From contig OX344763.1 in NCBI GenBank assembly GCA_947034895.1, forward strand, positions 32,301,025 through 32,365,024: a stretch of DNA of 64,000 nt. The letters run 5' to 3'. Every line of letters begins with the position of its first letter. The first letter of the stretch is position 1. The notes under the pieces are model-generated. The model made no database searches, was not told the origin of the DNA, and worked only from the letters and a program-made list of their open reading frames with translations. Of this stretch, positions 1 to 64,000 are shown one piece after another. The position numbers were made by a program, and so were the translations under genes. The stretch is from Rhytidiadelphus loreus. Lineage: Eukaryota > Streptophyta > Bryopsida > Hypnales > Hylocomiaceae.

Positions 1-859
1 GAGTTCAAAGAAAACCATGATTGCCAGAGGGGCATGAAATGTTTGAGCCTCAAGATGCAAAGTTTGAGTACAAGGATATAATATGCAAAGATTTGGTCAC
101 GATTCCTACACCATATCTTTCAACCATTAGAGATAAAATGCAAGCATATGGTATCAAATCCTTCACCATTCCTTTGCATATGGTATCAAATCCTTCCATT
201 CTTTGTTGTGTGAAAGAATGGAAGGAAAGAGAAGAGTGTCTAAGTCCTTGGAGATTTTAATACTAGTACCACAATAAAAGCCATTTATGACAGATGATTG
301 GATGAAGAAAGTCATACTCTTTTAGATAATCTTGGATTACTTTAGCATTATGGTGCACTTCTGTTTAGACCCTTGACTAAGCATGGTTGACCCAAATCCA
401 ACCACCCAACATTGAGGTTATGTTCAATGATATAAAAACAAAGGCTTGTTATGAGAAATAACATTCCTTGTCATTGGTGTCGCATGTTATTTCTCACTTT
501 CACATTACTTTGTTGATAACACCTATTCTAGTTTTCAAGGCAAATTTGTGACCATTCCATTGGATAGTAAAAAAAGCATTATAACTCATAATGCAAACCC
601 CTAGATTTATGAAAAGTATAGATATGGATGTCTCTGATGAAATATTAGACTTGGCATTATGTCCCATAATGCTATGGAGCCTCCCTTGCTCATAGTAATA
701 TCGATCTAGTCCATTTCTTTCCACCAATGCCACAGAGTTTGGGCTGTGGCCATCACCGATTCATTCACACTCCCGAGTCCACGGATAAAATCCGGAGTTT
801 CGTGTCGGTGCCGCCGCGTCCATTTGGAAAGCAATGACTGGCCTTGACAGCAATACCAT
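1..859. other. left-end intergenic DNA
   Basis: I see no convincing gene here. Short open frames exist on both strands but lack family motifs or splice structure. The only local structure is a short direct repeat: CATATGGTATCAAATCCTTC occurs at 145-164 and again at 177-196. The segment ends where similarity to the second duplicated block begins, near 860. Confidence 0.5.
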
Positions 860-1436
860 TCAATGTGTAGACCGACAGGAACAAATTCCTGTGGACGTTC
901 GAATACTTTTATGTGTGTCTGCAACGTGCATTAAGTGGGCTCTGCCATTTCCCAGATGTCTGCTTCGACTGTTTCTCAGACTTGCATGGCCCAGCTGGTG
1001 GTTGCGCCGACTGGAGCAGTTGCGCAGAGATGGTCTTTGAGGCATTCGAACATCGTCGACGAGGAATTGACAGAAAGTGGTTGTCTCGAACGGCTGCGCG
1101 TTGTTCCATCCAGCTGAATCAAGCACCTCTTTGCTCTGCTTCTGCGACTGGCTTTTCCACGGTGACTGTTGGTACGTCCGTGAATCGTGTTTTGAGTATA
1201 TCGGCGAATTGGCGCAATTTGACTGCGCATAGTGCTGTTGCGATTTCGTCTTGATGGCGTAGAAGGTGTTTTCTTTATTTACAGTTGTTGTTTTTATGAA
1301 GGGTGCGAATCCACGGGTGTACTGTCGAATTCAGAGTCTGTCTGTGGAATTAGGGTTACAAAGTCTTTTCTGTCGGTAAATGGCAACAAGGTATTGATCT
1401 TCTGTTGATTGATATTCTGAGGGTGATGATACTTCC

Positions 1437-2828
1437 ATGGACGAGTTCCTAAACTTCTTGTGGACAATTGATCAATTTTCTGGCACAGAAGTATTCGGAT
1501 TCGGACACAGAGGTTCAGGAGTGGGAAGCGGATGGCCCAGGAGGATGGCCCAGGAGGATGTGTTTGTCTCAGCAAGCTCGAGTCATGGAGAAACGGAGGA
1601 CGTTCGGAAAGGGTTTGCCTCGTTATCCGTGAGTCCCAACTTTCCCACCCCAATGCAATCCCTCTCTCCATGGTCTGCCCATTCAGGGGCCCAAGCTGCA
1701 ACGACATCGCCGGCGTCAGGTCCGTCTACCACGCCGTTCTTCTCTGCACGCATCCAAAGCTTGAGTGAGCGGAGGAACGACTTGGGTAGCGAGGTGGAGT
1801 TTGAGATCGAGTCCTCCAAATCCCACTGGACTGAGACGTCTTCTGCGACATCTGATTTTGATGACGAAGAGCAGCGGGTGGCCGACAGCGTTGCATTTGA
1901 TAAGTTGAAGGAACATCCGGAGTGGGGTCCGTTTTTCCGGAGACAGCCATATGAGTTGGAGATTGGTGGGAAGATTGCTGAGGGAGGGCAGGCTGAGATA
2001 TTTGAAGCTCTTGGGACAAATAAGCACGATTCTGTTTCCGTCAATCATAAGGAAGAAAAACCAAGGCTGGTGTTGAAAGTGTTCAAGAAAGGTTTTTCTC
2101 TGGAAGACCTGCAACGACTGTGGCCTCCTGGATTAGCTTCAGCCGCATTGCCATACCGATATTTCAACCGCATTTCCAGCAGCCAAACTTCAAGTGCAAG
2201 GTATGGACTTTGTTGGTCGGTGGGTGCCCAATTATTGGAAGATGGCAGATTCGCGTTCATATTTGACAGGTTTTGGGGCGATTTTCGCACGCTCATAGAT
2301 AGGCGAATGCTCCAAAGTAATGGAGCCCCGCCATTTTCATTAAGGGAGACCCACAGGCTCCTGAGGTACATTGCACGGGGTATGGTCATGCTCCACAAAT
2401 GTGGCCTTCTCCACAAAGACCTGAAAGCTGCCAACGTGTTGTCGGTAGGTGAGTATATTGGACATGGAGCCTATATTGCCGACTTTGAATCCTCAGTCGG
2501 GATTGTAGGTACAGGCTTTTGGAGAGCTCCCGAGGTTTTGCTTGCGTTGAAGAATCGTAGCTTGAAGCCGGAGACATTCACTAGAAAATCCGATGTGTAT
2601 AGCTATGCGATGACCTGTTATGAAGTCATCACAGGTCGTGTGCCTTTTGAAGACCATCCTGTCAACGATTATGATATAATCTTGCGTGGTGAAAGACCTC
2701 CTTTACCAGATGATATCTATCCCACATTCAAGGATCTGATGAGAAAATGTTGGCATGGAGACCCTCTTCAGCGACCCTCATTTGACGAGATTGTTGTAGA
2801 CTTGCAGACGATAGCTGATGACATTTAG
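1437..2828 (+). CDS. TKL-like protein kinase (copy 1)
   Basis: This single-exon ORF of 463 residues encodes a probable cytoplasmic Ser/Thr-type kinase. After an acidic, Ser-rich, probably disordered N-terminus (about 1-160) comes a kinase domain. It has a glycine-rich loop (IGGKIAEGGQAEIFE, about 176-190), a VLK lysine near 214, a catalytic HKDLKAAN loop (326-333), a DFE in place of DFG (349-351), an APE (364-366) and the SDVYSYAMTCYEVITGRVPF helix typical of TKL/RLCK kinases. ATG 1437 opens the frame, but ATG 1545 (MAQEDVF) is the first start whose frame is shared with copy 2. A 13-bp tandem duplication near 1536-1561, absent from copy 2, is what joins the first 36 codons to this frame. The true start is therefore uncertain. 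The missing glycine of DFG may alter activity. The downstream NHL gene is convergent. Confidence 0.8.
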   Translation: MDEFLNFLWTIDQFSGTEVFGFGHRGSGVGSGWPRRMAQEDVFVSASSSHGETEDVRKGFASLSVSPNFPTPMQSLSPWSAHSGAQAATTSPASGPSTTPFFSARIQSLSERRNDLGSEVEFEIESSKSHWTETSSATSDFDDEEQRVADSVAFDKLKEHPEWGPFFRRQPYELEIGGKIAEGGQAEIFEALGTNKHDSVSVNHKEEKPRLVLKVFKKGFSLEDLQRLWPPGLASAALPYRYFNRISSSQTSSARYGLCWSVGAQLLEDGRFAFIFDRFWGDFRTLIDRRMLQSNGAPPFSLRETHRLLRYIARGMVMLHKCGLLHKDLKAANVLSVGEYIGHGAYIADFESSVGIVGTGFWRAPEVLLALKNRSLKPETFTRKSDVYSYAMTCYEVITGRVPFEDHPVNDYDIILRGERPPLPDDIYPTFKDLMRKCWHGDPLQRPSFDEIVVDLQTIADDI

Positions 2829-3873
2829 TACAGGTTTGTTGGGCCCTGACCTTATTGGATAAAGAAATGGTTAAAAGGGGGGTGTTCAGTTTTTCTCCTT
2901 AGATCTGCCATGACATTGCTGTTAGTAGGGTTTAGGGTTTTAGAATTTGAAGGCTGGATAAAGAGATGCTTTTAAACTTAGCTTGTGTGTTGAGGAGAAT
3001 GAAATTGAGGGTGGCCTGCTATTTTCAAGTGGCTATTGTAGTGCACTTGTTGTTGATTGAAGGGGAGAAAAGATCAATGATTGTTATGCTTTAAGAATTG
3101 TGTTGTGTTTGTTGATTTCTTGTTGCTAGAGCTTGTTGCAGGGTTGGGGTAGTCTTTCTCCTAGCCTTGCAATGATTGGCCTCCTGAATTATTGTTAGTC
3201 ACATTAATTGCCAACCCCATATATTTCCTTGGAGTGTCACATTGAGTGGATATTGTCATGGCAGTCGATATGCAAATAATTTACCTTTTGGAGCAATGTG
3301 TGTGCAATTGTTTAAAGATGACATTTTTTGCGGTGCATCTACGCACGGTCAGAGATGAGAGATACTAATGCTCAATGGCACCCTAAACCCCGTCATCAAA
3401 GGAGAGCCTCTAAGATTCTTGCATAATATTGCACAGGATATGATTTTGCTTTACCAAAAAATTGAAAAAATTTAGAATGAGGGTCTAAACTCAAGAGTGC
3501 ATGCGTGGCTTCTAAAGATGTACAATTGGAAGCCTGCCTTTTACAACAATGAGTAAGAAGACCAAGTTGAAACTCAACAAACACTTTCATTGCAAAAATT
3601 CAACATTGGTATTCTTAAACAAGAAATTGCAATACAAGAGGCTCTATCCTTGTATCCCTGTAGAGCTAGTTGAATTTTCAAGTATGGTCTTCAAACTCAA
3701 ACTTCCTCATATATAGATTCAGTCATTGCAAAACCAAAGCAAAATACTAGACAGTCACTACAACGAAACCAAAGCCTCTGTCTTCCCCTTCGTTCTGAAA
3801 CCGTAAACCCTCCACTTTCTATTCCCGAATGCCGTCTGTGCCAATTCAACTTGCACCCCTTGCGTTGTAAGAG
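2829..3873. other. convergent intergenic region between kinase and NHL gene
   Basis: No gene is visible. This is AT-rich sequence containing the presumed 3' untranslated regions of the plus-strand kinase and the minus-strand NHL gene. It is recognisably repeated at 11521-13245, where it is longer. A minus-strand frame at 3758-3940, overlapping the end of the NHL gene, is kept open in both duplicates (it ends TEALVSL). I regard it as 3' UTR or an alternative 3' exon rather than a separate gene. Confidence 0.4.
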
Positions 3874-4563
3874 TTAATAACAAACCTGCTGCAACAAAGA
3901 GCCAAAGGAATTTGACGGTGAAGTGGCCACCACCAGGCACCCATAACTCACCATCTCCACTTTCCGATCATTCCTTAAGTACCGAGCGTCAAAGTACACA
4001 TCCAGTGTGACATTCCCGCTGTGAATCTCCGCGTCCATCACTAGCCCCAAGTCTGATTTCTTCAACAAGAAATTCTCCCCTTCCACATTCAGCATCACCG
4101 GCCGACTCCTTCGCGGTTGCAACCCGAATCCCAATGGCACCTCCTGCTGCAGAATCGTCTGGCCCTTGTACTCCACGCGCACCAGCACACGGCTGTAGGT
4201 CGTGACGCACCCGGCCAAAGTGTTGGGGTTCCACGTTGTCAGCCCAATGTTGAAAGCGCTGTCGACTTGCCATTGCGTTGTTCCTGTTGAGTTCGTTTGG
4301 TAGGCGGTCATGTTGCGGATGCTGAGGGTTTCAAGGACCATGCCGGGTTGGTGGTGGCAGAAGATCTCCACGCAGTCCAATACGAAGGCAATGAAGACGA
4401 CGGTGAGGGTGAAGGTGAAGGAGAAGGAGATGAAGAAAGATAACATGCAGCAGGATCGGTAGGCGGTCCAGGTTTCCGAGATTCGGGTTGAGAAGGGTTT
4501 CGGGAAGCGCACGACGACTGTGTAGGTCTCGTCGAGGACGGAGCTTGCCTGGCATCGAGACAT
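3874..4563 (-). CDS. NHL / LEA-2 family membrane protein (copy 1)
   Basis: The protein has about 229 residues from ATG 4563 (MSRCQASSVLDET). A short cytosolic head ends in CC at the membrane and is followed by one strong hydrophobic segment (about 42-70). An extracytosolic LEA-2-type beta domain follows, with the pattern TLSIRNMTAYQTN, FNIGLTTWNPN, VRVEYKGQTILQQEVPLGF and VTLDVYFDARYLRND. This is the architecture of NDR1/HIN1-like (NHL) plant proteins, which sit in the plasma membrane and are linked to defence and stress; the role here is inferred. Near the C-terminus a 63-nt stretch begins GTGAGT and ends TTGTTGCAG in both copies, so a small intron just before the stop is possible. That would shorten the tail by about 21 residues. 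Confidence 0.75.
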   Translation of the reverse strand: MSRCQASSVLDETYTVVVRFPKPFSTRISETWTAYRSCCMLSFFISFSFTFTLTVVFIAFVLDCVEIFCHHQPGMVLETLSIRNMTAYQTNSTGTTQWQVDSAFNIGLTTWNPNTLAGCVTTYSRVLVRVEYKGQTILQQEVPLGFGLQPRRSRPVMLNVEGENFLLKKSDLGLVMDAEIHSGNVTLDVYFDARYLRNDRKVEMVSYGCLVVATSPSNSFGSLLQQVCY

Positions 4564-5365
4564 CCTTGCGGCGCCTTTGTTGGCTGCGTTGGCTTGTTCT
4601 CTCACACCCGCTGGAAGGACTCCTGAAAGTTTCGTGAATTGTCCTGGAAATTTTCTTGGAAATGATGCTGTCCACGGCACGTTTCGATTCAGGTTACTTG
4701 TTGAAGAAAATTGGGTTGCCAGGAGGATGAAGATTCAAACGAATCGTTCTCTACTTCGGGTGAGGTTGCCAGCATATAAATTTCCGTCGTGCAGGTCCAG
4801 ATTCAGGCTTCGAGCCCTAATTTGCCCAATTGACAAGTTCAATTCAGAAGTCTCAAGTCCATTATGGTAACTTTCAAACATAATTCATGTCTGTTGTCCA
4901 GTTACTATAAACAACTTGAGACTTGTAGTGTTCAATTTGAGAATGTTGCATGTTTAGCGGTGGTTGTTTATTTAGCAACTTGAGCTGTTTGTGAAGAGCA
5001 CAGTGGAAATGTGGGAGGACCTTCGCATCCGAGCCTCCGTCTGGCCGGGGTGAACTGACCCCCTCGCTCGTCCCCGAAGGAAAACCCTGAAATTTTGTAT
5101 TTCCCACGCATGATAAAATTTGCAATTTTTGAATTCATTTTCGCAATCAGAGGCCCCAAATTAGCTAGGAGAGATGTAGAGCATACACTTCAAGGGCACA
5201 AGGTAGCGGGTCTTTTTTCTACTTATACCATGTGGACTGACTTGGGGGAATGAGCGAGGGAGTCAATTCACCCGAACCCTTGCTTTGGACTCGAACATGC
5301 ATTCTCTCGGTCCTAATGAGTATTTTAACCCATAAATGACGCCAAGGCTATTTTCTAGTCAATAA

Positions 5366-5702
5366 ATGACAAAGAATCTCTCCGTGTAGGACAGAAATGC
5401 AACTGTTCATCCTCAAAAATTTGTGTGGAAAAGGAAGACGATCTACAATAGTTTGTCTTCCAATGAATATTTTTTCATTTTTTTAAGCCAACAATTCACA
5501 CGGTCACGAAACAAATGATTTCCACAGAGTGTACAAGGGTTAATGACCTTGCAAATCATCCCTTTTCATTACCGTGTGAATCATTGGTTTAAAAAATAGC
5601 AAAAGCACTCATTGGAAGTCAAACTATTGTAGAAGACCTCTCTTTTTTTCGAGGATGAATAGTTGCACTTTTGTCCTAGGTACTAGAAGGATTCCCTGTC
5701 AT
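5366..5702. mobile_element. fold-back (long-TIR) MITE-like element
   Basis: About 160 bp at each end form imperfect inverted arms. The left arm starts ATGACAAAGAATCTCTCC, and the reverse complement of the right arm starts ATGACAGGGAATCCTTCT. Both arms then share GTGCAACTATTCATCCTC-like and CTACAATAGTTTG blocks and end in CACACGGT. No coding capacity is visible. A single further arm lies at about 7370-7550. I could not define a target duplication. Confidence 0.6.
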
Positions 5703-8700
5703 CCATTAGACGTCAATCATCCATGTCAACATTTAAGGGTTAATACTCTCTAAAATAAGAAGACGTGTCTCACATGACATGCTCAAAATTCAAAAGCTCA
5801 ATTGGTGGAATGGAAATGTCAAAATTCAAAATGTCAATTGGTCTGTGGTGGTCGGTAGGGACTATGAAATTTTATAGTCAAACTTCAAAAATATTCATTC
5901 TGAATGCTTCAAATTGTTGCTATAAAGGTAGGTTTTTACTACATTGACTCCCAAGTCCCTTGTCCTAGTGCATTTTTTAAATTTGATTGGTGGAGAGCTA
6001 AAAATTGGAACTTAGGGCTTTACACCAAGTTGTACATAACATTATTAAACAACTTTTGGGTCCCCTTTTGCTCCCCCATCTAGAAATTCCCCCAGCATTT
6101 TCATTAGAAGATTGCTTGCTAATCCATTGTAGAACAAGAAGGTTAAACCACTCAAACATTGGGAATTAAATGGAAGTCACAACATAAAGTATCTTGGTAG
6201 AAGGATATACTCATATACCTTCCATCTAGGGATATGTAGTAGGAGCCCCAAAGGGGGTATACGATGATGTTATTTAAGTCTCGACTAAATTTTAATCCCT
6301 AAAGTCTTACTGTCCCTGAGGTGGAAAAATTGGATTTCGAGTAGCTTCTACAATATTAATTTTTTTTGTGATTTTTTAAATTTTTTTAAAGAAAAGAGAA
6401 CGCATTATCTTTTTAGAAATATAATTTTTATTTCAATCAGTGCCTAGGAAAAAACTTATGCCACAATAAGTTCAAAATAAGTGAGCTTGTGCAAAAGAAC
6501 CCACAATAACTTGAAATCCAAAAAATCCAAAAAATCCAAAAATTTGTTTCTTATAGAATATATTATTGTTTATTTCAAAAGATTTGATTCATTCCATTTG
6601 ATGTGAAAGTTTTGGAACATCTTGTTTTGCGGGCAATCAAAGCATCTTCTTGAGAAAATAATGTATTGGATTTGTTTTTGAATTCAATTTTCAAAAGGTT
6701 TAGTATGCTTACTGAAACGATCTCACTATTAGGATTAATGTGTTTTAATTCCATTTTAGAGCTATTAATGATTTAGGATTTCTTTCAATCTTGTATGTAC
6801 TTCTACTTATCAATTTTTTTAAGAATAAACATCAAATTGTTCTTCTTGGAATTTTTCCTAGACTTTCAACTCAAAAACTCAATTCTTCAACATAAAAAAT
6901 TAAAATTCAATATTGGCAGTGCAAAAATGATAATCTAAGAAAATTCAAAGTCAAATAAATTAGTTACATAAGGTGCAGGAAAAAAACGTATTTTTACTTT
7001 AATCCCTAAACGAACAACCCTTTTGAAGTGTTTTTTTCCTATGAAAAAAGAACATGGGATCATAGTTATCCCCAATGAAGAAAAATGTTTTTTTCCTTCA
7101 AAATCTAACCATATAGATGTTAAAGAGTTTGCTTATTAGTGTGTATTCCAATTTTGAGTGTGAAATTGCATAGGAGTTGTGAGATTATAACAAGAGAAAT
7201 GTAATTATTCTATTTCTAGTATCCTACCTCTCCCCACAATGTTTGAGAAATTTGCATATTAGAGTTGGGAGAAATTGGAGGTGACATGAACAACTAGAAA
7301 TTGTGTTAGCACACTAAAATGCATTTCTAGAAACCTTAATTTTTAAACAACGTTGTGACCATTTTTCAACTGATGAATGACAAAGAATCTCTCCATGTAG
7401 GACAAAAGTGCAACTATTCATCCTCAAAATTTGTGTTAAAAAGGGAGGTCTTCTACAATAGTTTGATTTCCAATTAGTGCTTTGGAATTTATTTTAATGA
7501 ATCATTTACACTGTACCAAAATGGATGATTTCCATGATCATTAATCCATCCTTTAAGAAATAAGTTCAAATGAAGAACTATCAAATTCATTACACAATCT
7601 GCCTTGCAATTGTTGAAAATGCAATTTTTTTATAAGTAGAAATTGCAAATAACTCCAAATTAACACTTGCATGTTTAAATTTTCAACAGTGAAAATCATG
7701 AGAATACTAGTTCTTTCCATTGGAACCATTTTCAAAGCAAATGGATATGTACAATTTTTTAGATCTCAAATTATGTGAAATTGGAAAACATTTTTGAAAG
7801 CTAGGAAATAAAGTAAAATTAGCAAGCTTTACTCTTCACTTATGGTACACATATGCTTTTGAGGACCTCTCAAAAATAAAATATTTACCTTTTTTAGTAA
7901 AAAAATGAAAGCTTCCAATAGTTAACCTTCAAAACTACTTGTAGATTTTTTTAAATGGTTAAAAGAATTTAACTACCCACACAAAAATGAGCCTGAAATT
8001 TCAGATTGACCATTTAGGGGGTAAACGTAAATATCTCGCGATCTATGCAATCAAATTTTCAAATTTTTTTATACATTCTTATAATAGTCTTATCCAAAGT
8101 CTTAGAGTTAAATTTGCCAAAAAAATTAGAAAATTAAAAGTTTTTTCTCTTTACAATAGATTTGATGACAATTTTGAGTGTTTTTCATGAAGAAAAGGCC
8201 TTTGGACTTTAGATATTAAAATGCTCACATGACAACACAATTGGAAAGTTTTGGCATCAAGAAATCGGGACTTGAAGTCCAAGTTTGGCATAGTGGAAAT
8301 GGAGACCCAACTTTGACTCTAAGTCCAAAGACTTCCAACTCTTGTTTTGTATGTTATATGAGAAGAATAACACTAAACCAAGCATGTTTATAGTATGTGA
8401 CTCATTTTGTTTACAAATCTCTCCATTATAGATTCTAAGATAACAATGCTAGTGCGTGAGTGTAAAGACGTAAGTCTATTAGCGTTGAACCTAGTTGTAG
8501 GCATGTACCTACAACCATTTGAAGGTATTTATTAGTGGACATATGTATCTATAATATAGGTACATTATAACATGAAAAGAGTTTGTAATATAGCTACCTA
8601 TATCATAGACACCTATATCCATAGAAGGTATCTATAATATAGATTCCTAGGCTTATGGGCTCATAGATTTTGTGCTCACATGCTAGCACTCCTTGGTACC

Positions 8701-8831
8701 CTTGCACTAAATCTTGAATAGAAAAATTATAATCATTCATTTTCAAAATCGGATTATTTGATGCTAAAACTGAACTTCAAAAAGAACTTTTCAAAAATAT
8801 AAAGTACTAAAAATAGCAATTTGGTAAGATT
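5703..8831. other. AT-rich intergenic DNA with old repeats
   Basis: No gene is supported. Sequence up to 6236 belongs to the segmental duplication. From about 6350 the DNA resembles the 3' flank of a cargo gene inside the giant hAT element (listed separately). A single fold-back arm lies at about 7370-7550. Around 8500-8650 there are imperfect TACCTATAT/ATATAGGTA palindromic words. Open frames here are short and AT-biased. Confidence 0.45.
6350..8115. repeat. degenerate relative of the 49.1-49.9 kb region of the hAT element
   Basis: Several words occur in the same order here and at about 49140-49890. Examples are GGATTAATGTGTTTTAATTC against GGATTAGTGCATTTTAATTC, TATGTACTTCTACTTATC against TATGTACTTCTATTCTAC, TTTTTTAAGAATAAAC against TTTTTTAAGAATGAAA, and the later TATCTCGCGATCTATGCAAT against TATCTTGCAAAGTTGCAAT. 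The match is spaced and diverged and does not extend into a recognisable gene. It is probably a fossil of the same cargo or element family. Confidence 0.5.
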
Positions 8832-8993
8832 TTATTTAACTTCAAAGTTTCTTCGACACCACTTTTTGGTGCCTCGAGCATTTAGAACTTTCCATAAAAA
8901 CAGCACCTTCTTTTTCAAATAAAAATGAAATAGAAAATCCTGGCCAGCCAAATAGAAGGAGAGGATTACTTGCACATGCGCAGCGTTACTTAC

Positions 8994-9251
8994 CTCGGAA
9001 AAGGCTGAAAGACGGACAGGGTAGGAGCGAACCCCTACACCCTCGCTCTTGAACCGTGCATCATAAATAATCACATGAAACATGTCATCAGGTGCCACAC
9101 AAAAAATTTCGAACAGAACACTCACGCAAGAAACAAACTCAGAGTCTAGATTATGCCATACAAATCCCATAACACGATAATCACAACAAAACTTCTCTCC
9201 TGTTTCAAAAGTTCTCTCCAGACTCACAGCTTTCACTACGCTACTCGCCAT
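8994..9251 (-). CDS. first exon of an unrecognised gene
   Basis: From ATG 9251 (or ATG 9293) the frame runs 86 codons (MASSVVKAVSLERTFETG... to PVRLSAFSE) into a perfect GTAAGT donor at 8988-8993. The frame also stays open upstream of the ATG. No matching downstream exon was found between 8.99 and 6.2 kb, so the gene may be truncated by the old duplication or by repeat insertions. The residues suggest a small globular soluble domain rich in F, V and C. I recognise no family. Confidence 0.35.
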
Positions 9252-10181
9252 TGCATTGAACTCTTGAGACTCACAGAAGAAGCAAAGACACATGGGCGCC
9301 ACAAAAGAAGATGATCGACTTGCAAAGAAATCCGGGCGCTTCGAAAGAAATGAGGCCAGCAGTCTTTGAGCGCAAGAGCCCAATCCGCCAAAACGTGCTT
9401 GTCTTCAGTTATGATATTGGTTGCCTGATCACAGCCGGACTTTCGTTGTCCACATAACCACTCTGTACACCCGAGACGGGAAGCCAGGTTCGCGGTGTTT
9501 GCAAGGTTCGAAATTGAGGTCCCTCCACAGGTCTCGATATTCTTCTAATGCTTGTACAGGAAGATCATTTTTGAGAGTTGGGACGGAGGGAGTACAATGT
9601 GTGGACAGGAACATATTTCTCTGGGTATTCGAATATCGGCACCGTGTTATGAATCGGCTCCCTAGGCCTCCGCAATTTCCCAGATGCTGCACCGACTGTT
9701 TCTGAGACTTGGCCCAGATGGTGGTCGCGCCGACTGGAGCAGATGCACAGAGATGGTCTTGAGGCATTCCAACTTCGTCGAGGAGGATTCAACAGAAATT
9801 GGTTGTCTCGAGTGGTTGCTTGTTGCTTGATCCAGCTGATCCAGCACCTCTTTGCTCTGCTTCTGCAGCTGGCTTTTCCACGGTGACTGTCGACACGTAC
9901 GTGAATCCTGTTTTGAGTATATCGGCGAATTGGCGCAATTTGAATGCGCAAGGCGCTGTTGCGATTACGTCTTTGATGGAGAAGAAAGTGTTTTCTTTAT
10001 TTACAGTTGTTGGGTTTTATGAAGAGTGTGAATCCGCGGGTGTACTGTCGAATTCAGAGTCTCTCTGTGGAGTTAGGGTTACAAAGTCTATTCTGTCGGT
10101 AAATAGCAACAAGGACTTTGATGTTCCATTGATTGATATTCTGATACCTCAAGACCATCTCTGCGTGTCGATGATACTTCC

Positions 10182-11520
10182 ATGGACGAGTTTCTAAACT
10201 TCTTGTGGACAATTGATCAATTTTCTGGCACAGAAGTATTCGGATTCGGACACAGAGGTTCAGGAGTGGGAAGAGGATGGCCCAGGAGGATGTGTTTGTC
10301 TCAGCAAGCTCGAGTCATGGAGAAACGGAGGACGTCTTGGAAGGTTTTTCCGACTTTCTCACACCACTGCAATCCCACTCTCCATGCTCTGTCCATTCAG
10401 GGGCCCAAGCTGCAACGACATCGCCGGCGTCAGGTCCGTCTACCTCGCCGTTCTTCTCTGCACGCATCCAAAGCTTGAGTGAGCGGAGGAACGACTTGGG
10501 TAGCGAGGTGGAGTTTGAGATCGAGTCCTCCAAATCCCACTGGACTGAGACGTCTTCTGCGACATCTGATTTTGATGACGAAGAGCAGCGGGTGGCCGAC
10601 AGCGTTGCGTTTGAGAAGTTGAAGGAACATCCGGAGTGGGGTCCGTTTTTCCGGAGGCAGCCATACGAGTTGGAGATTGGTGGGAAGATTGCTGAGGGAG
10701 GGCAGGCTGAGATATTTGAAGCTCTTAAGCACGATTCTGTTTCCGTTGAAAATAAGCAAGAATGGTGTTGAAAGTGTTCAAGAAAGGTTTTTCTCTGGAA
10801 GACCTGCAACGACTGTGGCCTCCTGGATTAGCTTCAGCCGCATTGCCATACCGATATTTCAACCGCATTTCCAGCAGCCAAACTTCAAGTGCAAGGTATG
10901 GACTTTGTTGGTCAGTGGGTGCCCAATTGTTGGAAGATGGAAGATTCGCGTTCATAATTGACAGGTTTTGGGGCGATTTTCGCACGCTCATAGATAGGCG
11001 AATGCTCCAAAATAATGGAGCCCCGCCATTTTCATTAAGGAAGACCCACAGGCTCCTGAGGAACATTGCACGGGGTATGGTCATGCTCCACAAATGTGGC
11101 CTTCTCCACAAAGACCTAAAAGCTGCCAACGTGTTGTCGTTACGTGAGTTTATTGGACATGGAGCCTATATTGCCGACTTTGAATCCTCAGTCGGGATTG
11201 TAGGTACAGGCTTTTGGAGAGCTCCCGAGGTTTTGCTTGCGTTGAAGAATCGTTGTTTGAAGCCGGAGACATTCACGAGAAAATCCGATGTGTATAGCTA
11301 CGCGATGACCTGTTATGAAGTCCTCACAGGTCGTGTGCCTTTCGAAGGCCATCCTACCAATGATTATGATATAGTCTTGCGTGGTGAAAGACCTCCTTTA
11401 CCGGATGGACTCTATCCCGCATTCAAGGATCTGATGAGGAAATGTTGGCATGGAGACCCTCTTCAGCGGCCCTCATTTGACGAGATTGTTGCAGACTTGC
11501 AGACGACGGATGATAGCTGA
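10182..11520 (+). pseudogene. TKL-like protein kinase (copy 2), frameshifted
   Basis: This is the duplicate of the kinase at 1437-2828. Compared with copy 1 it lacks the 13-bp tandem duplication, so the MDEFLNF leader (10182) is out of frame with MAQEDVF (10277). It also lacks 9 bp after GAAGCTCTT, which is in frame, and a net 10 bp just after TTTCCGT (about 10748-10761). The 10-bp loss separates the glycine-loop part (10277-10771, ending KQEWC) from the VLKVFKKG part (10762-11520). The rest of the catalytic domain is intact, with HKDLKAAN, DFE and APE. Without an undetected splice event no full kinase can be made, so I call it a pseudogene. A truncated kinase lacking the glycine loop could still be translated from 10762. 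Confidence 0.75.
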
Positions 11521-12566
11521 CGACGTTTAATACATGTTTGTTGGGTCTCGACCTTATTGGATAAAGAAATGGTTAAAAGGATTGTGTTCAGTTTTTCTCC
11601 TTGGTTCTGCCATAACATTGCTGTTAGTAGGGTTTAGGGTTTTAGAATATGAAGCCTGGACAAAGAGATGCTTTTAAACTTAGCTTTTGTGTTGAGGAGA
11701 ATGAAATTGAGGGCAGCCTACTATTTCTAAATGTCTATTACAGTACACTTGTTGTTGACTGAAGGGGAGAAAAGATCAATGATTGTTATGTTTTAAGAAT
11801 TGTGTTCTGTATGTCAATTTCTTATTGCTAGAGCTTGGTACTAGGTTAGGTTGGGGCACTCTTTCTCCAAGACTTGGAATGATCGTGGCCTCTCGAATTA
11901 TTGTCAGTCACATTAATTGTCAACCCCATATATTTCCTTGGAGTGTCACATTGAGTGGATATTGTCATGGCGGTCAATATACAAATAATTTACCTTGTTG
12001 GGCATTGGGTGTGCAATTGTTTAAGGATGATAGTTTTTGCGATGGATCTACGCACGGTCACATATGAGAGATACTAATGCTCAATATCAATGGCACCCTA
12101 AACCCTGTCATTGAGGAGACCCTCTAAGATTCTTGCATAATATTGCACAAGATACAATTATGCATTACCAAAAAAATTTAGAAATTTAGAATGAGGGCCT
12201 AAACTCATTGCTTTTAAAGATGTACAATTGGAAGCCTACCTTTTACAACAAAGAGTAAGAAGACCAAGTTGAAACTGAACAAACAATTTCTTTGCAAAAA
12301 TTCAACATTGGTATTCTTAAACAAGAAATTGTAATACGAGAGGCTCTATCCTTGCATCCTTGTTTGAATTTTGAAGTAAGGTCTTGAAATTCAAACTTCC
12401 TCACATGTAGCTTCAATCAATGCAAAACCTCATCCCCATTGAGTCAAAACCAACAAGCACCTATAGTACAGAAGTTGAAGTCCAAGTAGTAAAGTTTTGC
12501 TTTCTAAGTAAGGTTTTTCTCAAACTACATCACATCCAATTTTTGTCATTGCAAAGCTCTACCCGG

Positions 12567-12805
12567 AACCAACAAAACAAGAAATGAACTATCATTAATT
12601 TTCTCACAATCTCTCTTCCCTCAAATGCATTTTGTGGCAATGCCTTCAAGTCAATAACAAGCAACTACACTACAAGGAACTACTCGAAACCAACAAAACA
12701 AGAAATGAACTATCATTAATTTTCTCACAATCTCTCTTCTCTCAAATGCATTTTGTGGCAATGCCTTCAAGTCAACTACACTACAAGGAACTAGTCTTTG
12801 TAGCA
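12567..12805. repeat. 121-bp tandem duplication in copy 2 intergenic DNA
   Basis: AACCAACAAAACAAGAAATG and the following ~110 bp occur at 12567 and again at 12688, with a handful of differences. Copy 1 lacks this unit, so it arose after the large duplication. No coding role is apparent. Confidence 0.8.
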
Positions 12806-13245
12806 TTGCTCTCTTTGTAAGTAAAGTAGCTGCTCAAACTTCCTCCAAGTTTGATTCTGTGTATGCAAAGCCTCCTCTACTTGGATCACTAACTTAGAGG
12901 AATTCAAAGGCAGCCATAGTGTCATACTCAGACTTTCTTAAATTTCTCACATTGCTTGCAAATGTAACGTTTGTCAATGCAAAACCAAAGCATCGTCCTA
13001 AACCCTAAACCCGCCATTTTTTGTTCTTGAATGCAGATTGTGCCAGTTGTGACTCAAGTGAATAACAAAGTTGCCAGAGGAAAGAGCTCGAGGAATTGAA
13101 TGACGAAGGGGGCAATCATGAGGCAGTTACTACAATGAAACCAAAGCCTCTGTCTTCCCTTTCGTTCCGAAACCATAAACCCTCCACTTTCTGTTCCCGA
13201 ACTCTGTCTGTGCCAGTTCAGCTTGCACCCCTTGCCTTGTAAGAG

Positions 13246-13923
13246 TTAATAACAAACCTGCTGCAGCAAAGAGTTGGAGGAATTCGACGGCGAAGTGGCC
13301 ACTACCAGGCACCCATAACTCACCCACCCCACTTTTCGATCGTTCCTTAAGTACCGAGCATCGAAGTACACATCAAGCGTGACATTCCCGCTGCGAATCT
13401 CCGCTTCCATCACTGGCCCCAAGTCTGATTTCTTCAACAAGAAATTCTTCCCTTCCACATTCATCACCACCTGCCGACTCCTTCGCGGTTGCAACCCGAA
13501 TCCCAACGGCACCTCCTGCTGCAGAATCGTCTGAGCTTTGTACTCCACGCGCACCAGCACACGGCTGTAGGTCGTGACGCACCCGGCCACGGTGTTGGGG
13601 TTCCACGTTGATAGTCCAATGTTGAAAGCGCTGTCGACTTGCCATTGTGTTGTTCCTGTTGAGTTCGTTTGGTAGGCGGTCATGTTGCGGATGCTGAGGG
13701 TTTCAAGAGCCATGCCGGGTTGTTGGTGGCAGTAGACCACCACCCACACCAATCCGTAGGTGATGAAGGAGAGGCCGAGGAAGAGGAAGATGAATATAGA
13801 TATCATGCAGCAGGATCGGTAGGCGGTCCAGGTTTCCGAGATTCGGGTTGAGAAGGGTTTCGGGAAGCGCACGACGACTGTGTAGGTCTCGTCGAGGACG
13901 GAGCTTGCCTGGCATCGAGACAT
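13246..13923 (-). CDS. NHL / LEA-2 family membrane protein (copy 2)
   Basis: This is an intact paralogue of 3874-4563, about 225 residues from ATG 13923. Its head, up to the double cysteine, is identical to copy 1. The membrane segment is different (MISIFIFLFLGLSFITYGLV) and four residues shorter. The LEA-2 domain is about 90% identical and keeps all blocks. The 5' half of the gene and about 300 bp upstream are almost identical between copies, while the membrane segment and 3' flank differ. This suggests a local conversion tract, or selection on the promoter and head. The same possible 63-nt GTGAGT...CAG intron lies near the stop. Confidence 0.75.
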   Translation of the reverse strand: MSRCQASSVLDETYTVVVRFPKPFSTRISETWTAYRSCCMISIFIFLFLGLSFITYGLVWVVVYCHQQPGMALETLSIRNMTAYQTNSTGTTQWQVDSAFNIGLSTWNPNTVAGCVTTYSRVLVRVEYKAQTILQQEVPLGFGLQPRRSRQVVMNVEGKNFLLKKSDLGPVMEAEIRSGNVTLDVYFDARYLRNDRKVGWVSYGCLVVATSPSNSSNSLLQQVCY

Positions 13924-14475
13924 CCTTGCGGCGCCTTTGTTGGTTGCGTTGGCTTGTTCTCTCACACCCGCTGGAAGGACTCCTGAAAGTTTCGTGAATT
14001 GTCCTGGAAATTTTCTTGGAAATGATGCTGTCCACGGCACGTTTCGATTCAGGTTACTTGTTGAAGAAAATTGGGTTGCCAGGAGGATGAAGATTCAAAC
14101 GAATCGTTCTCTACTTCGGGTGAGGTTGCCAGCATATAAATTTCCGTCGTGCAGGTCCAGATTCGGGCTTCGAACCCTAATTTGCCCAATTGACAAGTTC
14201 AATTCAGAAGTCTCAAGTCCATTATGGTAACTTTCAAACATATTTCTGTTGTCCAAAATTTTAGAGAATGGTTTCATCTTCCTATAGATAGATTTCGTTA
14301 TCTTCCGAGAGGCGACCTATACGATCCCTTTCAATTCCTAAGCAGTAGATGAAAAGTGAACAATTTTTTTCCCACTAGAATCTTGAAGGCTAAAAATCAG
14401 AGGTCAATAAGAGAAATTGATCACCCAGAGTTTCCTCTAGAATTGCTACCCCTTAGGGCTCGTGAATGTGCTTAC

Positions 14476-15066
14476 CTCAATCCTCCACTGCCCAGCCGAT
14501 TCCGGATCAATTTGAATCTTTAATTGCAAAGAGATGCTCCAATCTACCCTCAAGACGCAAACAGATTTCCAAGGCAAAGTCGGTGCAACCGCGACATATC
14601 TTGCAGTTCGACGCTGCAACGCATCAATTGTCCTCAACAAGCTCAGAAACTACCTAGCTGGTGGAAGAACTAATCATCGACCTCAGAATCATCAATTGAA
14701 ACTAAGTCTCACATCTATAATTAGATCGAAACCCAAACTCTGACTGTCAACAGGCTCTTAACGAGACAATCTGGCCCCTAATTTGCTTGCTTGAGACGAA
14801 GACGTCACGAGGATTTACAATACAACTTCGAGAGAGAAATTACATCATGCGCTCAAAACAGGATTCAACTCACCTTGATTCAGAAGCAATGCGCAAAATC
14901 TCGGCATACATATAACCAATTTGAGTTCATAAAAAGCGCTCTGTGTGCTATTCGGTGACGGGCGACAGACTAAGTTGCTTGTGAAAGGTCCTCCAGTCGG
15001 CAGAAATGTCTGAAAAACTGTCGGTCTGGTCATCGTGTCAACTAATAAAGCATCAGTAACAGTCCC
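14476..15066 (-). CDS. two candidate exons of an unrecognised, probably truncated gene
   Basis: Exon a (15066-14874) starts after CTGCAG and ends at a GTGAGT donor; it reads GTVTDALLVDTMTRP... to CALLLNQ. Exon b (about 14690-14476) is open and ends at a GTAAGC donor; it reads LLRTIDALQRRTARYVAV... to GQWRIE. Both lie in DNA absent from duplication copy 1. No flanking exons or known domain were recognised, so this may be a captured gene fragment. The 5' limit of exon b is uncertain. Confidence 0.25.
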
Positions 15067-16696
15067 CTGCAGACTTCTGCTTATCATGATGCAATGTTTT
15101 CCAAAAACCGCTAACTTTACCGAGAATAACTTATTGGTAGGAAAATTGAATATTGTAGTGTTCAATTTGAGATTTTAGCACATTTAGCGGTGGGTGTTTT
15201 TAGCAACTTGAGCTGTTTTGTGAAGTAGATAACCTACCCATCCGAGGTGGCTTGCTCTAGACTCGAACATGCGTTCTCTCGGGCCTGGTGAGTCTTATTT
15301 GCTCTCTAAAATAAGAAGACGTGTCTCACACGGCGGGCTCAGAACATGGCTCAGAACACGGCCAGTGCAGAAAAGTGATAATCACTGGAAGGATGAAGCT
15401 ATTTTTTACATCCATAGAACTATGGATGAATGATGAATCTTGCAATATATGGATGGGATTTAATTTATTCATCTTAAGCAATGTACATTCATCCAAAATA
15501 GAGTGATATGCTCCAAAAGATTTTGGTAGCAAATTAGCAATTTCATCCACTGAAAAAGCAAGAATATTTTGCTAAATATTCCCTACAAAAAAAATAATTG
15601 CTTTTTAGTGAAATTTAACTCCTAAAAAAATCCTTGCTCACCACTGGTGGAATTTCCATTTATTAGTGAAATGGTCTGGGGTGGTGGTAAGGACAATGCC
15701 TATGACGTTTTAGTCAAACTTCAAACTCCTTCATCATGAATGCTTCATTTTGCTACTATAAAGTAGTTTGCTTTTGAAAACAACCATTTAAGGGTTGGTT
15801 TGCCTTTGCCATGGACTAGAAGATATTTAGCTCATTTTTCAAACAAAGAGAAATAGATGCAGCATATAACACAAGTAGTTTTGTATTTTTTTTCAAGCAT
15901 TATTGAATTACTTATGAATTTTCAAAGATTTTTGTCCTAGGCACCTATTCACTTGACTGTAGGTTTGGCAAAATGCATACACATGCAGCTTATAAAGAGA
16001 GATGGAGATACTAAGAAGAAGTATGGGGACTTGCAATAAATAACAAGCAAAGGTCCTAAATGTGACCATGCTTTGTGTCAAATCAAATTTGTAGATTCTA
16101 CATTCTTCATAATAAAATAGTTGTCTTGCCAACTACTAATTTAAATACATGAATGTCCACCTGTCACTACATTTGAAAATGGACCCAACCACATGCTTTA
16201 ACCATCCGTACTTAAACATTAAAACAATATCTAACACACTTTAATGTGCTCTCACTTTATCTTTAGTCCATTAATTGTTTGATATATATATAGAGAGATT
16301 GAGAGAGATTGTAGAACCACTTCTTGTCCATTTTTGACCAATTATAGGGTTGATTTGAAAGAGATGGTCACTTTTAAAGCAGACTATTGTAAGGGTGGGT
16401 TCTTACTACATCAAGTCCCAAGTCCCTTGTCCCAATGAATTATTAAAATTTAATTGGTAGAGAGTTAAAAATTGGGACTTGGCGCTTCACACAAAGTTGT
16501 ATATAACATTATTAAACAACTTTTGAATCCCCTATCGCTCTCCAAAATCTAGGAATTGCTCCCAAATTTTCATTGGAAGATTGCTTGAGAAGCCACTATA
16601 GAATGAGAAGATTTAGTCACTTAAACATTAGAAATCAAACGGAAGTCACAATACAAGGTATCTTGGTGGAAGGATATGCCTTCCACGTAGGGATAT

Positions 16697-18622
16697 TGTC
16701 ACGACCTTCATCTTGAGGCATTCCCGTGCCACCTTGGTGAGCAAGGGGGACATTGGAGGTGACTCTCCAAGCCTTGCAAGAGATAAAGTGTAAGGAATTG
16801 GGAATTATGAGCGATCAAAACATTGTAGCGCTCTGCTTTAGACGAATTGGATGTTGTGCTACACATTCTTGAAAAGCTTGTGAGAAGACGTGTCCATGAG
16901 TCCAAAGAACACAAGGATCCGAGTTGGTAGTCAAAAGTTATGGCTCTTCTAAGTTGGCAATGTCTCAGCCATGTCTCGAGGTGTGGGACGTGAGAGCCAA
17001 GGTTTGGGAAGACTCCTTTTAGACAAATAGGGCATGCTGCATATTTTAGAAAGCTAAGGAGATAAGCTTTTTAGAATACTAAGGCTTATAAAGAGATGAG
17101 TTGTGTACTAAACATTATGGGCATCCAAAGAGGGTGGAGTCTAAGAGAACTACCCTCCCAAGGGAGTTAAACCTTTGGAGGGCTATAACTTCCTCAATAT
17201 TTGTTGCATTTGAAGAAATGAGTATTCCATGGTAACCTATAGAAAGAGTAGATCACGAAAATGGAATCGCACTTTCTATTTGAATTTTGAAGCTAAAAGT
17301 TATTCCAATGGAAAGATCACGAGTCTTTTGGGGTCCGATTTTGGGGAGACAACTTGAGAATGGGTGGCCTTCCAAGATAGGGAGTGTCTTGGATGTTCTC
17401 GGAGACCCCTAGTATGGTGAGTTGCCAAATCCCGTAGAGACTACTATGAAGAGGGGTGGTCTCCCTCCTCCCTCCTAAATGGTGTCATGGTGAGCTATGG
17501 TGAGGTTGGTGTTGGAGCCTTACTAAGGTAAACGAGCCTATGACAAGCAAATCTCCTATGACAGGTGTGAGTGTTTCTAACTCCACCCTTAAGTCAGAAA
17601 GTTGCACACAGGTTCTAGCGGCATAAGTTAGCAAATTGTAAGGGTGAACTATAAACGTAGTGTTCTTTGGCCTTCCAAGCAATGGACACTTTGTTATGTT
17701 GATTTTTCCCTAATTTAAGTACTTCAAAATACTCTAATAGTTAAGAAATAAAGGTTGTTGAGGATTGGTTGATTGTGATTTAAACTTCTAGCTAAACTAA
17801 AATTATACCTAAACTAAATCAAAGAATACAATTTGCCCTTTCCAAAATGGTAAAGCAAGTTGGATTCTGATACTCCTAGTGAAAGTTATGTGTGGATGAA
17901 ATTCGTACCTATTTCTATCCTAAAAACTTCATCCGTCAACTAAAAATAGCAAAATAATATGAAATAAATCTAAATTTCAGGGTTGAAAGGTTAATTAAAT
18001 TAACTAATGGATCTTTAAGAGAAAACCTAATTTTAACCTATTTTAGGATTTTTCATCCAAAACTAGGTCAAATCTTCATCCACACTTTTATCCTTCAAAT
18101 TAAAGTAATTTTAAAAGTAAAAGGTGGAGTTGGAATCTTCACAAGATTCTCTAAAAGATTATGGTTTCAAAAGATTCCCTAGTCGTGCCTTGAGAATATT
18201 CCTAATTGGTTTTTAATTAATCCTAATTCTAAGTTATTATTCTAATTTTAGTGAATTTTTAGGGTTTTATGGTTTTTATGAGTAAAGTGATTAATTAACT
18301 TCTTGTTAAGATAAAAAGTAAGAATTTAGAACTTTTAGGTGAAAACTTTTAAATGGATGAAAATTCCCCTTGGTTGGATGGAATTCATTCCTTTAATAAT
18401 TTTCAAGAGAATAAATAGATAAATTAGGTTTTGACTTCCCCGAATTATTCTAATATTCCCTAAGTTCCTAAATTAAATTAGATTCCTTTTGAGATTCTTT
18501 TGGATGAGATTACTATTTCGTTTTCCAAATTAATTCAAAGTTAATCTAATTATTATCTTTACGATTTTAGTTAAATTCTCAAAGGTTTTCTAACAATTTA
18601 AATTCTACTAGCTATTGGATTC
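16697..18622. other. repeat-like DNA beginning TGTCACGACC
   Basis: The duplication breaks off exactly at this TG-initiated sequence, which resembles an LTR edge. The opposite-looking edge, GGCTCACAACA, lies at about 24117. The 5-bp flanks (GATAT and GGCTC) do not match, so no complete LTR element can be declared. The first kilobase is GC-moderate and gene-free. From 17.7 kb it is very AT-rich with no supported ORF. Confidence 0.3.
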
Positions 18623-18626
18623 TTAA

Positions 18627-19945
18627 CCCCTCAACGCCCCTGCCTTTTCAGCGTGTTTGAGACGCTGTTTGAGTCGGTCTTATGATGTAGCGATTTGCGG
18701 AACTTGTACACGTTTACTATACTTTTCACCGTTGATTTAAATAGCCACTTCAATTGAGTTTTGAATGAGGTCAATATCGCTGGATTTCACCGTACCGATC
18801 TTCATATCATAACATTCGAACGCAGCTGAGTTCACGAAACGATGATGAATTTTCTACACTTGCCGCACTTTTGGGAGCTGTGGCCATCGGTTGAGAGCGA
18901 CTGACACTCCAAGAAATTGGGAGGCCGTGCATGTGGTAGGTAAGAATGCACGCAACAAATTTTAGCACAATCGGAGGAAGAACGATGCGATTTGAGACAT
19001 CGACATGACCAACACTCTGCGAGGTCGAGGCAAGCGGAACCGGCTAAGGAGGTTGACACAAGTTTACGGAATTGACACGTGGAAGTTCGTGTGGAATAGA
19101 CAACAATTGCGAATGACTTCCGAGTCCGCTGACAGGACGAATTCCAGAGAGACGGCATATGAAGACATGCCCGCAAGCATGCAATTGGAAATCGAAACCT
19201 GCGCCATACTCACGCAACGACTAACAAAACACTGGGGGCTCTGATTGACACAAGGAATGATGCAGCAACGGAATAAGGAAAAAATAATTGCAAATTACAA
19301 GCAAGTTCAATTACAAGCTGAATTGAAGATCCAATGTAATGTTTGTGGCTATGCTACTGGGACCTACACGTCGTTTAGCCATGCACAAAATTTGGCCACA
19401 CGCATTTGCAGGCCTGCTGTATCTTCGTCCGGTGTCCAAAATTGCAAGTGCTGATTAACCCATCTCCAACCGGCCCCATCGGTCCTGATTCGCATCTCTA
19501 AAATTTGACCCTAAGAGATCGGGTACAATGTTGTAGTCGTCTTCATCATACCGCCATGTCGTCGTTGCCACTCCCACCACAATCTGCAAGCCGCAATGGA
19601 ACATGAGTGCGAAGTGCACCCGATCAGAAGCGCGCACACTGAAAGCGCCTCCCCGCATTGGATTCTTCATTCTGGAACAGACAACGGTCGTCCACCGGCT
19701 GCAGCCGGTCGGAATCCGGAATTCCTGGCAAACCACCATGTCCCAAGATAGGCTTGGCACTCATGTGAACCCCATTCTGCAATTCAAAGCTTACCATACA
19801 ATCCACCAAACAAGTCATTGGGTTCCAGAACTGAAATCGGCCAACTTTCATTCTCAGTTTTTTTCCATTCCGTAAAATCCACAACCGCAACTGTTGATCT
19901 TAAAACCGGGAAAGGCGTTTTTTGCGCTGCAGGGGCGTTGAGGGG
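18627..19945. mobile_element. 1319-bp TTAA-flanked element with 17-bp TIRs (piggyBac-like, non-autonomous)
   Basis: The left end CCCCTCAACGCCCCTGC (18627-18643) is exactly inverted at the right end (19929-19945). Both ends are bordered by TTAA (18623-18626 and 19946-19949). A TTAA duplication together with C-rich termini is the hallmark of piggyBac-superfamily insertions. The interior is visibly less AT-rich than the flanks. It holds only fragmentary frames, such as a Cys-rich minus frame near 18832-19176 and a minus frame 19455-19760, with no recognisable transposase catalytic block. PIF/Harbinger (TWA duplication) is the alternative class. Confidence 0.65.
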
Positions 19946-19949
19946 TTAA

Positions 19950-20904
19950 TGGTTAATTTTGTTAGTTTTAATTTTCTAATCTAAATTTTTAAGAAATGAA
20001 AGCAAAAGAAAAGACAAAAGATAAATTTTGAAATCATACCTTGGTGTCCAGAATGTCGATCGTCCCGTCATCGCAAAACACCATCATAATTGTCTCCTCG
20101 AAATTCTCCATTGTCTTTCATGAATTTGAAAGAAATCTTAGTATTATTGTTTCTAAACCTATCTAAAAAGTCCAATTTTATTAGTTGTTAATTTTGTTTT
20201 AAAGATTATATTGTAATTTGGTTAATTCTTCTAATTCCAATGAATAGTGATTATTCTCTTGCCAATTGTTTAATGGTTTTTAATTTAATATTCCAAAGAT
20301 ATTAGTTGTTTTTGTTTTTATCTATTTGGCTTATTAGCCTAATAAAACAAACTTTTTAACAACCATTCGGGCCAACTAATGCAATTGGAATCCTAATTAA
20401 TAACTACCAAACAATGAAGTGAATAGTAAATGGAATAAGATCTAACAACAAGGCCAACATGAATAGTAGGATTCCAAATTAAATGAATTTTTTAAGTCCA
20501 AATTCCCTCACGTGTGGGAATTCCTTCTATTCCCTCCCCTCTTATTCCCCTCTCTCCCTAAACCTCTCTCTTATGTTTTGTGAGTTTCAAGTTGGATATG
20601 GAGAGAGTTAGTATTCAACCGGACAAGGTTTGGATGGGAGGCTTTGAACTTAAATGTTAGTATGCAATTCGTTACTTAAAATTTTAAAGGTATAAACTTG
20701 ATGAGTAAGGCCTTAACTTTTGAGTTATATGGTTTATGGCAACTTGAAATTCGTATGAGTCAAGGTTAGTTTTGAATTCCTTACCAAATTTCGAGCTCGG
20801 ATCAGTTAATGGCAGGATCTGATTGATTTCTAAGCTCTGGCTTGAAGTTCCAAGCTCTGCTGAGCTTCGAAGGTGCTGGTCCAGGCTCGCAGAAGATAAC
20901 TCCT
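19950..20904. other. AT-rich gene-free DNA
   Basis: No gene is supported. The stretch contains a short pyrimidine-rich tract around 20520-20570 (CCCTCCCCTCTTATTCCCC) and otherwise AT-rich sequence that continues the composition seen before the TTAA element. Confidence 0.4.
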
Positions 20905-21200
20905 GCTGTCCCCGTTCGTTGGTCTGGCTCGTCGCAGCCTGTCCTCGTCCGTTGATCTGGCTCGTCGCAGCCGTCCCCGTCCGTTGATCTGGCTCGGTCG
21001 CAGCCGTCCCCGTCCGTTGATCTGGCTCGTCGCAGCCCGTCCTCGTCCGTTGATCTGGCTCGTCGCAGCCCGTCCTCGTCCGTTGATCTGGCTCGTCGCA
21101 GCCGTCCCCGTCCGTTGATCTGGCTCGATCGCAGCCGTCCCCGTCCGTTGATCTGGCTCGTCACGCCCTTCCCCGTCTGTTGATTTGGCTTGGTCGTACC
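20905..21200. repeat. 32-33-bp GC-rich minisatellite
   Basis: The word GTTGATCTGGCTCG recurs at 20951, 20983, 21016, 21049, 21082, 21114 and 21147, with weaker copies at 20918 and 21179. Spacing is 32 or 33 bp. Units alternate between CCGTCCCCGTCC and CCCGTCCTCGTCC cores. A minus-strand frame across it gives a RARSTDEDG-type repeat protein, but the mixed 32/33 spacing breaks the frame, so I do not call a gene. Confidence 0.9.
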
Positions 21201-21662
21201 TTCCTTCCTTCGGGTTGGCTGGTCCTTCCTTCCTTTGGCTGGCTGGTCCTCCCTTGCTTCGGGGTTGAACGGAATGACTGAAAGCTAAAACTTGGTATTT
21301 TAAAACTGAAATTTTCTTTTTATAAAGAAAACTCCATCTACAAGGAAAACTTTTCTAAGGACTTAAAGGGAAGTTAGATTTTTGTAAATAACATTTAAAC
21401 ATTTAAAACCACAATGAACTATTTCCTATGGAAATTCAAGGCAATGAACCTAGCAATTTGAAATAAAATTAAAGTAACAAAGAGTTGAAAACAAAATACC
21501 TCCAACACATGCACAAGCCAAAGAGAATTCAATCTTTGAAATTTGAACCTTAAATAAGTTTCATAAGAATCTTATTTCGTGGATTCCTTGGTTTCGGATC
21601 TTTTCAGGTTAAATTCACGATTAGATGGTTAGTTTAAAAGTAAATTTTAACCTTTTAAAATC

Positions 21663-22025
21663 AAAGCTCCGCCGTGCGGGAGCAACCCCAAGAATAACTG
21701 ACAACTTTAAATTTCAAGTACCCGTTTCCAGGTTTCAAAGTCAAAGCTCCGCCGTGCGGGAGCAACCCCAGGAATTAATAGTCAAATCAAAGTTTCAAGT
21801 ACCCGTTTTCAGGTTTCAAAGTTAAAGCTCCGCCGTGCGGGAGCAACCCCAGGAATAACCAGTATCCAAGGACCCAAACTAGTATTTTGAAAACTTAATT
21901 TTTAAAGGAGGTACACATGACAGTGTTTAACCGAACATTAAAAACTAATTTCCAAAATTCAAATCAAAGTTTTAAGTTTAATTACTAAAAGAGGTACACA
22001 TGACAGTGTTTAACCGAACATTAGT
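21663..22025. repeat. short tandem blocks of about 80 bp
   Basis: AAAGCTCCGCCGTGCGGGAG occurs at 21663, 21743 and 21824, each time followed by CAACCCCA and separated by TTTCAAGTACCCGTTT. A second block, GGTACACATGACAGTGTTTA, occurs near 21909 and 21992. These look like internal repeats of a non-coding retroelement region. Confidence 0.85.
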
Positions 22026-24117
22026 AACTATTCAAACCAAACACCCGTTATACAACGAGTTTTGGCACGTGGTGATGCTCAAAACCTTTTGGCAAAGTCT
22101 AGCTTTGCCGCTTTAAAGTTTTAAGTTCACAGACTATTCTCAATTCACACAAATGGTTGGTTAGTATCCAAAAGAACAATAAAATCAACTAGAGTTTGGG
22201 AACTACTCCCACAACTCCCAAAATGTCAAAGTTTTGGGGCTTGAAGCCTCCAAATTCAAGAAATGAGTGAGTTAACACAAACAACACTAGAGTTAGGGGA
22301 TTTCCTCCACCTATACTCTTGAAAAGCAAAGTTTTGAGGCTTGAAGCCTCCAAATTCAAACAAGAAAAGAAAACAAAGCTTTGAAGGGGCCCTCCGGACC
22401 TTCAAAGTACAAGAGAATAGAAGAAAATAGAAGAAAATAGCCACAATTTGGCTTAAAAAGTGCTCCGACAAGTGTCGGTAGCACGACAAGAGCAACAACA
22501 AGAATGAAACAAAGAATGAGGGCCACGAACAACCTCGAGGAAGGGCCTTATATACTTGCTCCCGGCCCCCCCCGGTAAGTTGTTCGTAAAATTATCTTTA
22601 CTTTCAATCTAGATATTTTGCTAAACTACCTAAACGTATTTTCAAAATAATCTTTGTTTAATGGGAAGGAAGGTTCTCAAGCGAGTTCCTTCTAGGCCCT
22701 AAATGGCCTTAGAATCTTTTCCCAAATCAAATATTTGATTTTCCCAAAGATATTTTGAAAACCTACCTAATTAACCAAGATATTTTGTGTTTTAATCTAG
22801 GGTTAGTTCTAAATTGTCTTTCTTTAGTCCAAAAGATGGCTTCTTACGCAAGACAAGTATCTTGGGCAAATCCAATCTTCGATTTTACAAGAGATATTTG
22901 CAAAATCAACCCAGATTAATCAAAAATTACCTTTTAAAAGTCAAACTAAGGGCTGACCCTCTCTATCTTTTGAGGGACAACTCGAAACTGAAAACAAACT
23001 GCGCCATCGCGTTCAGAAGACCCCAATTAGCCTAAGGGACCCCTTACCCCTACCTCTCCAGTCGTTTTAGAGCGCAAATTTGAGTCACGGTAACTCAAAA
23101 CAAAAGTTAAAAAGCTAACTTTTGGAGTTTGCGTTTTTTGATGAAACTGTCGGTCCTGGATGGTTTAGAATATTCGTGGGAGTAAGAATTGACCCTTGAA
23201 ACGCTCCGTTCGGACACCGCTAGCTCCTGGTTCGCCGGTCAACCCGCCGCCAAGTTGTAAATTCTTGTAAAATTTGCTGTCGGTTCTAATTCTGGTAGTT
23301 GGGAATGTCGGAATGTCTTCAAACTTGACAGGGCTCTTTATTGGCACACAAAACACTATCCTAATTTTTAGTGAGATTTTACTGCAACATTGGTAATTTC
23401 TAGGAATTTACGAATGCAGTTTTAAGCGGTTGACTTCCCATGGAGTCATCGTGGAGTTTTGTAAAATCCCGAAACTTTTGGGCAATCTTCTATAAGATGT
23501 CCATCAACTAAGGGCAAAACCAAATCTCCAATAAGAATGCTATTTTTAGCAATTCTTTAATAATTTCCACCCGGGGGGGAAATTATTCTTGATACCGGGG
23601 GAATCTTGGATGATCGGGCTTCTATTTGACCTCCTGGCATGCTTTGACCTAGAAAAGCACCTCTCTGTATGTTCCAATCATCATTTCCTCCATCTTGGTC
23701 TGTGAATGACTGTATTTCTCAAAATTACCTACAAACAATAAATCTAACTCTTTCGAGTTGGATTTGGACTGACTCTGACTAGACTCTAACTTTTAACCAG
23801 TTTGTTACATGTATACTTATAGTTGTTGTATTACATGAATAAGGCACTAGGACTGGTTAACTCTCAAATTCTCACATCGCTCGGAATTACTAACTTAACT
23901 ACTTATTTATACTAATAAGACCTAAAATGAGTGAAAATGTAACGTCTTACGTGTTTCACGCATTTAAGGCCATGACACACCTCTTTGGTAGGGACTTCTA
24001 CCAAAACCCACAATAATTGTATTTTTATATGTTTTTTCTTATTTTTCACTCAAAAATTAACTAAAAATCGCGAAAAATAAGTTCAGAGTTCCAAGTGCTA
24101 ACTTGAGGGCTCACAAC
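22026..24117 (-). other. possible LTR-like / non-coding transposon region (minus orientation)
   Basis: On the minus strand a TATA-like AGTATATAAGG (about 22548) precedes a gene-free leader. That leader contains twice-repeated GGCTTGAAGCCTCCAAATTC words near 22240 and 22340. The minus-strand edge would be TGTTGTGAGCC at about 24117. No gag, pol or integrase frame and no second LTR were recognised, so this stays a weak call. Confidence 0.25.
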
Positions 24118-24699
24118 AGGCTCCTAGAGAACTACCCATTATAGTCTTAAATCAACCCATGACAAACTTTTTCCAATAAATGGGGTTAGAATTGCATTTG
24201 ATTAATTTGTGGCCATAATCAAAGCCTTGGGAAATGGTCATGAAGTTATTGGTAACTGTCTTAGGACACTTACCCATTTTCAGTGTAAACTGGTAGTAAA
24301 AAGTTATTTTGTAATTCTTTCATGCACTAAGAAAACTGTGTTTTTTTGGATGTCAAACCCAAAACGTAGCATGTCTTTGGCTAGACATACTATGTCCACA
24401 TGAACATTGAGATGTTTACTAGACAGATGCAATGAAAGTGTACGTTTATGTGGATGTTGTAGAAAATAGAGGAAAATTATGGTCATAGCATTAGGTGCTA
24501 GCAAAAACAACTATGCCGTTAAAGACATGACTGCAGACATAATGATGTTTCAAAGATTGTCCGAGGAAACAATCATTGCCACGTCAGCATCCCTAGTTCA
24601 TTTTAACCGTGGATAAATTAGTAGAAATTACTGTAGTCTAGAAGAAAATAACTGCCCAAGGTGAAAAAAAAAGATGATGGACAGGTAGTTTGGAAAAGA

Positions 24700-24835
24700 A
24701 AAGCTAATGTGGCATGTGACGTGGTATATGACATGAAAATTCAATGACGTGGACATGAAAAATGTTGACATGGCATCTGACGTGGAAATTCAGTGACATG
24801 GACATAAAAAATGCTGACGTGGCATCTGACGTGAC
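24700..24835. repeat. tandem GACGTGG/GACATGG repeat
   Basis: About two to three imperfect units of roughly 57 bp carry the words GTGGCATCTGACGTGG, AATTCAGTGACATGG and AAAAATGCTGACGTGG. Just to the right (25020-25085) is a simple ATACACAATAC-type repeat. No gene is associated. Confidence 0.6.
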
Positions 24836-26007
24836 ATTGTTTGAGAAGATTAATGTTGTTTTGAGTAACATCAACTTAGACGTCAACAAAAAATTTGATA
24901 TTGTTTTTGGCGACATCTATTCAAAATTTCAAATGTCTTTTGACACATTTTCTCAGCTTTGACATTGAAACATTTTGCAACATCAACTTTGACATACACC
25001 ATAAAAAATAGCCCATACAAAATACAAAGTACATTGTACAAAATACACAATACATTATACACAATACGCTATACACAATATTTGGTATTTATGTCACATG
25101 ACTTAAAAGCCAATTATTGTGTGTAAATAGACATGAAAAGACATACTATTTATACAAGTAGGGCTATAGGAGGCATGACAAACTATATGGGATATGTAAT
25201 TTTTCAAAATTATACAAAGTTGTCAAATTTGACATCTTAGTTGATATTGCAAAAAACATCTAGACATCTCAATTGATGTCTCAGTTGATGTCAAAAAAAA
25301 CACTGTTAAACTTTTTGAATGGTGTCTAGGTGTGCTGATGTGGCATGCCATCTCATCTTTGCTGGATGCTATATTTTTTGATATTTTTCGAATTTTAGTC
25401 TATTTAAGTGAAGTGAAGTTTACCAAGTTTAGTTTACACTATGATTTATTTTTTATTATCATGGAGTTGGGATGCACCCAAGCCAAATGAAAATAAAAAA
25501 TAAGAAGTAAATCAAATGCCACATCACTTGGCACTTTTTAAATTTTTTTAAATTTAAAAAAAAAACTTGTCTAATGGCTGACCTAGTGACCTTCCCCTGC
25601 ATTTTATATTTGGTCAGGGTTTTACCTCAATCCATAGTAACTTTCTCTAATTTAACCAAAGTTAAACCAAAAGCTCTTGCCAACGTGGCATTTCTGTGTT
25701 TTCTTGGACGTTGTACAAAACACAACTATATTTTTCTTGATGTCTTTTAGAACATTACCGTTGCACAAGACATCAATTTGTTCCACCTATGACATGCAAA
25801 CATTTTTTGAAACATCGAACTCAATTCTACCTCCTATGGCTACAATCCCATCTTTGTGCTCTTGTTTTGAAAAACATCTTTGTTTGTTGCTAACGTTCAA
25901 AAAAATGCGGGTTTCTTATAGTGAACCTTCCCTGTTCAGATGATGTCACATACACATTACACCCAACATCCACAATCATTACTTTTGTCACCCAATGAAT
26001 GTTTTCA
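24836..26007. other. AT-rich gene-free DNA
   Basis: No supported gene. It includes the ACACAATAC simple repeat at 25020-25085 and, at about 25905-25921, GCGGGTTTCTTATAGTG, which resembles the right-hand end of a CACTA element without an identified partner. Confidence 0.35.
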
Positions 26008-26200
26008 CACTACTAGAAAATCAACGACCGAATCAACAAAAAAAGAACAAAAAACCGCTGTAATTGGTGACTGTCTGTAGTTGATTCGGTCGCGTTGTCT
26101 TGGACAATGCGAAACAAAAAACTGCTTCATTTCTGTTGACTTGGACAGTAATTAACACTGAAGTGTTCATTCGAGGATGTTGATTCGGCACTTCCATGAA
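26008..26200. mobile_element. CACTA (En/Spm)-like terminus with subterminal repeats
   Basis: CACTACTAGAAAA at 26008 is a typical CACTA terminal sequence. Within the next 180 bp the 12-13-bp word GACCGAATCAAC occurs once direct (26025) and then inverted as GTTGATTCGGTC (about 26082) and GTTGATTCGGCA (about 26177). This is the arrangement of transposase-binding subterminal repeats. A matching right end (…TAGTG) was not found before 64000, so the element, if complete, extends past the window. The minus-strand genes to the right would be transcribed toward this end. Confidence 0.5.
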
Positions 26201-26742
26201 GGCAGTTAGTTCTCTTCGTGGAAGTCACTGTTACATGCTTCGTAAGCCAAACAATAAATTCAATTTCAATTGGAAAATACCAACAACATTCAAATTAAAA
26301 GTACACAAGTGCAAGCAGTTTCTGACTACTATGAAATAATGTGGCAAAAAATTCATGAAGATGAAATCCAGTGTAGCAGTGTCACACTTTATTTCAATGT
26401 ATTCCCATTGTTGTTTATGCACATGCGCTTCTAGTTTTACTTAAAAATATGAAGTCAATGCCTTTATGTTAATGGCAAATCTCATAATCCTTCATTTCAT
26501 TTCTTGAGCTTCGAAATTCATGAACTCTTTCTACCCAATTCCTGTGCTATTCTAATAATTCTGTCATTTGCTGCACATCTTCATTTTGAAGTTGCATAAT
26601 CAATGACTCAGAGCATAACAATGAAAAAGGAACCTCTGATCTCCTGCAAATATAGAGCATACAAAATCAGTCCACATTATTTTTTTAGGGTTACAAAATA
26701 ACTGTGCTTGTTACCCTTCACATCAAACATCCACAAACTTAC

Positions 26743-27712
26743 CTTCTCTATCAATGTCATTGCATTTCTACGAAGAATACATGATACGGAAAACAAAGTC
26801 ATTCCACTCACTGTGAAGTGTATGCCACCTCCCTTTTTCAAATTCCTGCTGCGTTGAAGTTGCTGCGTAACTAGGATAACAACTTCATCTTCTTACTCTC
26901 TGCACAACAACATAAAGCTCAAATTCATATCCAACTACGTGTACAAAAACAACTGCCCATCCATACTTGACAGAGGAAACTGAAAGTGGAATCCATATCC
27001 AATTCTGAGCATAAAGCAGTTCTCTAATTAAAATAATTGATTTCGCACGGACACTTCCTACATGTACCTCTAAAACAAATAAACTCTGAAAGAAATACAA
27101 TTGGAATAATTTCATTTTCTTTATAATTTTCTCTGTCCAGAACGTGACTTCTCTTAAACAACGCAGCGTGCGCTACGCAACAATTATTCCTCTGCTAATT
27201 ATGTCTGTAGATTTAACAATCCTTCCTCCGAGTTGCATATATATTAAAAAATTGACAAATTGGGTTTTGCCAATTACAGTACAGTATTGCCTTCCATAAT
27301 AAAAATAATTACCTACTCTTGTCCATTGACATTACTCACAGTATTACCTTAGAAATGGATGACACAGACCAAAATTGCTTTGCCTTCATCTCTCACTACC
27401 AATGGTGCTTGTCAATACCTCATAATTAATTTTCTTCCACTACTATCATGCACCTTCTGAAGATTTCATTTCAATTTCCACCTCATCCACCTTACAAAGG
27501 GTTAGAAAGAATGTTATTTGCCACTTCTCATAGCTTCAGAAAATAAATGCCAACTCACATCTCCCGAAGTGCACTTTCCACTGCAGCAAATTCAGTTCAT
27601 TGTTGTTCAATACATTAAACTACCACGTACAATGCATGAAGTGAAAGACAGTCTTACCGTAAATTTGTAACACTGCTATTCATCAACTTCTTTTGAATGT
27701 ACTCTACAATCC
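26743..27712 (-). CDS. chain of short candidate exons, unrecognised gene
   Basis: Six frame-open segments lie between consensus splice sites on the minus strand: 27712-27658, 27580-27559, 27490-27454, 27407-27349, 27085-26897 and 26862-26743. Phases match between neighbours for the first four and between the last two. The fourth ends in TAA just before a GTAATA donor, so either the gene stops there or that exon is not used. The fifth and sixth encode hydrophobic segments (ELLYAQNWIWIPLSV, VVFVHVVGYEFELYVVVQR, FTVSGMTLFSVSCIL) suggestive of a membrane protein. I recognise no family. This could be part of the CACTA-like element or of a resident gene. Confidence 0.35.
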
Positions 27713-29125
27713 CTGCAATTGAATGCATCCTCCGCTTTCATTGCACAACTTCTTCAAAACTTACATATGACGTTCAAAATCAAATTCCATACATCAACAT
27801 ACATTACAGAACTCATTGCTTCTCAATTGCATATAATGAAATTATCTTCATCAATTCTTTGAATTACTTCACTTCATGCATTTCAAAACCATAAAATATC
27901 TAATAAATATTATTCAGTGCTACACGAACTTTTCATATATACCAAAAAATGAAATTGAATGTACCTGTTCCGGAAGTTCAGCTCCCTTCACTTCGCTCAC
28001 ATTCCTCCACATTTCGGCAGAAGCTGAAAATCACTACCTGTTAAATAGTAACTTCTTTGACTAACATGCATTTCAGTTTTCCTATTGAACTCCTAAAATG
28101 GTACTGCATTTATGTTTTTTCTATTCTAACATCAGCCCACCCAATAACTATAACATAAGGGACTGACAATTATATTATAGTATGCTCTACACATGCATTA
28201 GAATTTTTATCACCTGTTTCTTTTTCCTGTGAATAGGTTTTCCTATGTACAAAATAATAGAATTTCTCTACTCACTATCTCCCGTTATGCATATTCACAC
28301 ATCTTCGGTGTGTCTTTCATGAAGAAGCCATATTCTTCATACTCTTCTTGTTTTTAAAAGCCTTGCAGTGAGCTTCAACAGAAAACTCAGACATTCAAAG
28401 GAACAGATGTTCCCACTTCAAGTAATTCTACTAATGTCAATCCTCTCATCAAAAGCTTCTCCGCGATATTTCTCTGGCATTCAAGAAATCAATGATACTC
28501 TTCATATTTAAACTTATAATATCAATCTAACTGGACTGCGTAGGGAATCCGCTGTCTCTCCCTTTTTCTTCCTTCGAAGTTAAAGTCCTGCGGTCGTCTA
28601 CATTACTTTGCAATCCGGTTCCTTCCGCAATTTTTTTTTTAAAACAACTACTTCAGTTCAACTATCATCTACCTTTCACAATTCTCCTAGGCAATCCCAT
28701 ATCCGAAAAAGTACCTTGCCATCAGTCTTCTTCAACTACAATTATTTGCTTGACAAAATGCTGTACACGATTCTAACATGTCTAATGCGTTTCAAGACAA
28801 ACCAAAAAAATTGTCCAAATTATGTAACCAGCCTTGGCATTTTTCATTGAGACACATGTTCCAGCAACACTGAATCACAAAAAAGAACTTAACTTCTGAA
28901 GACAAATGCAGACGCTAATTAAAAGTTTTATAATACTTCAAAATTGAAACATATCCAGTATGCCAAAACAAACTTACTCAAAAGTTTCCTCGTCTCACTT
29001 CTTAGCAAAAAATGAGTTCAAGTCATTTCGCACTCGTTGCTTATTGCACATATGAAGAGCCCATAACGCTTCATTCATTACATTTTTTTCTAACTATATA
29101 CGTAATACGATAACATGTGTTCATT
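27713..29125. other. intron-like or intergenic DNA
   Basis: No reliable exon was found. Composition resembles the intronic DNA around it (AC/AT-rich on the plus strand), consistent with introns or spacer of minus-strand genes. Confidence 0.3.
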
Positions 29126-30830
29126 CTAATTGATTGACGGATAAGAGAAACCTCCGGAATTCACATCGTTCATCTCTTCTTCTAGACTGCTCTCTAAATC
29201 ATCGTCGTCCTCCTGTTCCTGCTCGAGATCAGCCTGAAATAGTCTCTCGAAATCCTCATCTGTTAAAGGGACGTCTGGAATTCCGATTGCGCCCTCATGA
29301 TCGCCATGGCATGCTGGACATTCAACGTGCCTCCGAGGAACGACTTCTCCATTTGACTCTGCGCAGTGCTGCTTTGAATCCATTTGCAGTATCTGAAATT
29401 TCCAAAGTGTTCTGCCTCAAAAAAACAATTGAATCACTAATGCCATCGTCACAATAAAATGAATAGTTACTGGACCTTCTAATTCCAGAAATGAAACATG
29501 CAAATATCGAAAACTACATACGGATATAAGTGCACACAATCATTCTGCCAAGAAGTTCCAAAACTGCAGACAGCGGCATTCAAATGAGAAAAACGACATC
29601 GATTAGATACTTCACTTTCACTATCCAAAGAAAATCACAGCACTACAGAAAGAAAACTTACTGGTAGTGCGTAGAGTTTGGAGTTCCTATATAACCAGTC
29701 CTTCCACTTATTCAAGTCTTCCTTGGACTGCGCGGAATTGAGAAAAGGCCGCCACTTTTACTGTACTAAACTGTATAACAACCACCTTCAAAAACACTCT
29801 ACAAATCGAACAATTGAAAGCACTAGAAACAGTTCAGGACGATCTTCTGCTTCGCTCTGTTCCAAAACCAAGAATGAACAGCTTCTTATAGCAAAACTAT
29901 TCATGAAGCCAAACAACCACTTCCTCTTTAAAAGACAATGAAGACCTTCACATAAACTACCAGATCGACGTCATGTATTTCAGCTATTTCAGTCGTTTCA
30001 ATATCCAAATCATTTTTGTCGAAATATATTCATTAAATACCCGTCTTGTATGCAATCCACATTATAACATACAGAAATCAAATCAAATCTTTAATAATGA
30101 TAGTCAATGCAATATCATTACGATCTTTTTTTGGTACGTGACGTAGATTTCATTTCCATTTCCATTTCATAACGACTTGGTGAGTTGGTGAAGACTTCAC
30201 ATCAATTTCCATTTAAAACATGAATTTTTTTTTGGAAGACCAACATGAAATTAAGAATAGCTTCTTGAATTATTCAACTCAACGTATTCAAAATATCTAC
30301 ATTCAAAACCACAAAGAAAGTGGAACAAACAGGGACCAGACTGATGTCAAATTTAAAATGTTTTTATCGTTGACAATAAACATTTGTGGAAAACCTCATT
30401 ATATAAGTGTATTCTTCCCAAAACTGAATGAAAACTATCTTATTAATCTCATAAATGCGAATTTTAACATCTTTCATCTACAATTATCTGTCGACAGAAA
30501 CATTATAAAATAATTTCTCAACATAGTGAATTCAGCAAAATTATTTAATTAAAAATCCACACAGTGCTATTCATAGTACCTGTGTAAACTGAAACGGTTT
30601 AGGGAGTGTATAGGTAATGCACATGCCCAACATATACGTGAAATAAAAGGCCATGCATGCCATTCTCATTAAATATGATTGTGAAACATGACTCTGCATT
30701 CACTCCATAGATACAGATAAAACAATCTCTCCGAACAGTGCCTCTACATTTCATTGACATTTTCATCAAGATTACATAAATTATTTGACGAACATCAGAA
30801 GAGAAGCTTCCTAAAGGCGGGGATATCAAA
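29126..30830 (-). CDS. 3' exons of a multi-exon minus-strand gene
   Basis: The last exon, 29392-29126 (acceptor TTTCAG, stop TAG), reads ILQMDSKQHCAESNGE, then a CPACHGDHEG zinc-binding-like motif, then a very acidic tail (LEQEQEDDDDLESSLEEE). The exon before it, 29754-29662 (WRPFLNSAQSKEDLNKWKDW... to YALP, GTAAGT donor), joins in the same phase. A third candidate lies at 30830-30638 (SPPLGSFSSDVRQII... to MHGLLFH, GTATAT donor). Upstream exons must lie beyond 30.83 kb. The giant hAT element begins at 31633, so it probably sits in an intron or in the 5' region of this gene. Function is not recognised; a transposon-encoded protein is likely from context. Confidence 0.45.
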
Positions 30831-31624
30831 CTATGATTCAAATAATTTTAAACAACGTGGAATGCAGAATACACGTAAATATGGTAAGAAAAAAAATTGG
30901 TTACCGTTTGGTATTGCATGCTAGTGATGATACTGTATATTCGTAGTTTTTAATCAATCCATATTTCAAAACAAAAAAATAAAAAATAAAAAATAAAAAA
31001 CGAATGGTTCGTTTTTAAAAAATGCTACCAAAAGTGATTCCTAAAACATGATGTTAAAAAATTTACTCTCTTGAAATTCCATTGTTAAATACAAGAGCTT
31101 TCGTTTTTCACATACAAGTATGATTTACCTTCCACTCTCCGACTCCTGTAGAACACTATTGCTTATAGAATTGCCAAAGCAATTCCTGGTCAACATTTTC
31201 AATAACTACGACTCAATTCCACATAATTTTATATGAACAGTTATTGTTATTCACAGAAGATTTGCCTCCATACCTTCTCCGCAATTCTCTTTGAAGAAAG
31301 ATAATGTTTTATTCACATTATTCAAGTGCCATCTGCAAGAGAAATCATCATTTTTGCTCTTCAATTCCTAGTAGACAAACAATGATAGAACAAAACACCA
31401 ATAACTCAAACACTTCAGTAGGCTAAAAAATAGTACTAGTAGCAATACATATTACAGTAAAGAAGTACACATGCACATTTTTTTTCTTCCATATTCGATT
31501 AATTGCTACGTTCAATAATTTCATCACAGGGACGGTAGACTGGCTATATTAACTCCACCACATTTCAACATTTAATGAATAAGGTCAAAGAAATTACAAA
31601 CCTTCACTCATGTCGCCATTATCA

Positions 31625-31632
31625 ATAGCTAC
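31625..31632. repeat. 8-bp target-site duplication, left copy
   Basis: ATAGCTAC directly precedes the terminal CAGGGTTGT and is repeated exactly after the other terminus (53739-53746). It fits the nTnnnnAn consensus of hAT target duplications. Confidence 0.93.
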
Positions 31633-31641
31633 CAGGGTTGT
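31633..31641 (+). repeat. left terminal inverted repeat of hAT element
   Basis: CAGGGTTGT matches exactly the reverse complement of the right end; similarity beyond 9 bp is weak. CAGGG is the usual hAT terminal start. Confidence 0.9.
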
Positions 31642-31675
31642 CTTGTCTGACATATTTTTGGGTTTAGGCATCGTG

Positions 31676-31761
31676 TATGACGTCTGACGTCGCGTGTCGC
31701 GTGTCACGAAGTGTCGAGTTTACTTGACATCGCGTCGCGGAGGGGTAAAAATTTTTACCCC
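31676..31761. other. left subterminal region: TGTCGCG words and a palindrome
   Basis: The words GACGTC, CGTCGCG, TGTCGCG, TGTCACG and GACATCGCGTCGCG are clustered here, and GACATCGCGCG-type words recur at the right end (53668-53725). Such subterminal repeats are where hAT transposases usually bind. They are followed by the perfect 20-bp palindrome GGGGTAAAAATTTTTACCCC (31742-31761). Confidence 0.6.
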
Positions 31762-31819
31762 ATGGTAAATAGATTTTGCCTATGTGGCAGGGCTTCAGAA
31801 CTGACGTGGACAGCCAGCG

Positions 31820-32070
31820 TGGGCGACTGCGGGTGTGGGCGCGTGCAGGTCTGCCTTGGGCGACCTCGGGTGGAAAAATTGAGGCGACTACGGGTGAAGG
31901 GGCAACTGCGGGTCTGGGGCGCTAGGGCGACTTCGGGTGAAGGGGCGACCGCGGCTTCGGGTACTAAGGGTGACCGCGGGTCCGACAGGTAGGGGCGACT
32001 GCGGGTTACAGGGCGACTGCGGGTCGGAGCAGCAGACAGCGACCGCGTGTTCCAGGGCGACCGCAGGTTC
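31820..32070. repeat. motif array A0 (left-terminal, outward reading)
   Basis: About ten irregularly spaced copies of GGGCGAC(T/C)GCGGGT lie on the plus strand; that is, (G)ACCCGC(A/G)GTCGCCC reads toward the left end of the element. No gene start follows it, unlike the internal arrays, so this array may serve the terminus. Confidence 0.85.
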
Positions 32071-32583
32071 AGTTTAGGATTTGAGTTTGGCATATTCAGT
32101 CTTTGAAGTAACACGTCACATAGGTGTTTTATAAGCGCAGAATTAGGTGCTACGTTATATTGGGGTTTACAATTTACAAGTGCAAATAATAGAGCCCATG
32201 AAATGTAAATTGGACAAACTTCTCTAATCCCAAAAATTCACCCAGTATAAGGCCACAATAATAATGTCAACAACGATTATATTAATTAGTCATCGATATT
32301 GCTTTGAGGCGGACTTCAAATGTAGCCATACTTGCATTGCACTTTTATAACCTCGTTGCAGTCATCACCTAACTGCCTACCAATTAGAACTCAACATATA
32401 TTTTAAAACCGGTAATTTGTCCCTCACTCTAATATGCTCATATGCTTGATGAAGCATTACAAAATCCTTACACATCAGGATGAAGGCTCAAAGCTTGAAC
32501 TACAAAGATTTGCTACCTAACATATAAGCTAAAACCTTATAACTATAACTATAACTATAATTATTGTCTACTTCTCTAGTACT
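32071..32583. other. 3' flank of transposase gene
   Basis: Gene-free AT-rich sequence between the terminal array and the transposase stop codon. It presumably holds the 3' UTR and polyadenylation signals. A short CTATAA tandem (32539-32560) is visible. Confidence 0.4.
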
Positions 32584-35500
32584 CTAGTCACCAGGCGTGA
32601 ATGTGGAATCACTCGGCACCTCATCAGCATTAGGGTCTGTATCTTCGTAAGACTCTTCGTTGCTCTTGTTGTCGCCCGAGCTTTCGATTTCATCATCTTC
32701 CCTTGTTACTACTTCGATTTGTACCTCACGCTCTACCTCTGAGTTCAGATTTCGAACTTCTATATCTACACCACTGAACCCTTCAGTTTGCACAAGTCGT
32801 TTCGTGAGCCTCAACGCATCCGTAGTTCCATCCATGTTGGATGCAGGGTGTCGCCCTCCTCTACTTGATTGTCCAACATTCTGGGTGGAACATCCCGCTC
32901 CAATGGTACACCGTTGGACAATTTGAGTGGGTCGTTTAGGATTTCGAGGTCCCCTCTCGTCAACCCTCCTAATACGCCTTTTCTGGCCTCTACTGTTGCG
33001 CCCCTGGATTCCTAATGATGATTCGCCAGGGCCAGACACAGATGAAGGTTGAGTGGGTTGTGGAGCTGAGCCGTGAACCTCTTCATCAATCGTCCGTAGA
33101 GCACCTCCACGCACCGGTGGCCTTGTTGGAAGGGTTGGGATAGACCTCCTCACTGTTGCCACATTTGTAGTCGTCTCTGGATTCAACGGCACATTCCGAC
33201 TTCGATTCATAACATATGCCAATGGCACATCATCATCATCATCTGTAGTAACAGTTGTTCTGAGGGTAGATGCGTTCAATACAACGGGATTTGGTATTCC
33301 CTCGTGTACAACTTCATTGACTTCGATGGCCTCTTCTTCATGTTCGCTTCTCATTGGAACTTGTGCACTGCTTCTTAAATTGCGGGCCATATTTGGAGGC
33401 GAACTAGTTGATATTGGAGATCTAGCTTCTTCCTCTACGGGTGCCATGGGAATAGGTACGCCTTTGTCGTTGTTGTCGGGGGTGCTTTCCCTCCTCAGTG
33501 ATGCATGTGCCGGCGAAATTGCATCCATATTGTACACGACGTTCTGCGGTGGACTGCGTACAGGTGAATTTCCCGGAGAAACATACCCATCGTCACTAAA
33601 ATCAAATGTATTCCCGTATATTGGTCGTGGAGGACTATGTGGCGGCCTAACCATTGCATTCCAAGGATTGTTGCGCAACCGATCCTCTTCATCCCTGCGG
33701 TTCTCGCGTTCTCTCATAAAATCTGGAACAACGTCGTCTTCTTCCCCTGAAGACAAAGGCCCATCACGCTCGTCCTCATCGTCTCCATCTGCAAGCATCT
33801 GGTCGTAAAAAATGGCTGGGTTGTGTCCACGTTTTTGACGTTCAAGTTTGCTGTTCGCGTAGATATACACCAATGTCTCTGCCTTTGTCGTGGCCAAGCG
33901 GTTTCGCACTTTATTGTGCACAAAGGAATACATGCTCCAATTCCTTTCACACGAAGATGCAGAGCACGTCAAACCGAGAATTCGCTTTGCAATTTTTGGA
34001 AGAGCATTGCCCCCCCCACGATTCCACCATTGATGAGGCAATAATTGACATTCAATGATATCGGGAGCCTCATGTAAAGGATCGAATGCACCTGTCTTCT
34101 CTTCAAATTGAGTTAGCTCCTGCATTGCTTCCACCACTGACACGTTCAATGGTACGCTCAGTTTTCGTATGACTCGATTCAAAGCTCCCTTCGCGTAGCC
34201 ATTGTTATGAATAGCCTCCACGTCACTCAAGTATGGATTTAGTAGTGCCCCCGTATAGTGTAGGTCAGTAATCATCAACTTCCAGCGAGCATCAAATTGT
34301 TTCTCATATCGTGTTGCTACCACTGGATCAAGGAAAAATGGAGCATTCTTGAGAGAATAAATGTGCTCCTTCAAGGCTGTCATCATTACTAAAGCTTTCG
34401 GCATTGCCGGGACTTTTCCATCAAAATGACGAAGACAAAGCAGCACGGGCTCTACCATATGGAGGAAATTGTCGCACTGAACCCAGAACTCTTCTGAACG
34501 GATATCTTGCCTTGCAAGTTTGGCCTTGTCCATAATGAAATGTCCATTTCTGCGGTTTTGCAAACTCAACTCGAACGTCATGTATGTCTCATCCAGTGTC
34601 ACATTGTGCACTGCTTGCTTGTAGTCTACCAAACGATCAATCATCAAGAAATTTGTGGCAAAACGTGTTTTGCTTGGAAGTCTCAACACTTTGTTTGGTG
34701 AAAATCTCCGAAACAACGCCAAAGTATGTTGGTATTTCTTGATGAACTTCACAATTGATGAAGCCTTTTTTACCAACTCCTTTACTCTCTGATCCTTTCC
34801 CCAATCTTCTAAGAGTAAGTCCAAAATGTGTGCCGCACAACCCTGCCTATAAATGTGAGGGTACCTTTCTTCCAACCTTGCCATCGCCCCCGTCATGACT
34901 ACAGCATTGTCCGTACACAATTGCACAACGTTGGTAGGCCCAACTTCCTCAATGTATCGTGCCATCGTCTCAGTTGTGTAAGATATATCCTTCTTCTCCC
35001 CAGTACTATCCACTGATCCCAAAAAGACATCCCCGGCGGGACACACCAACATCATATTTAGTAATGGCCGCGAATTAGTATCGGACCAACCATCTGAACA
35101 AATTGTTGCTCCATACTGACTTATTGAAACCCTCGTCCGCTCCGAGACCATGGCTTCAACCGATGCCTTCTTAACATCTATCATTTTCGTGCGAATCGCA
35201 TTATACGGTGGCGGTTGGTACACGAATCCAGCTGCTGCAGTTTGTTTAACAACATTCACGAAGGCCGGGTGACGCACAACATTAAATGAAATGTTCGCCT
35301 CGTAAAAGAAAGAAGCCCACAATCTATCCAACTCTTGTATGCGGCCTGTCTGTAATGATTCATCCATGCTTCTTTGCCGAGAAACAGATGGCATGTTCCT
35401 CCTTCTCTCAAGCGTTGTTCCAGTAGAATCTACTGAATCAGGCGTAGGATTTGGTCTTGCATTTGATTCAAAGGGATTGAGAGACCCTTCTTCTTCGACA

Positions 35501-35859
35501 TCCAACGCAGGTGCGACAATAGACTCTGCAACATTAACTGGTGCATCATGTCTAGCCGGTGCATCATACATCTCTTCGTAACTCATGGACCTTGGAACGT
35601 GCCCCTCGCCAGTCCGAAATTTTTCTCGTACAATTCTAGGGATCTCCTTACAACGCTCCGATGTAGTCGAGCCGCCATAGCCAAAGTGAATCAATGCTCT
35701 CTTTCGTATAAATGCTTTGCTCCACCCACAAAACACGCATTTTCGAGCATGGGGGGAATTATCAATTGGGGTACACGGTACTAGCCAAGGGTCCCAATCC
35801 TTTGTGGACCTCCGCGTATCATTCATGGTCCCCCCCCTCCCAACACCTTGTCCAGCCAT
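32584..35859 (-). CDS. hAT-superfamily transposase
   Basis: The protein has 1091 residues from ATG 35859 (MAGQGVGRGG), the first in-frame ATG; the open frame continues upstream without one. It should cut and reinsert the element in the nucleus. A BED-like zinc finger near the N-terminus (C41, C44, H58, C70) is followed by a DUF659/RNase-H-like domain (about 210-370). That domain contains ICSDGWSD (Asp256) and QLCTDNAV (Asp317). The hAT C-terminal dimerisation domain (about 602-672) carries CSASSCERNWS, whose Glu638 fits the third catalytic acid of the D-D-E triad. All key parts are present with no stop or frameshift, so it may be active. Unusually, about 420 residues follow the dimerisation domain. 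They are acidic and Ser/Pro-rich, with a basic KRRIRRVDERGPRNPKR patch. The promoter side carries array A1 and a TATA box. Confidence 0.93.
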   Translation of the reverse strand: MAGQGVGRGGTMNDTRRSTKDWDPWLVPCTPIDNSPHARKCVFCGWSKAFIRKRALIHFGYGGSTTSERCKEIPRIVREKFRTGEGHVPRSMSYEEMYDAPARHDAPVNVAESIVAPALDVEEEGSLNPFESNARPNPTPDSVDSTGTTLERRRNMPSVSRQRSMDESLQTGRIQELDRLWASFFYEANISFNVVRHPAFVNVVKQTAAAGFVYQPPPYNAIRTKMIDVKKASVEAMVSERTRVSISQYGATICSDGWSDTNSRPLLNMMLVCPAGDVFLGSVDSTGEKKDISYTTETMARYIEEVGPTNVVQLCTDNAVVMTGAMARLEERYPHIYRQGCAAHILDLLLEDWGKDQRVKELVKKASSIVKFIKKYQHTLALFRRFSPNKVLRLPSKTRFATNFLMIDRLVDYKQAVHNVTLDETYMTFELSLQNRRNGHFIMDKAKLARQDIRSEEFWVQCDNFLHMVEPVLLCLRHFDGKVPAMPKALVMMTALKEHIYSLKNAPFFLDPVVATRYEKQFDARWKLMITDLHYTGALLNPYLSDVEAIHNNGYAKGALNRVIRKLSVPLNVSVVEAMQELTQFEEKTGAFDPLHEAPDIIECQLLPHQWWNRGGGNALPKIAKRILGLTCSASSCERNWSMYSFVHNKVRNRLATTKAETLVYIYANSKLERQKRGHNPAIFYDQMLADGDDEDERDGPLSSGEEDDVVPDFMRERENRRDEEDRLRNNPWNAMVRPPHSPPRPIYGNTFDFSDDGYVSPGNSPVRSPPQNVVYNMDAISPAHASLRRESTPDNNDKGVPIPMAPVEEEARSPISTSSPPNMARNLRSSAQVPMRSEHEEEAIEVNEVVHEGIPNPVVLNASTLRTTVTTDDDDDVPLAYVMNRSRNVPLNPETTTNVATVRRSIPTLPTRPPVRGGALRTIDEEVHGSAPQPTQPSSVSGPGESSLGIQGRNSRGQKRRIRRVDERGPRNPKRPTQIVQRCTIGAGCSTQNVGQSSRGGRHPASNMDGTTDALRLTKRLVQTEGFSGVDIEVRNLNSEVEREVQIEVVTREDDEIESSGDNKSNEESYEDTDPNADEVPSDSTFTPGD

Positions 35860-36088
35860 GTAGTAGATCAACACTGGGTCTTCAAAGAAAATGACTACAA
35901 TAATCACACTAATACTATGGAAGATGTGATGACAAAGCAACCCGCTTAGAGTGGTCTTGTAAACCCTTCTAAACACGGTTGTTGCCCTCCGAAGAAGTTA
36001 AACGTCCGCATGAAGCCTCTTTCGAAGGTCCAAGACAAGAGTTTTATCAACGGAGCCAAGGTGATAAAACAAGGGGTACCCCTAGAAC

Positions 36089-36098
36089 TTTATATAAG
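36089..36098 (-). promoter_or_regulatory. TATA box of the transposase gene
   Basis: TTATATAAAG on the minus strand lies about 230 nt before ATG 35859 and just downstream of array A1. It is the best TATA-like sequence before this gene. Confidence 0.6.
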
Positions 36099-36110
36099 AA
36101 AACTCCTTGG

Positions 36111-36335
36111 ACCCGCGGTCGCCCCATGAGAGAATGCGGGTCCAAAAACCTGAAATCAGTCAGGTGATGGGCGACTGCGGGTCCAAGATTGGGCAACAGC
36201 GGGTCCAGAAGTGGGCAACTGCGGGTCCAGGAGTGGGTGACTGCGGGTCCAGAAGTGGGCGCCACGGGTCCAGTAATGGGCGACTGCGGGTCCAGAAACA
36301 GGCGACTGCGGGTCCAGGAACGGGCGACTGCCATT
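36111..36335. repeat. motif array A1, upstream of transposase
   Basis: About nine copies of GGGC(G/A)AC(T/A)GCGGGTCCA in plus orientation stand roughly 25-35 bp apart, preceded by one inverted copy at 36111. Seen from the minus-strand transposase gene they read ACCCGCAGTCGCCC toward the start. Confidence 0.88.
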
Positions 36336-36809
36336 TGTTTGGATAATTCTTGCATCCCCTGGGGTAATTTGGGGCCTATAATTGAAACTATGAATTCAGA
36401 ATTTCCACTAAAAAAATAAGCCTTGAAAATAAAAAATTCTAGTGTTTGCCCTAGAGTGGCAATGAGTAGGTCAATTCACCCTAGCCGTGACAATTGCTCT
36501 GAACTTCAATAACAAGTTCTTTTCCAATCCGGCAAGTTTTTAATTTTCCTTTTTTTTTTAATTCTCTTTTAATTCCAAAAGTCCGAACTTCCAAGGTCAT
36601 TTTCCTGCCAAAATTCCTAGAATATTCAAGTATTCACAACATTGCAAACATAAATAACCAAAAATTCATATCTATATTTATGTACTCTTGTCAAGGAACT
36701 ACATAGAATTCAATGTGCTTGCATTGGAATGTTCAAAATGGATAATATCCTTTTATATATACATAAGATGGAATATACATAGTCCTAAAAAATGTGCTAA
36801 AAATGAAAA
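36336..36809. other. spacer between array A1 and cargo gene B
   Basis: No gene. AT-rich sequence that forms the 3' flank of the minus-strand gene at 36810-38417 and the distal upstream region of the transposase gene. Confidence 0.4.
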
Positions 36810-38417
36810 TCATTCAACATCCATTTTGGCCTTTTCTTTGCGGTCATGAGCCTCACGTTCCATCTCATACAAGACTTTCCTACCTTCCAACTGCAAATTC
36901 CTAAGGTATCGGTCATCCTTCCCCAACTTCTTTTCCAACCAAAATTGCTTGTATGATTTTTGGAACTTCAAAAGCACCTTCAGTGCATCCCGATGTTCTT
37001 CCAATTTTGGATCCAATGACAAAGAAACCCCAAGCTTCTTTTTCAAGTCAACTACTTCCGTAAGAGACAATGCTTGTTTAGTAGCCACGTCTTTCCAACC
37101 ACACATTTCTGCAACACGGTCAAGGGAGGCTTTGTCCTTTAATGCTTTCAAGGAATTTAATCTTGATCGTGCTTCTTCCACCCCTCGCTTCTCCAAGTCT
37201 ATCTGATCTTCCTCCAGCTTGCATGCTTCCATAATTTTGGCAAGCCGTGATTTCGCAAACTCATTGCTAGAAGAACTAGATCCTCTAGCATGCCGAGAAG
37301 AGAATCTAAGGTAAAATGCTTCCAAGTCTAAAATCTTTGTTATTTGTGTTGACAAAAGAACTTGCCGACTTTCAAGTTCAGCACGTAAGCTATTCACAAT
37401 ATCTCCACTCAAAGTTTGCGTTTCTTGATTGCGAAGCTTCTCACATTCTAGATGCTTTTCATCCAACTCATTTAGAAGCTTCTTGAGTTGAGCTTTGTAA
37501 ACAACTTTGGTGTCCAACATTACTGTGTCAGGGACAGTTCCATCTTCAACAAATTCCTCACTTCGGTACATGTCATCAACACAATCCAATTGGAACAAAG
37601 AAGGCTTCACATCTTCTTCTGTTTCCATCTCTGTCCAAAAAACATCATCTTCTGCTTCTTGCATGCATGCAAGCACATACTGCAAAACTTTGTCTTCTTC
37701 AGTGCGAGGGACTGTAATCGGATTCACCATAGCAAAAAGCAAAATATCAAGATTTTGTGGTTGCCTAGCTGGTTCACCCTCTTCTTCCATTCTCGGGGGA
37801 GGTAAATTTTGTGAAGTAGAAGCCACCATCGCCATGTTTTGGGGTTGCATTGGAGGGTCTTCACCAAGGTTGTTTTCCTCTTCCGAAGATGAATCAGATG
37901 ACGTCCAATGAAACTGCTCATCGGGCACTCCCTCCTTCAAGTTTTTCTTCTAGCCTAGCCCTTCACGTGGATTGGCAGATAGAGCCGCCCTTGGGATGTC
38001 TTTTGTCGATGGAAGGCGAGCATGCTTCACTCCCTTGATTGAACTCCAATCCACGCTTCGAAACAAAATGAGTTCCGCATACACCATTGCACATATGTAA
38101 TACGGGACTTCGCTCCTGGGCACTGAATATGTGCCATACAAGTATCGATAAATTTCGATACAACGTTGCACAAATGCATCATTACGGCATGGATGCAAAT
38201 TGGCCGTATTGTTGCGCCGATTCGTGTAGTGCCGATGATAGGGGAATAACTTGTCGATGTGGCACCACCCCACGAAGGACTTACAAGTCTTGGCGGTCCA
38301 ATGGCCCGTAATTCAATCCCAACCTCGGTAGGCCACACACGCTGGGTCCAAAAGGATGCGTCGTTGCCTAGGGTGCATGGCTCCTTTTGCCTTGGTCTTC
38401 TTCTTGTGGTCCGCCAT
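36810..38417 (-). pseudogene. cargo gene B: WCHI-domain coiled-coil protein with two in-frame stops
   Basis: One frame of 536 codons starts at ATG 38417 (MADHKKKTKAKG). It holds TGA at 38315-38313 (codon 35) and TAG at 37952-37950 (codon 156). Codons on both sides of each stop align with the intact paralogues at 47441 and 50612: GWD[stop]ITGHW against GWEVKPEPW, then WCHIDKLFP, FVQRCIEIY, MVYAEL and VDWSSIK. The N-terminal domain (about 20-135) is therefore homologous. The remainder is acidic (SSDSSSEEENN) and then strongly coiled-coil (about 300-530). Both stops could arise by single C-to-T changes (CGA, CAG). Array A2 and the conserved box precede it. It is probably a recent pseudogene, and its molecular role is unknown. 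Confidence 0.75.
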
Positions 38418-38456
38418 TGGAGATGCTCTTGAGATTTGGGGCAAGGAATCTAAACT

Positions 38457-38520
38457 TAACCCTTAACCGCAAAGTATTATCTAGCTAAAGTTAACCCTAA
38501 ACCGCAAAGTATTATCTAGC
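38457..38520. promoter_or_regulatory. tandem telo-box-like repeat upstream of gene B
   Basis: AACCC(T)TAAACCGCAAAGTATTATCTAGC occurs twice here, 34 bp apart. A related AACCCTAAACCGCATAGTA lies upstream of gene D at about 47388. Telo-box-like words are known plant promoter elements; their function here is inferred. Confidence 0.4.
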
Positions 38521-38592
38521 GATTAGTGAGTGATGGAGTAAAATCAAGAACATGAGCCACATGTAAGTGAAACTCAAAACCCAAGCTCCCGA

Positions 38593-38634
38593 GCACGCAA
38601 TCAGCCACTGTAAAGTAGGTGAAAGGCAATACGC
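38593..38634 (-). promoter_or_regulatory. conserved cargo box, gene B
   Basis: On the minus strand it reads GCGTATTGCCTTTCACCT, then GTGGCTGATTGCGTGC, about 176 nt before ATG 38417. The same two words stand upstream of the other four cargo genes. Confidence 0.65.
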
Positions 38635-38680
38635 AGCAAGAAGGGAAAGTGGCGAAGTCGGGTGGGGAGACAGCTAATTA

Positions 38681-38910
38681 ACCCGCAATCGCCCTGGGGC
38701 GAGTGCGGGAAGGGGCACGTGCAGGTCTGAGAGCGACCGCGGGTAGGGCGACTGCGGGTCTAAGGGGCCGACTGCGAAGGCGACTGCGGGTAGGGCGACT
38801 GCGGGTCTGGGGCTACTTGGGATGGGCGACCGCGTGTGGGGCACCACAGAGTAATTTCTGGACCCCTACAGTGGGGCGACCGCGGGTGGGCGACTGCGGG
38901 TACAGGGCGG
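38681..38910. repeat. motif array A2, upstream of cargo gene B
   Basis: About nine copies of GGGCGAC(T/C)GCGGGT lie on the plus strand. As seen from the minus-strand gene B they read ACCCGCAGTCGCCC toward the start. The first copy (38681) is inverted. Confidence 0.87.
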
Positions 38911-40168
38911 GATTTTGAATTTCTGAACCTCTAAGACTTTCACTTTGAAGTTCTCTTATACAAAATTGTGGACATAAATTTTAGTTACCAATGCACTTCA
39001 TAAAAATGTATTGCACCTTTTCATCTTTTATTTAAAAATTTGGGTTATGCATCTTTAGCCATTTTATTAATTATTGTTGCAACTTATTAGATTTGACATG
39101 CAAAAAGAAGATTCCCACCCTAACATCACTTCTGCAATTTCAATAAGAAAATAATCAAACATAAGAAATTTACCATCCATGATTCACATGGTTGCGTTTT
39201 ATTTTCCAATGCAATCTCTATTATGTTTAGTTTGAATTTGTATGATGAATCCATTGTAAAACAAGATCCAACTATAAAGAATGTGGGATTCTTGATCAAT
39301 GTAGACTACTTTCGGAGAGCTCCAAAAGAAGGGGTTTGGGAATTGAGGGATAAATACCTTTTATTCATTTATAGTCAAGTGTGATTGACACATTATAAAT
39401 TGCGTGAGAGAACAAAACTCAATATAATCAATTATACAATGCATAGGATAGGTGTAGTAAGATGGTTATTCAAATATCTCATAAGGATTGGGTGTGACAG
39501 CATGAGCTCCCATATAACTTTCATCATGTGCTTCATCAAGCACCGTGAAGGTGTAGTTGGGAACTAATTGTCACAATTAATTGTCATAGCTATTTCCCAG
39601 CTGATTTCATGGTTTTGTTCAAATTTTATTTATCTGTACATTCATAGGTATCCAAACAATAAAACTTGTTTCATATTAATTAAAAGTGTAGCCATCATAT
39701 TTACAAACAAAGGGATTAAATCAAGGGCATACATTTGTACATTTTCAATATTTGGGGATTTCAAACTTGTGAACCAAGAATAACAAGCCACAACATTTAT
39801 GGGGGTATATATTTTATTGGGGGGGTCACATTTATGGGTATATATTTTTTGGGAGGGGTCACATATGTAAACCATTAAAGTATTGGGCACTAATCAATTA
39901 AACATTCATATACCATGGACTGTTTAGCAAAATATGATCATCCATCTGAGATAAACAATCCATGCATTGTTTAGCAAAATCATAGTATAGAAATGTAAAA
40001 TGAAGTTCTTTGTCAAGCACATTGCTATTTCACATGTCTAGCATGACTTTAGTACTATTATCTTCATAAATAACTTATTTCTTTTTATGATCTTAACTCA
40101 AAAATCAAAATAGGGTCTTATGCCATGGTACAAGGCTGCCGTTTGATGCACCACAACAATGTCTCTAG
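38911..40168. other. AT-rich spacer inside the hAT element
   Basis: No gene supported. It separates the promoter array of gene B from the 3' end of gene C. The near-duplicate phrase GGGTATATATTTTATTGGGG / GGGTATATATTTTTTGGGAG stands at about 39802 and 39836. Otherwise featureless. Confidence 0.4.
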
Positions 40169-41484
40169 TTACGAACGATTTGCCCGTGGCACAAGGTTGT
40201 CCAAGTTTGCGCGAGCTTGGTTTAACCTATTATTGGTCTGCTCAAAGATATCCGTGGTGTTGATTTGAACGCTCAGAGATTGTGTAAATGCGCGTTCCGT
40301 CCCGTGCTCATCATCCTAAGGTGGAATTGTCATTAGTACATATGATATTCACAGAATGGGGTACAAACAATACTAACCTAGCAAGTATATTAACTCGTGT
40401 TGTGGTATTGCACTAACCTTAATGAGTTGTAACAACAAGCATCCATTCTCAGACTCGGAAAGTTTCTCGACATCCTCAAATTCTTCTAATAAAGCCCTGC
40501 ATCTCCCGGCCCCCCATATCAATGAATATTAAAACATAACAACTACATATGGGTATTTTTAGCATATAATCTTATAATACAAGTTCTATACTAGAACAAC
40601 CGAACCTGAGGTTTGTGCAATCTTTTCCTTGCTGAACCCACACATATTCTTCCATCATGGCCCACCCCTCCCTAATGGCTTCATCAAATTTGGCTCCCCA
40701 AACAATATCGCGTGTGTTTTGTATCAAACACATCACTCGTCCTGCAGCAAATAAGCACTAATAGTGAGATGAAATGTCCACCACCAACTATCCAACTAGA
40801 AATGTTCATTAATACATGTTCATTTCATTATTCAAGGATTCAAATCACCTATACAAAATGAAGGGCAATATTTTACTCACCCATTTTGCTGGCTTGGAAA
40901 TGGCCTTTGGACTCATTGCATTGGCCATAATGAGCAAAGCAATACAATTTGTAGCCTTTCCAAAAGTCCTTAATCCTATTTCAAAGATCACAAATCAATT
41001 CCAATAGAATAGTCATTGTCATGGTGATTCTCCCACCTATTAAAAAGACATTGTCTACAATACAAGTGGATGACAATAAGGAAGTCAAAGGCAAACTAAA
41101 CAAATTTTTACCGGAAATATTCATGGTCGAGAATAATTATGACTTCCTCTGAGCACTTGCTAAATTGAACACCTGCCATTAAGCCTGTAAGGAGCCAAAT
41201 AACTAATCATTAGCAATGCAAGAAGATTAAATTTGAATAGGCTACATAACATTTGAGGCCCCCCTACGTTACTATAACACCCAAAAATGAAAGAGAATCA
41301 ATGAAGAACCAAATGAATCATTTTCATTTGAATTGCTAATTGTTTTAAATGTGAATTTAGTGTACCCTTTTTCGGTGACTTCACACCCATTTGTGTGTGC
41401 ATCCTTATTATTCAACAACTTTGCCACAATGAATGCAATTGCCGTTTCAAGGCCCTCTACATCAAATGGCTTTGATATTCTCAC
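40169..41484 (-). CDS. cargo gene C: intron-containing gene of unknown function
   Basis: Five exons join with fully consistent phases and GT-AG borders: 41172 (or 41184)-41112, 40975-40881, 40741-40606, 40496-40418 and 40315-40169 (stop TAA). The joined C-terminal part of about 168 residues reads through VQFSKCSEEVIIILDHEYF, RIKDFWKGYKLYCFAHYG, GRVMCLIQNTRDIVWGAKFD, GWAMMEEYVWVQQG and INTTDIFEQTNNRLNQARAN. A further open segment at 41484-41290 (ISKPFDVEGLETAIAFIVAK) is probably the exon before, but its donor (GTTCTT) is weak, and the start codon was not found. No family is recognised. Introns set it apart from the single-exon neighbours. Array A3 and a conserved box lie upstream. Confidence 0.6.
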
Positions 41485-41603
41485 TATCCTAAACTAATGG
41501 AAAAGATTTTGGGTTCATTGAAGTATACAAGAAGTGTCTGCTGTATTGTTGGCTGTTTGTGGGAAACCAAAAAAACCACGAGACCTCCACAACATTGGGC
41601 CCA

Positions 41604-41640
41604 CATTCAGCCACTACAAGGTAGGTGAACTACAAGGCGC
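41604..41640 (-). promoter_or_regulatory. conserved cargo box, gene C
   Basis: On the minus strand it reads GCGCCTTGTAGTTCACCT, then GTGGCTGAATG, between array A3 and the first candidate exon of gene C. It matches the boxes of genes B, D, E and the kinase. Confidence 0.6.
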
Positions 41641-41683
41641 AGTTATGAAAATTATGGACCACAGGCTGGAACAGCCCATGAAA

Positions 41684-42205
41684 TACCCGCGGTCGCCAGG
41701 GGCGCATGTGCTAACCCTAACACGGATACTAGGGCGACAGCGCATGGGGCGACTGCGCGTGGGGCGACCGTGGATCCGGTCCAAGGATCCTTCGCGTCTT
41801 TCAAGGGCGACCTCGGATCAGGGCGACCGCGGGTCAAGGCGACCTCGGGTCAGGGCGACCTCGGGTCCTCGAGGGGGAAACACATTTCAAAATCCCCCCT
41901 CCATCAGGGCGACTGCGCATAGGGGGCGACTGCAGGTCAAGGAGAAAATGCAAACTCCTTGACCCGCAGTCGCCCCCTACGCGCAGTCGCCCATATGGAA
42001 GGGGAGGGAGACACCAAATACTTTTCCACCCTCTATCAGGGCGACTGCGCGTAGGGGGCGACTACGGGTCAAGGTGGGAGACACCAAAAATTTCGAAAAT
42101 GCAATCTCCCCCCTTCCATCAGGGCGACTGCGCGTAGGGGGCGACTGCGGGTCCCCAGATCACTTCCAAAATCAGACCTGGGGTTCTAGGGCGACTGCGG
42201 GTATG
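41684..42205. repeat. motif array A3, upstream of gene C
   Basis: There are more than twelve copies of the motif, mostly GGGCGACTGCG(C/G)GT on the plus strand. A higher-order unit of about 100 bp (CATCAGGGCGACTGCGCGTA + GGGGGCGACTGCGGGTCAAG) is repeated at about 41905, 42037 and 42118, with one inverted pair at 41957-41990. Confidence 0.87.
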
Positions 42206-42561
42206 GGCATGTTTCACAAGATTAATTTTTTTTTTGGGACCCCTCTCCCTTATTGTTTCTAATTCTCTTTAATCATATGTTACTTCCTCCATTTTGTTTA
42301 CAAATTCAACAAGACAAACAAATCCTAGGTTTTGCATTAGCTCTCCAACACTCCTTTGGCAAGAAGTTCCAAATGAAAGTTTTATGTACATTCTAATAGT
42401 GGGGAGGTGTAATTAGATTTATTTGGGCATGATTAGATTTATTTGGGCATGTTTCACGAGATGGTGTTTTTTTTTTGGACCTCTCCCTTATTGTTTCTAA
42501 TTCCCTTTAATCATATGTTACTTCCTCCATTTTGTTTACAAATTCAACAAGACAAAAAAGA
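42206..42561. repeat. direct repeat of about 115 bp between arrays A3 and A4
   Basis: GGGCATGTTTCACAAGAT...TTATTGTTTCTAATTCTC...CATTTTGTTTACAAATTC near 42206-42320 recurs near 42446-42561 with few changes. Downstream, at about 42668-42705, is a short run of TCTAGGG/TTTAGGG telomere-like words. No gene is present. Confidence 0.8.
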
Positions 42562-42863
42562 CATGATTCTGTTTTAGGTCTAAAACACTACATCTCGTGT
42601 AGGATGTGTAAGTATTTTATGTAGGTTTAAGGATTTGATTCTAGATAAAAGTTGTATTATTGTTTTCCAAGGTCTAGGGTCTAGGGTTTAGGGTTTGGGA
42701 AACCCTTCACATTGTGAGAATAATTCTTCCATTGCCTTACTATGTCTTTGATATGAACTGACGCCTAACATTTATTACCAATTTTGGATGTGAGATAAGG
42801 AAAAATCAATTAGAATATGCTGCAGATGCTAATTAGTATTGGGTCAGATTGGTTGTTGGTTTA

Positions 42864-43275
42864 GGGCAACCTCGGGTCAGGGGCGACCGCGGATCATCGA
42901 CGAAGCAAAAAACACATTTGAATCAGGGTGACTGCGCGTAGGGGGCGACTGCGGGTCAAGGAGGGAGACTAATTTTCTGGAAAATGCAAACTCAATCTCC
43001 AGTGGGGCGACTGCGCATAGGGGACGACTGCGGGTCAAAGAGACTTCTTTGTGGGCGACCGCGTGTGCAAGTTTCGGGATGGTTTAGTTGGTACCCGCGG
43101 TCGCCCACGATCCGCAGTCGCCCTTGATGCGCAGTCGCCCATTTCAGCGCTCCAAAAACGCGCAGTCGCCCATTCCCGCTGTCTTCAGACCCGCAGTCGC
43201 CCCACTTCAGACCCGCAGTCGCCCCCTCCCGACCCGTAGTCACCCAAACGCACGCGCCCTGAGGCGACTTTGGGT
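42864..43275. repeat. motif array A4, upstream of cargo kinase
   Basis: The distal part (42864-43070) is in GGGCGACTGCG orientation. The proximal part (43096-43255) reads ACCCGC(A/G)GTCGCCC toward the plus-strand kinase gene. It ends GGCGACTTTGGGTACTTA followed by AGCGTT, a phrase repeated before gene D. Confidence 0.87.
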
Positions 43276-43321
43276 ACTTAAGCGTTAGCCCCACTTTCGA
43301 TTCTCACCTTACTTTAGCCTT

Positions 43322-43363
43322 GCGCACTGTCTTTCACCTACCTTCAGGTGGCTGGATGCGTGC
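43322..43363 (+). promoter_or_regulatory. conserved cargo box, kinase gene
   Basis: GCGCACTGTCTTTCACCT, then GTGGCTGGATGCGTGC, ending 92 nt before ATG 43455. It is nearly identical to the box before gene D (47180-47218). Confidence 0.7.
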
Positions 43364-43454
43364 CCGTGGGCTGGGGTTTCAATTGGGGGGGGAATTTTTA
43401 CCCTTTCAATCTACGAATTTTGAACTACGGTTTTGAATTGTTTTTAAGTACAAC

Positions 43455-45047
43455 ATGGCTTTTCCACATGAAGGCAACACTACAAGGAGAAAGTCTTTAT
43501 GGGATCTGGACCTCGATGATCCAATTTTTTTCGAGGTTCCGATAGCTGTAAATGAAAACGAAGAAGGAGGAAGTCAAGAGCGACGGAAGGGCAAGAAGCA
43601 GAAGTCAGCACATGACAAGGACTCCAACTATCCTCCCCCGAGTTATACCCGATATGCATACGAAGCGTGTCTCCAGTGGTACGCAGGGAAAAGTGTACAA
43701 TTCTTGGAGGCAAGCTATTTGAGGTGTCCTACAACTAGTAGTGTGGCCTTGCCAAACGATTTACAAGCACGGATTTTAACCAAGCTAAAGGGATCCGATG
43801 ATTTCGCAGACATTGACTTGACATATTCTTCGAGACTATTTGAATGACTTGATAACACATTGAAAGCGGTGATGTTCAATACCAAGAAATTGATGGAGGA
43901 ACATCGACCGTTTCTTCCGATAGTAGAGGAATCAGAAGACATCAAGGCATTCCGCCAAAAAATGGAGTGGTGGTCCAACGTAGTGAAGAAATTGGCAAGA
44001 GGCTCGGCAAGGGGTTTTAAGTGGAAAAATGCAGCGGTGCAGGCAGCATTTGCACGAGATGGTGGATTGTGTATCACGTGGATCCCCGATACGGCGAAAG
44101 TGGTGCCCCTTAGTGCTTTTGAACGTGAAGGGGGGTATGCAAAAGTGCGTAAGGTACGCATTGAATGAATGGATACAATTCCAAGCTACATCGCTTTTGC
44201 TGGGAAAGTATCCAAGGCAATAAACCTGCGCGAGGGGAGAGCGCAACGATCCATGGAGGCCCTTGCATGCCCCTTGAACCACCCTAGCATCATTAAGTTT
44301 TTTGCCATTCATTCTCGCACGAATGAAGCGTACACTTTGTGGTGGAATGGGGGCCATTTGAATGAGTTGAGGCATTTAGATCGTTCTGTATCACCAACCA
44401 TTGACTGGCATGAAATGCAAAAAGCCACAAGACTTCCTGAAGAGAAACAAAAAGAACTTGGTCTCTTCCGAAGGCACAAGGCAAAGTTGGCATGGGCTTT
44501 AGTATATGTGACAAATCTCATGCACAAGTGCCGCGTGCTACACAATGACTTGTCTCCCATGAACATCATGTTGCATTTTCCGGATTATTCAAACGACATA
44601 ATCAACATTGGAATTTGTGATTTTGGAATATCAAGTCGTTTTGACGAAAACGCGCCTTCACATTTTGGAAAGCCATTTGAGGCCGAGAGGGATCAATACC
44701 GAGAAGGTCGTTGGTGGGTTGCCCCGGAGTTGTTTTATGCATATGGACCTCCAAATTCCGATACAAGCATACCGATCATGCAACAATGGTATAAATATAC
44801 ACAACAGTCAGACTCGTATTCTATTGGGAAGTTGACCGAATGGATGAGAATTGGTGATATGGACGATTGGGACAAGGATTTGTTCAAGAACCACGAGGGA
44901 TCAATGTACTTTGGAATGAAGTTGCGTGAACTCGTGAACACTGACCCAAAGAAGAGACCAACGTGTATAGAGATCACAAATTCCCTTATGTCTCCACCAT
45001 GGTCCATGATGCCCCCCGAATTGGTGTTCCGAGACTCACCTTTGTAA
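43455..45047 (+). pseudogene. cargo kinase-like gene with two in-frame TGA codons
   Basis: One frame from ATG 43455 to TAA at 45045 is interrupted only by TGA at 43845 (codon 131) and TGA at 44166 (codon 238). Each TGA stands in the context TTGAATGA. The N-terminal ~130 codons match no family I know. The kinase domain follows: a glycine-rich stretch (EREGGYAKVRKV) just before the second stop, NHPSIIKFFAIHSR, a catalytic VLHNDLSPMNIML loop (HND, about 363-365), ICDFGISS (DFG, about 389-391), WWVAPELF, and a C-lobe ending KKRPTCIEI. No GT-AG intron would remove the stops. Both could come from CGA by C-to-T change, so it is probably a young pseudogene; readthrough cannot be excluded. An upstream array and box imply it once shared regulation with the other cargo. 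Confidence 0.75.
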
Positions 45048-46810
45048 TAGGATAGTCTAGAGCAAGAGTTTAGTGGTACAAGCAATGAGCTTGGTGGCCA
45101 ATTATGTGTTGCTTACTTTGTAATATTTTCCTATAATATATGAAGGAATTTTATGCTACGCGCCTTGTCTTTAGAAAAACAATTACTCAATGGGCTATTT
45201 GTCAAATTGTATATATTGAATATGGCCTTTTACACATTGTTATGCAAAGTATAACAACTTTTGAATTCAAATGTTCTTGGTCCTTTTTGATTCCGTAGTA
45301 TATAATGGCCGCAAGGAAAATAAGAAAATGAAAATAAATTAGTTGGTAATTGATGTTGAAGACTTGTATTATTTCTTGAATAAAATGTGCTAGTATGCAC
45401 TTGAAAGGAGTTTTACTTTCATGGTCATTGAATTCAAATAGTTGTTTTTTCAATCCCTAAAAAAATGTAAGTCATACATCATTTACATTCTCTTATTATT
45501 TTTTCTATTTCCAAAAATAAAAGCAAGTTGGTTTTTTTTTCCTATTTATTCTAATTCAAATATAGGAAACATACATTTTAGACTTTTTTAGACTTTTCCT
45601 TTTTATTCGTACTTTACCTATTTCAAAATAGATGAGAGATGTTTTTATTTATTTATTTAACCTTTTTCGCTCTCTTCCTATTTATTTTATTTGGAAAAAG
45701 GAAGTTCATTGACTTCTTGCGACCCCTTTTTTTTTTGAGACAATGAAACAAGAGTGGATATTGCAAAAAAGATATGTAGCCATAATCTTTGTCATTTATT
45801 AAACACGCAATTCGAGAAAACTTGGATGAATTCAATAATAAATGTAAATCTGGTTTTACCATATATATTATTCCTAGTAGCATAATGTTTTCCTACCATA
45901 TTCTTTTTTTTGGTATATGTCATCCAAATTGATAAAAACACACATTCTTTCATAGATGGTTGGAGTATGATATAAGTCCAACAATGACTTTCATTTATAG
46001 ATTTGTGTCCGTACAAGAAATTTAGTTATTAGGCATGTAATTTACCAAAATTAGTGTGTGTAACATAGTATGTAATTTGAGTCTACATCCAAAAATACAT
46101 AATGAACATCTCATGTCAAAACAATTACAAAGACATTATTGTTACAATTGCAATGGTTAATACTTAATAATCATAACATTGGTTATTAACAATTGAATTA
46201 GTTATTAACAATAAAATTAGTCATTAACAATGAAATAAGTCATTTACAATAAAATTAAGAATTAACAATGAAATTAATTAATAAGAAAAAAATTAGTTAA
46301 CAAGAACTTCTTCTAAAACAATTGCAAAGATTTAACTTTTGTTCAGATAATCAATAAGGAATCCATTTGTACCACAACCGACCTCAACCCTAATGGCTCC
46401 CCAAATATAGTATAAAGTATAAACTAGTATTCCATAAATTTTGCAACAGAAATGGGATTGAGCTCACAATCCTTTTTTTTTCCCTTGAGATTTGGTGCTC
46501 AAAAGCAACAAAAAATTTAGGCTAGCTATAAGCTATAGGAATTTTTTAGGAAAATTTTGGATGAAATTGCTAGAAAAACTTCAACTTCTAGAAAAGTCTT
46601 CGATGAAATCGCCACAATGTAAATGAAAATAGAATTTTAGATACTTAGTATCACATTTTCTATCCAGTACGTGGATGAATTTTGAAGCTTGGAGCCCCTC
46701 CGTAACATTTAGTATCGCCACTTTCCCAGCGCAAGGAAAAATGGAAAAAAATATCACAATCTATAAACATGTACTAAGAAAGAAAAGAAAAGTCCATGCA
46801 TTAATAGATG
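45048..46810. other. AT-rich spacer inside the hAT element
   Basis: No gene supported. At about 46150-46305 there is an irregular tandem repeat of roughly 21 bp (TTAGTTATTAACAATAAAAT-like). The rest is AT-rich 3' flank of the kinase-like gene. Confidence 0.45.
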
Positions 46811-47157
46811 GACCCGCGGTCGCCTGGGACCCGAGGTTGCCCAGGACCCGCTGTCGCCCAGGACCCGCGGTCGCCTTCGCAAAGTGGACCCGTAGTCGTC
46901 CTGGACCCGCGGTCGCCCACTCGCCCGGGCTCCTTCAACCCGCGATCGCGTTGGAGCACCTGTCCAGACCCGCAGTCGCCCCACTCTAGGACCTGCGGTC
47001 GCCCTGGAGCACTTGCGCTGACCCGCACTCGCCCCACTTCCGGACCCGCGGTTGCCCTGGAGCACTGGGCTGACCCACACTCGCCCCACTTCAGGACCCG
47101 CACGCGCCCCAGGGCGACCTCGGGTACATCAGCGTTCTCTTCCACCCGCAATCGCCA
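46811..47157. repeat. motif array A5, upstream of gene D
   Basis: About thirteen copies of GACCCGC(A/G)GTCGCC read toward the plus-strand gene D. The array ends GGCGACCTCGGGTACATC followed by AGCGTT, parallel to the end of array A4. Confidence 0.88.
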
Positions 47158-47179
47158 TTAAATTTTCCCTGGCATTCTA

Positions 47180-47218
47180 CGCACTGTCTTTCACCTGCTG
47201 ACGTGGCTGAATGCGTGC
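47180..47218 (+). promoter_or_regulatory. conserved cargo box, gene D
   Basis: CGCACTGTCTTTCACCT, then GTGGCTGAATGCGTGC, 223 nt before ATG 47441. This is the clearest copy of the shared box. Confidence 0.7.
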
Positions 47219-47440
47219 ACAGAAGCTAGGGGTTTGAGTTGTGGGGGGGGGGTTTTGTCCCTTTGCACGGCTCATTTTATTCACGCTTGGATGACATAGG
47301 GTGTTTCACGAGAACATTGTATTTTTGTAAATGTTAAATGTGATAGGATTACGTTTAGCATTTTTTACACCTACGGTTTAGGCTTGCAACCCTAAACCGC
47401 ATAGTACTTAGTTGGCTACTTTTGAGACGAAGTGATCGTT

Positions 47441-48931
47441 ATGGAGGGCGAGGACTCTCAACCGCCACACGGTATGTCAAGATACCGACTTCGGCTCAAC
47501 AAAAAGGCGGTTCGTGACAAGGATCGTAAAAGGAGCGGCAAACCTCGCAAGAAGCGTGTACCCATCTTGTTGCATCCAAAGATGAAGGCCTTTTTGGGAT
47601 GGGAAGTAAAACCAGAGCCTTGGACATATGAAACTGTAAACAAATATGTGGATTGGTGCCACATCAACAAATTGTTCCCGTTTTGGCGACACCCTTTGCA
47701 TGTGAAGTCTAATAAGGCAAATTTGGCTTACTGCAAGAGTGTTGTCTTCCAGCGAAGGTGTTTGGAGGTATGGCAGCAACTCTATTTGGAGTCCCAGCCT
47801 TATCGAAATGACAACTTCTCTTTCTATCTTGTGCAAATGGTGTACGTTGAAGTTCAATTGAAGAAAAAGGTAGATTGGACAATCTTGAAGGAGCTTCCTA
47901 TCGGTGACCGCCCGGATAGACCGATAGTGCTGGATGAAGAAGGACTTCTTCAAGCAAATCAGAAGCTTTTAGAGGCAAAGCCTGGCAAGTTGGCTATTGG
48001 TGATGACCAAGTTCAATGGTCTTCAACTTCTAGCTCAGATGAGCACACTCACGAATACGATGGATATTCTTTTGAGAGTGACGACGAAGACATTGGCAAA
48101 GAAAAACAAGAGGCGGCTGAAGACGTTCAAGTTGACAAGAAGGGCAAGAGGAAGCTTGAGGAGCCGCAATCATTGTCCAAGATTCAAAAACAAAGTGAAG
48201 ATGTTCATGTACCGATCAATGTGGACCGTTCTGGTGCAGACATTGGGTCTAGCGGAAGTAGTGACAATGATTCGGAAGACAATTTGGAGATGTTGGGCAC
48301 TAAGATCGAAAGTGCACGAGCAGCTTTGACTTCAACAGTAGCGGATCTTATGAATTTGAAAGAGAAGGTACAACATCTTCCAGTGAATCCAACTGTTGTG
48401 GATGGGTTGAAGAAGGAGTTAGAGGCGACTGAAAACGCCGTTGCTGAAAATGAGAAGATTTACTCTAAGTTAAACAAAAGTAGAGTAAATTATTTCAAGA
48501 AGATCGAAGACGGGCGAGCACACATTTCCGATGATTTAGCGGTGCTTCAAAATAAACTTGATCTTTTGCAACGTGATAAATGGTCCCATCAAAGCGAAAG
48601 GAGAAGCTTGAATCTTCAAATACGTGAGCTAGAGATGGAATATTATGATGATGCCTTAAAAGAAGCCAAAAAAGAGGGCATCTTGGCTTTAGCTCCGGAT
48701 TATGGTAGCAATACAGAAGAAAGAGCAACGCTTTTTTATTTGGTGAAGCTACTGGAGAAAAAACAAGAGTTGTTGCACGAGGGCATATTGGACTTGGAGC
48801 GCCACATCCTTTATTTTAAGGAATGGCGCAAGTGGGCCTATGAAGGCATAGGTGCCACCCGTGCGGAACTTCAAAGAATGAGACCGGAGCCCAAAGAAAG
48901 TGACTTTGTGAATAGTGAAAAAAATGCTTAG
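47441..48931 (+). CDS. cargo gene D: WCHI-domain coiled-coil protein
   Basis: An intact single-exon gene of 496 residues from ATG 47441; the frame extends three codons upstream without an ATG. The N-terminus is very basic (KDRKRSGKPRKKR) and may act as a nuclear signal. The shared domain (about 38-152) contains FLGWEVKPEPW, VDWCHINKLFPFWRH, KANLAYCKS, FQRRCLEVWQQLY, MVYVEVQL and VDWTILKE. These motifs recur at the same spacing in genes B and E. An acidic Ser-rich linker (about 200-290) is followed by a long coiled coil (about 290-440) and a basic tail. No known domain family is recognised. The position of the conserved domain after a basic patch suggests nucleic-acid or partner binding, as inference only. 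Array A5 and the conserved box lie upstream. Confidence 0.85.
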   Translation: MEGEDSQPPHGMSRYRLRLNKKAVRDKDRKRSGKPRKKRVPILLHPKMKAFLGWEVKPEPWTYETVNKYVDWCHINKLFPFWRHPLHVKSNKANLAYCKSVVFQRRCLEVWQQLYLESQPYRNDNFSFYLVQMVYVEVQLKKKVDWTILKELPIGDRPDRPIVLDEEGLLQANQKLLEAKPGKLAIGDDQVQWSSTSSSDEHTHEYDGYSFESDDEDIGKEKQEAAEDVQVDKKGKRKLEEPQSLSKIQKQSEDVHVPINVDRSGADIGSSGSSDNDSEDNLEMLGTKIESARAALTSTVADLMNLKEKVQHLPVNPTVVDGLKKELEATENAVAENEKIYSKLNKSRVNYFKKIEDGRAHISDDLAVLQNKLDLLQRDKWSHQSERRSLNLQIRELEMEYYDDALKEAKKEGILALAPDYGSNTEERATLFYLVKLLEKKQELLHEGILDLERHILYFKEWRKWAYEGIGATRAELQRMRPEPKESDFVNSEKNA

Positions 48932-50611
48932 TGGTTGGATCTAGTGTGGTAGAAAAAAACAATTTGGCCTTCCAATTTTTGATTTTCCAAAGGTTTTGTG
49001 GAATAAAGAAATTCACACCTTTGTTTTTGAAATGTACATATGTTTTTATTATATTTTGAATACGAGGGCTATGAATTTGGTGTCTTTGCAAGAATGGATG
49101 TCAGAGATGGTACCTACGGGCTGAAATTTGGGACTGAATTTTTGAAACTTTATTTGAAGATAGAAAAAACGATTACCTTTGTGGTAATATAACTTTTTTT
49201 CCAAGCGGTGCCCGGGAACAAAAGTTATGCCCATATAGTCCAAACTCCAAAGCAGGGGAAAATGGGCAGCAAAAAAATGTGACAAGCATTTGAATTTATT
49301 TTTCTAAGTTTTTTTCCCTCATAGATTATAATTTTGTCTATCCGGAAAGCTTTTTTTCATTTCATTTGGATATTTTATGAGAAAGTTATGGACAATCTTG
49401 TTTATTGGGCAATTAGAGCTTCTGGTGGGAAAAATACCTTGTAAGATTAATTTAGGAACGCAATTTTGGCAATTGTTCAAGAAAAGAAGTTTGACATGGT
49501 TTAGTTTGCTTGCAACAACAATTTGACCGTGGGGATTAGTGCATTTTAATTCTATCTTAGAAAGAAAATAGATTTTCATTCAATCTCATATGTACTTCTA
49601 TTCTACAAGTTTTTTAAGAATGAAAATTAAGTTTTTTTGAAAACCTTTTTTTTATTTAGACTCTCAACTCAATTCTCCACTATATTTGTTTAAAGCTCAA
49701 AACTCTGTAGTGCAAGAAATTAAAGTGAAAAATGTTAAAAGTCAAATAATGTAGTCCAGCAATGTGCTGAAAAAATTGTTTTTTTCACTCTAAATGCGGA
49801 TATCTTGCAAAGTTGCAATCTGTAAGATGAAAAATTCTGAAATTTTTTCCACACATTCTCATACTAGTAAGGTGTAAGATCCTATGGTTATGTGTGGGAA
49901 AAAAACAATTTTCAAAAACAATTTTGGATACTTTAAGAAATTGTTGAGTAGAAGTAGGTAAGATGTAGTTGTAGAATTTAAATAATGAATATCTCTAAAA
50001 TGAAATGAAAATGGTGAGAGTGTGCTATCAAGTGAAGTTAACTATGTGACCGGACCTAATTTTTTTTTAGATTGTAGAAATTGCCTGGAGAAACAAATCC
50101 TACAAGCAACTTTTAAAAGAAGAAGCTGTAGACTCAAGTTGCCCGCCAAACAAAATGGTCCATAACTTTCGCATAAAAAATCTGAATGGAATGAATCAAA
50201 TTTTTCCATGTAAACAAAAACATGTTGTATGAGAAAAAAATCCAAAAGGAAAAAATTCATTAAAAGATTTGAAGATAGCAATTTTGTGGGGACCGTGTAT
50301 GGAATCATTGTGCGAGGCATTACAACAAATGTATTTGCATTTCACCAATTACATTTTAGGCTACAAATGTATAAGTATGCCCAAACCTTCAAAACCAAAG
50401 CAATAGAAGGTTGTTGTCCATAAGCATAGTAGTACAATACACAGCCAAGGCGGTATAGTTTTAGAAGCCAACATCTTAACCCTAACTTTTGCTAGAGTAC
50501 TACATTGTGCGAGTATGGATATACTATGGCCCTTATACTATGGGCCTTACATCTTGTATACTACTATGATTAATTAGAACCACCGTTGAAGTAAGTATCT
50601 CATAGAAATAT
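48932..50611. other. convergent spacer between genes D and E
   Basis: No gene. AT-rich 3' flanks of two convergent cargo genes. The part at about 49140-49890 is related to 6350-8115 outside the element (listed there). Confidence 0.45.
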
Positions 50612-53119
50612 TTAGTTCAAGTCCATTGGATTGTTCTGAGAACCACTCGTTGCACCTTGTTCGTAATCATTGGACTCTCCAACAACGAGTTTCTTCTTAG
50701 CACGAGTCCTTGAAGCAGGTCCATCTGCTTCTAAAATAGATTCCAAGACATTGGAGTTCTTGAGAGCTTCAAGTGTCCTTTTAGTTTGCGGAGAGTGTAA
50801 CTCCAATAGATAATCGAGTGCTTGGCTTTGATAATAAGGCCCGTATGTTGAGTCGAGGTAAGCCATACTATTCAAGTCTTCTGGAGTGGCATTTTCATCA
50901 CGATTAGCCCCTTGTTCACCTTCAAAATTCCAACGGTGTCCTTCCGGATGAGCACCCCACTTGAAGGTTTGGGATGTCTTATCAAAATATCCACCAAGGC
51001 ATTGAAAAAAAAACGCCCTCTTCCCTGTATTGTGAGCTCCTTTTCCCATAAGGTTGAATGCCACTCTTAGAATTTCACGCGGGTCCGTTTCCCAATTCAA
51101 TTGTGAGGCAGCAGCTCCCATTTCTTGATCATGTAGGCCTTCTCGCCAACTCCAAAGCAAGTCTCGTCCCCAAAATCGTGTCTCTGCCGTCGTGTCTCTA
51201 TTGTGTTCCCAAGAAGGTGGCATGTAAGTCATCAAGTTGAACATGGTATACAAGCGATCATGGAATGGTGCTACACAAATCACACATCGTCGTCTAATCA
51301 GACATTGAGTGATGAGACACTGAGGATGGTACACATGTGTACATGATCCAAGTGCCCATCCTCCTTCTGGCCCAAATTGTTCTAGACATATGGGGCATTT
51401 GGTATGATCCAAGACGAAATGAGCTGGCTTTGGCCACAATAGACTTTGGTCTTTTTCGTTGAAGTGACTAGACATCTGATTTCCATGGTCCCAACCATTT
51501 TGTGCCCAGTCTATGACATTTTTTTCCGCCACGTCAAGCATGGACATGTTATCCGGAAACATGTCCTCCATCAATGCCCATGATGTCAATCCATTCTCTC
51601 GTTTAGGGGCATTTGCTACAAAGTTCTTCGAAACTTTGTCTAGCTCTTTCGCAACTTGTTGAGATCGATCCACGGAGAGAATGCACGCGACCTTCCAATG
51701 ATAGTATGTCGCTGCCAACACTGCCAACTTCTCTCGAAGCATTCTATTTTCCTCAGCCAAATCAAGTTCCTTTGATGATTGTAAATGTGGAATGGCAGGA
51801 AACGAAAGTGAATCCTGAGTCCCTTGCAAACCATCAACGTGCGGATTGCTAGAATCTCTTGAGACGAACGGAAGTGGTGCCATTGGAAGAATTGAAGAAC
51901 GCTTCGTACGCTTGGCAGGGGGAGAAAGGTGAATGACATCGATGGTGAGGTCCCCAACAAGCTTGTCCAAGTGATGTGGATCCTGCTCAACAAAGGTTTC
52001 GTCCATGTCCGACAATGTGAAAGTCTGACGCTCTTTTTCTCGAAGGCCTTGTAATTCTTTGGATTGTTGAGAAATGAGAGCATTTTTTTGTTCACATGTA
52101 GACCGCCATTTCTTCACATCACCTTCTAAGGTTGCAATTTGTGCATCCTTGGTCTTCAAGAGGTCGAGAGCCTTCGCCAACGTCATCGCATTGTGAACAA
52201 CATCAGATTCAGACTGTGGAATGGAAATGTGACTTGTGGCACATACGGGTGAGTCGTCACTTAAAGCAAAGTCGAAGACGTTGCTGGCGTCTTGTGGTGG
52301 CAAGATTGGAGTCGCAATTGTGGTTGAGGCTGATGCCAATCTAATTTTCGTGGTGGACCGTCGCACCTTCGCAGGATGTTTCATCTTCTTTCCCCGTGAT
52401 GATGAAGCGGCTTGAACATTTGGATCTGGAACTGGAACTGGAACTGGAACTTGGACGGGGGTGATAATCTGCTCCTTCACTCGTACAAGCTTAGGAATCT
52501 GTGTGCCATCTGAATCATTATCCTCTTCTGATTCTTCCGTGTCCACCTCTTGAGTTTCTTTGTTTTGTGGATCACTTCGAAAAGGCCCAAGTCCACCCTC
52601 CGGAAATTTGAGAACCCCTCTTGGAATTATTCCAACTTCTGGACGCTCCACGTAGGTACTTTCTTTGATCGTGGTCCAGTCAACTTGTTTGTTCAAGGCG
52701 ACCTCAGCATAGGCACCTCTAGCAATGAACAAAGGGGCCTCATTCCTATCTACGAAAGGGGTTTTGTAGAGGACCTGCCACAATTCTAAACACCTTTGTA
52801 TGAAAGCTGGATTTTCACAATACTTCAAATTTGCCTTGTTATTGTGTCGGTTGTGATGATGGCGCCATGCCGGAAAGAACTTCCCGATGTGACACCATTC
52901 AATGTAGTCTTCGCACACCTGCATACTCCAAGGCTCTGGCTCCTCGTTCCACTCTTTGAAAGTTAGGTGGTTATCATTGTTCAACACATGCCATCGCTTC
53001 TTGTGAATGTTACCCCTCCTTTTTCTAGTCTTGTCTTTGGCAGCCTTCCTAATTGCACCAGGATTGCGTACAGTGGAAAAAACCGGAAGGGACCCATCAC
53101 TGCTACCTCTAGTTGCCAT
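50612..53119 (-). CDS. cargo gene E: WCHI-domain protein fused to a RING-H2 finger
   Basis: An intact single-exon gene of 835 residues from ATG 53119 (MATRGSSDGS). The shared N-terminal domain (about 40-155) contains FKEWNEEPEPW, IEWCHIGKFFPAWRH, KANLKYCEN, FIQRCLELWQVLY, YAEVALNKQVDWTTIKE. Then come an acidic linker (EESEEDNDSD), a VPVPVPVP run (about 223), a basic patch, two coiled coils (about 310-365 and 445-500) and a RING-H2 finger (575-615: CPIC, CTHVYHPQC, CVIC). RING-H2 proteins are usually ubiquitin E3 ligases. A C-terminal ~220-residue region (WETDPREILRVAFNLMGKG) is unassigned. It probably acts as an E3-like adaptor for whatever the WCHI domain binds; targets are unknown. Array A6, a TATA-like CTATATAG (53274-53281) and a conserved box precede it. 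Confidence 0.88.
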   Translation of the reverse strand: MATRGSSDGSLPVFSTVRNPGAIRKAAKDKTRKRRGNIHKKRWHVLNNDNHLTFKEWNEEPEPWSMQVCEDYIEWCHIGKFFPAWRHHHNRHNNKANLKYCENPAFIQRCLELWQVLYKTPFVDRNEAPLFIARGAYAEVALNKQVDWTTIKESTYVERPEVGIIPRGVLKFPEGGLGPFRSDPQNKETQEVDTEESEEDNDSDGTQIPKLVRVKEQIITPVQVPVPVPVPDPNVQAASSSRGKKMKHPAKVRRSTTKIRLASASTTIATPILPPQDASNVFDFALSDDSPVCATSHISIPQSESDVVHNAMTLAKALDLLKTKDAQIATLEGDVKKWRSTCEQKNALISQQSKELQGLREKERQTFTLSDMDETFVEQDPHHLDKLVGDLTIDVIHLSPPAKRTKRSSILPMAPLPFVSRDSSNPHVDGLQGTQDSLSFPAIPHLQSSKELDLAEENRMLREKLAVLAATYYHWKVACILSVDRSQQVAKELDKVSKNFVANAPKRENGLTSWALMEDMFPDNMSMLDVAEKNVIDWAQNGWDHGNQMSSHFNEKDQSLLWPKPAHFVLDHTKCPICLEQFGPEGGWALGSCTHVYHPQCLITQCLIRRRCVICVAPFHDRLYTMFNLMTYMPPSWEHNRDTTAETRFWGRDLLWSWREGLHDQEMGAAASQLNWETDPREILRVAFNLMGKGAHNTGKRAFFFQCLGGYFDKTSQTFKWGAHPEGHRWNFEGEQGANRDENATPEDLNSMAYLDSTYGPYYQSQALDYLLELHSPQTKRTLEALKNSNVLESILEADGPASRTRAKKKLVVGESNDYEQGATSGSQNNPMDLN

Positions 53120-53193
53120 GAGATTTGCGGACGTCGCAAAATTCTAAGAACCAAATGATAGCAAAAAATAGTATATATATTATCCAAAAGGGT

Positions 53194-53230
53194 CACGCAT
53201 GCAGCCAACAAAGGTTGCAAGACAGAAAGC
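53194..53230 (-). promoter_or_regulatory. conserved cargo box, gene E
   Basis: On the minus strand it reads GCTTTCTGTCTTGCAACCT, then TTGGCTGCATGCGTG, about 75 nt before ATG 53119 and about 45 nt after a CTATATAG. This copy is more diverged than the others but keeps GGCTG(A/C)ATGCGTG. Confidence 0.55.
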
Positions 53231-53280
53231 CTCAATGGAAAATGAAGGTGATAGCATGATGATGGGCTACTGGCTATATA

Positions 53281-53587
53281 GGGCGAGTGACTTCAGTCTA
53301 GGGGGGCGAGTACGGATAGGGCAACTGCGTATCCAGCGACTGTGGGTCTGGGTAGGGCAACAGCGGGTCTCGAGAGGGCGACAGCGGGTCCAAATTGGAC
53401 GACTTCAGGTCCACCACCGGGTCTAGGTACCTTTTGCACACCCGCGGTCGCCCACCCAAGAACACTTCCTGAACCCGCGGTCTCCTTGCCAAACCCGCAG
53501 TCGCCCACCCGCGGTCTCCCTCAGAAATCCGCAGTCGCCCACCCGCAGTCGCCCCTACCCGCACTCTCCTACTCGTACGCGCCCTCC
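53281..53587. repeat. motif array A6, upstream of gene E and right terminus
   Basis: The inner half (53281-53425) is GGGCGACAGCGGGTC-like, reading as ACCCGCNGTCGCCC toward the minus-strand gene E. The outer half (53440-53575) is in the opposite orientation and reads outward toward the right end of the element. This mirrors array A0 at the left end. Confidence 0.87.
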
Positions 53588-53725
53588 AGTTTGCCAAGTG
53601 GATGCCATGTGGCATCCACCTGGAGGGGGGTAATTTCCTGTAAAGTGAAAGGTAAATTTGACTTTTCGTGACATCGCGCGGGCTCTACTAGACATCGCGC
53701 GACATCTGTCTGTCGCGCTGTCGCA
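53584..53725. other. right subterminal region: stem-loop and GACATCGCG words
   Basis: CCTCCAG...GTGGATGCCA-TG-TGGCATCCAC-CTGGAGG (53584-53626) can form a hairpin. It is followed by TGACATCGCGCG, AGACATCGCGCG and GTCGCGCTGTCGC, counterparts of the words at the left end. Confidence 0.6.
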
Positions 53726-53729
53726 GCGA

Positions 53730-53738
53730 ACAACCCTG
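53730..53738 (-). repeat. right terminal inverted repeat of hAT element
   Basis: ACAACCCTG is the exact reverse complement of the left terminus CAGGGTTGT and is directly followed by the duplicated target ATAGCTAC. Confidence 0.9.
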
Positions 53739-53746
53739 ATAGCTAC
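53739..53746. repeat. 8-bp target-site duplication, right copy
   Basis: ATAGCTAC is identical to 31625-31632, which fixes the right boundary of the element to the base. Confidence 0.93.
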
Positions 53747-56091
53747 AACATTTGGTTTCATCTTGTCCTACAACGATTACAGCCTGCTTCGAAAACCACA
53801 TTCCAACTTCAGCATGAAAGAACTATTAGAAATGAAACAATCAATTGTAACAGTTGTTGGACAAAAAATCAGAAGCAAATATGCAATCCTGCAATGCCAA
53901 TGGAATTCTTAACATCATTAATATCAATACATGGTAAATGAACTCGCTCAACCTCATTTTCCAGATCTTCAGTTCCTGGTTTATATAGTAAAAACACGTT
54001 TGACACCAAATGTACTTTTCATGACATGGAGCAAAAAAAGGAATAATCTTACTAGCCTTGAATCGTTTCACAATTCGAAGAATTAAACAACTGCCTCCAA
54101 TGATTGACAACAGCAAATTTCATTCCTACTCATTTGACTTCGTGAAATTCAGGATTCATATTGCACATTATTTTCTTCCCATATTCCCACAGTGATTCAA
54201 GAACTCTGTTGTTACAGCAAAATTACTCCATCAGATGGCTGTTCAGACCTCCAACAACTGCAACCAAAAAAACATGTGAACTCAATATGGATTGGCTTCC
54301 TTATTTTGTATCACATTGTTCAACAAAATAATACATAAATACACTTTAAGTAGCATTTTCATTGAAAGCCTATTACTTGTAATGCTATAAAAAGTGAAAA
54401 AATATATGTGAACATGCTTCTATAGTTCTATTCTATAGCTATGCTGAAAAAAAATTACTGTAACTACATAAGTAAAACTAATTGGCTATATGAAGTAATC
54501 AAATGCACAAGACATGTACCCATTTTCATTCATAAATAATACAATAACTTACAATTAACTCATAATTAACTATGAAGAAAACTTTCAAAACATAAACTAT
54601 GAACTCAATATGACAAACCAACTCCACAAACAATTATAAAAAACATATTGAATATTTTTGCATCATTCCATTTTATTACAGAAAAAATAAACTTCTGTAC
54701 TTTCACTACAACAAATACATGATCGTTCAGCCCAAAAGATTAATGATAGGAAAACACATGAACATTTCAAATGCATACAGTAGGGAGTCCGTACCTCAGA
54801 GCATTTTCTATGCAATTGATATCGACACTTCCTATTTTCATAAAAACAGAGTTGTAGCAGTGATCGTCAAAAAAAATATTGAAATAAACAATCTTCACTC
54901 AAACAAATGCTTTGCAAGAAATCCACCACTACATTTGTCAAGCCGTATCAACATAGTCATGTGATGCACTCAATTGCATAAGCTAGATACTTGAACTCAT
55001 TGAATTTCAGAAAAATATGCAAGCCATTTACAAATTTTCAAACAATTAAAATGACGACATCATTGCCTAACTTTCGTCTATGATGCTCTCCCTGTCAGAA
55101 GGTACCTATAAAATATACAATTCAATGGTAATATATTCTTAACCTACATAGACAGAGACAAACTGAAAACAACTTTTATTTTAATTTCAGCACACATTCG
55201 TTCGTTCAACCTTCTTCTACACTCTGCAAATTACAAAGAGCACCACAGAGTGAAACTTATATCTATGCAAGAAAATCTGACATCCCACAAACAGTCAACA
55301 TATTTGTCTTCCAACAAAATTAATAAAATCAATGGGCAGAATCATCTTCCACTACCAAGCAATACCAATCTAAACTGGTAAAAGATAATCCTTCACATCT
55401 CCTTTTATTTAATACACATACGCATTGTATACAAACAACTAGAAACTACTTTATTTCTAAAGGAATACGGTTTCGCTTTTATACTGCAGTTAAAATTTTA
55501 TTTTCTTATTTATACAAATGCTTGCACTCACATCATTCCAATAACAAATTCCCAGCTCCTACCATCTTGTTCAAGAAGCATACAGACCTAACAAATACTT
55601 GCAAACCAGAAATCCACATTCTCAAATAAATGAAATGAAATGCATGCTATTTTCAAACAATTTTATTCTTATATCCTAGATGCTAGTCTACAAACATCAT
55701 ATGGCGAGTAACTTCGAAACTACTACTCTTCGTCAACCATTACTCACGAACAACAGAAAAAAACACTAATCCTTCATGTAGAACATTGCTACTGACCAAT
55801 GAGTACCATCACAAACTACTTGTATGATAAGCTTCCAAATGTACAGTTCTGAAACAACAAAAAATACTTACTACACAAACCCTACCTTATTATGTCAAAG
55901 ACTTTATTCCACATAAAATACTAATTGATCTTGCATAGTAGACGATGGAAGACTTCAATCAACAGAATAAAACATAGACATTCAGAATGCAAATTCTCAA
56001 CTTCAGCAGCATCGTGGGTTTCTCGTACTGTGAAACTTGTCATATTTGTAGAGAACTTCCTCTTCAACCGATCGGAATGACTGATCTTCCT
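53747..56091. other. host DNA right of the hAT insertion
   Basis: No gene is confidently seen. It continues, in composition and presumably sequence, the DNA left of 31625, and lies downstream (minus direction) of the stop of the seven-exon gene. It may contain upstream exons or promoter of the gene ending at 29126, which I could not resolve. CACTACAACAAAT at about 54703 is a lone CACTA-like word. Confidence 0.35.
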
Positions 56092-59000
56092 TTACCCTTC
56101 GACATACTTTGTAACAAGTCGCCTTTTCAGAGCTTGAATTTGCAATTCCGTCTGGCCGCTTCTTTTCGAGGCAGATGTTCCGATGGCAAAGCGACCCTAC
56201 ACGGAATAAAGTAAACTTACATTCAGTAAGTCCACTTTCCTGTTCTTTGACTACAGAATCATTACAATACAATCACGAAATAAGACCTGATGCTCCACCT
56301 CAAAGGTATTACATTCCTGAAGTCTTCATGTACCGTACCGGGAATTGTGCAGTTTCGTCCCTAGTACATATCACTGGCTCAGATCGCAATTCCATTCGAG
56401 AAGAAGACCCTTTCTCAGAAACTCCTCCTAGAGTTCGAAGTTGAGCTTCCAGTTCTGCGATGTAATCATCTTTTGTCATCTTGTTTTTTCGATAGACCAT
56501 AGGAGTTCCAATATTCATGTCATAGCTTCTTGTAATCGTTTTAGGGTCGCTGCCATGCATTCCAACAATAAGCTCGTTCATCTTCTGAACACATGTACAA
56601 CAATCCACATTCAAAACTTCGTTACTAAGATGGAATGATTTAATTATGTACTGACATGTCTAGTTTGACCTTCATATATTCAAGTACACAGAAATAATAC
56701 AAATACAATAAGGCATTTTCAATTACACGTACTTCTAAATTACTGAAATGAAATAGGCACTTCCAGAATTCACGTAGTTTACAATTTAAATCATAATGTG
56801 CATGTCATCTACTAACCCGTCCTCAATTTCATCAATTTTTATAAGTCTGGATCTACCTACAAAAACATGGCCACATTTCTTGTAATATCCGATTTCAAGT
56901 TCATAAACACAGTGCATGAGCAAATTTTTCAACCAATATATGGAACAACTAAGTATTGAAAGGACAGCCTCTCAGAAAATTACAAGTACTGTATCTTACT
57001 AACATTTCCTACTTTTCCACGGTCTGACCACTTCCAACATTGAAACTCATTTTCAATTTCAACATTAAATTCTCATAAGTTTTATTAGGGATGACTATGA
57101 AACTGGATTCACTTAGTTATCTTATAAGATCTAATTCACTCAATTTGTCAGCCTTTTCTTCATCAATTCATTCAGAAACATACTCAATTCATAAATATAT
57201 TGCTACGTAAACAAGGACTGCAATTAACTTGTAATTCGTACTGCAACACTATTTTATTGCATAAATCCAAACCTGTCCTAATATATAGTGTCCACGTAGG
57301 AGTTTTAAGTTTCTAAATTAAACTACGCTTGGTTTATTCATGCACCTGAACGGAATCTGTTTTTGCTGGTTGCTGCTGGATGTAGTGACCTCCTTCACTG
57401 TCGTCATTGTCAAACACTACATACTGTGGTGGAGTATGCATTGGCTCTTCCTCAGAAACGTCATCAATTTGTCTCTTTCCACGTTCTTCATACATCTTGT
57501 TCGCTGATTTTTCTTTTCTTCCAAAACCTTTGTCACGCTGCATTTCTTCTGCAACTTCATGAGGATCTGGTGATCTCCCATGAAATTCACGAAGTCTCTC
57601 ACGTACTCCACGCACACCTAATGAGCCTATCCTTCCCAAATTTTTCCGACATGCATTTGCATACTTGCCATGCTCTGTTCTTTCTTCTCTTTGCCTACTA
57701 TTGGCGATTTTCTGTAGTCTCTTCCAAATTGATTCATCTATGGTTATTGGTTGATCTCCATTCTTCCTGATCAAAGATACAAGCTCTGACCTCTTCCTCG
57801 TCACAGCCTTTCCAGCCAAGGCTCTTAAATGGTCTTCGTTCAAATCTCCGGAATACTCGAAATCCTCGTTCAAGCAATCTTTGAATATGCACATGTCTTC
57901 ATAAGTTTGCTTCCTGATGTGGGTGCATGATGGGTCGAGGCCTGTGGACAACTTGTTTATTGCCGCAATCCATGCTCCTCTCCCGGGCCCGAATGGTCTC
58001 CCTTCATCATCCAATGACAAATAGAATGGTTTTTTTCCCTCTCTTTGTCGATGTGACTTTTCAGCTTCACGGACAGACTGTTTGTAGCGTCTTGTTCTTC
58101 GGTCCATCGCTAAAGACGTGAAGGCAACCTTCTCGGTTTTCACAATCTGCAATGCCTTTTCATTTTCCTTCCGTCCGTCATGTACCTGTTCTACCAGTGA
58201 AGTATTGGGAGATCTTGCTTTCTTGGAATCCATAATCCGATAATTCTGGTTCCTGTGTCCTGGGCTTCTGAAAGGTGAAAGTGACCTTCTATTCCTGTAA
58301 GCACTGTTAGTGCCTACTATTTCCCTCCTACGGTGGTCGAATTGCTCCGCATATATGTCTGCCCTTTCATATCCACCACCTATAAATCAATGTCCATGTT
58401 AAGTTCAGAAGTGCACATCTATACTATAGGCATGTTTACACGCGCAGCAGCTATCAGTGCTACAACGTTGAGGTCACCAAAAGTTCTAAACTACATTAAT
58501 CATGTTATTTTTGTCTTTCATGTTTCCCATACATTACATTAAGCATGTTACTCTTCTTTTATCCTTGCCAATATTTTCTATTGGTATTTTGGTACAGGAT
58601 TGTTGCAGCATACTTTCAATTCATAATTTTTTCAAGAAAAATAAAACTTAATCTATGAAAATCATAATTCAAAAACTCGTTGTAGTACATGATTGTCTAA
58701 TTCCTTCAATAAAATAATTAAATATGCTACCCAAAAAAATTGTGAATTCCAAAAATGGGCTAATGAGATAGTATATGTTCGACAATACATACCACGATTA
58801 GTCAGCTCCTGAGTTTCGCTTCTGCCATATTCTTCTTCATATTTACTTGGCCTTCTCTGTTGACGTCCTTCTCTATAATAACCGGTACTTGTAGAACGAC
58901 TTCGTGTTGGGCTATTTCGTAACATGTTTCGCTTTTCTACTGGTAGTTTATTCCGAGGACTTGGAGACAGGCTATCAATAGACCAATCACGTTGATTTCG

Positions 59001-62000
59001 ACGTCTGCCTTCTGGAGAAAAGCGTGCTCTTGATTCTGGTCTTCTGAAAAGCTACAACATAAAACACATAATGTTAGCACATTCCATTTAAATTGTTTAA
59101 ACTACTGGAAAACATAACCATCCTAATTATTGTTAAAAGTAGGGGCATTGTCCCTAATTTTTGAAAATGTGATAAAAAATTTGTTAACTTCATGGCTTAT
59201 TTAACTACACCTATGTCCAACTACATGCAAGAAAAAGAAAGATTCTATGTCTCAAAAATCAGTCGACTAAGAAACAAGCAATATTGAAAAATAACTTCAA
59301 TATTAAATTTCACTCTTACTTGTCATGTTCCATGACATGTACAGAAGTCCCTTACAATGTATTGGAACAACAAAATCAACATAGTGAACAACAATACCAA
59401 CATCAACAACACCAACATGTCCACAGTTCTCCTCTTATATCTTTTCGCATATTAAATTTCATTTGATGCTTCATAATTTCTGAAGACGTTCTCAAACAAT
59501 CAACTTTCACAAGATCCATTAAAAATCCTAATTCATAGAAGGCTCCAGAAAATGAACATTGACACTTCTATGTCCCAAATTTCAATTAACGTATTTGCGT
59601 AAAACAAATAACAAAATCCATGGAAAAATCATAACATCTTGTACTGAACAGTCTGTGACATCTATGCTTAGGAATTCTTCAGTTGCGGTCAATCAAACTT
59701 AAGTCATTGGTGCACATGTAAAAAATAATTATGGATCCAATAAGTGGAAATGAAGAGGAAGAAAAACAAAAGACTGAAGTTACGAATTCATGCTTACATT
59801 GTAATGGTTGTTTGTGATTGGTGACGGACTACGTGTATAGCGTGACGAATGAGGAGGCTTCTGAAGAGGTGGACTCAAAGCAGCCACATTTAGGTCTTCA
59901 TGCACTTCGACATCTAGCACGTTCCGAGGAATTGTTTTTTGCAAACTTTCCGAGTTTTCAATTGCGGCAGTAAGTGCTCTTCTGTTTTTTTTCTGTGATT
60001 TCGACCAACATTGGGACCTTTTCCACTGCTCTCGCCTTCGTCTTCAACTCCCACTGTAGCCTTCTTCACTTCCTTCAAAAAATCTACATCATTACAAAAA
60101 AGTTGTAAATACAATCCTATCTTTGTAAAAGTAACACTTCACTTTTCAAATATTTTTCAAATACGAAAACATTTTCAAGAAAATAGAATCAGAATGCAAC
60201 AAACTAGACTTTGACAATATCCACAAGACAATCATGCAGTCACTTTCAAATGCACAAACAACCTATTTCACTTACAGAAGTTTCAGTACTGAATTTCTAA
60301 CTATTTTTAAAAATATTAAGAATTGTCACTCACAAACAAAATGAGGATACTAACCTGCCGATACAGTATTGTTCAACAGAGGCACACGATATTCTGGAGA
60401 CTGAGAGTCTGAGACTGCCGTCATTTCTTTTTGAAGAATTATCGATTTTTCAGCAAGTCCTATCGACTTTGATGTATTACTGAACTGTGATGCCTTCCCA
60501 ATAGTTCTGGTAATGCGACCACATTTGCGTGCATCTTCTTCCCTCTTTTGATGAAGTTCATCAACGTCTACCACGGAGTTTTGCTGCTTACCGAACACTA
60601 CGTTCACCACTGCAGGAGACATAGGTTTTCCTTTTTTTTTCCCTTTCGACGTTTGTATCCTCGCTTCAGCCTTCTTGCGTCGACCATTGCCTGTGGCCAC
60701 TTCTCCAGAATTTGTTCCTTCTTTATTCATTTGTATAGAAGGTATTTTTGCAGTTGACCTTGTCTGCCTAGTCAATTCTTCAGGGTTTTTTTGCGTGCCC
60801 AAACGCGGCTTTGAAATAGATGCGTTCTTCGAAGAGGTCATCACTGTGACGTTCCTAGACTGTAAGAGTGCATGAAAAAATCAAATCCTCGCATTAAGAA
60901 TATGAAATGCATTCAAAGTAAGAAAATTCAGAATACCTTCAATTCTATTAAATTAGTGGTTTAACGTTGTGAACATCTTTAGTCTACCGCAATGTTCAAT
61001 CTTTGTTGTCTTGCTTTATTTACTTCAGGAAGGATTTACAATTTGAATCCACATTTTCGTACACTTCTTGAGAAACATGCTTTTTCGGAGGAAAATTATA
61101 GGAAATACCAACTATTTCCTCCGCTGCAAATGTACCAATACTCTATTTGGCAAACAAGTTTTATACAAATGAGAAAGGATTATACTCTGAGGAAGTTGAA
61201 TTATAATGAAAACTCTAGACAAACATAATACTATGGCATAAAAAACTGAATTGTATTAAAAAAATTTAAGAGATGCCAGATACTGAACTACAAGGAACTG
61301 GAAGTACAGTGGTACTAATTGTGCAAGGTGTACAGAGCTTTACAATGTTCAGTAGTTCCACTGTAAGTGGATTATGACTGTCATTTTTAACGCATTGCAA
61401 TGGTTCATTAAAACTAGTGCTTACTGGAAGCCATTATAAAACAAATTCAATAAACTATGGACACTGAAAATGCCATGTTTGTATCAGAGAAGTAGAAGTC
61501 TATATGGAAACTTACTTTCAGTACGTCCAAGTGGTTGGTCTTTGGTGATCCTGTCCTCACAGTAGTTTTCGTTTTTCTCAGTTGAAATTGTTTTGAACTG
61601 CGATCACAACTTCTGTCCTCCAAGAATGTCTTCCGTAGCTTTTCCTCCGTGTGTACGTTCACTTGTGAACCGACCTCGATGCTGGTCTCTGTGTCGCTTT
61701 GCTCCTCACTTGCATGGAAGTCGGAGTCCGAGCTCTGGACTGTATCCTCAGATTCCGAACTATAGATAGTATCCGCAGTGGACGTCATTTTGAGCTCATC
61801 CTCACTAATATGCGGCCGAACTTCATTACATTTACAGAAATCCTCCTCTGTGTCGCTAGATATTATAATAGCTTCCTCTGACAATGGCAACTTGCATGCC
61901 TTTTTCTGAATCTCATGCGCACTCCGTTCTAAGTGTTGTAATGAATGGCTACTTTCTTCACGTTCTCTCCTCGGAAACTGCGTGTCATACCCTTCCGATT

Positions 62001-62115
62001 CATTCACTACCATGGAAATAGGAGTCCCAATTGTAGCTGTCTTCAAGGAAAATGCTACATCCGGTATTACATGCCGGTTAATTTCTTCATACTTGCATTG
62101 CCAAAGCGCATACAA
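56092..62115 (-). CDS. seven-exon gene: RS-like segments plus plant-transposase-like C-terminal half
   Basis: The exons are 62115-61516, 60859-60355, 60083-59798, 59051-58793, 58379-57346, 56584-56339 and 56196-56092 (stop TAA). Splice borders are GT-AG and phases agree, except that exon 3 needs one more base in an A8 run (about 59986-59993) to stay open. The first exon is acidic (SSDTEEDFCKC, SESEDTVQSSDSD); the start codon and 5' end are uncertain and may lie further right. Exons 3-5 carry RS-like stretches (YTRSPSPI, DSLSPSPRN, NSPTRSRSTSTG, RSLSPFRSPGHR). Exon 5 includes ESIWKRLQKIANSRQREER and GSLGVRGVRERLREFHGR, and exon 6 carries MHGSDPKTITRSYD. These recall the Ptta/En-Spm plant transposase family (PF03004), at moderate confidence. 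With the CACTA-like end at 26008, a TnpA-like role is plausible, but a host gene cannot be excluded. Confidence 0.6.
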
Positions 62116-64000
62116 ATTAGTTACTATTAACCAAGACGAGTATCGGAGGCTAGTTTTACCTGTGCTAACAACCTTTCAGATGATGCAATTGCATTTTTAA
62201 TGTAAATATGTTAATAATAAACAATACTACAATTTTTATTTTTTTTCTTAAACACATGGATAATTTCCATTGATAGAGGAAACATTACAGCGAACCAACG
62301 AAAAAATGAAAGGCGAAGAAATGTTTTGGCATTTTCAACATTAAAACACAAACAACTAACTTTACAACCTATTGAGAATCAAACCAGGCTAAGAGAAAAA
62401 GCCCCCCGAGAGCCACCGAGGCAAACTAAAACAATACTACAAGCTCGAGTATAACATACAATCACGAAGCCAATTACTTGAAACCTAGCTAATTCATGTA
62501 CGATGTCTAACAACCACAGCAATACAGCACTTACATAGTTCTGGAAAAAACATTAGATTAATTAAAAGAAATAGTAGAATGTACAACAAAATGCCGTTGC
62601 TAATAACGTAATCGCACAACGCTTTCCGAGGAAGGAGGTGGCATCCCAGAGCAGGTAAAAACGCCGCCAAAAAAAAGTAGTCATTGACTGTAACCTAACA
62701 TGCAAGCCCACGAATGTCATCCACTCATTTTTATTTAGGGTTTCCATCTCTCAAGGCACACATATCGAGGAATGAGAATGGCTGCTGGGCTTTCGAAATG
62801 CCGGACTTCTGGCGAAGTGTTGTGGAAGGATTTGCGGGGCGCGCATATATGAAGGCATCCATGATGACAGGTTTGGCTCTAACATTTACACACAATGTCA
62901 TTTACTGCTTAGTTTTCTAATTTAAAAAAAAGCACTTAACATACTTTGACATCTGTTGAGCTTGTTTGTCTAAATTCAGACCTAGGTTGCACAATGGAAA
63001 TTCACACGTCCACGCATTCCAAAATGCGGCTACCAAGAGTGCTTTAATTAGTTAGTTGGAAATAAATGTAGACACGTCCCACTACATGGTTGTTCTATCT
63101 CTGGCAACCACAGAAGACAAAGGAAGGTCGCAGAGGATCTCCAAAGACGTAAAGTTGTCCACCCATTTCAGACGGTGCATCACTAAAATATTTTTGGGAA
63201 GTTGCATTGAGGGACTGAATTGTAGAAATGCACAGGTTTTAGCTAAGGCAATTTCTGAAGAAATTAACTCACACAAAATCCTCGAGGTTCAGTGACTCCT
63301 CTTCGTGTCCTCTGTTGTCATTCAAGCGTATAAGTGCGTACTCTGCTTGGCTGAGCATTCTGACTATTGACCTCCACTTCCAATGCTTGAATTTGTTCGA
63401 AGAAGAGAGTACCGTGCTTTTGCATGAAGAAGTGACTAATTGGTCGACAACGGGGAGATATTTGCTGTTCCACTTCACAACGTTCATTGCAGTGGAAGTC
63501 CTGAGTACACAATGAAAGCTACGCAGTTCTTTGTAAGTGCTTTACGAACCTATAATTGAATGCCCGTTTGTGGAGGTTCCATTACTCATGTGTCAAGCAA
63601 CCTGTGTCAATCACTCATTATGGTGGAAATAAAAAACCACTGATTGCTTATTCAATTCCATTTTGATTCAAGTTTAAATTGACATCGACAATTGAAATGA
63701 GATTAGTAGAGAACACATCTAATTTGATGAATACTTTTGAGAACTGTTATGATGAGTTCTACCTAACCTGCTCAGTATTTCAAAAATAGCTTCTTAAAGA
63801 TGTGTTTGGACTTAATCCACAGTGGAATGACATTAGGACGTTTGAATAGACTGTGCAAGAATGTACTGCATTAATTAGTTTACAAAGTGTCTTCTTGCAC
63901 ATTCTTTGACCCATTCGTCATTCACAAATTCAACTTCTATTATGGAACTGCACAGTTCTGAACCTTCAACTCCGATGAAGAACAAGACCAAGACAACTCT
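62116..64000. other. presumed 5' region of the seven-exon gene and right window edge
   Basis: A minus-strand GCACAG|GTAAAA near 62160 could be a donor of a further upstream exon. A minus-strand frame at 63269-63487 (NVVKWNSKYLPVVDQLV... to LNLEDFV) and an overlapping one at 63318-63512 look protein-like but lack splice confirmation. No CACTA right-hand terminus (…TAGTG) was found before 64000. Confidence 0.3.

Follow-up and report, generated by a model that had tools for sequence, protein, structure and literature searches.

The window, the whole 64-kb stretch of DNA analyzed here, contains a complete giant hAT element with a transposase gene and five cargo genes: a kinase, a RING-like protein, two paralogues that have the RING-like protein's N-terminal domain, and an intron-rich small gene. 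Start codons were chosen by hand. The features are as follows, with strand in parentheses where one applies.

31625..31632: left target-site duplication ATAGCTAC; other 8-mers at the same junction in copies elsewhere
31633..53738: complete giant hAT element, 22,106 bp; five more complete copies match end to end
31633..31641 (+): left terminal inverted repeat CAGGGTTGT; start-anchored 30-mer with 567 genome matches
31822..32068 (+): left subterminal GGCGACTGCGGGT-like cluster, 10 motifs, all +
32584..35997 (-): hAT transposase ORF, 1137 aa, open; candidate ATG at 35859; DUF659 and hAT dimerization domain
36111..36313 (+): GGCGACTGCGGGT cluster, 7 motifs, 252 bp upstream of the transposase ATG
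36810..38417 (-): cargo gene B, shared N-terminal domain and long tail; in-frame stops here, open elsewhere, up to 556 aa
38681..38901 (+): GGCGACTGCGGGT cluster, 9 motifs, 264 bp upstream of gene B
40174..41493 (-): cargo gene F, small, intron-rich, about 6 exons modeled by eye; 5' start uncertain, hand-chosen
41685..42202 (+): GGCGACTGCGGGT cluster, 14 motifs, about 190 bp upstream of the first modeled exon of F
42882..43275: GGCGACTGCGGGT cluster, 14 motifs, 7 per orientation, 180 bp upstream of the kinase
43455..45047 (+): cargo gene C, protein kinase; in-frame stops here; other copies have a 536-aa frame from stop to stop
46812..47156 (-): GGCGACTGCGGGT cluster, 13 motifs, 12 of them -, 285 bp upstream of gene D
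47441..48931 (+): cargo gene D, shared N-terminal domain and long tail; 501-aa frame, open here
50612..53119 (-): cargo gene E, shared N-terminal domain, RING-like finger and conserved C-terminal part; 843-aa frame, open here
53335..53569: right subterminal GGCGACTGCGGGT cluster, 10 motifs, also 216 bp upstream of gene E
53730..53738 (-): right terminal inverted repeat ACAACCCTG; end-anchored 21-mer with 448 genome matches
53739..53746: right target-site duplication ATAGCTAC, exact repeat of the left 8-mer

Element boundaries and copies across the genome

The termini are short CAGGG-type inverted repeats, as in hAT. Taken alone, the ends in the window are weak evidence, because the terminal 9-mer recurs inside the element (at 34837, within the transposase ORF, the sole exact internal 9-mer) and because ATAGCTAC occurs four times in the 64-kb window. 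The boundaries are proven because copies at other loci share these ends with different duplications, and the 8-bp duplication and inverted termini claimed by the first-pass annotation are confirmed at the coordinates listed above. Of 40 left-end matches scored in the genome of origin, the window accounts for one, and the other 39 all align from query base 4 to 9, base 9 being 31633. Complete copies at other loci end at the position equivalent to 53738 with other 8-bp duplications; identity between copies stops at the termini, and the flanks differ.

In the 407-Mb genome, the left-end 30-mer occurs 567 times and the right-end 21-mer 448 times (both with up to 2 mismatches), and 30-mers from the kinase and the RING gene occur 268 and 269 times; the reversed-pattern control returned 0 for each. 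Roughly 270 places in the genome retain cargo, as near-identical giant copies. Six aligned copies are colinear across the whole 22 kb at 98.3 to 98.8% pairwise identity, cargo included, and the five complete copies match the window copy at 98.4 to 98.5%. Thirteen copies (22.1 to 23.1 kb) were read at both ends, and 12 of them are flanked by an 8-bp duplication specific to the copy, exact in 9 and with a single mismatch in 3; these 12, namely the window copy, 5 of 7 fetched copies and 6 of 20 sampled left ends, have 12 different 8-mers, which is the support that the first-pass annotation asked for (several full-length insertions of 15 to 30 kb with different duplications). Among the 20 sampled left ends, one (L044) has a right end whose duplication does not match, 10 have no element sequence 21.7 to 23.2 kb away and 3 have a displaced interior. 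Target preference of the nTnnnnAn type, also anticipated in the first-pass annotation, is present among 50 distinct insertion 8-mers (at least 9 of them from smaller derivatives): 30 have T in the second position, 32 have A in the seventh, and 21 have both (P about 5e-10).

When ends were paired among the matches listed (100 left ends against 75 of the 100 right ends, up to C2:34.2 Mb), only 57 left ends had a listed right end as partner no more than 60 kb away, and 16 of these pairs fall in a 5- to 7-kb class. Of the listed pairs at 22.2 to 23.7 kb, 15 of 16 stand; the pair C1:23976050 to C1:23999760 (23.7 kb) was rejected as spurious, its right end being that of a host element whose duplication ATTGAGAT matches. 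The cargo-gene matches used were 69 of the 100 listed for each gene (C1 and C2).

Transposase and cargo genes

By its domain content the transposase is hAT: Pfam DUF659 scores 122.7 bits (cut-off 34.7; E = 1.3e-35), and the hAT dimerization domain (PF05699) lies just over its cut-off (22.1 bits against 21.4; E = 1.3e-4). When the protein is aligned to Hermes with phmmer (a weak match, E = 0.007), the C..H pair, the ER block and the first aspartate block all line up; the second aspartate (TDNA versus TDRG) is out of register and was matched by eye. The D/D/E residues are candidates, as are zinc-finger-like residues spotted by eye. Among the named relatives two are from mosses and the third is labeled as a Bacilli MAG, which we took for contamination. 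The proposal of an intact transposase with five further genes was right about the open 1137-aa ORF and the count of five, but B and the kinase are interrupted in the window copy; both are uninterrupted in some other copies. The full-length transposase ORF is open in two of the six aligned copies (the window and c6), and none of the six has all five long ORFs open. Singleton changes in these ORFs (n = 400) comprise 265 nonsynonymous, 23 stop and 112 synonymous changes, and shared changes comprise 17, 1 and 11, respectively; these counts do not demonstrate selection on the cargo within this burst.

Genes B, D and E are paralogues through their common N-terminal domain. In the kinase, K257, E274, HND 369-371, N376, D395 and APE 429-431 do not vary across an alignment of 12 sequences, made up of the query and 11 of the 57 relatives (32 to 69% identical); 38 of the 57 cover at least 80% of the query. 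Relatives of the RING protein are 36 to 72% identical, 7 of 11 cover at least 82% of the query, and the RING cysteines are nearly invariant among them; the Pfam scores of the gene E RING itself are under the curated cut-offs, and its full-length structure model was poor (pLDDT 42) and set aside. Gene F has no Pfam match. The best relatives elsewhere reach 74% identity for the transposase core, 69% for the kinase and 66% for the RING protein over its length, and are not known to share one organism. A viral origin of the cargo was rejected: two peptide patterns found no relative of the RING family in viral contigs, PHROG gave no match for B, D or E and a generic kinase match for C, and the fold of the shared N-terminal domain (a moderate model, pLDDT 68) matched nothing in PDB or BFVD (all E above 1).

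A motif common to the ends and the genes

What is new here is that clusters of the GGCGACTGCGGGT motif lie at both ends and before every gene. Inside the element the motif occurs 77 times; the remaining 41.9 kb of the 64-kb window contain it 0 times. It is clustered in both subterminal regions and upstream of the genes, where 6 of 6 have a cluster at a distance of 180 to 285 bp, as against 0 of 200,000 random placements. A promoter-like block is common to B, F, the kinase and D and weak in E. More likely than not, the clusters form a transposon regulon with one shared motif.

Comparison with known systems

Elements of the hAT superfamily (Ac/Ds, Tam3, Hermes and DUF659-type hATs) have nTnnnnAn 8-bp duplications, short CAGGG-type termini, a transposase with a dimerization domain, subterminal repeats and deletion derivatives, and the present element is like them in each respect, its derivatives having the same ends. 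They are normally only a few kb, whereas this element is 22 kb, has five extra genes and repeats its subterminal motif upstream of each gene. En/Spm encodes TnpA and has subterminal motifs close to its promoter, while MuDR has mudrB; like them, the element may have an accessory protein of its own and subterminal repeats tied to its own promoter, but they have one or two genes and here there are six, each with its own motif cluster. An En/Spm (CACTA) or KDZ giant is ruled out by the CAGGG termini, the 8-bp rather than 3-bp duplication and the hAT transposase, and a Pack-MULE by the hAT ends, the element's own transposase and whole ORFs. Among the element ORFs scanned, Pfam matched no protein-primed polymerase, integrase or capsid gene of Maverick/Polinton type, and among the long ORFs no Starship tyrosine-recombinase (DUF3435) captain.

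Starships of fungi rely on a tyrosine recombinase captain, usually measure about 100 kb and contain tens to hundreds of cargo genes (PMC11623301). The parallel to such large cargo-carrying fungal elements, drawn in the first-pass annotation, stands for the logic of a giant DNA element with several genes beyond the mobility gene and fails for the machinery, which here is a hAT transposase, accompanied in hundreds of copies by one and the same set of five genes. Closer in size are the giant KDZ, EnSpm and Sola-1 elements of Ectocarpus (PMC12477816) and the 16- to 20-kb En/Spm of Chondrus crispus (PMC6431247), which are likewise class II elements measuring 10 to 30 kb, carry accessory genes and in some cases reach high copy number, but belong to other superfamilies and algal hosts; in the Ectocarpus table hAT makes up 0.05% of the genome (PMC12477816), and a 2019 review of giant transposons contains the term hAT 0 times. 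Pack-MULEs and gene-carrying Helitrons are also plant DNA elements that carry genes, but mostly gene fragments, with the Pack-MULE transposase supplied in trans (PMC6431247), whereas here whole conserved ORFs accompany a transposase. No giant hAT with cargo was found in the literature searched, a scope that leaves out most subscription papers and all preprints.

Interpretation and alternative hypotheses

We conclude that the locus is very probably a giant hAT DNA transposon, one of roughly 270 cargo-bearing copies produced as a 22- to 23-kb element moved as one unit. That a giant hAT is mobile as a unit appears, from sequence, almost certain, and with these near-identical cargo-bearing copies lying across the genome the whole gene set appears to move together. 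The first-pass reading is largely supported, its terms self-mobilizing and plant being inferences. High identity between copies could also result from segmental or assembly duplication, but the copies are alike only as far as the termini, and all but one of the 13 read at both ends carry an 8-bp duplication of their own; the unrelated flanks rule it out, and we give it a negligible chance. Scarcely more credible is that two smaller or nested hAT elements only appear as one through matching outer ends. Internal motif clusters do look like internal ends, and elements of 5 to 7 kb with the same ends exist, but the sole exact internal 9-mer falls in the transposase ORF, kinase and RING gene counts agree, and colinearity of six copies at different loci over 22 kb excludes such an origin, as the claim of a single element implied.

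The alternatives for the cargo are less extreme. Plant class II elements often take up gene fragments (PMC6431247), and the 23 stops among 400 singleton changes would fit five host genes captured passively, in the manner of a Pack-MULE or Helitron, without function for the giant hAT. We consider this unlikely, as the cargo consists of whole long ORFs that most kinase and RING-protein relatives also cover, active-site residues and RING cysteines are conserved in those relatives, three of the five genes are mutually paralogous, no host locus of origin was seen in a search that was saturated and so may have missed one, and the clusters at all five genes use the element's own motif, with the promoter-like block in four and weakly in E. 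Less likely still is that the kinase and RING protein benefit the host plant, as cargo of some Starships does for fungi: they are signaling-type proteins with conserved active sites, but a family of about 270 similar members, in which the copies read are broken independently of one another, fits selfish spread, cis-motifs are common to cargo and element ends, and Pfam recognized no defense or metabolic family in the cargo.

Returning to a giant hAT that moves as a unit, the transposase would bind the ends and move the element by cut-and-paste, as hATs such as Hermes do. We propose that the motif clusters are bound by a protein that the element encodes, the candidates being the transposase and the N-terminal domain common to B, D and E; such binding could couple transposition with cargo expression. 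The kinase and RING-like protein may then be accessory to the element, acting in transposase regulation or countering host silencing, and not random passengers; the chances that the cargo serves the element seem evenly balanced. More tentatively, and a little short of an even chance, the element could be a self-contained regulon: a hAT lineage with its own five-gene accessory apparatus (a kinase, a RING ligase and a new, duplicated DNA-binding-like domain family), in which one element protein coordinates excision and expression through a motif at every promoter and both ends. It would represent a class of giant transposon parallel to Starships, hAT-based, in mosses and older than the species, this last because the best relatives of the transposase core, kinase and RING protein diverge to similar degrees.

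That a hAT can take a 22-kb multigene load to hundreds of sites widens the range of transposon types able to act as gene vehicles. In this recently multiplied system (98.5% identity), probably of a moss, the self-regulation of a giant DNA transposon can be studied, as can the question of whether extra genes counter host silencing, and the motif common to ends and genes makes the regulon idea directly testable.

Smaller derivatives

Smaller derivatives use the same ends as the giant element, some with duplications, and a 5.48-kb derivative keeps the gene F region. Derivatives without the transposase are present between the same ends, with duplications, so the cargo is not needed in cis. The nested copy C2:27797101 has duplications that do not match. 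For two derivatives nested in giant copies, one of 5.4 kb and one of 361 bp, precise empty sites were read.

Ends, copies and target sites

Read directly from the window, ATAGCTAC stands at both 31625-31632 and 53739-53746, and just inside these 31633-31641 reads CAGGGTTGT and 53730-53738 the reverse complement; the exact 8-bp duplication and 9-bp inverted termini of the first-pass annotation are thus present where it placed them. Such ends would count for little by themselves, as a further exact copy of the 9-mer lies at 34837 and the window contains ATAGCTAC four times; it is the search of the genome for further copies that settles their reality. The R. loreus genome searched (G000) comprises 407 Mb in 489 contigs, the largest of which, C1-C5, measure 94, 90, 85, 75 and 51 Mb (395 Mb in sum); the window is C3:32301025-32365024. 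With window 31625-31900 as query, the left end is present in no fewer than 40 copies at 97-100% identity, those scored among 804 candidates. One of the 40 is the window itself; the alignments of the other 39 open between query bases 4 and 9, of which base 9 is the element's first and bases 4-8 lie in the duplication, where chance matches occur. Allowing up to two mismatches, the whole genome holds 567 matches to a left-end 30-mer (273 forward, 294 reverse), 448 to a right-end 21-mer (216, 232), 268 to a 30-mer from the kinase, gene C (128, 140), and 269 to one from the RING gene, gene E (125, 144), while reversed-pattern controls for all four gave none in the same genome. The two cargo 30-mers, which lie 6.7 kb from each other in the window, are therefore equally abundant genome-wide. 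On C1-C2, 38 of 69 exact kinase matches have an exact RING-gene match on their own strand no more than 7.5 kb away, a further 11 have one at 7.5-30 kb, and 20 have no partner in the exact-match list.

Stretches of 20-30 kb were fetched at seven left ends. Five held complete copies of 22.35-22.79 kb, with duplications CTTAGAAC; ACTGACAT/GCTGACAT; GGTGCAGA/GGTGCAGG; TATCGGGG; and GGAATGAT; another is split by an insertion of about 17 kb and the last runs past the fetched stretch. Among 20 further left ends sampled, seven have a right end at 22.2-23.1 kb, six of them with matching duplications (five 8/8, one 7/8); at the seventh, locus L044, the duplications do not match. Element sequence is displaced by insertions at three of the 20 and absent at full-length distance from ten, of which at least two (L036, L046) still carry the kinase in the same orientation at about the 12 kb expected; another of the ten, L042, is a 5.48-kb derivative. 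Searching the same genome with both ends therefore yields several full-length insertions with their own, differing 8-bp duplications, in keeping with the mobile multi-gene element first proposed. Pairwise identity across six aligned complete copies, window included, is 98.3-98.8%, and such high and nearly equal values for all pairs suggest that the family multiplied in a recent burst. Taking a plant mutation rate near 7e-9 per site per year, the burst would date back roughly one million years.

The nTnnnnAn type ascribed to the duplications is borne out across 50 insertion 8-mers, one per insertion and all distinct, at least nine of which come from smaller derivatives: T occupies position 2 in 30, A occupies position 7 in 32, and both occur together in 21 (P about 5e-10 at a background of 0.09). 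This target-site preference is the hAT signature. A 5.4-kb derivative at C1:19154500, with GTAGATTC on both sides, lies inside a giant copy and its flanks overlap by exactly 8 bases (window-equivalent 35426-35433), and a 361-bp derivative with the same termini lies within the transposase of fetched copy c3 at 34680-34687. The precise empty sites are those of these two derivatives, not of a giant copy; at a third nested copy (C2:27797101) the duplications did not match.

Size classes were drawn from a list of 100 left ends that match exactly and lie on C1 and on C2 as far as 34 Mb; for 57 of them the list of right ends offers a partner no more than 60 kb away, and 43 are unpaired. Sixteen pairs measure 5.1-6.8 kb and 16 measure 22.2-23.7 kb (one of the latter a mispairing and one L044, without matching duplication), the others falling between or beyond. 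Locus L093 (C1:971942-977824), a 5.48-kb copy flanked on each side by CTTTGAAC, is a deletion derivative: it kept the ends and the gene F region and lost the transposase along with the other cargo. Locus L094 (C1:14230768-14237928; 6.76 kb, duplication ATTATAAG) has little in common with the element besides its ends, and its largely unrelated interior marks it as another family using the same ends.

Transposase and cargo genes

32584-35997, minus strand: transposase ORF, 1137 aa, open in the window copy
40.17-41.49 kb, minus strand: gene F, exon model

The intact hAT transposase and five further genes originally described between the ends were recovered, the latter as B, F, kinase C, D and E. 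Pfam domains in the transposase lie above cut-off (DUF659, E 1.3e-35; hAT dimerisation domain, E 1.3e-4, barely so). A weak Hermes alignment from phmmer (E 0.007) sets SDGWSD, GCAAH and the ER of SSCERNWS opposite the corresponding Hermes blocks; CTDNA is out of register and was paired with TDRG by eye. Two named relatives belong to mosses, Physcomitrium patens and Ceratodon purpureus, at 40-41% identity across two thirds of the core, and metagenome proteins are up to 74% identical. One relative, P0073 (71% identical), is labelled a Bacilli MAG, probably through eukaryotic contamination of the bin.

When the kinase is aligned with 11 relatives out of 57, which share 32-69% identity with it, lysine 257, glutamate 274, HND 369-371, N376, D395 and APE 429-431 are invariant; the best 81 of 1360 genomic candidates are all full length, and 59 are stop-free. 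Gene E has 11 relatives at 36-72% identity and a RING-like finger, which matches Pfam RING families at E 2e-5 to 2e-4, below curated cut-offs; zf-RING_2 is detected in 10 of 12 family members when E values up to 1 are admitted, and RNF24 is matched by the family profile (2e-7). An N-terminal domain of some 145-205 aa is common to B, D and E (34-42% identity); it has invariant W, C and H residues and gave no Pfam match above cut-off and no fold match; the gene F exon model gave no Pfam match. In-frame stops interrupt B and the kinase in the window copy; the transposase, D and E are open there. The full transposase frame persists in two of the six aligned copies (window, fetched copy c6), and none of the six has all five long ORFs open. 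Since a majority reading of the alignment columns is free of internal stops in all five, we infer that each was open in the copy ancestral to the burst.

A shared motif and the possible role of the cargo

The motif GGCGACTGCGGGT, at up to two mismatches, occurs 77 times in the element versus none in 41.9 kb of window outside it, and at most twice in 20 composition shuffles. Its copies form seven clusters: the left subterminal region has one, and each of the six genes has one lying 180-285 bp upstream of its start, with gene E's also serving as the right subterminal cluster. None of 200,000 random placements of seven clusters gave all six genes one that close, in a test where start codons were our choice, the F start was the first visible exon and the motif was selected from the ends. 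A promoter-like block around TTTCACCTAC..GTGGCTGAATGCGTGC is common to B, F, the kinase and D and weaker in E. hAT transposases such as Hermes and Ac recognize their ends, excise and reinsert with an 8-bp duplication. Here, the transposase would recognize ends and subterminal repeats, then excise and reinsert the whole 22 kb, generating the 8-bp duplication. Because the motif is repeated before every gene, we suggest that the same protein, or the domain shared by B, D and E, may also control the cargo. TnpA of En/Spm follows a comparable logic.

In our preferred reading, the kinase and the RING protein would work for the element by modifying the transposase or host silencing. Whole conserved ORFs, two equally numerous cargo genes and shared cis-motifs support this reading, while the lack of demonstrated selection within the burst counts against it; we hold it at roughly even chances, the most likely of three. 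Passive capture of the cargo seems improbable, and a benefit to the host very improbable. Singleton changes in the five ORFs comprise 265 nonsynonymous, 23 stop and 112 synonymous, and shared changes 17, 1 and 11. The singleton ratio of 2.6 to 1 compares with unweighted site ratios of 3.4-4.0, uncorrected for the C-to-T excess (362 of 429 changes are of C-to-T type). Mutations that arise once a copy has inserted should be close to neutral, so these counts argue neither for nor against selection. The AT-rich non-coding stretches 45133-46632 and 49133-50632 are among the least divergent between copies (0.2-0.9% versus 0.5-4.4% elsewhere in 500-bp bins), which may reflect the predominance of C-to-T changes.

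Known relatives and surrounding sequence

We class the element as a hAT by its tested features and as new in its size, its gene set and the arrangement of its motif. Accessory genes have been described in giant class II elements of the KDZ, EnSpm and Sola-1 types in Ectocarpus (PMC12477816) and of the En/Spm type in Chondrus (PMC6431247); the term hAT does not occur in the latter, a giant-transposon review. A literature search of partial coverage found no giant hAT with cargo. Starships move by a tyrosine recombinase (PMC11623301), whereas the element here would move by its predicted hAT transposase.

Outside the element, 937-4894 and 9665-14252 form a segmental duplication (89-93% identity) carrying a kinase-like ORF, split in the second copy, and a LEA_2-like ORF (weak Pfam match). 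A 33-bp tandem array at 20908-21190 (8.7 copies) could encode a repetitive peptide in several frames. The stretch 17566-18414, a 94% match to sequence near another left-end copy (C4:32.04 Mb), is a dispersed repeat of another kind.
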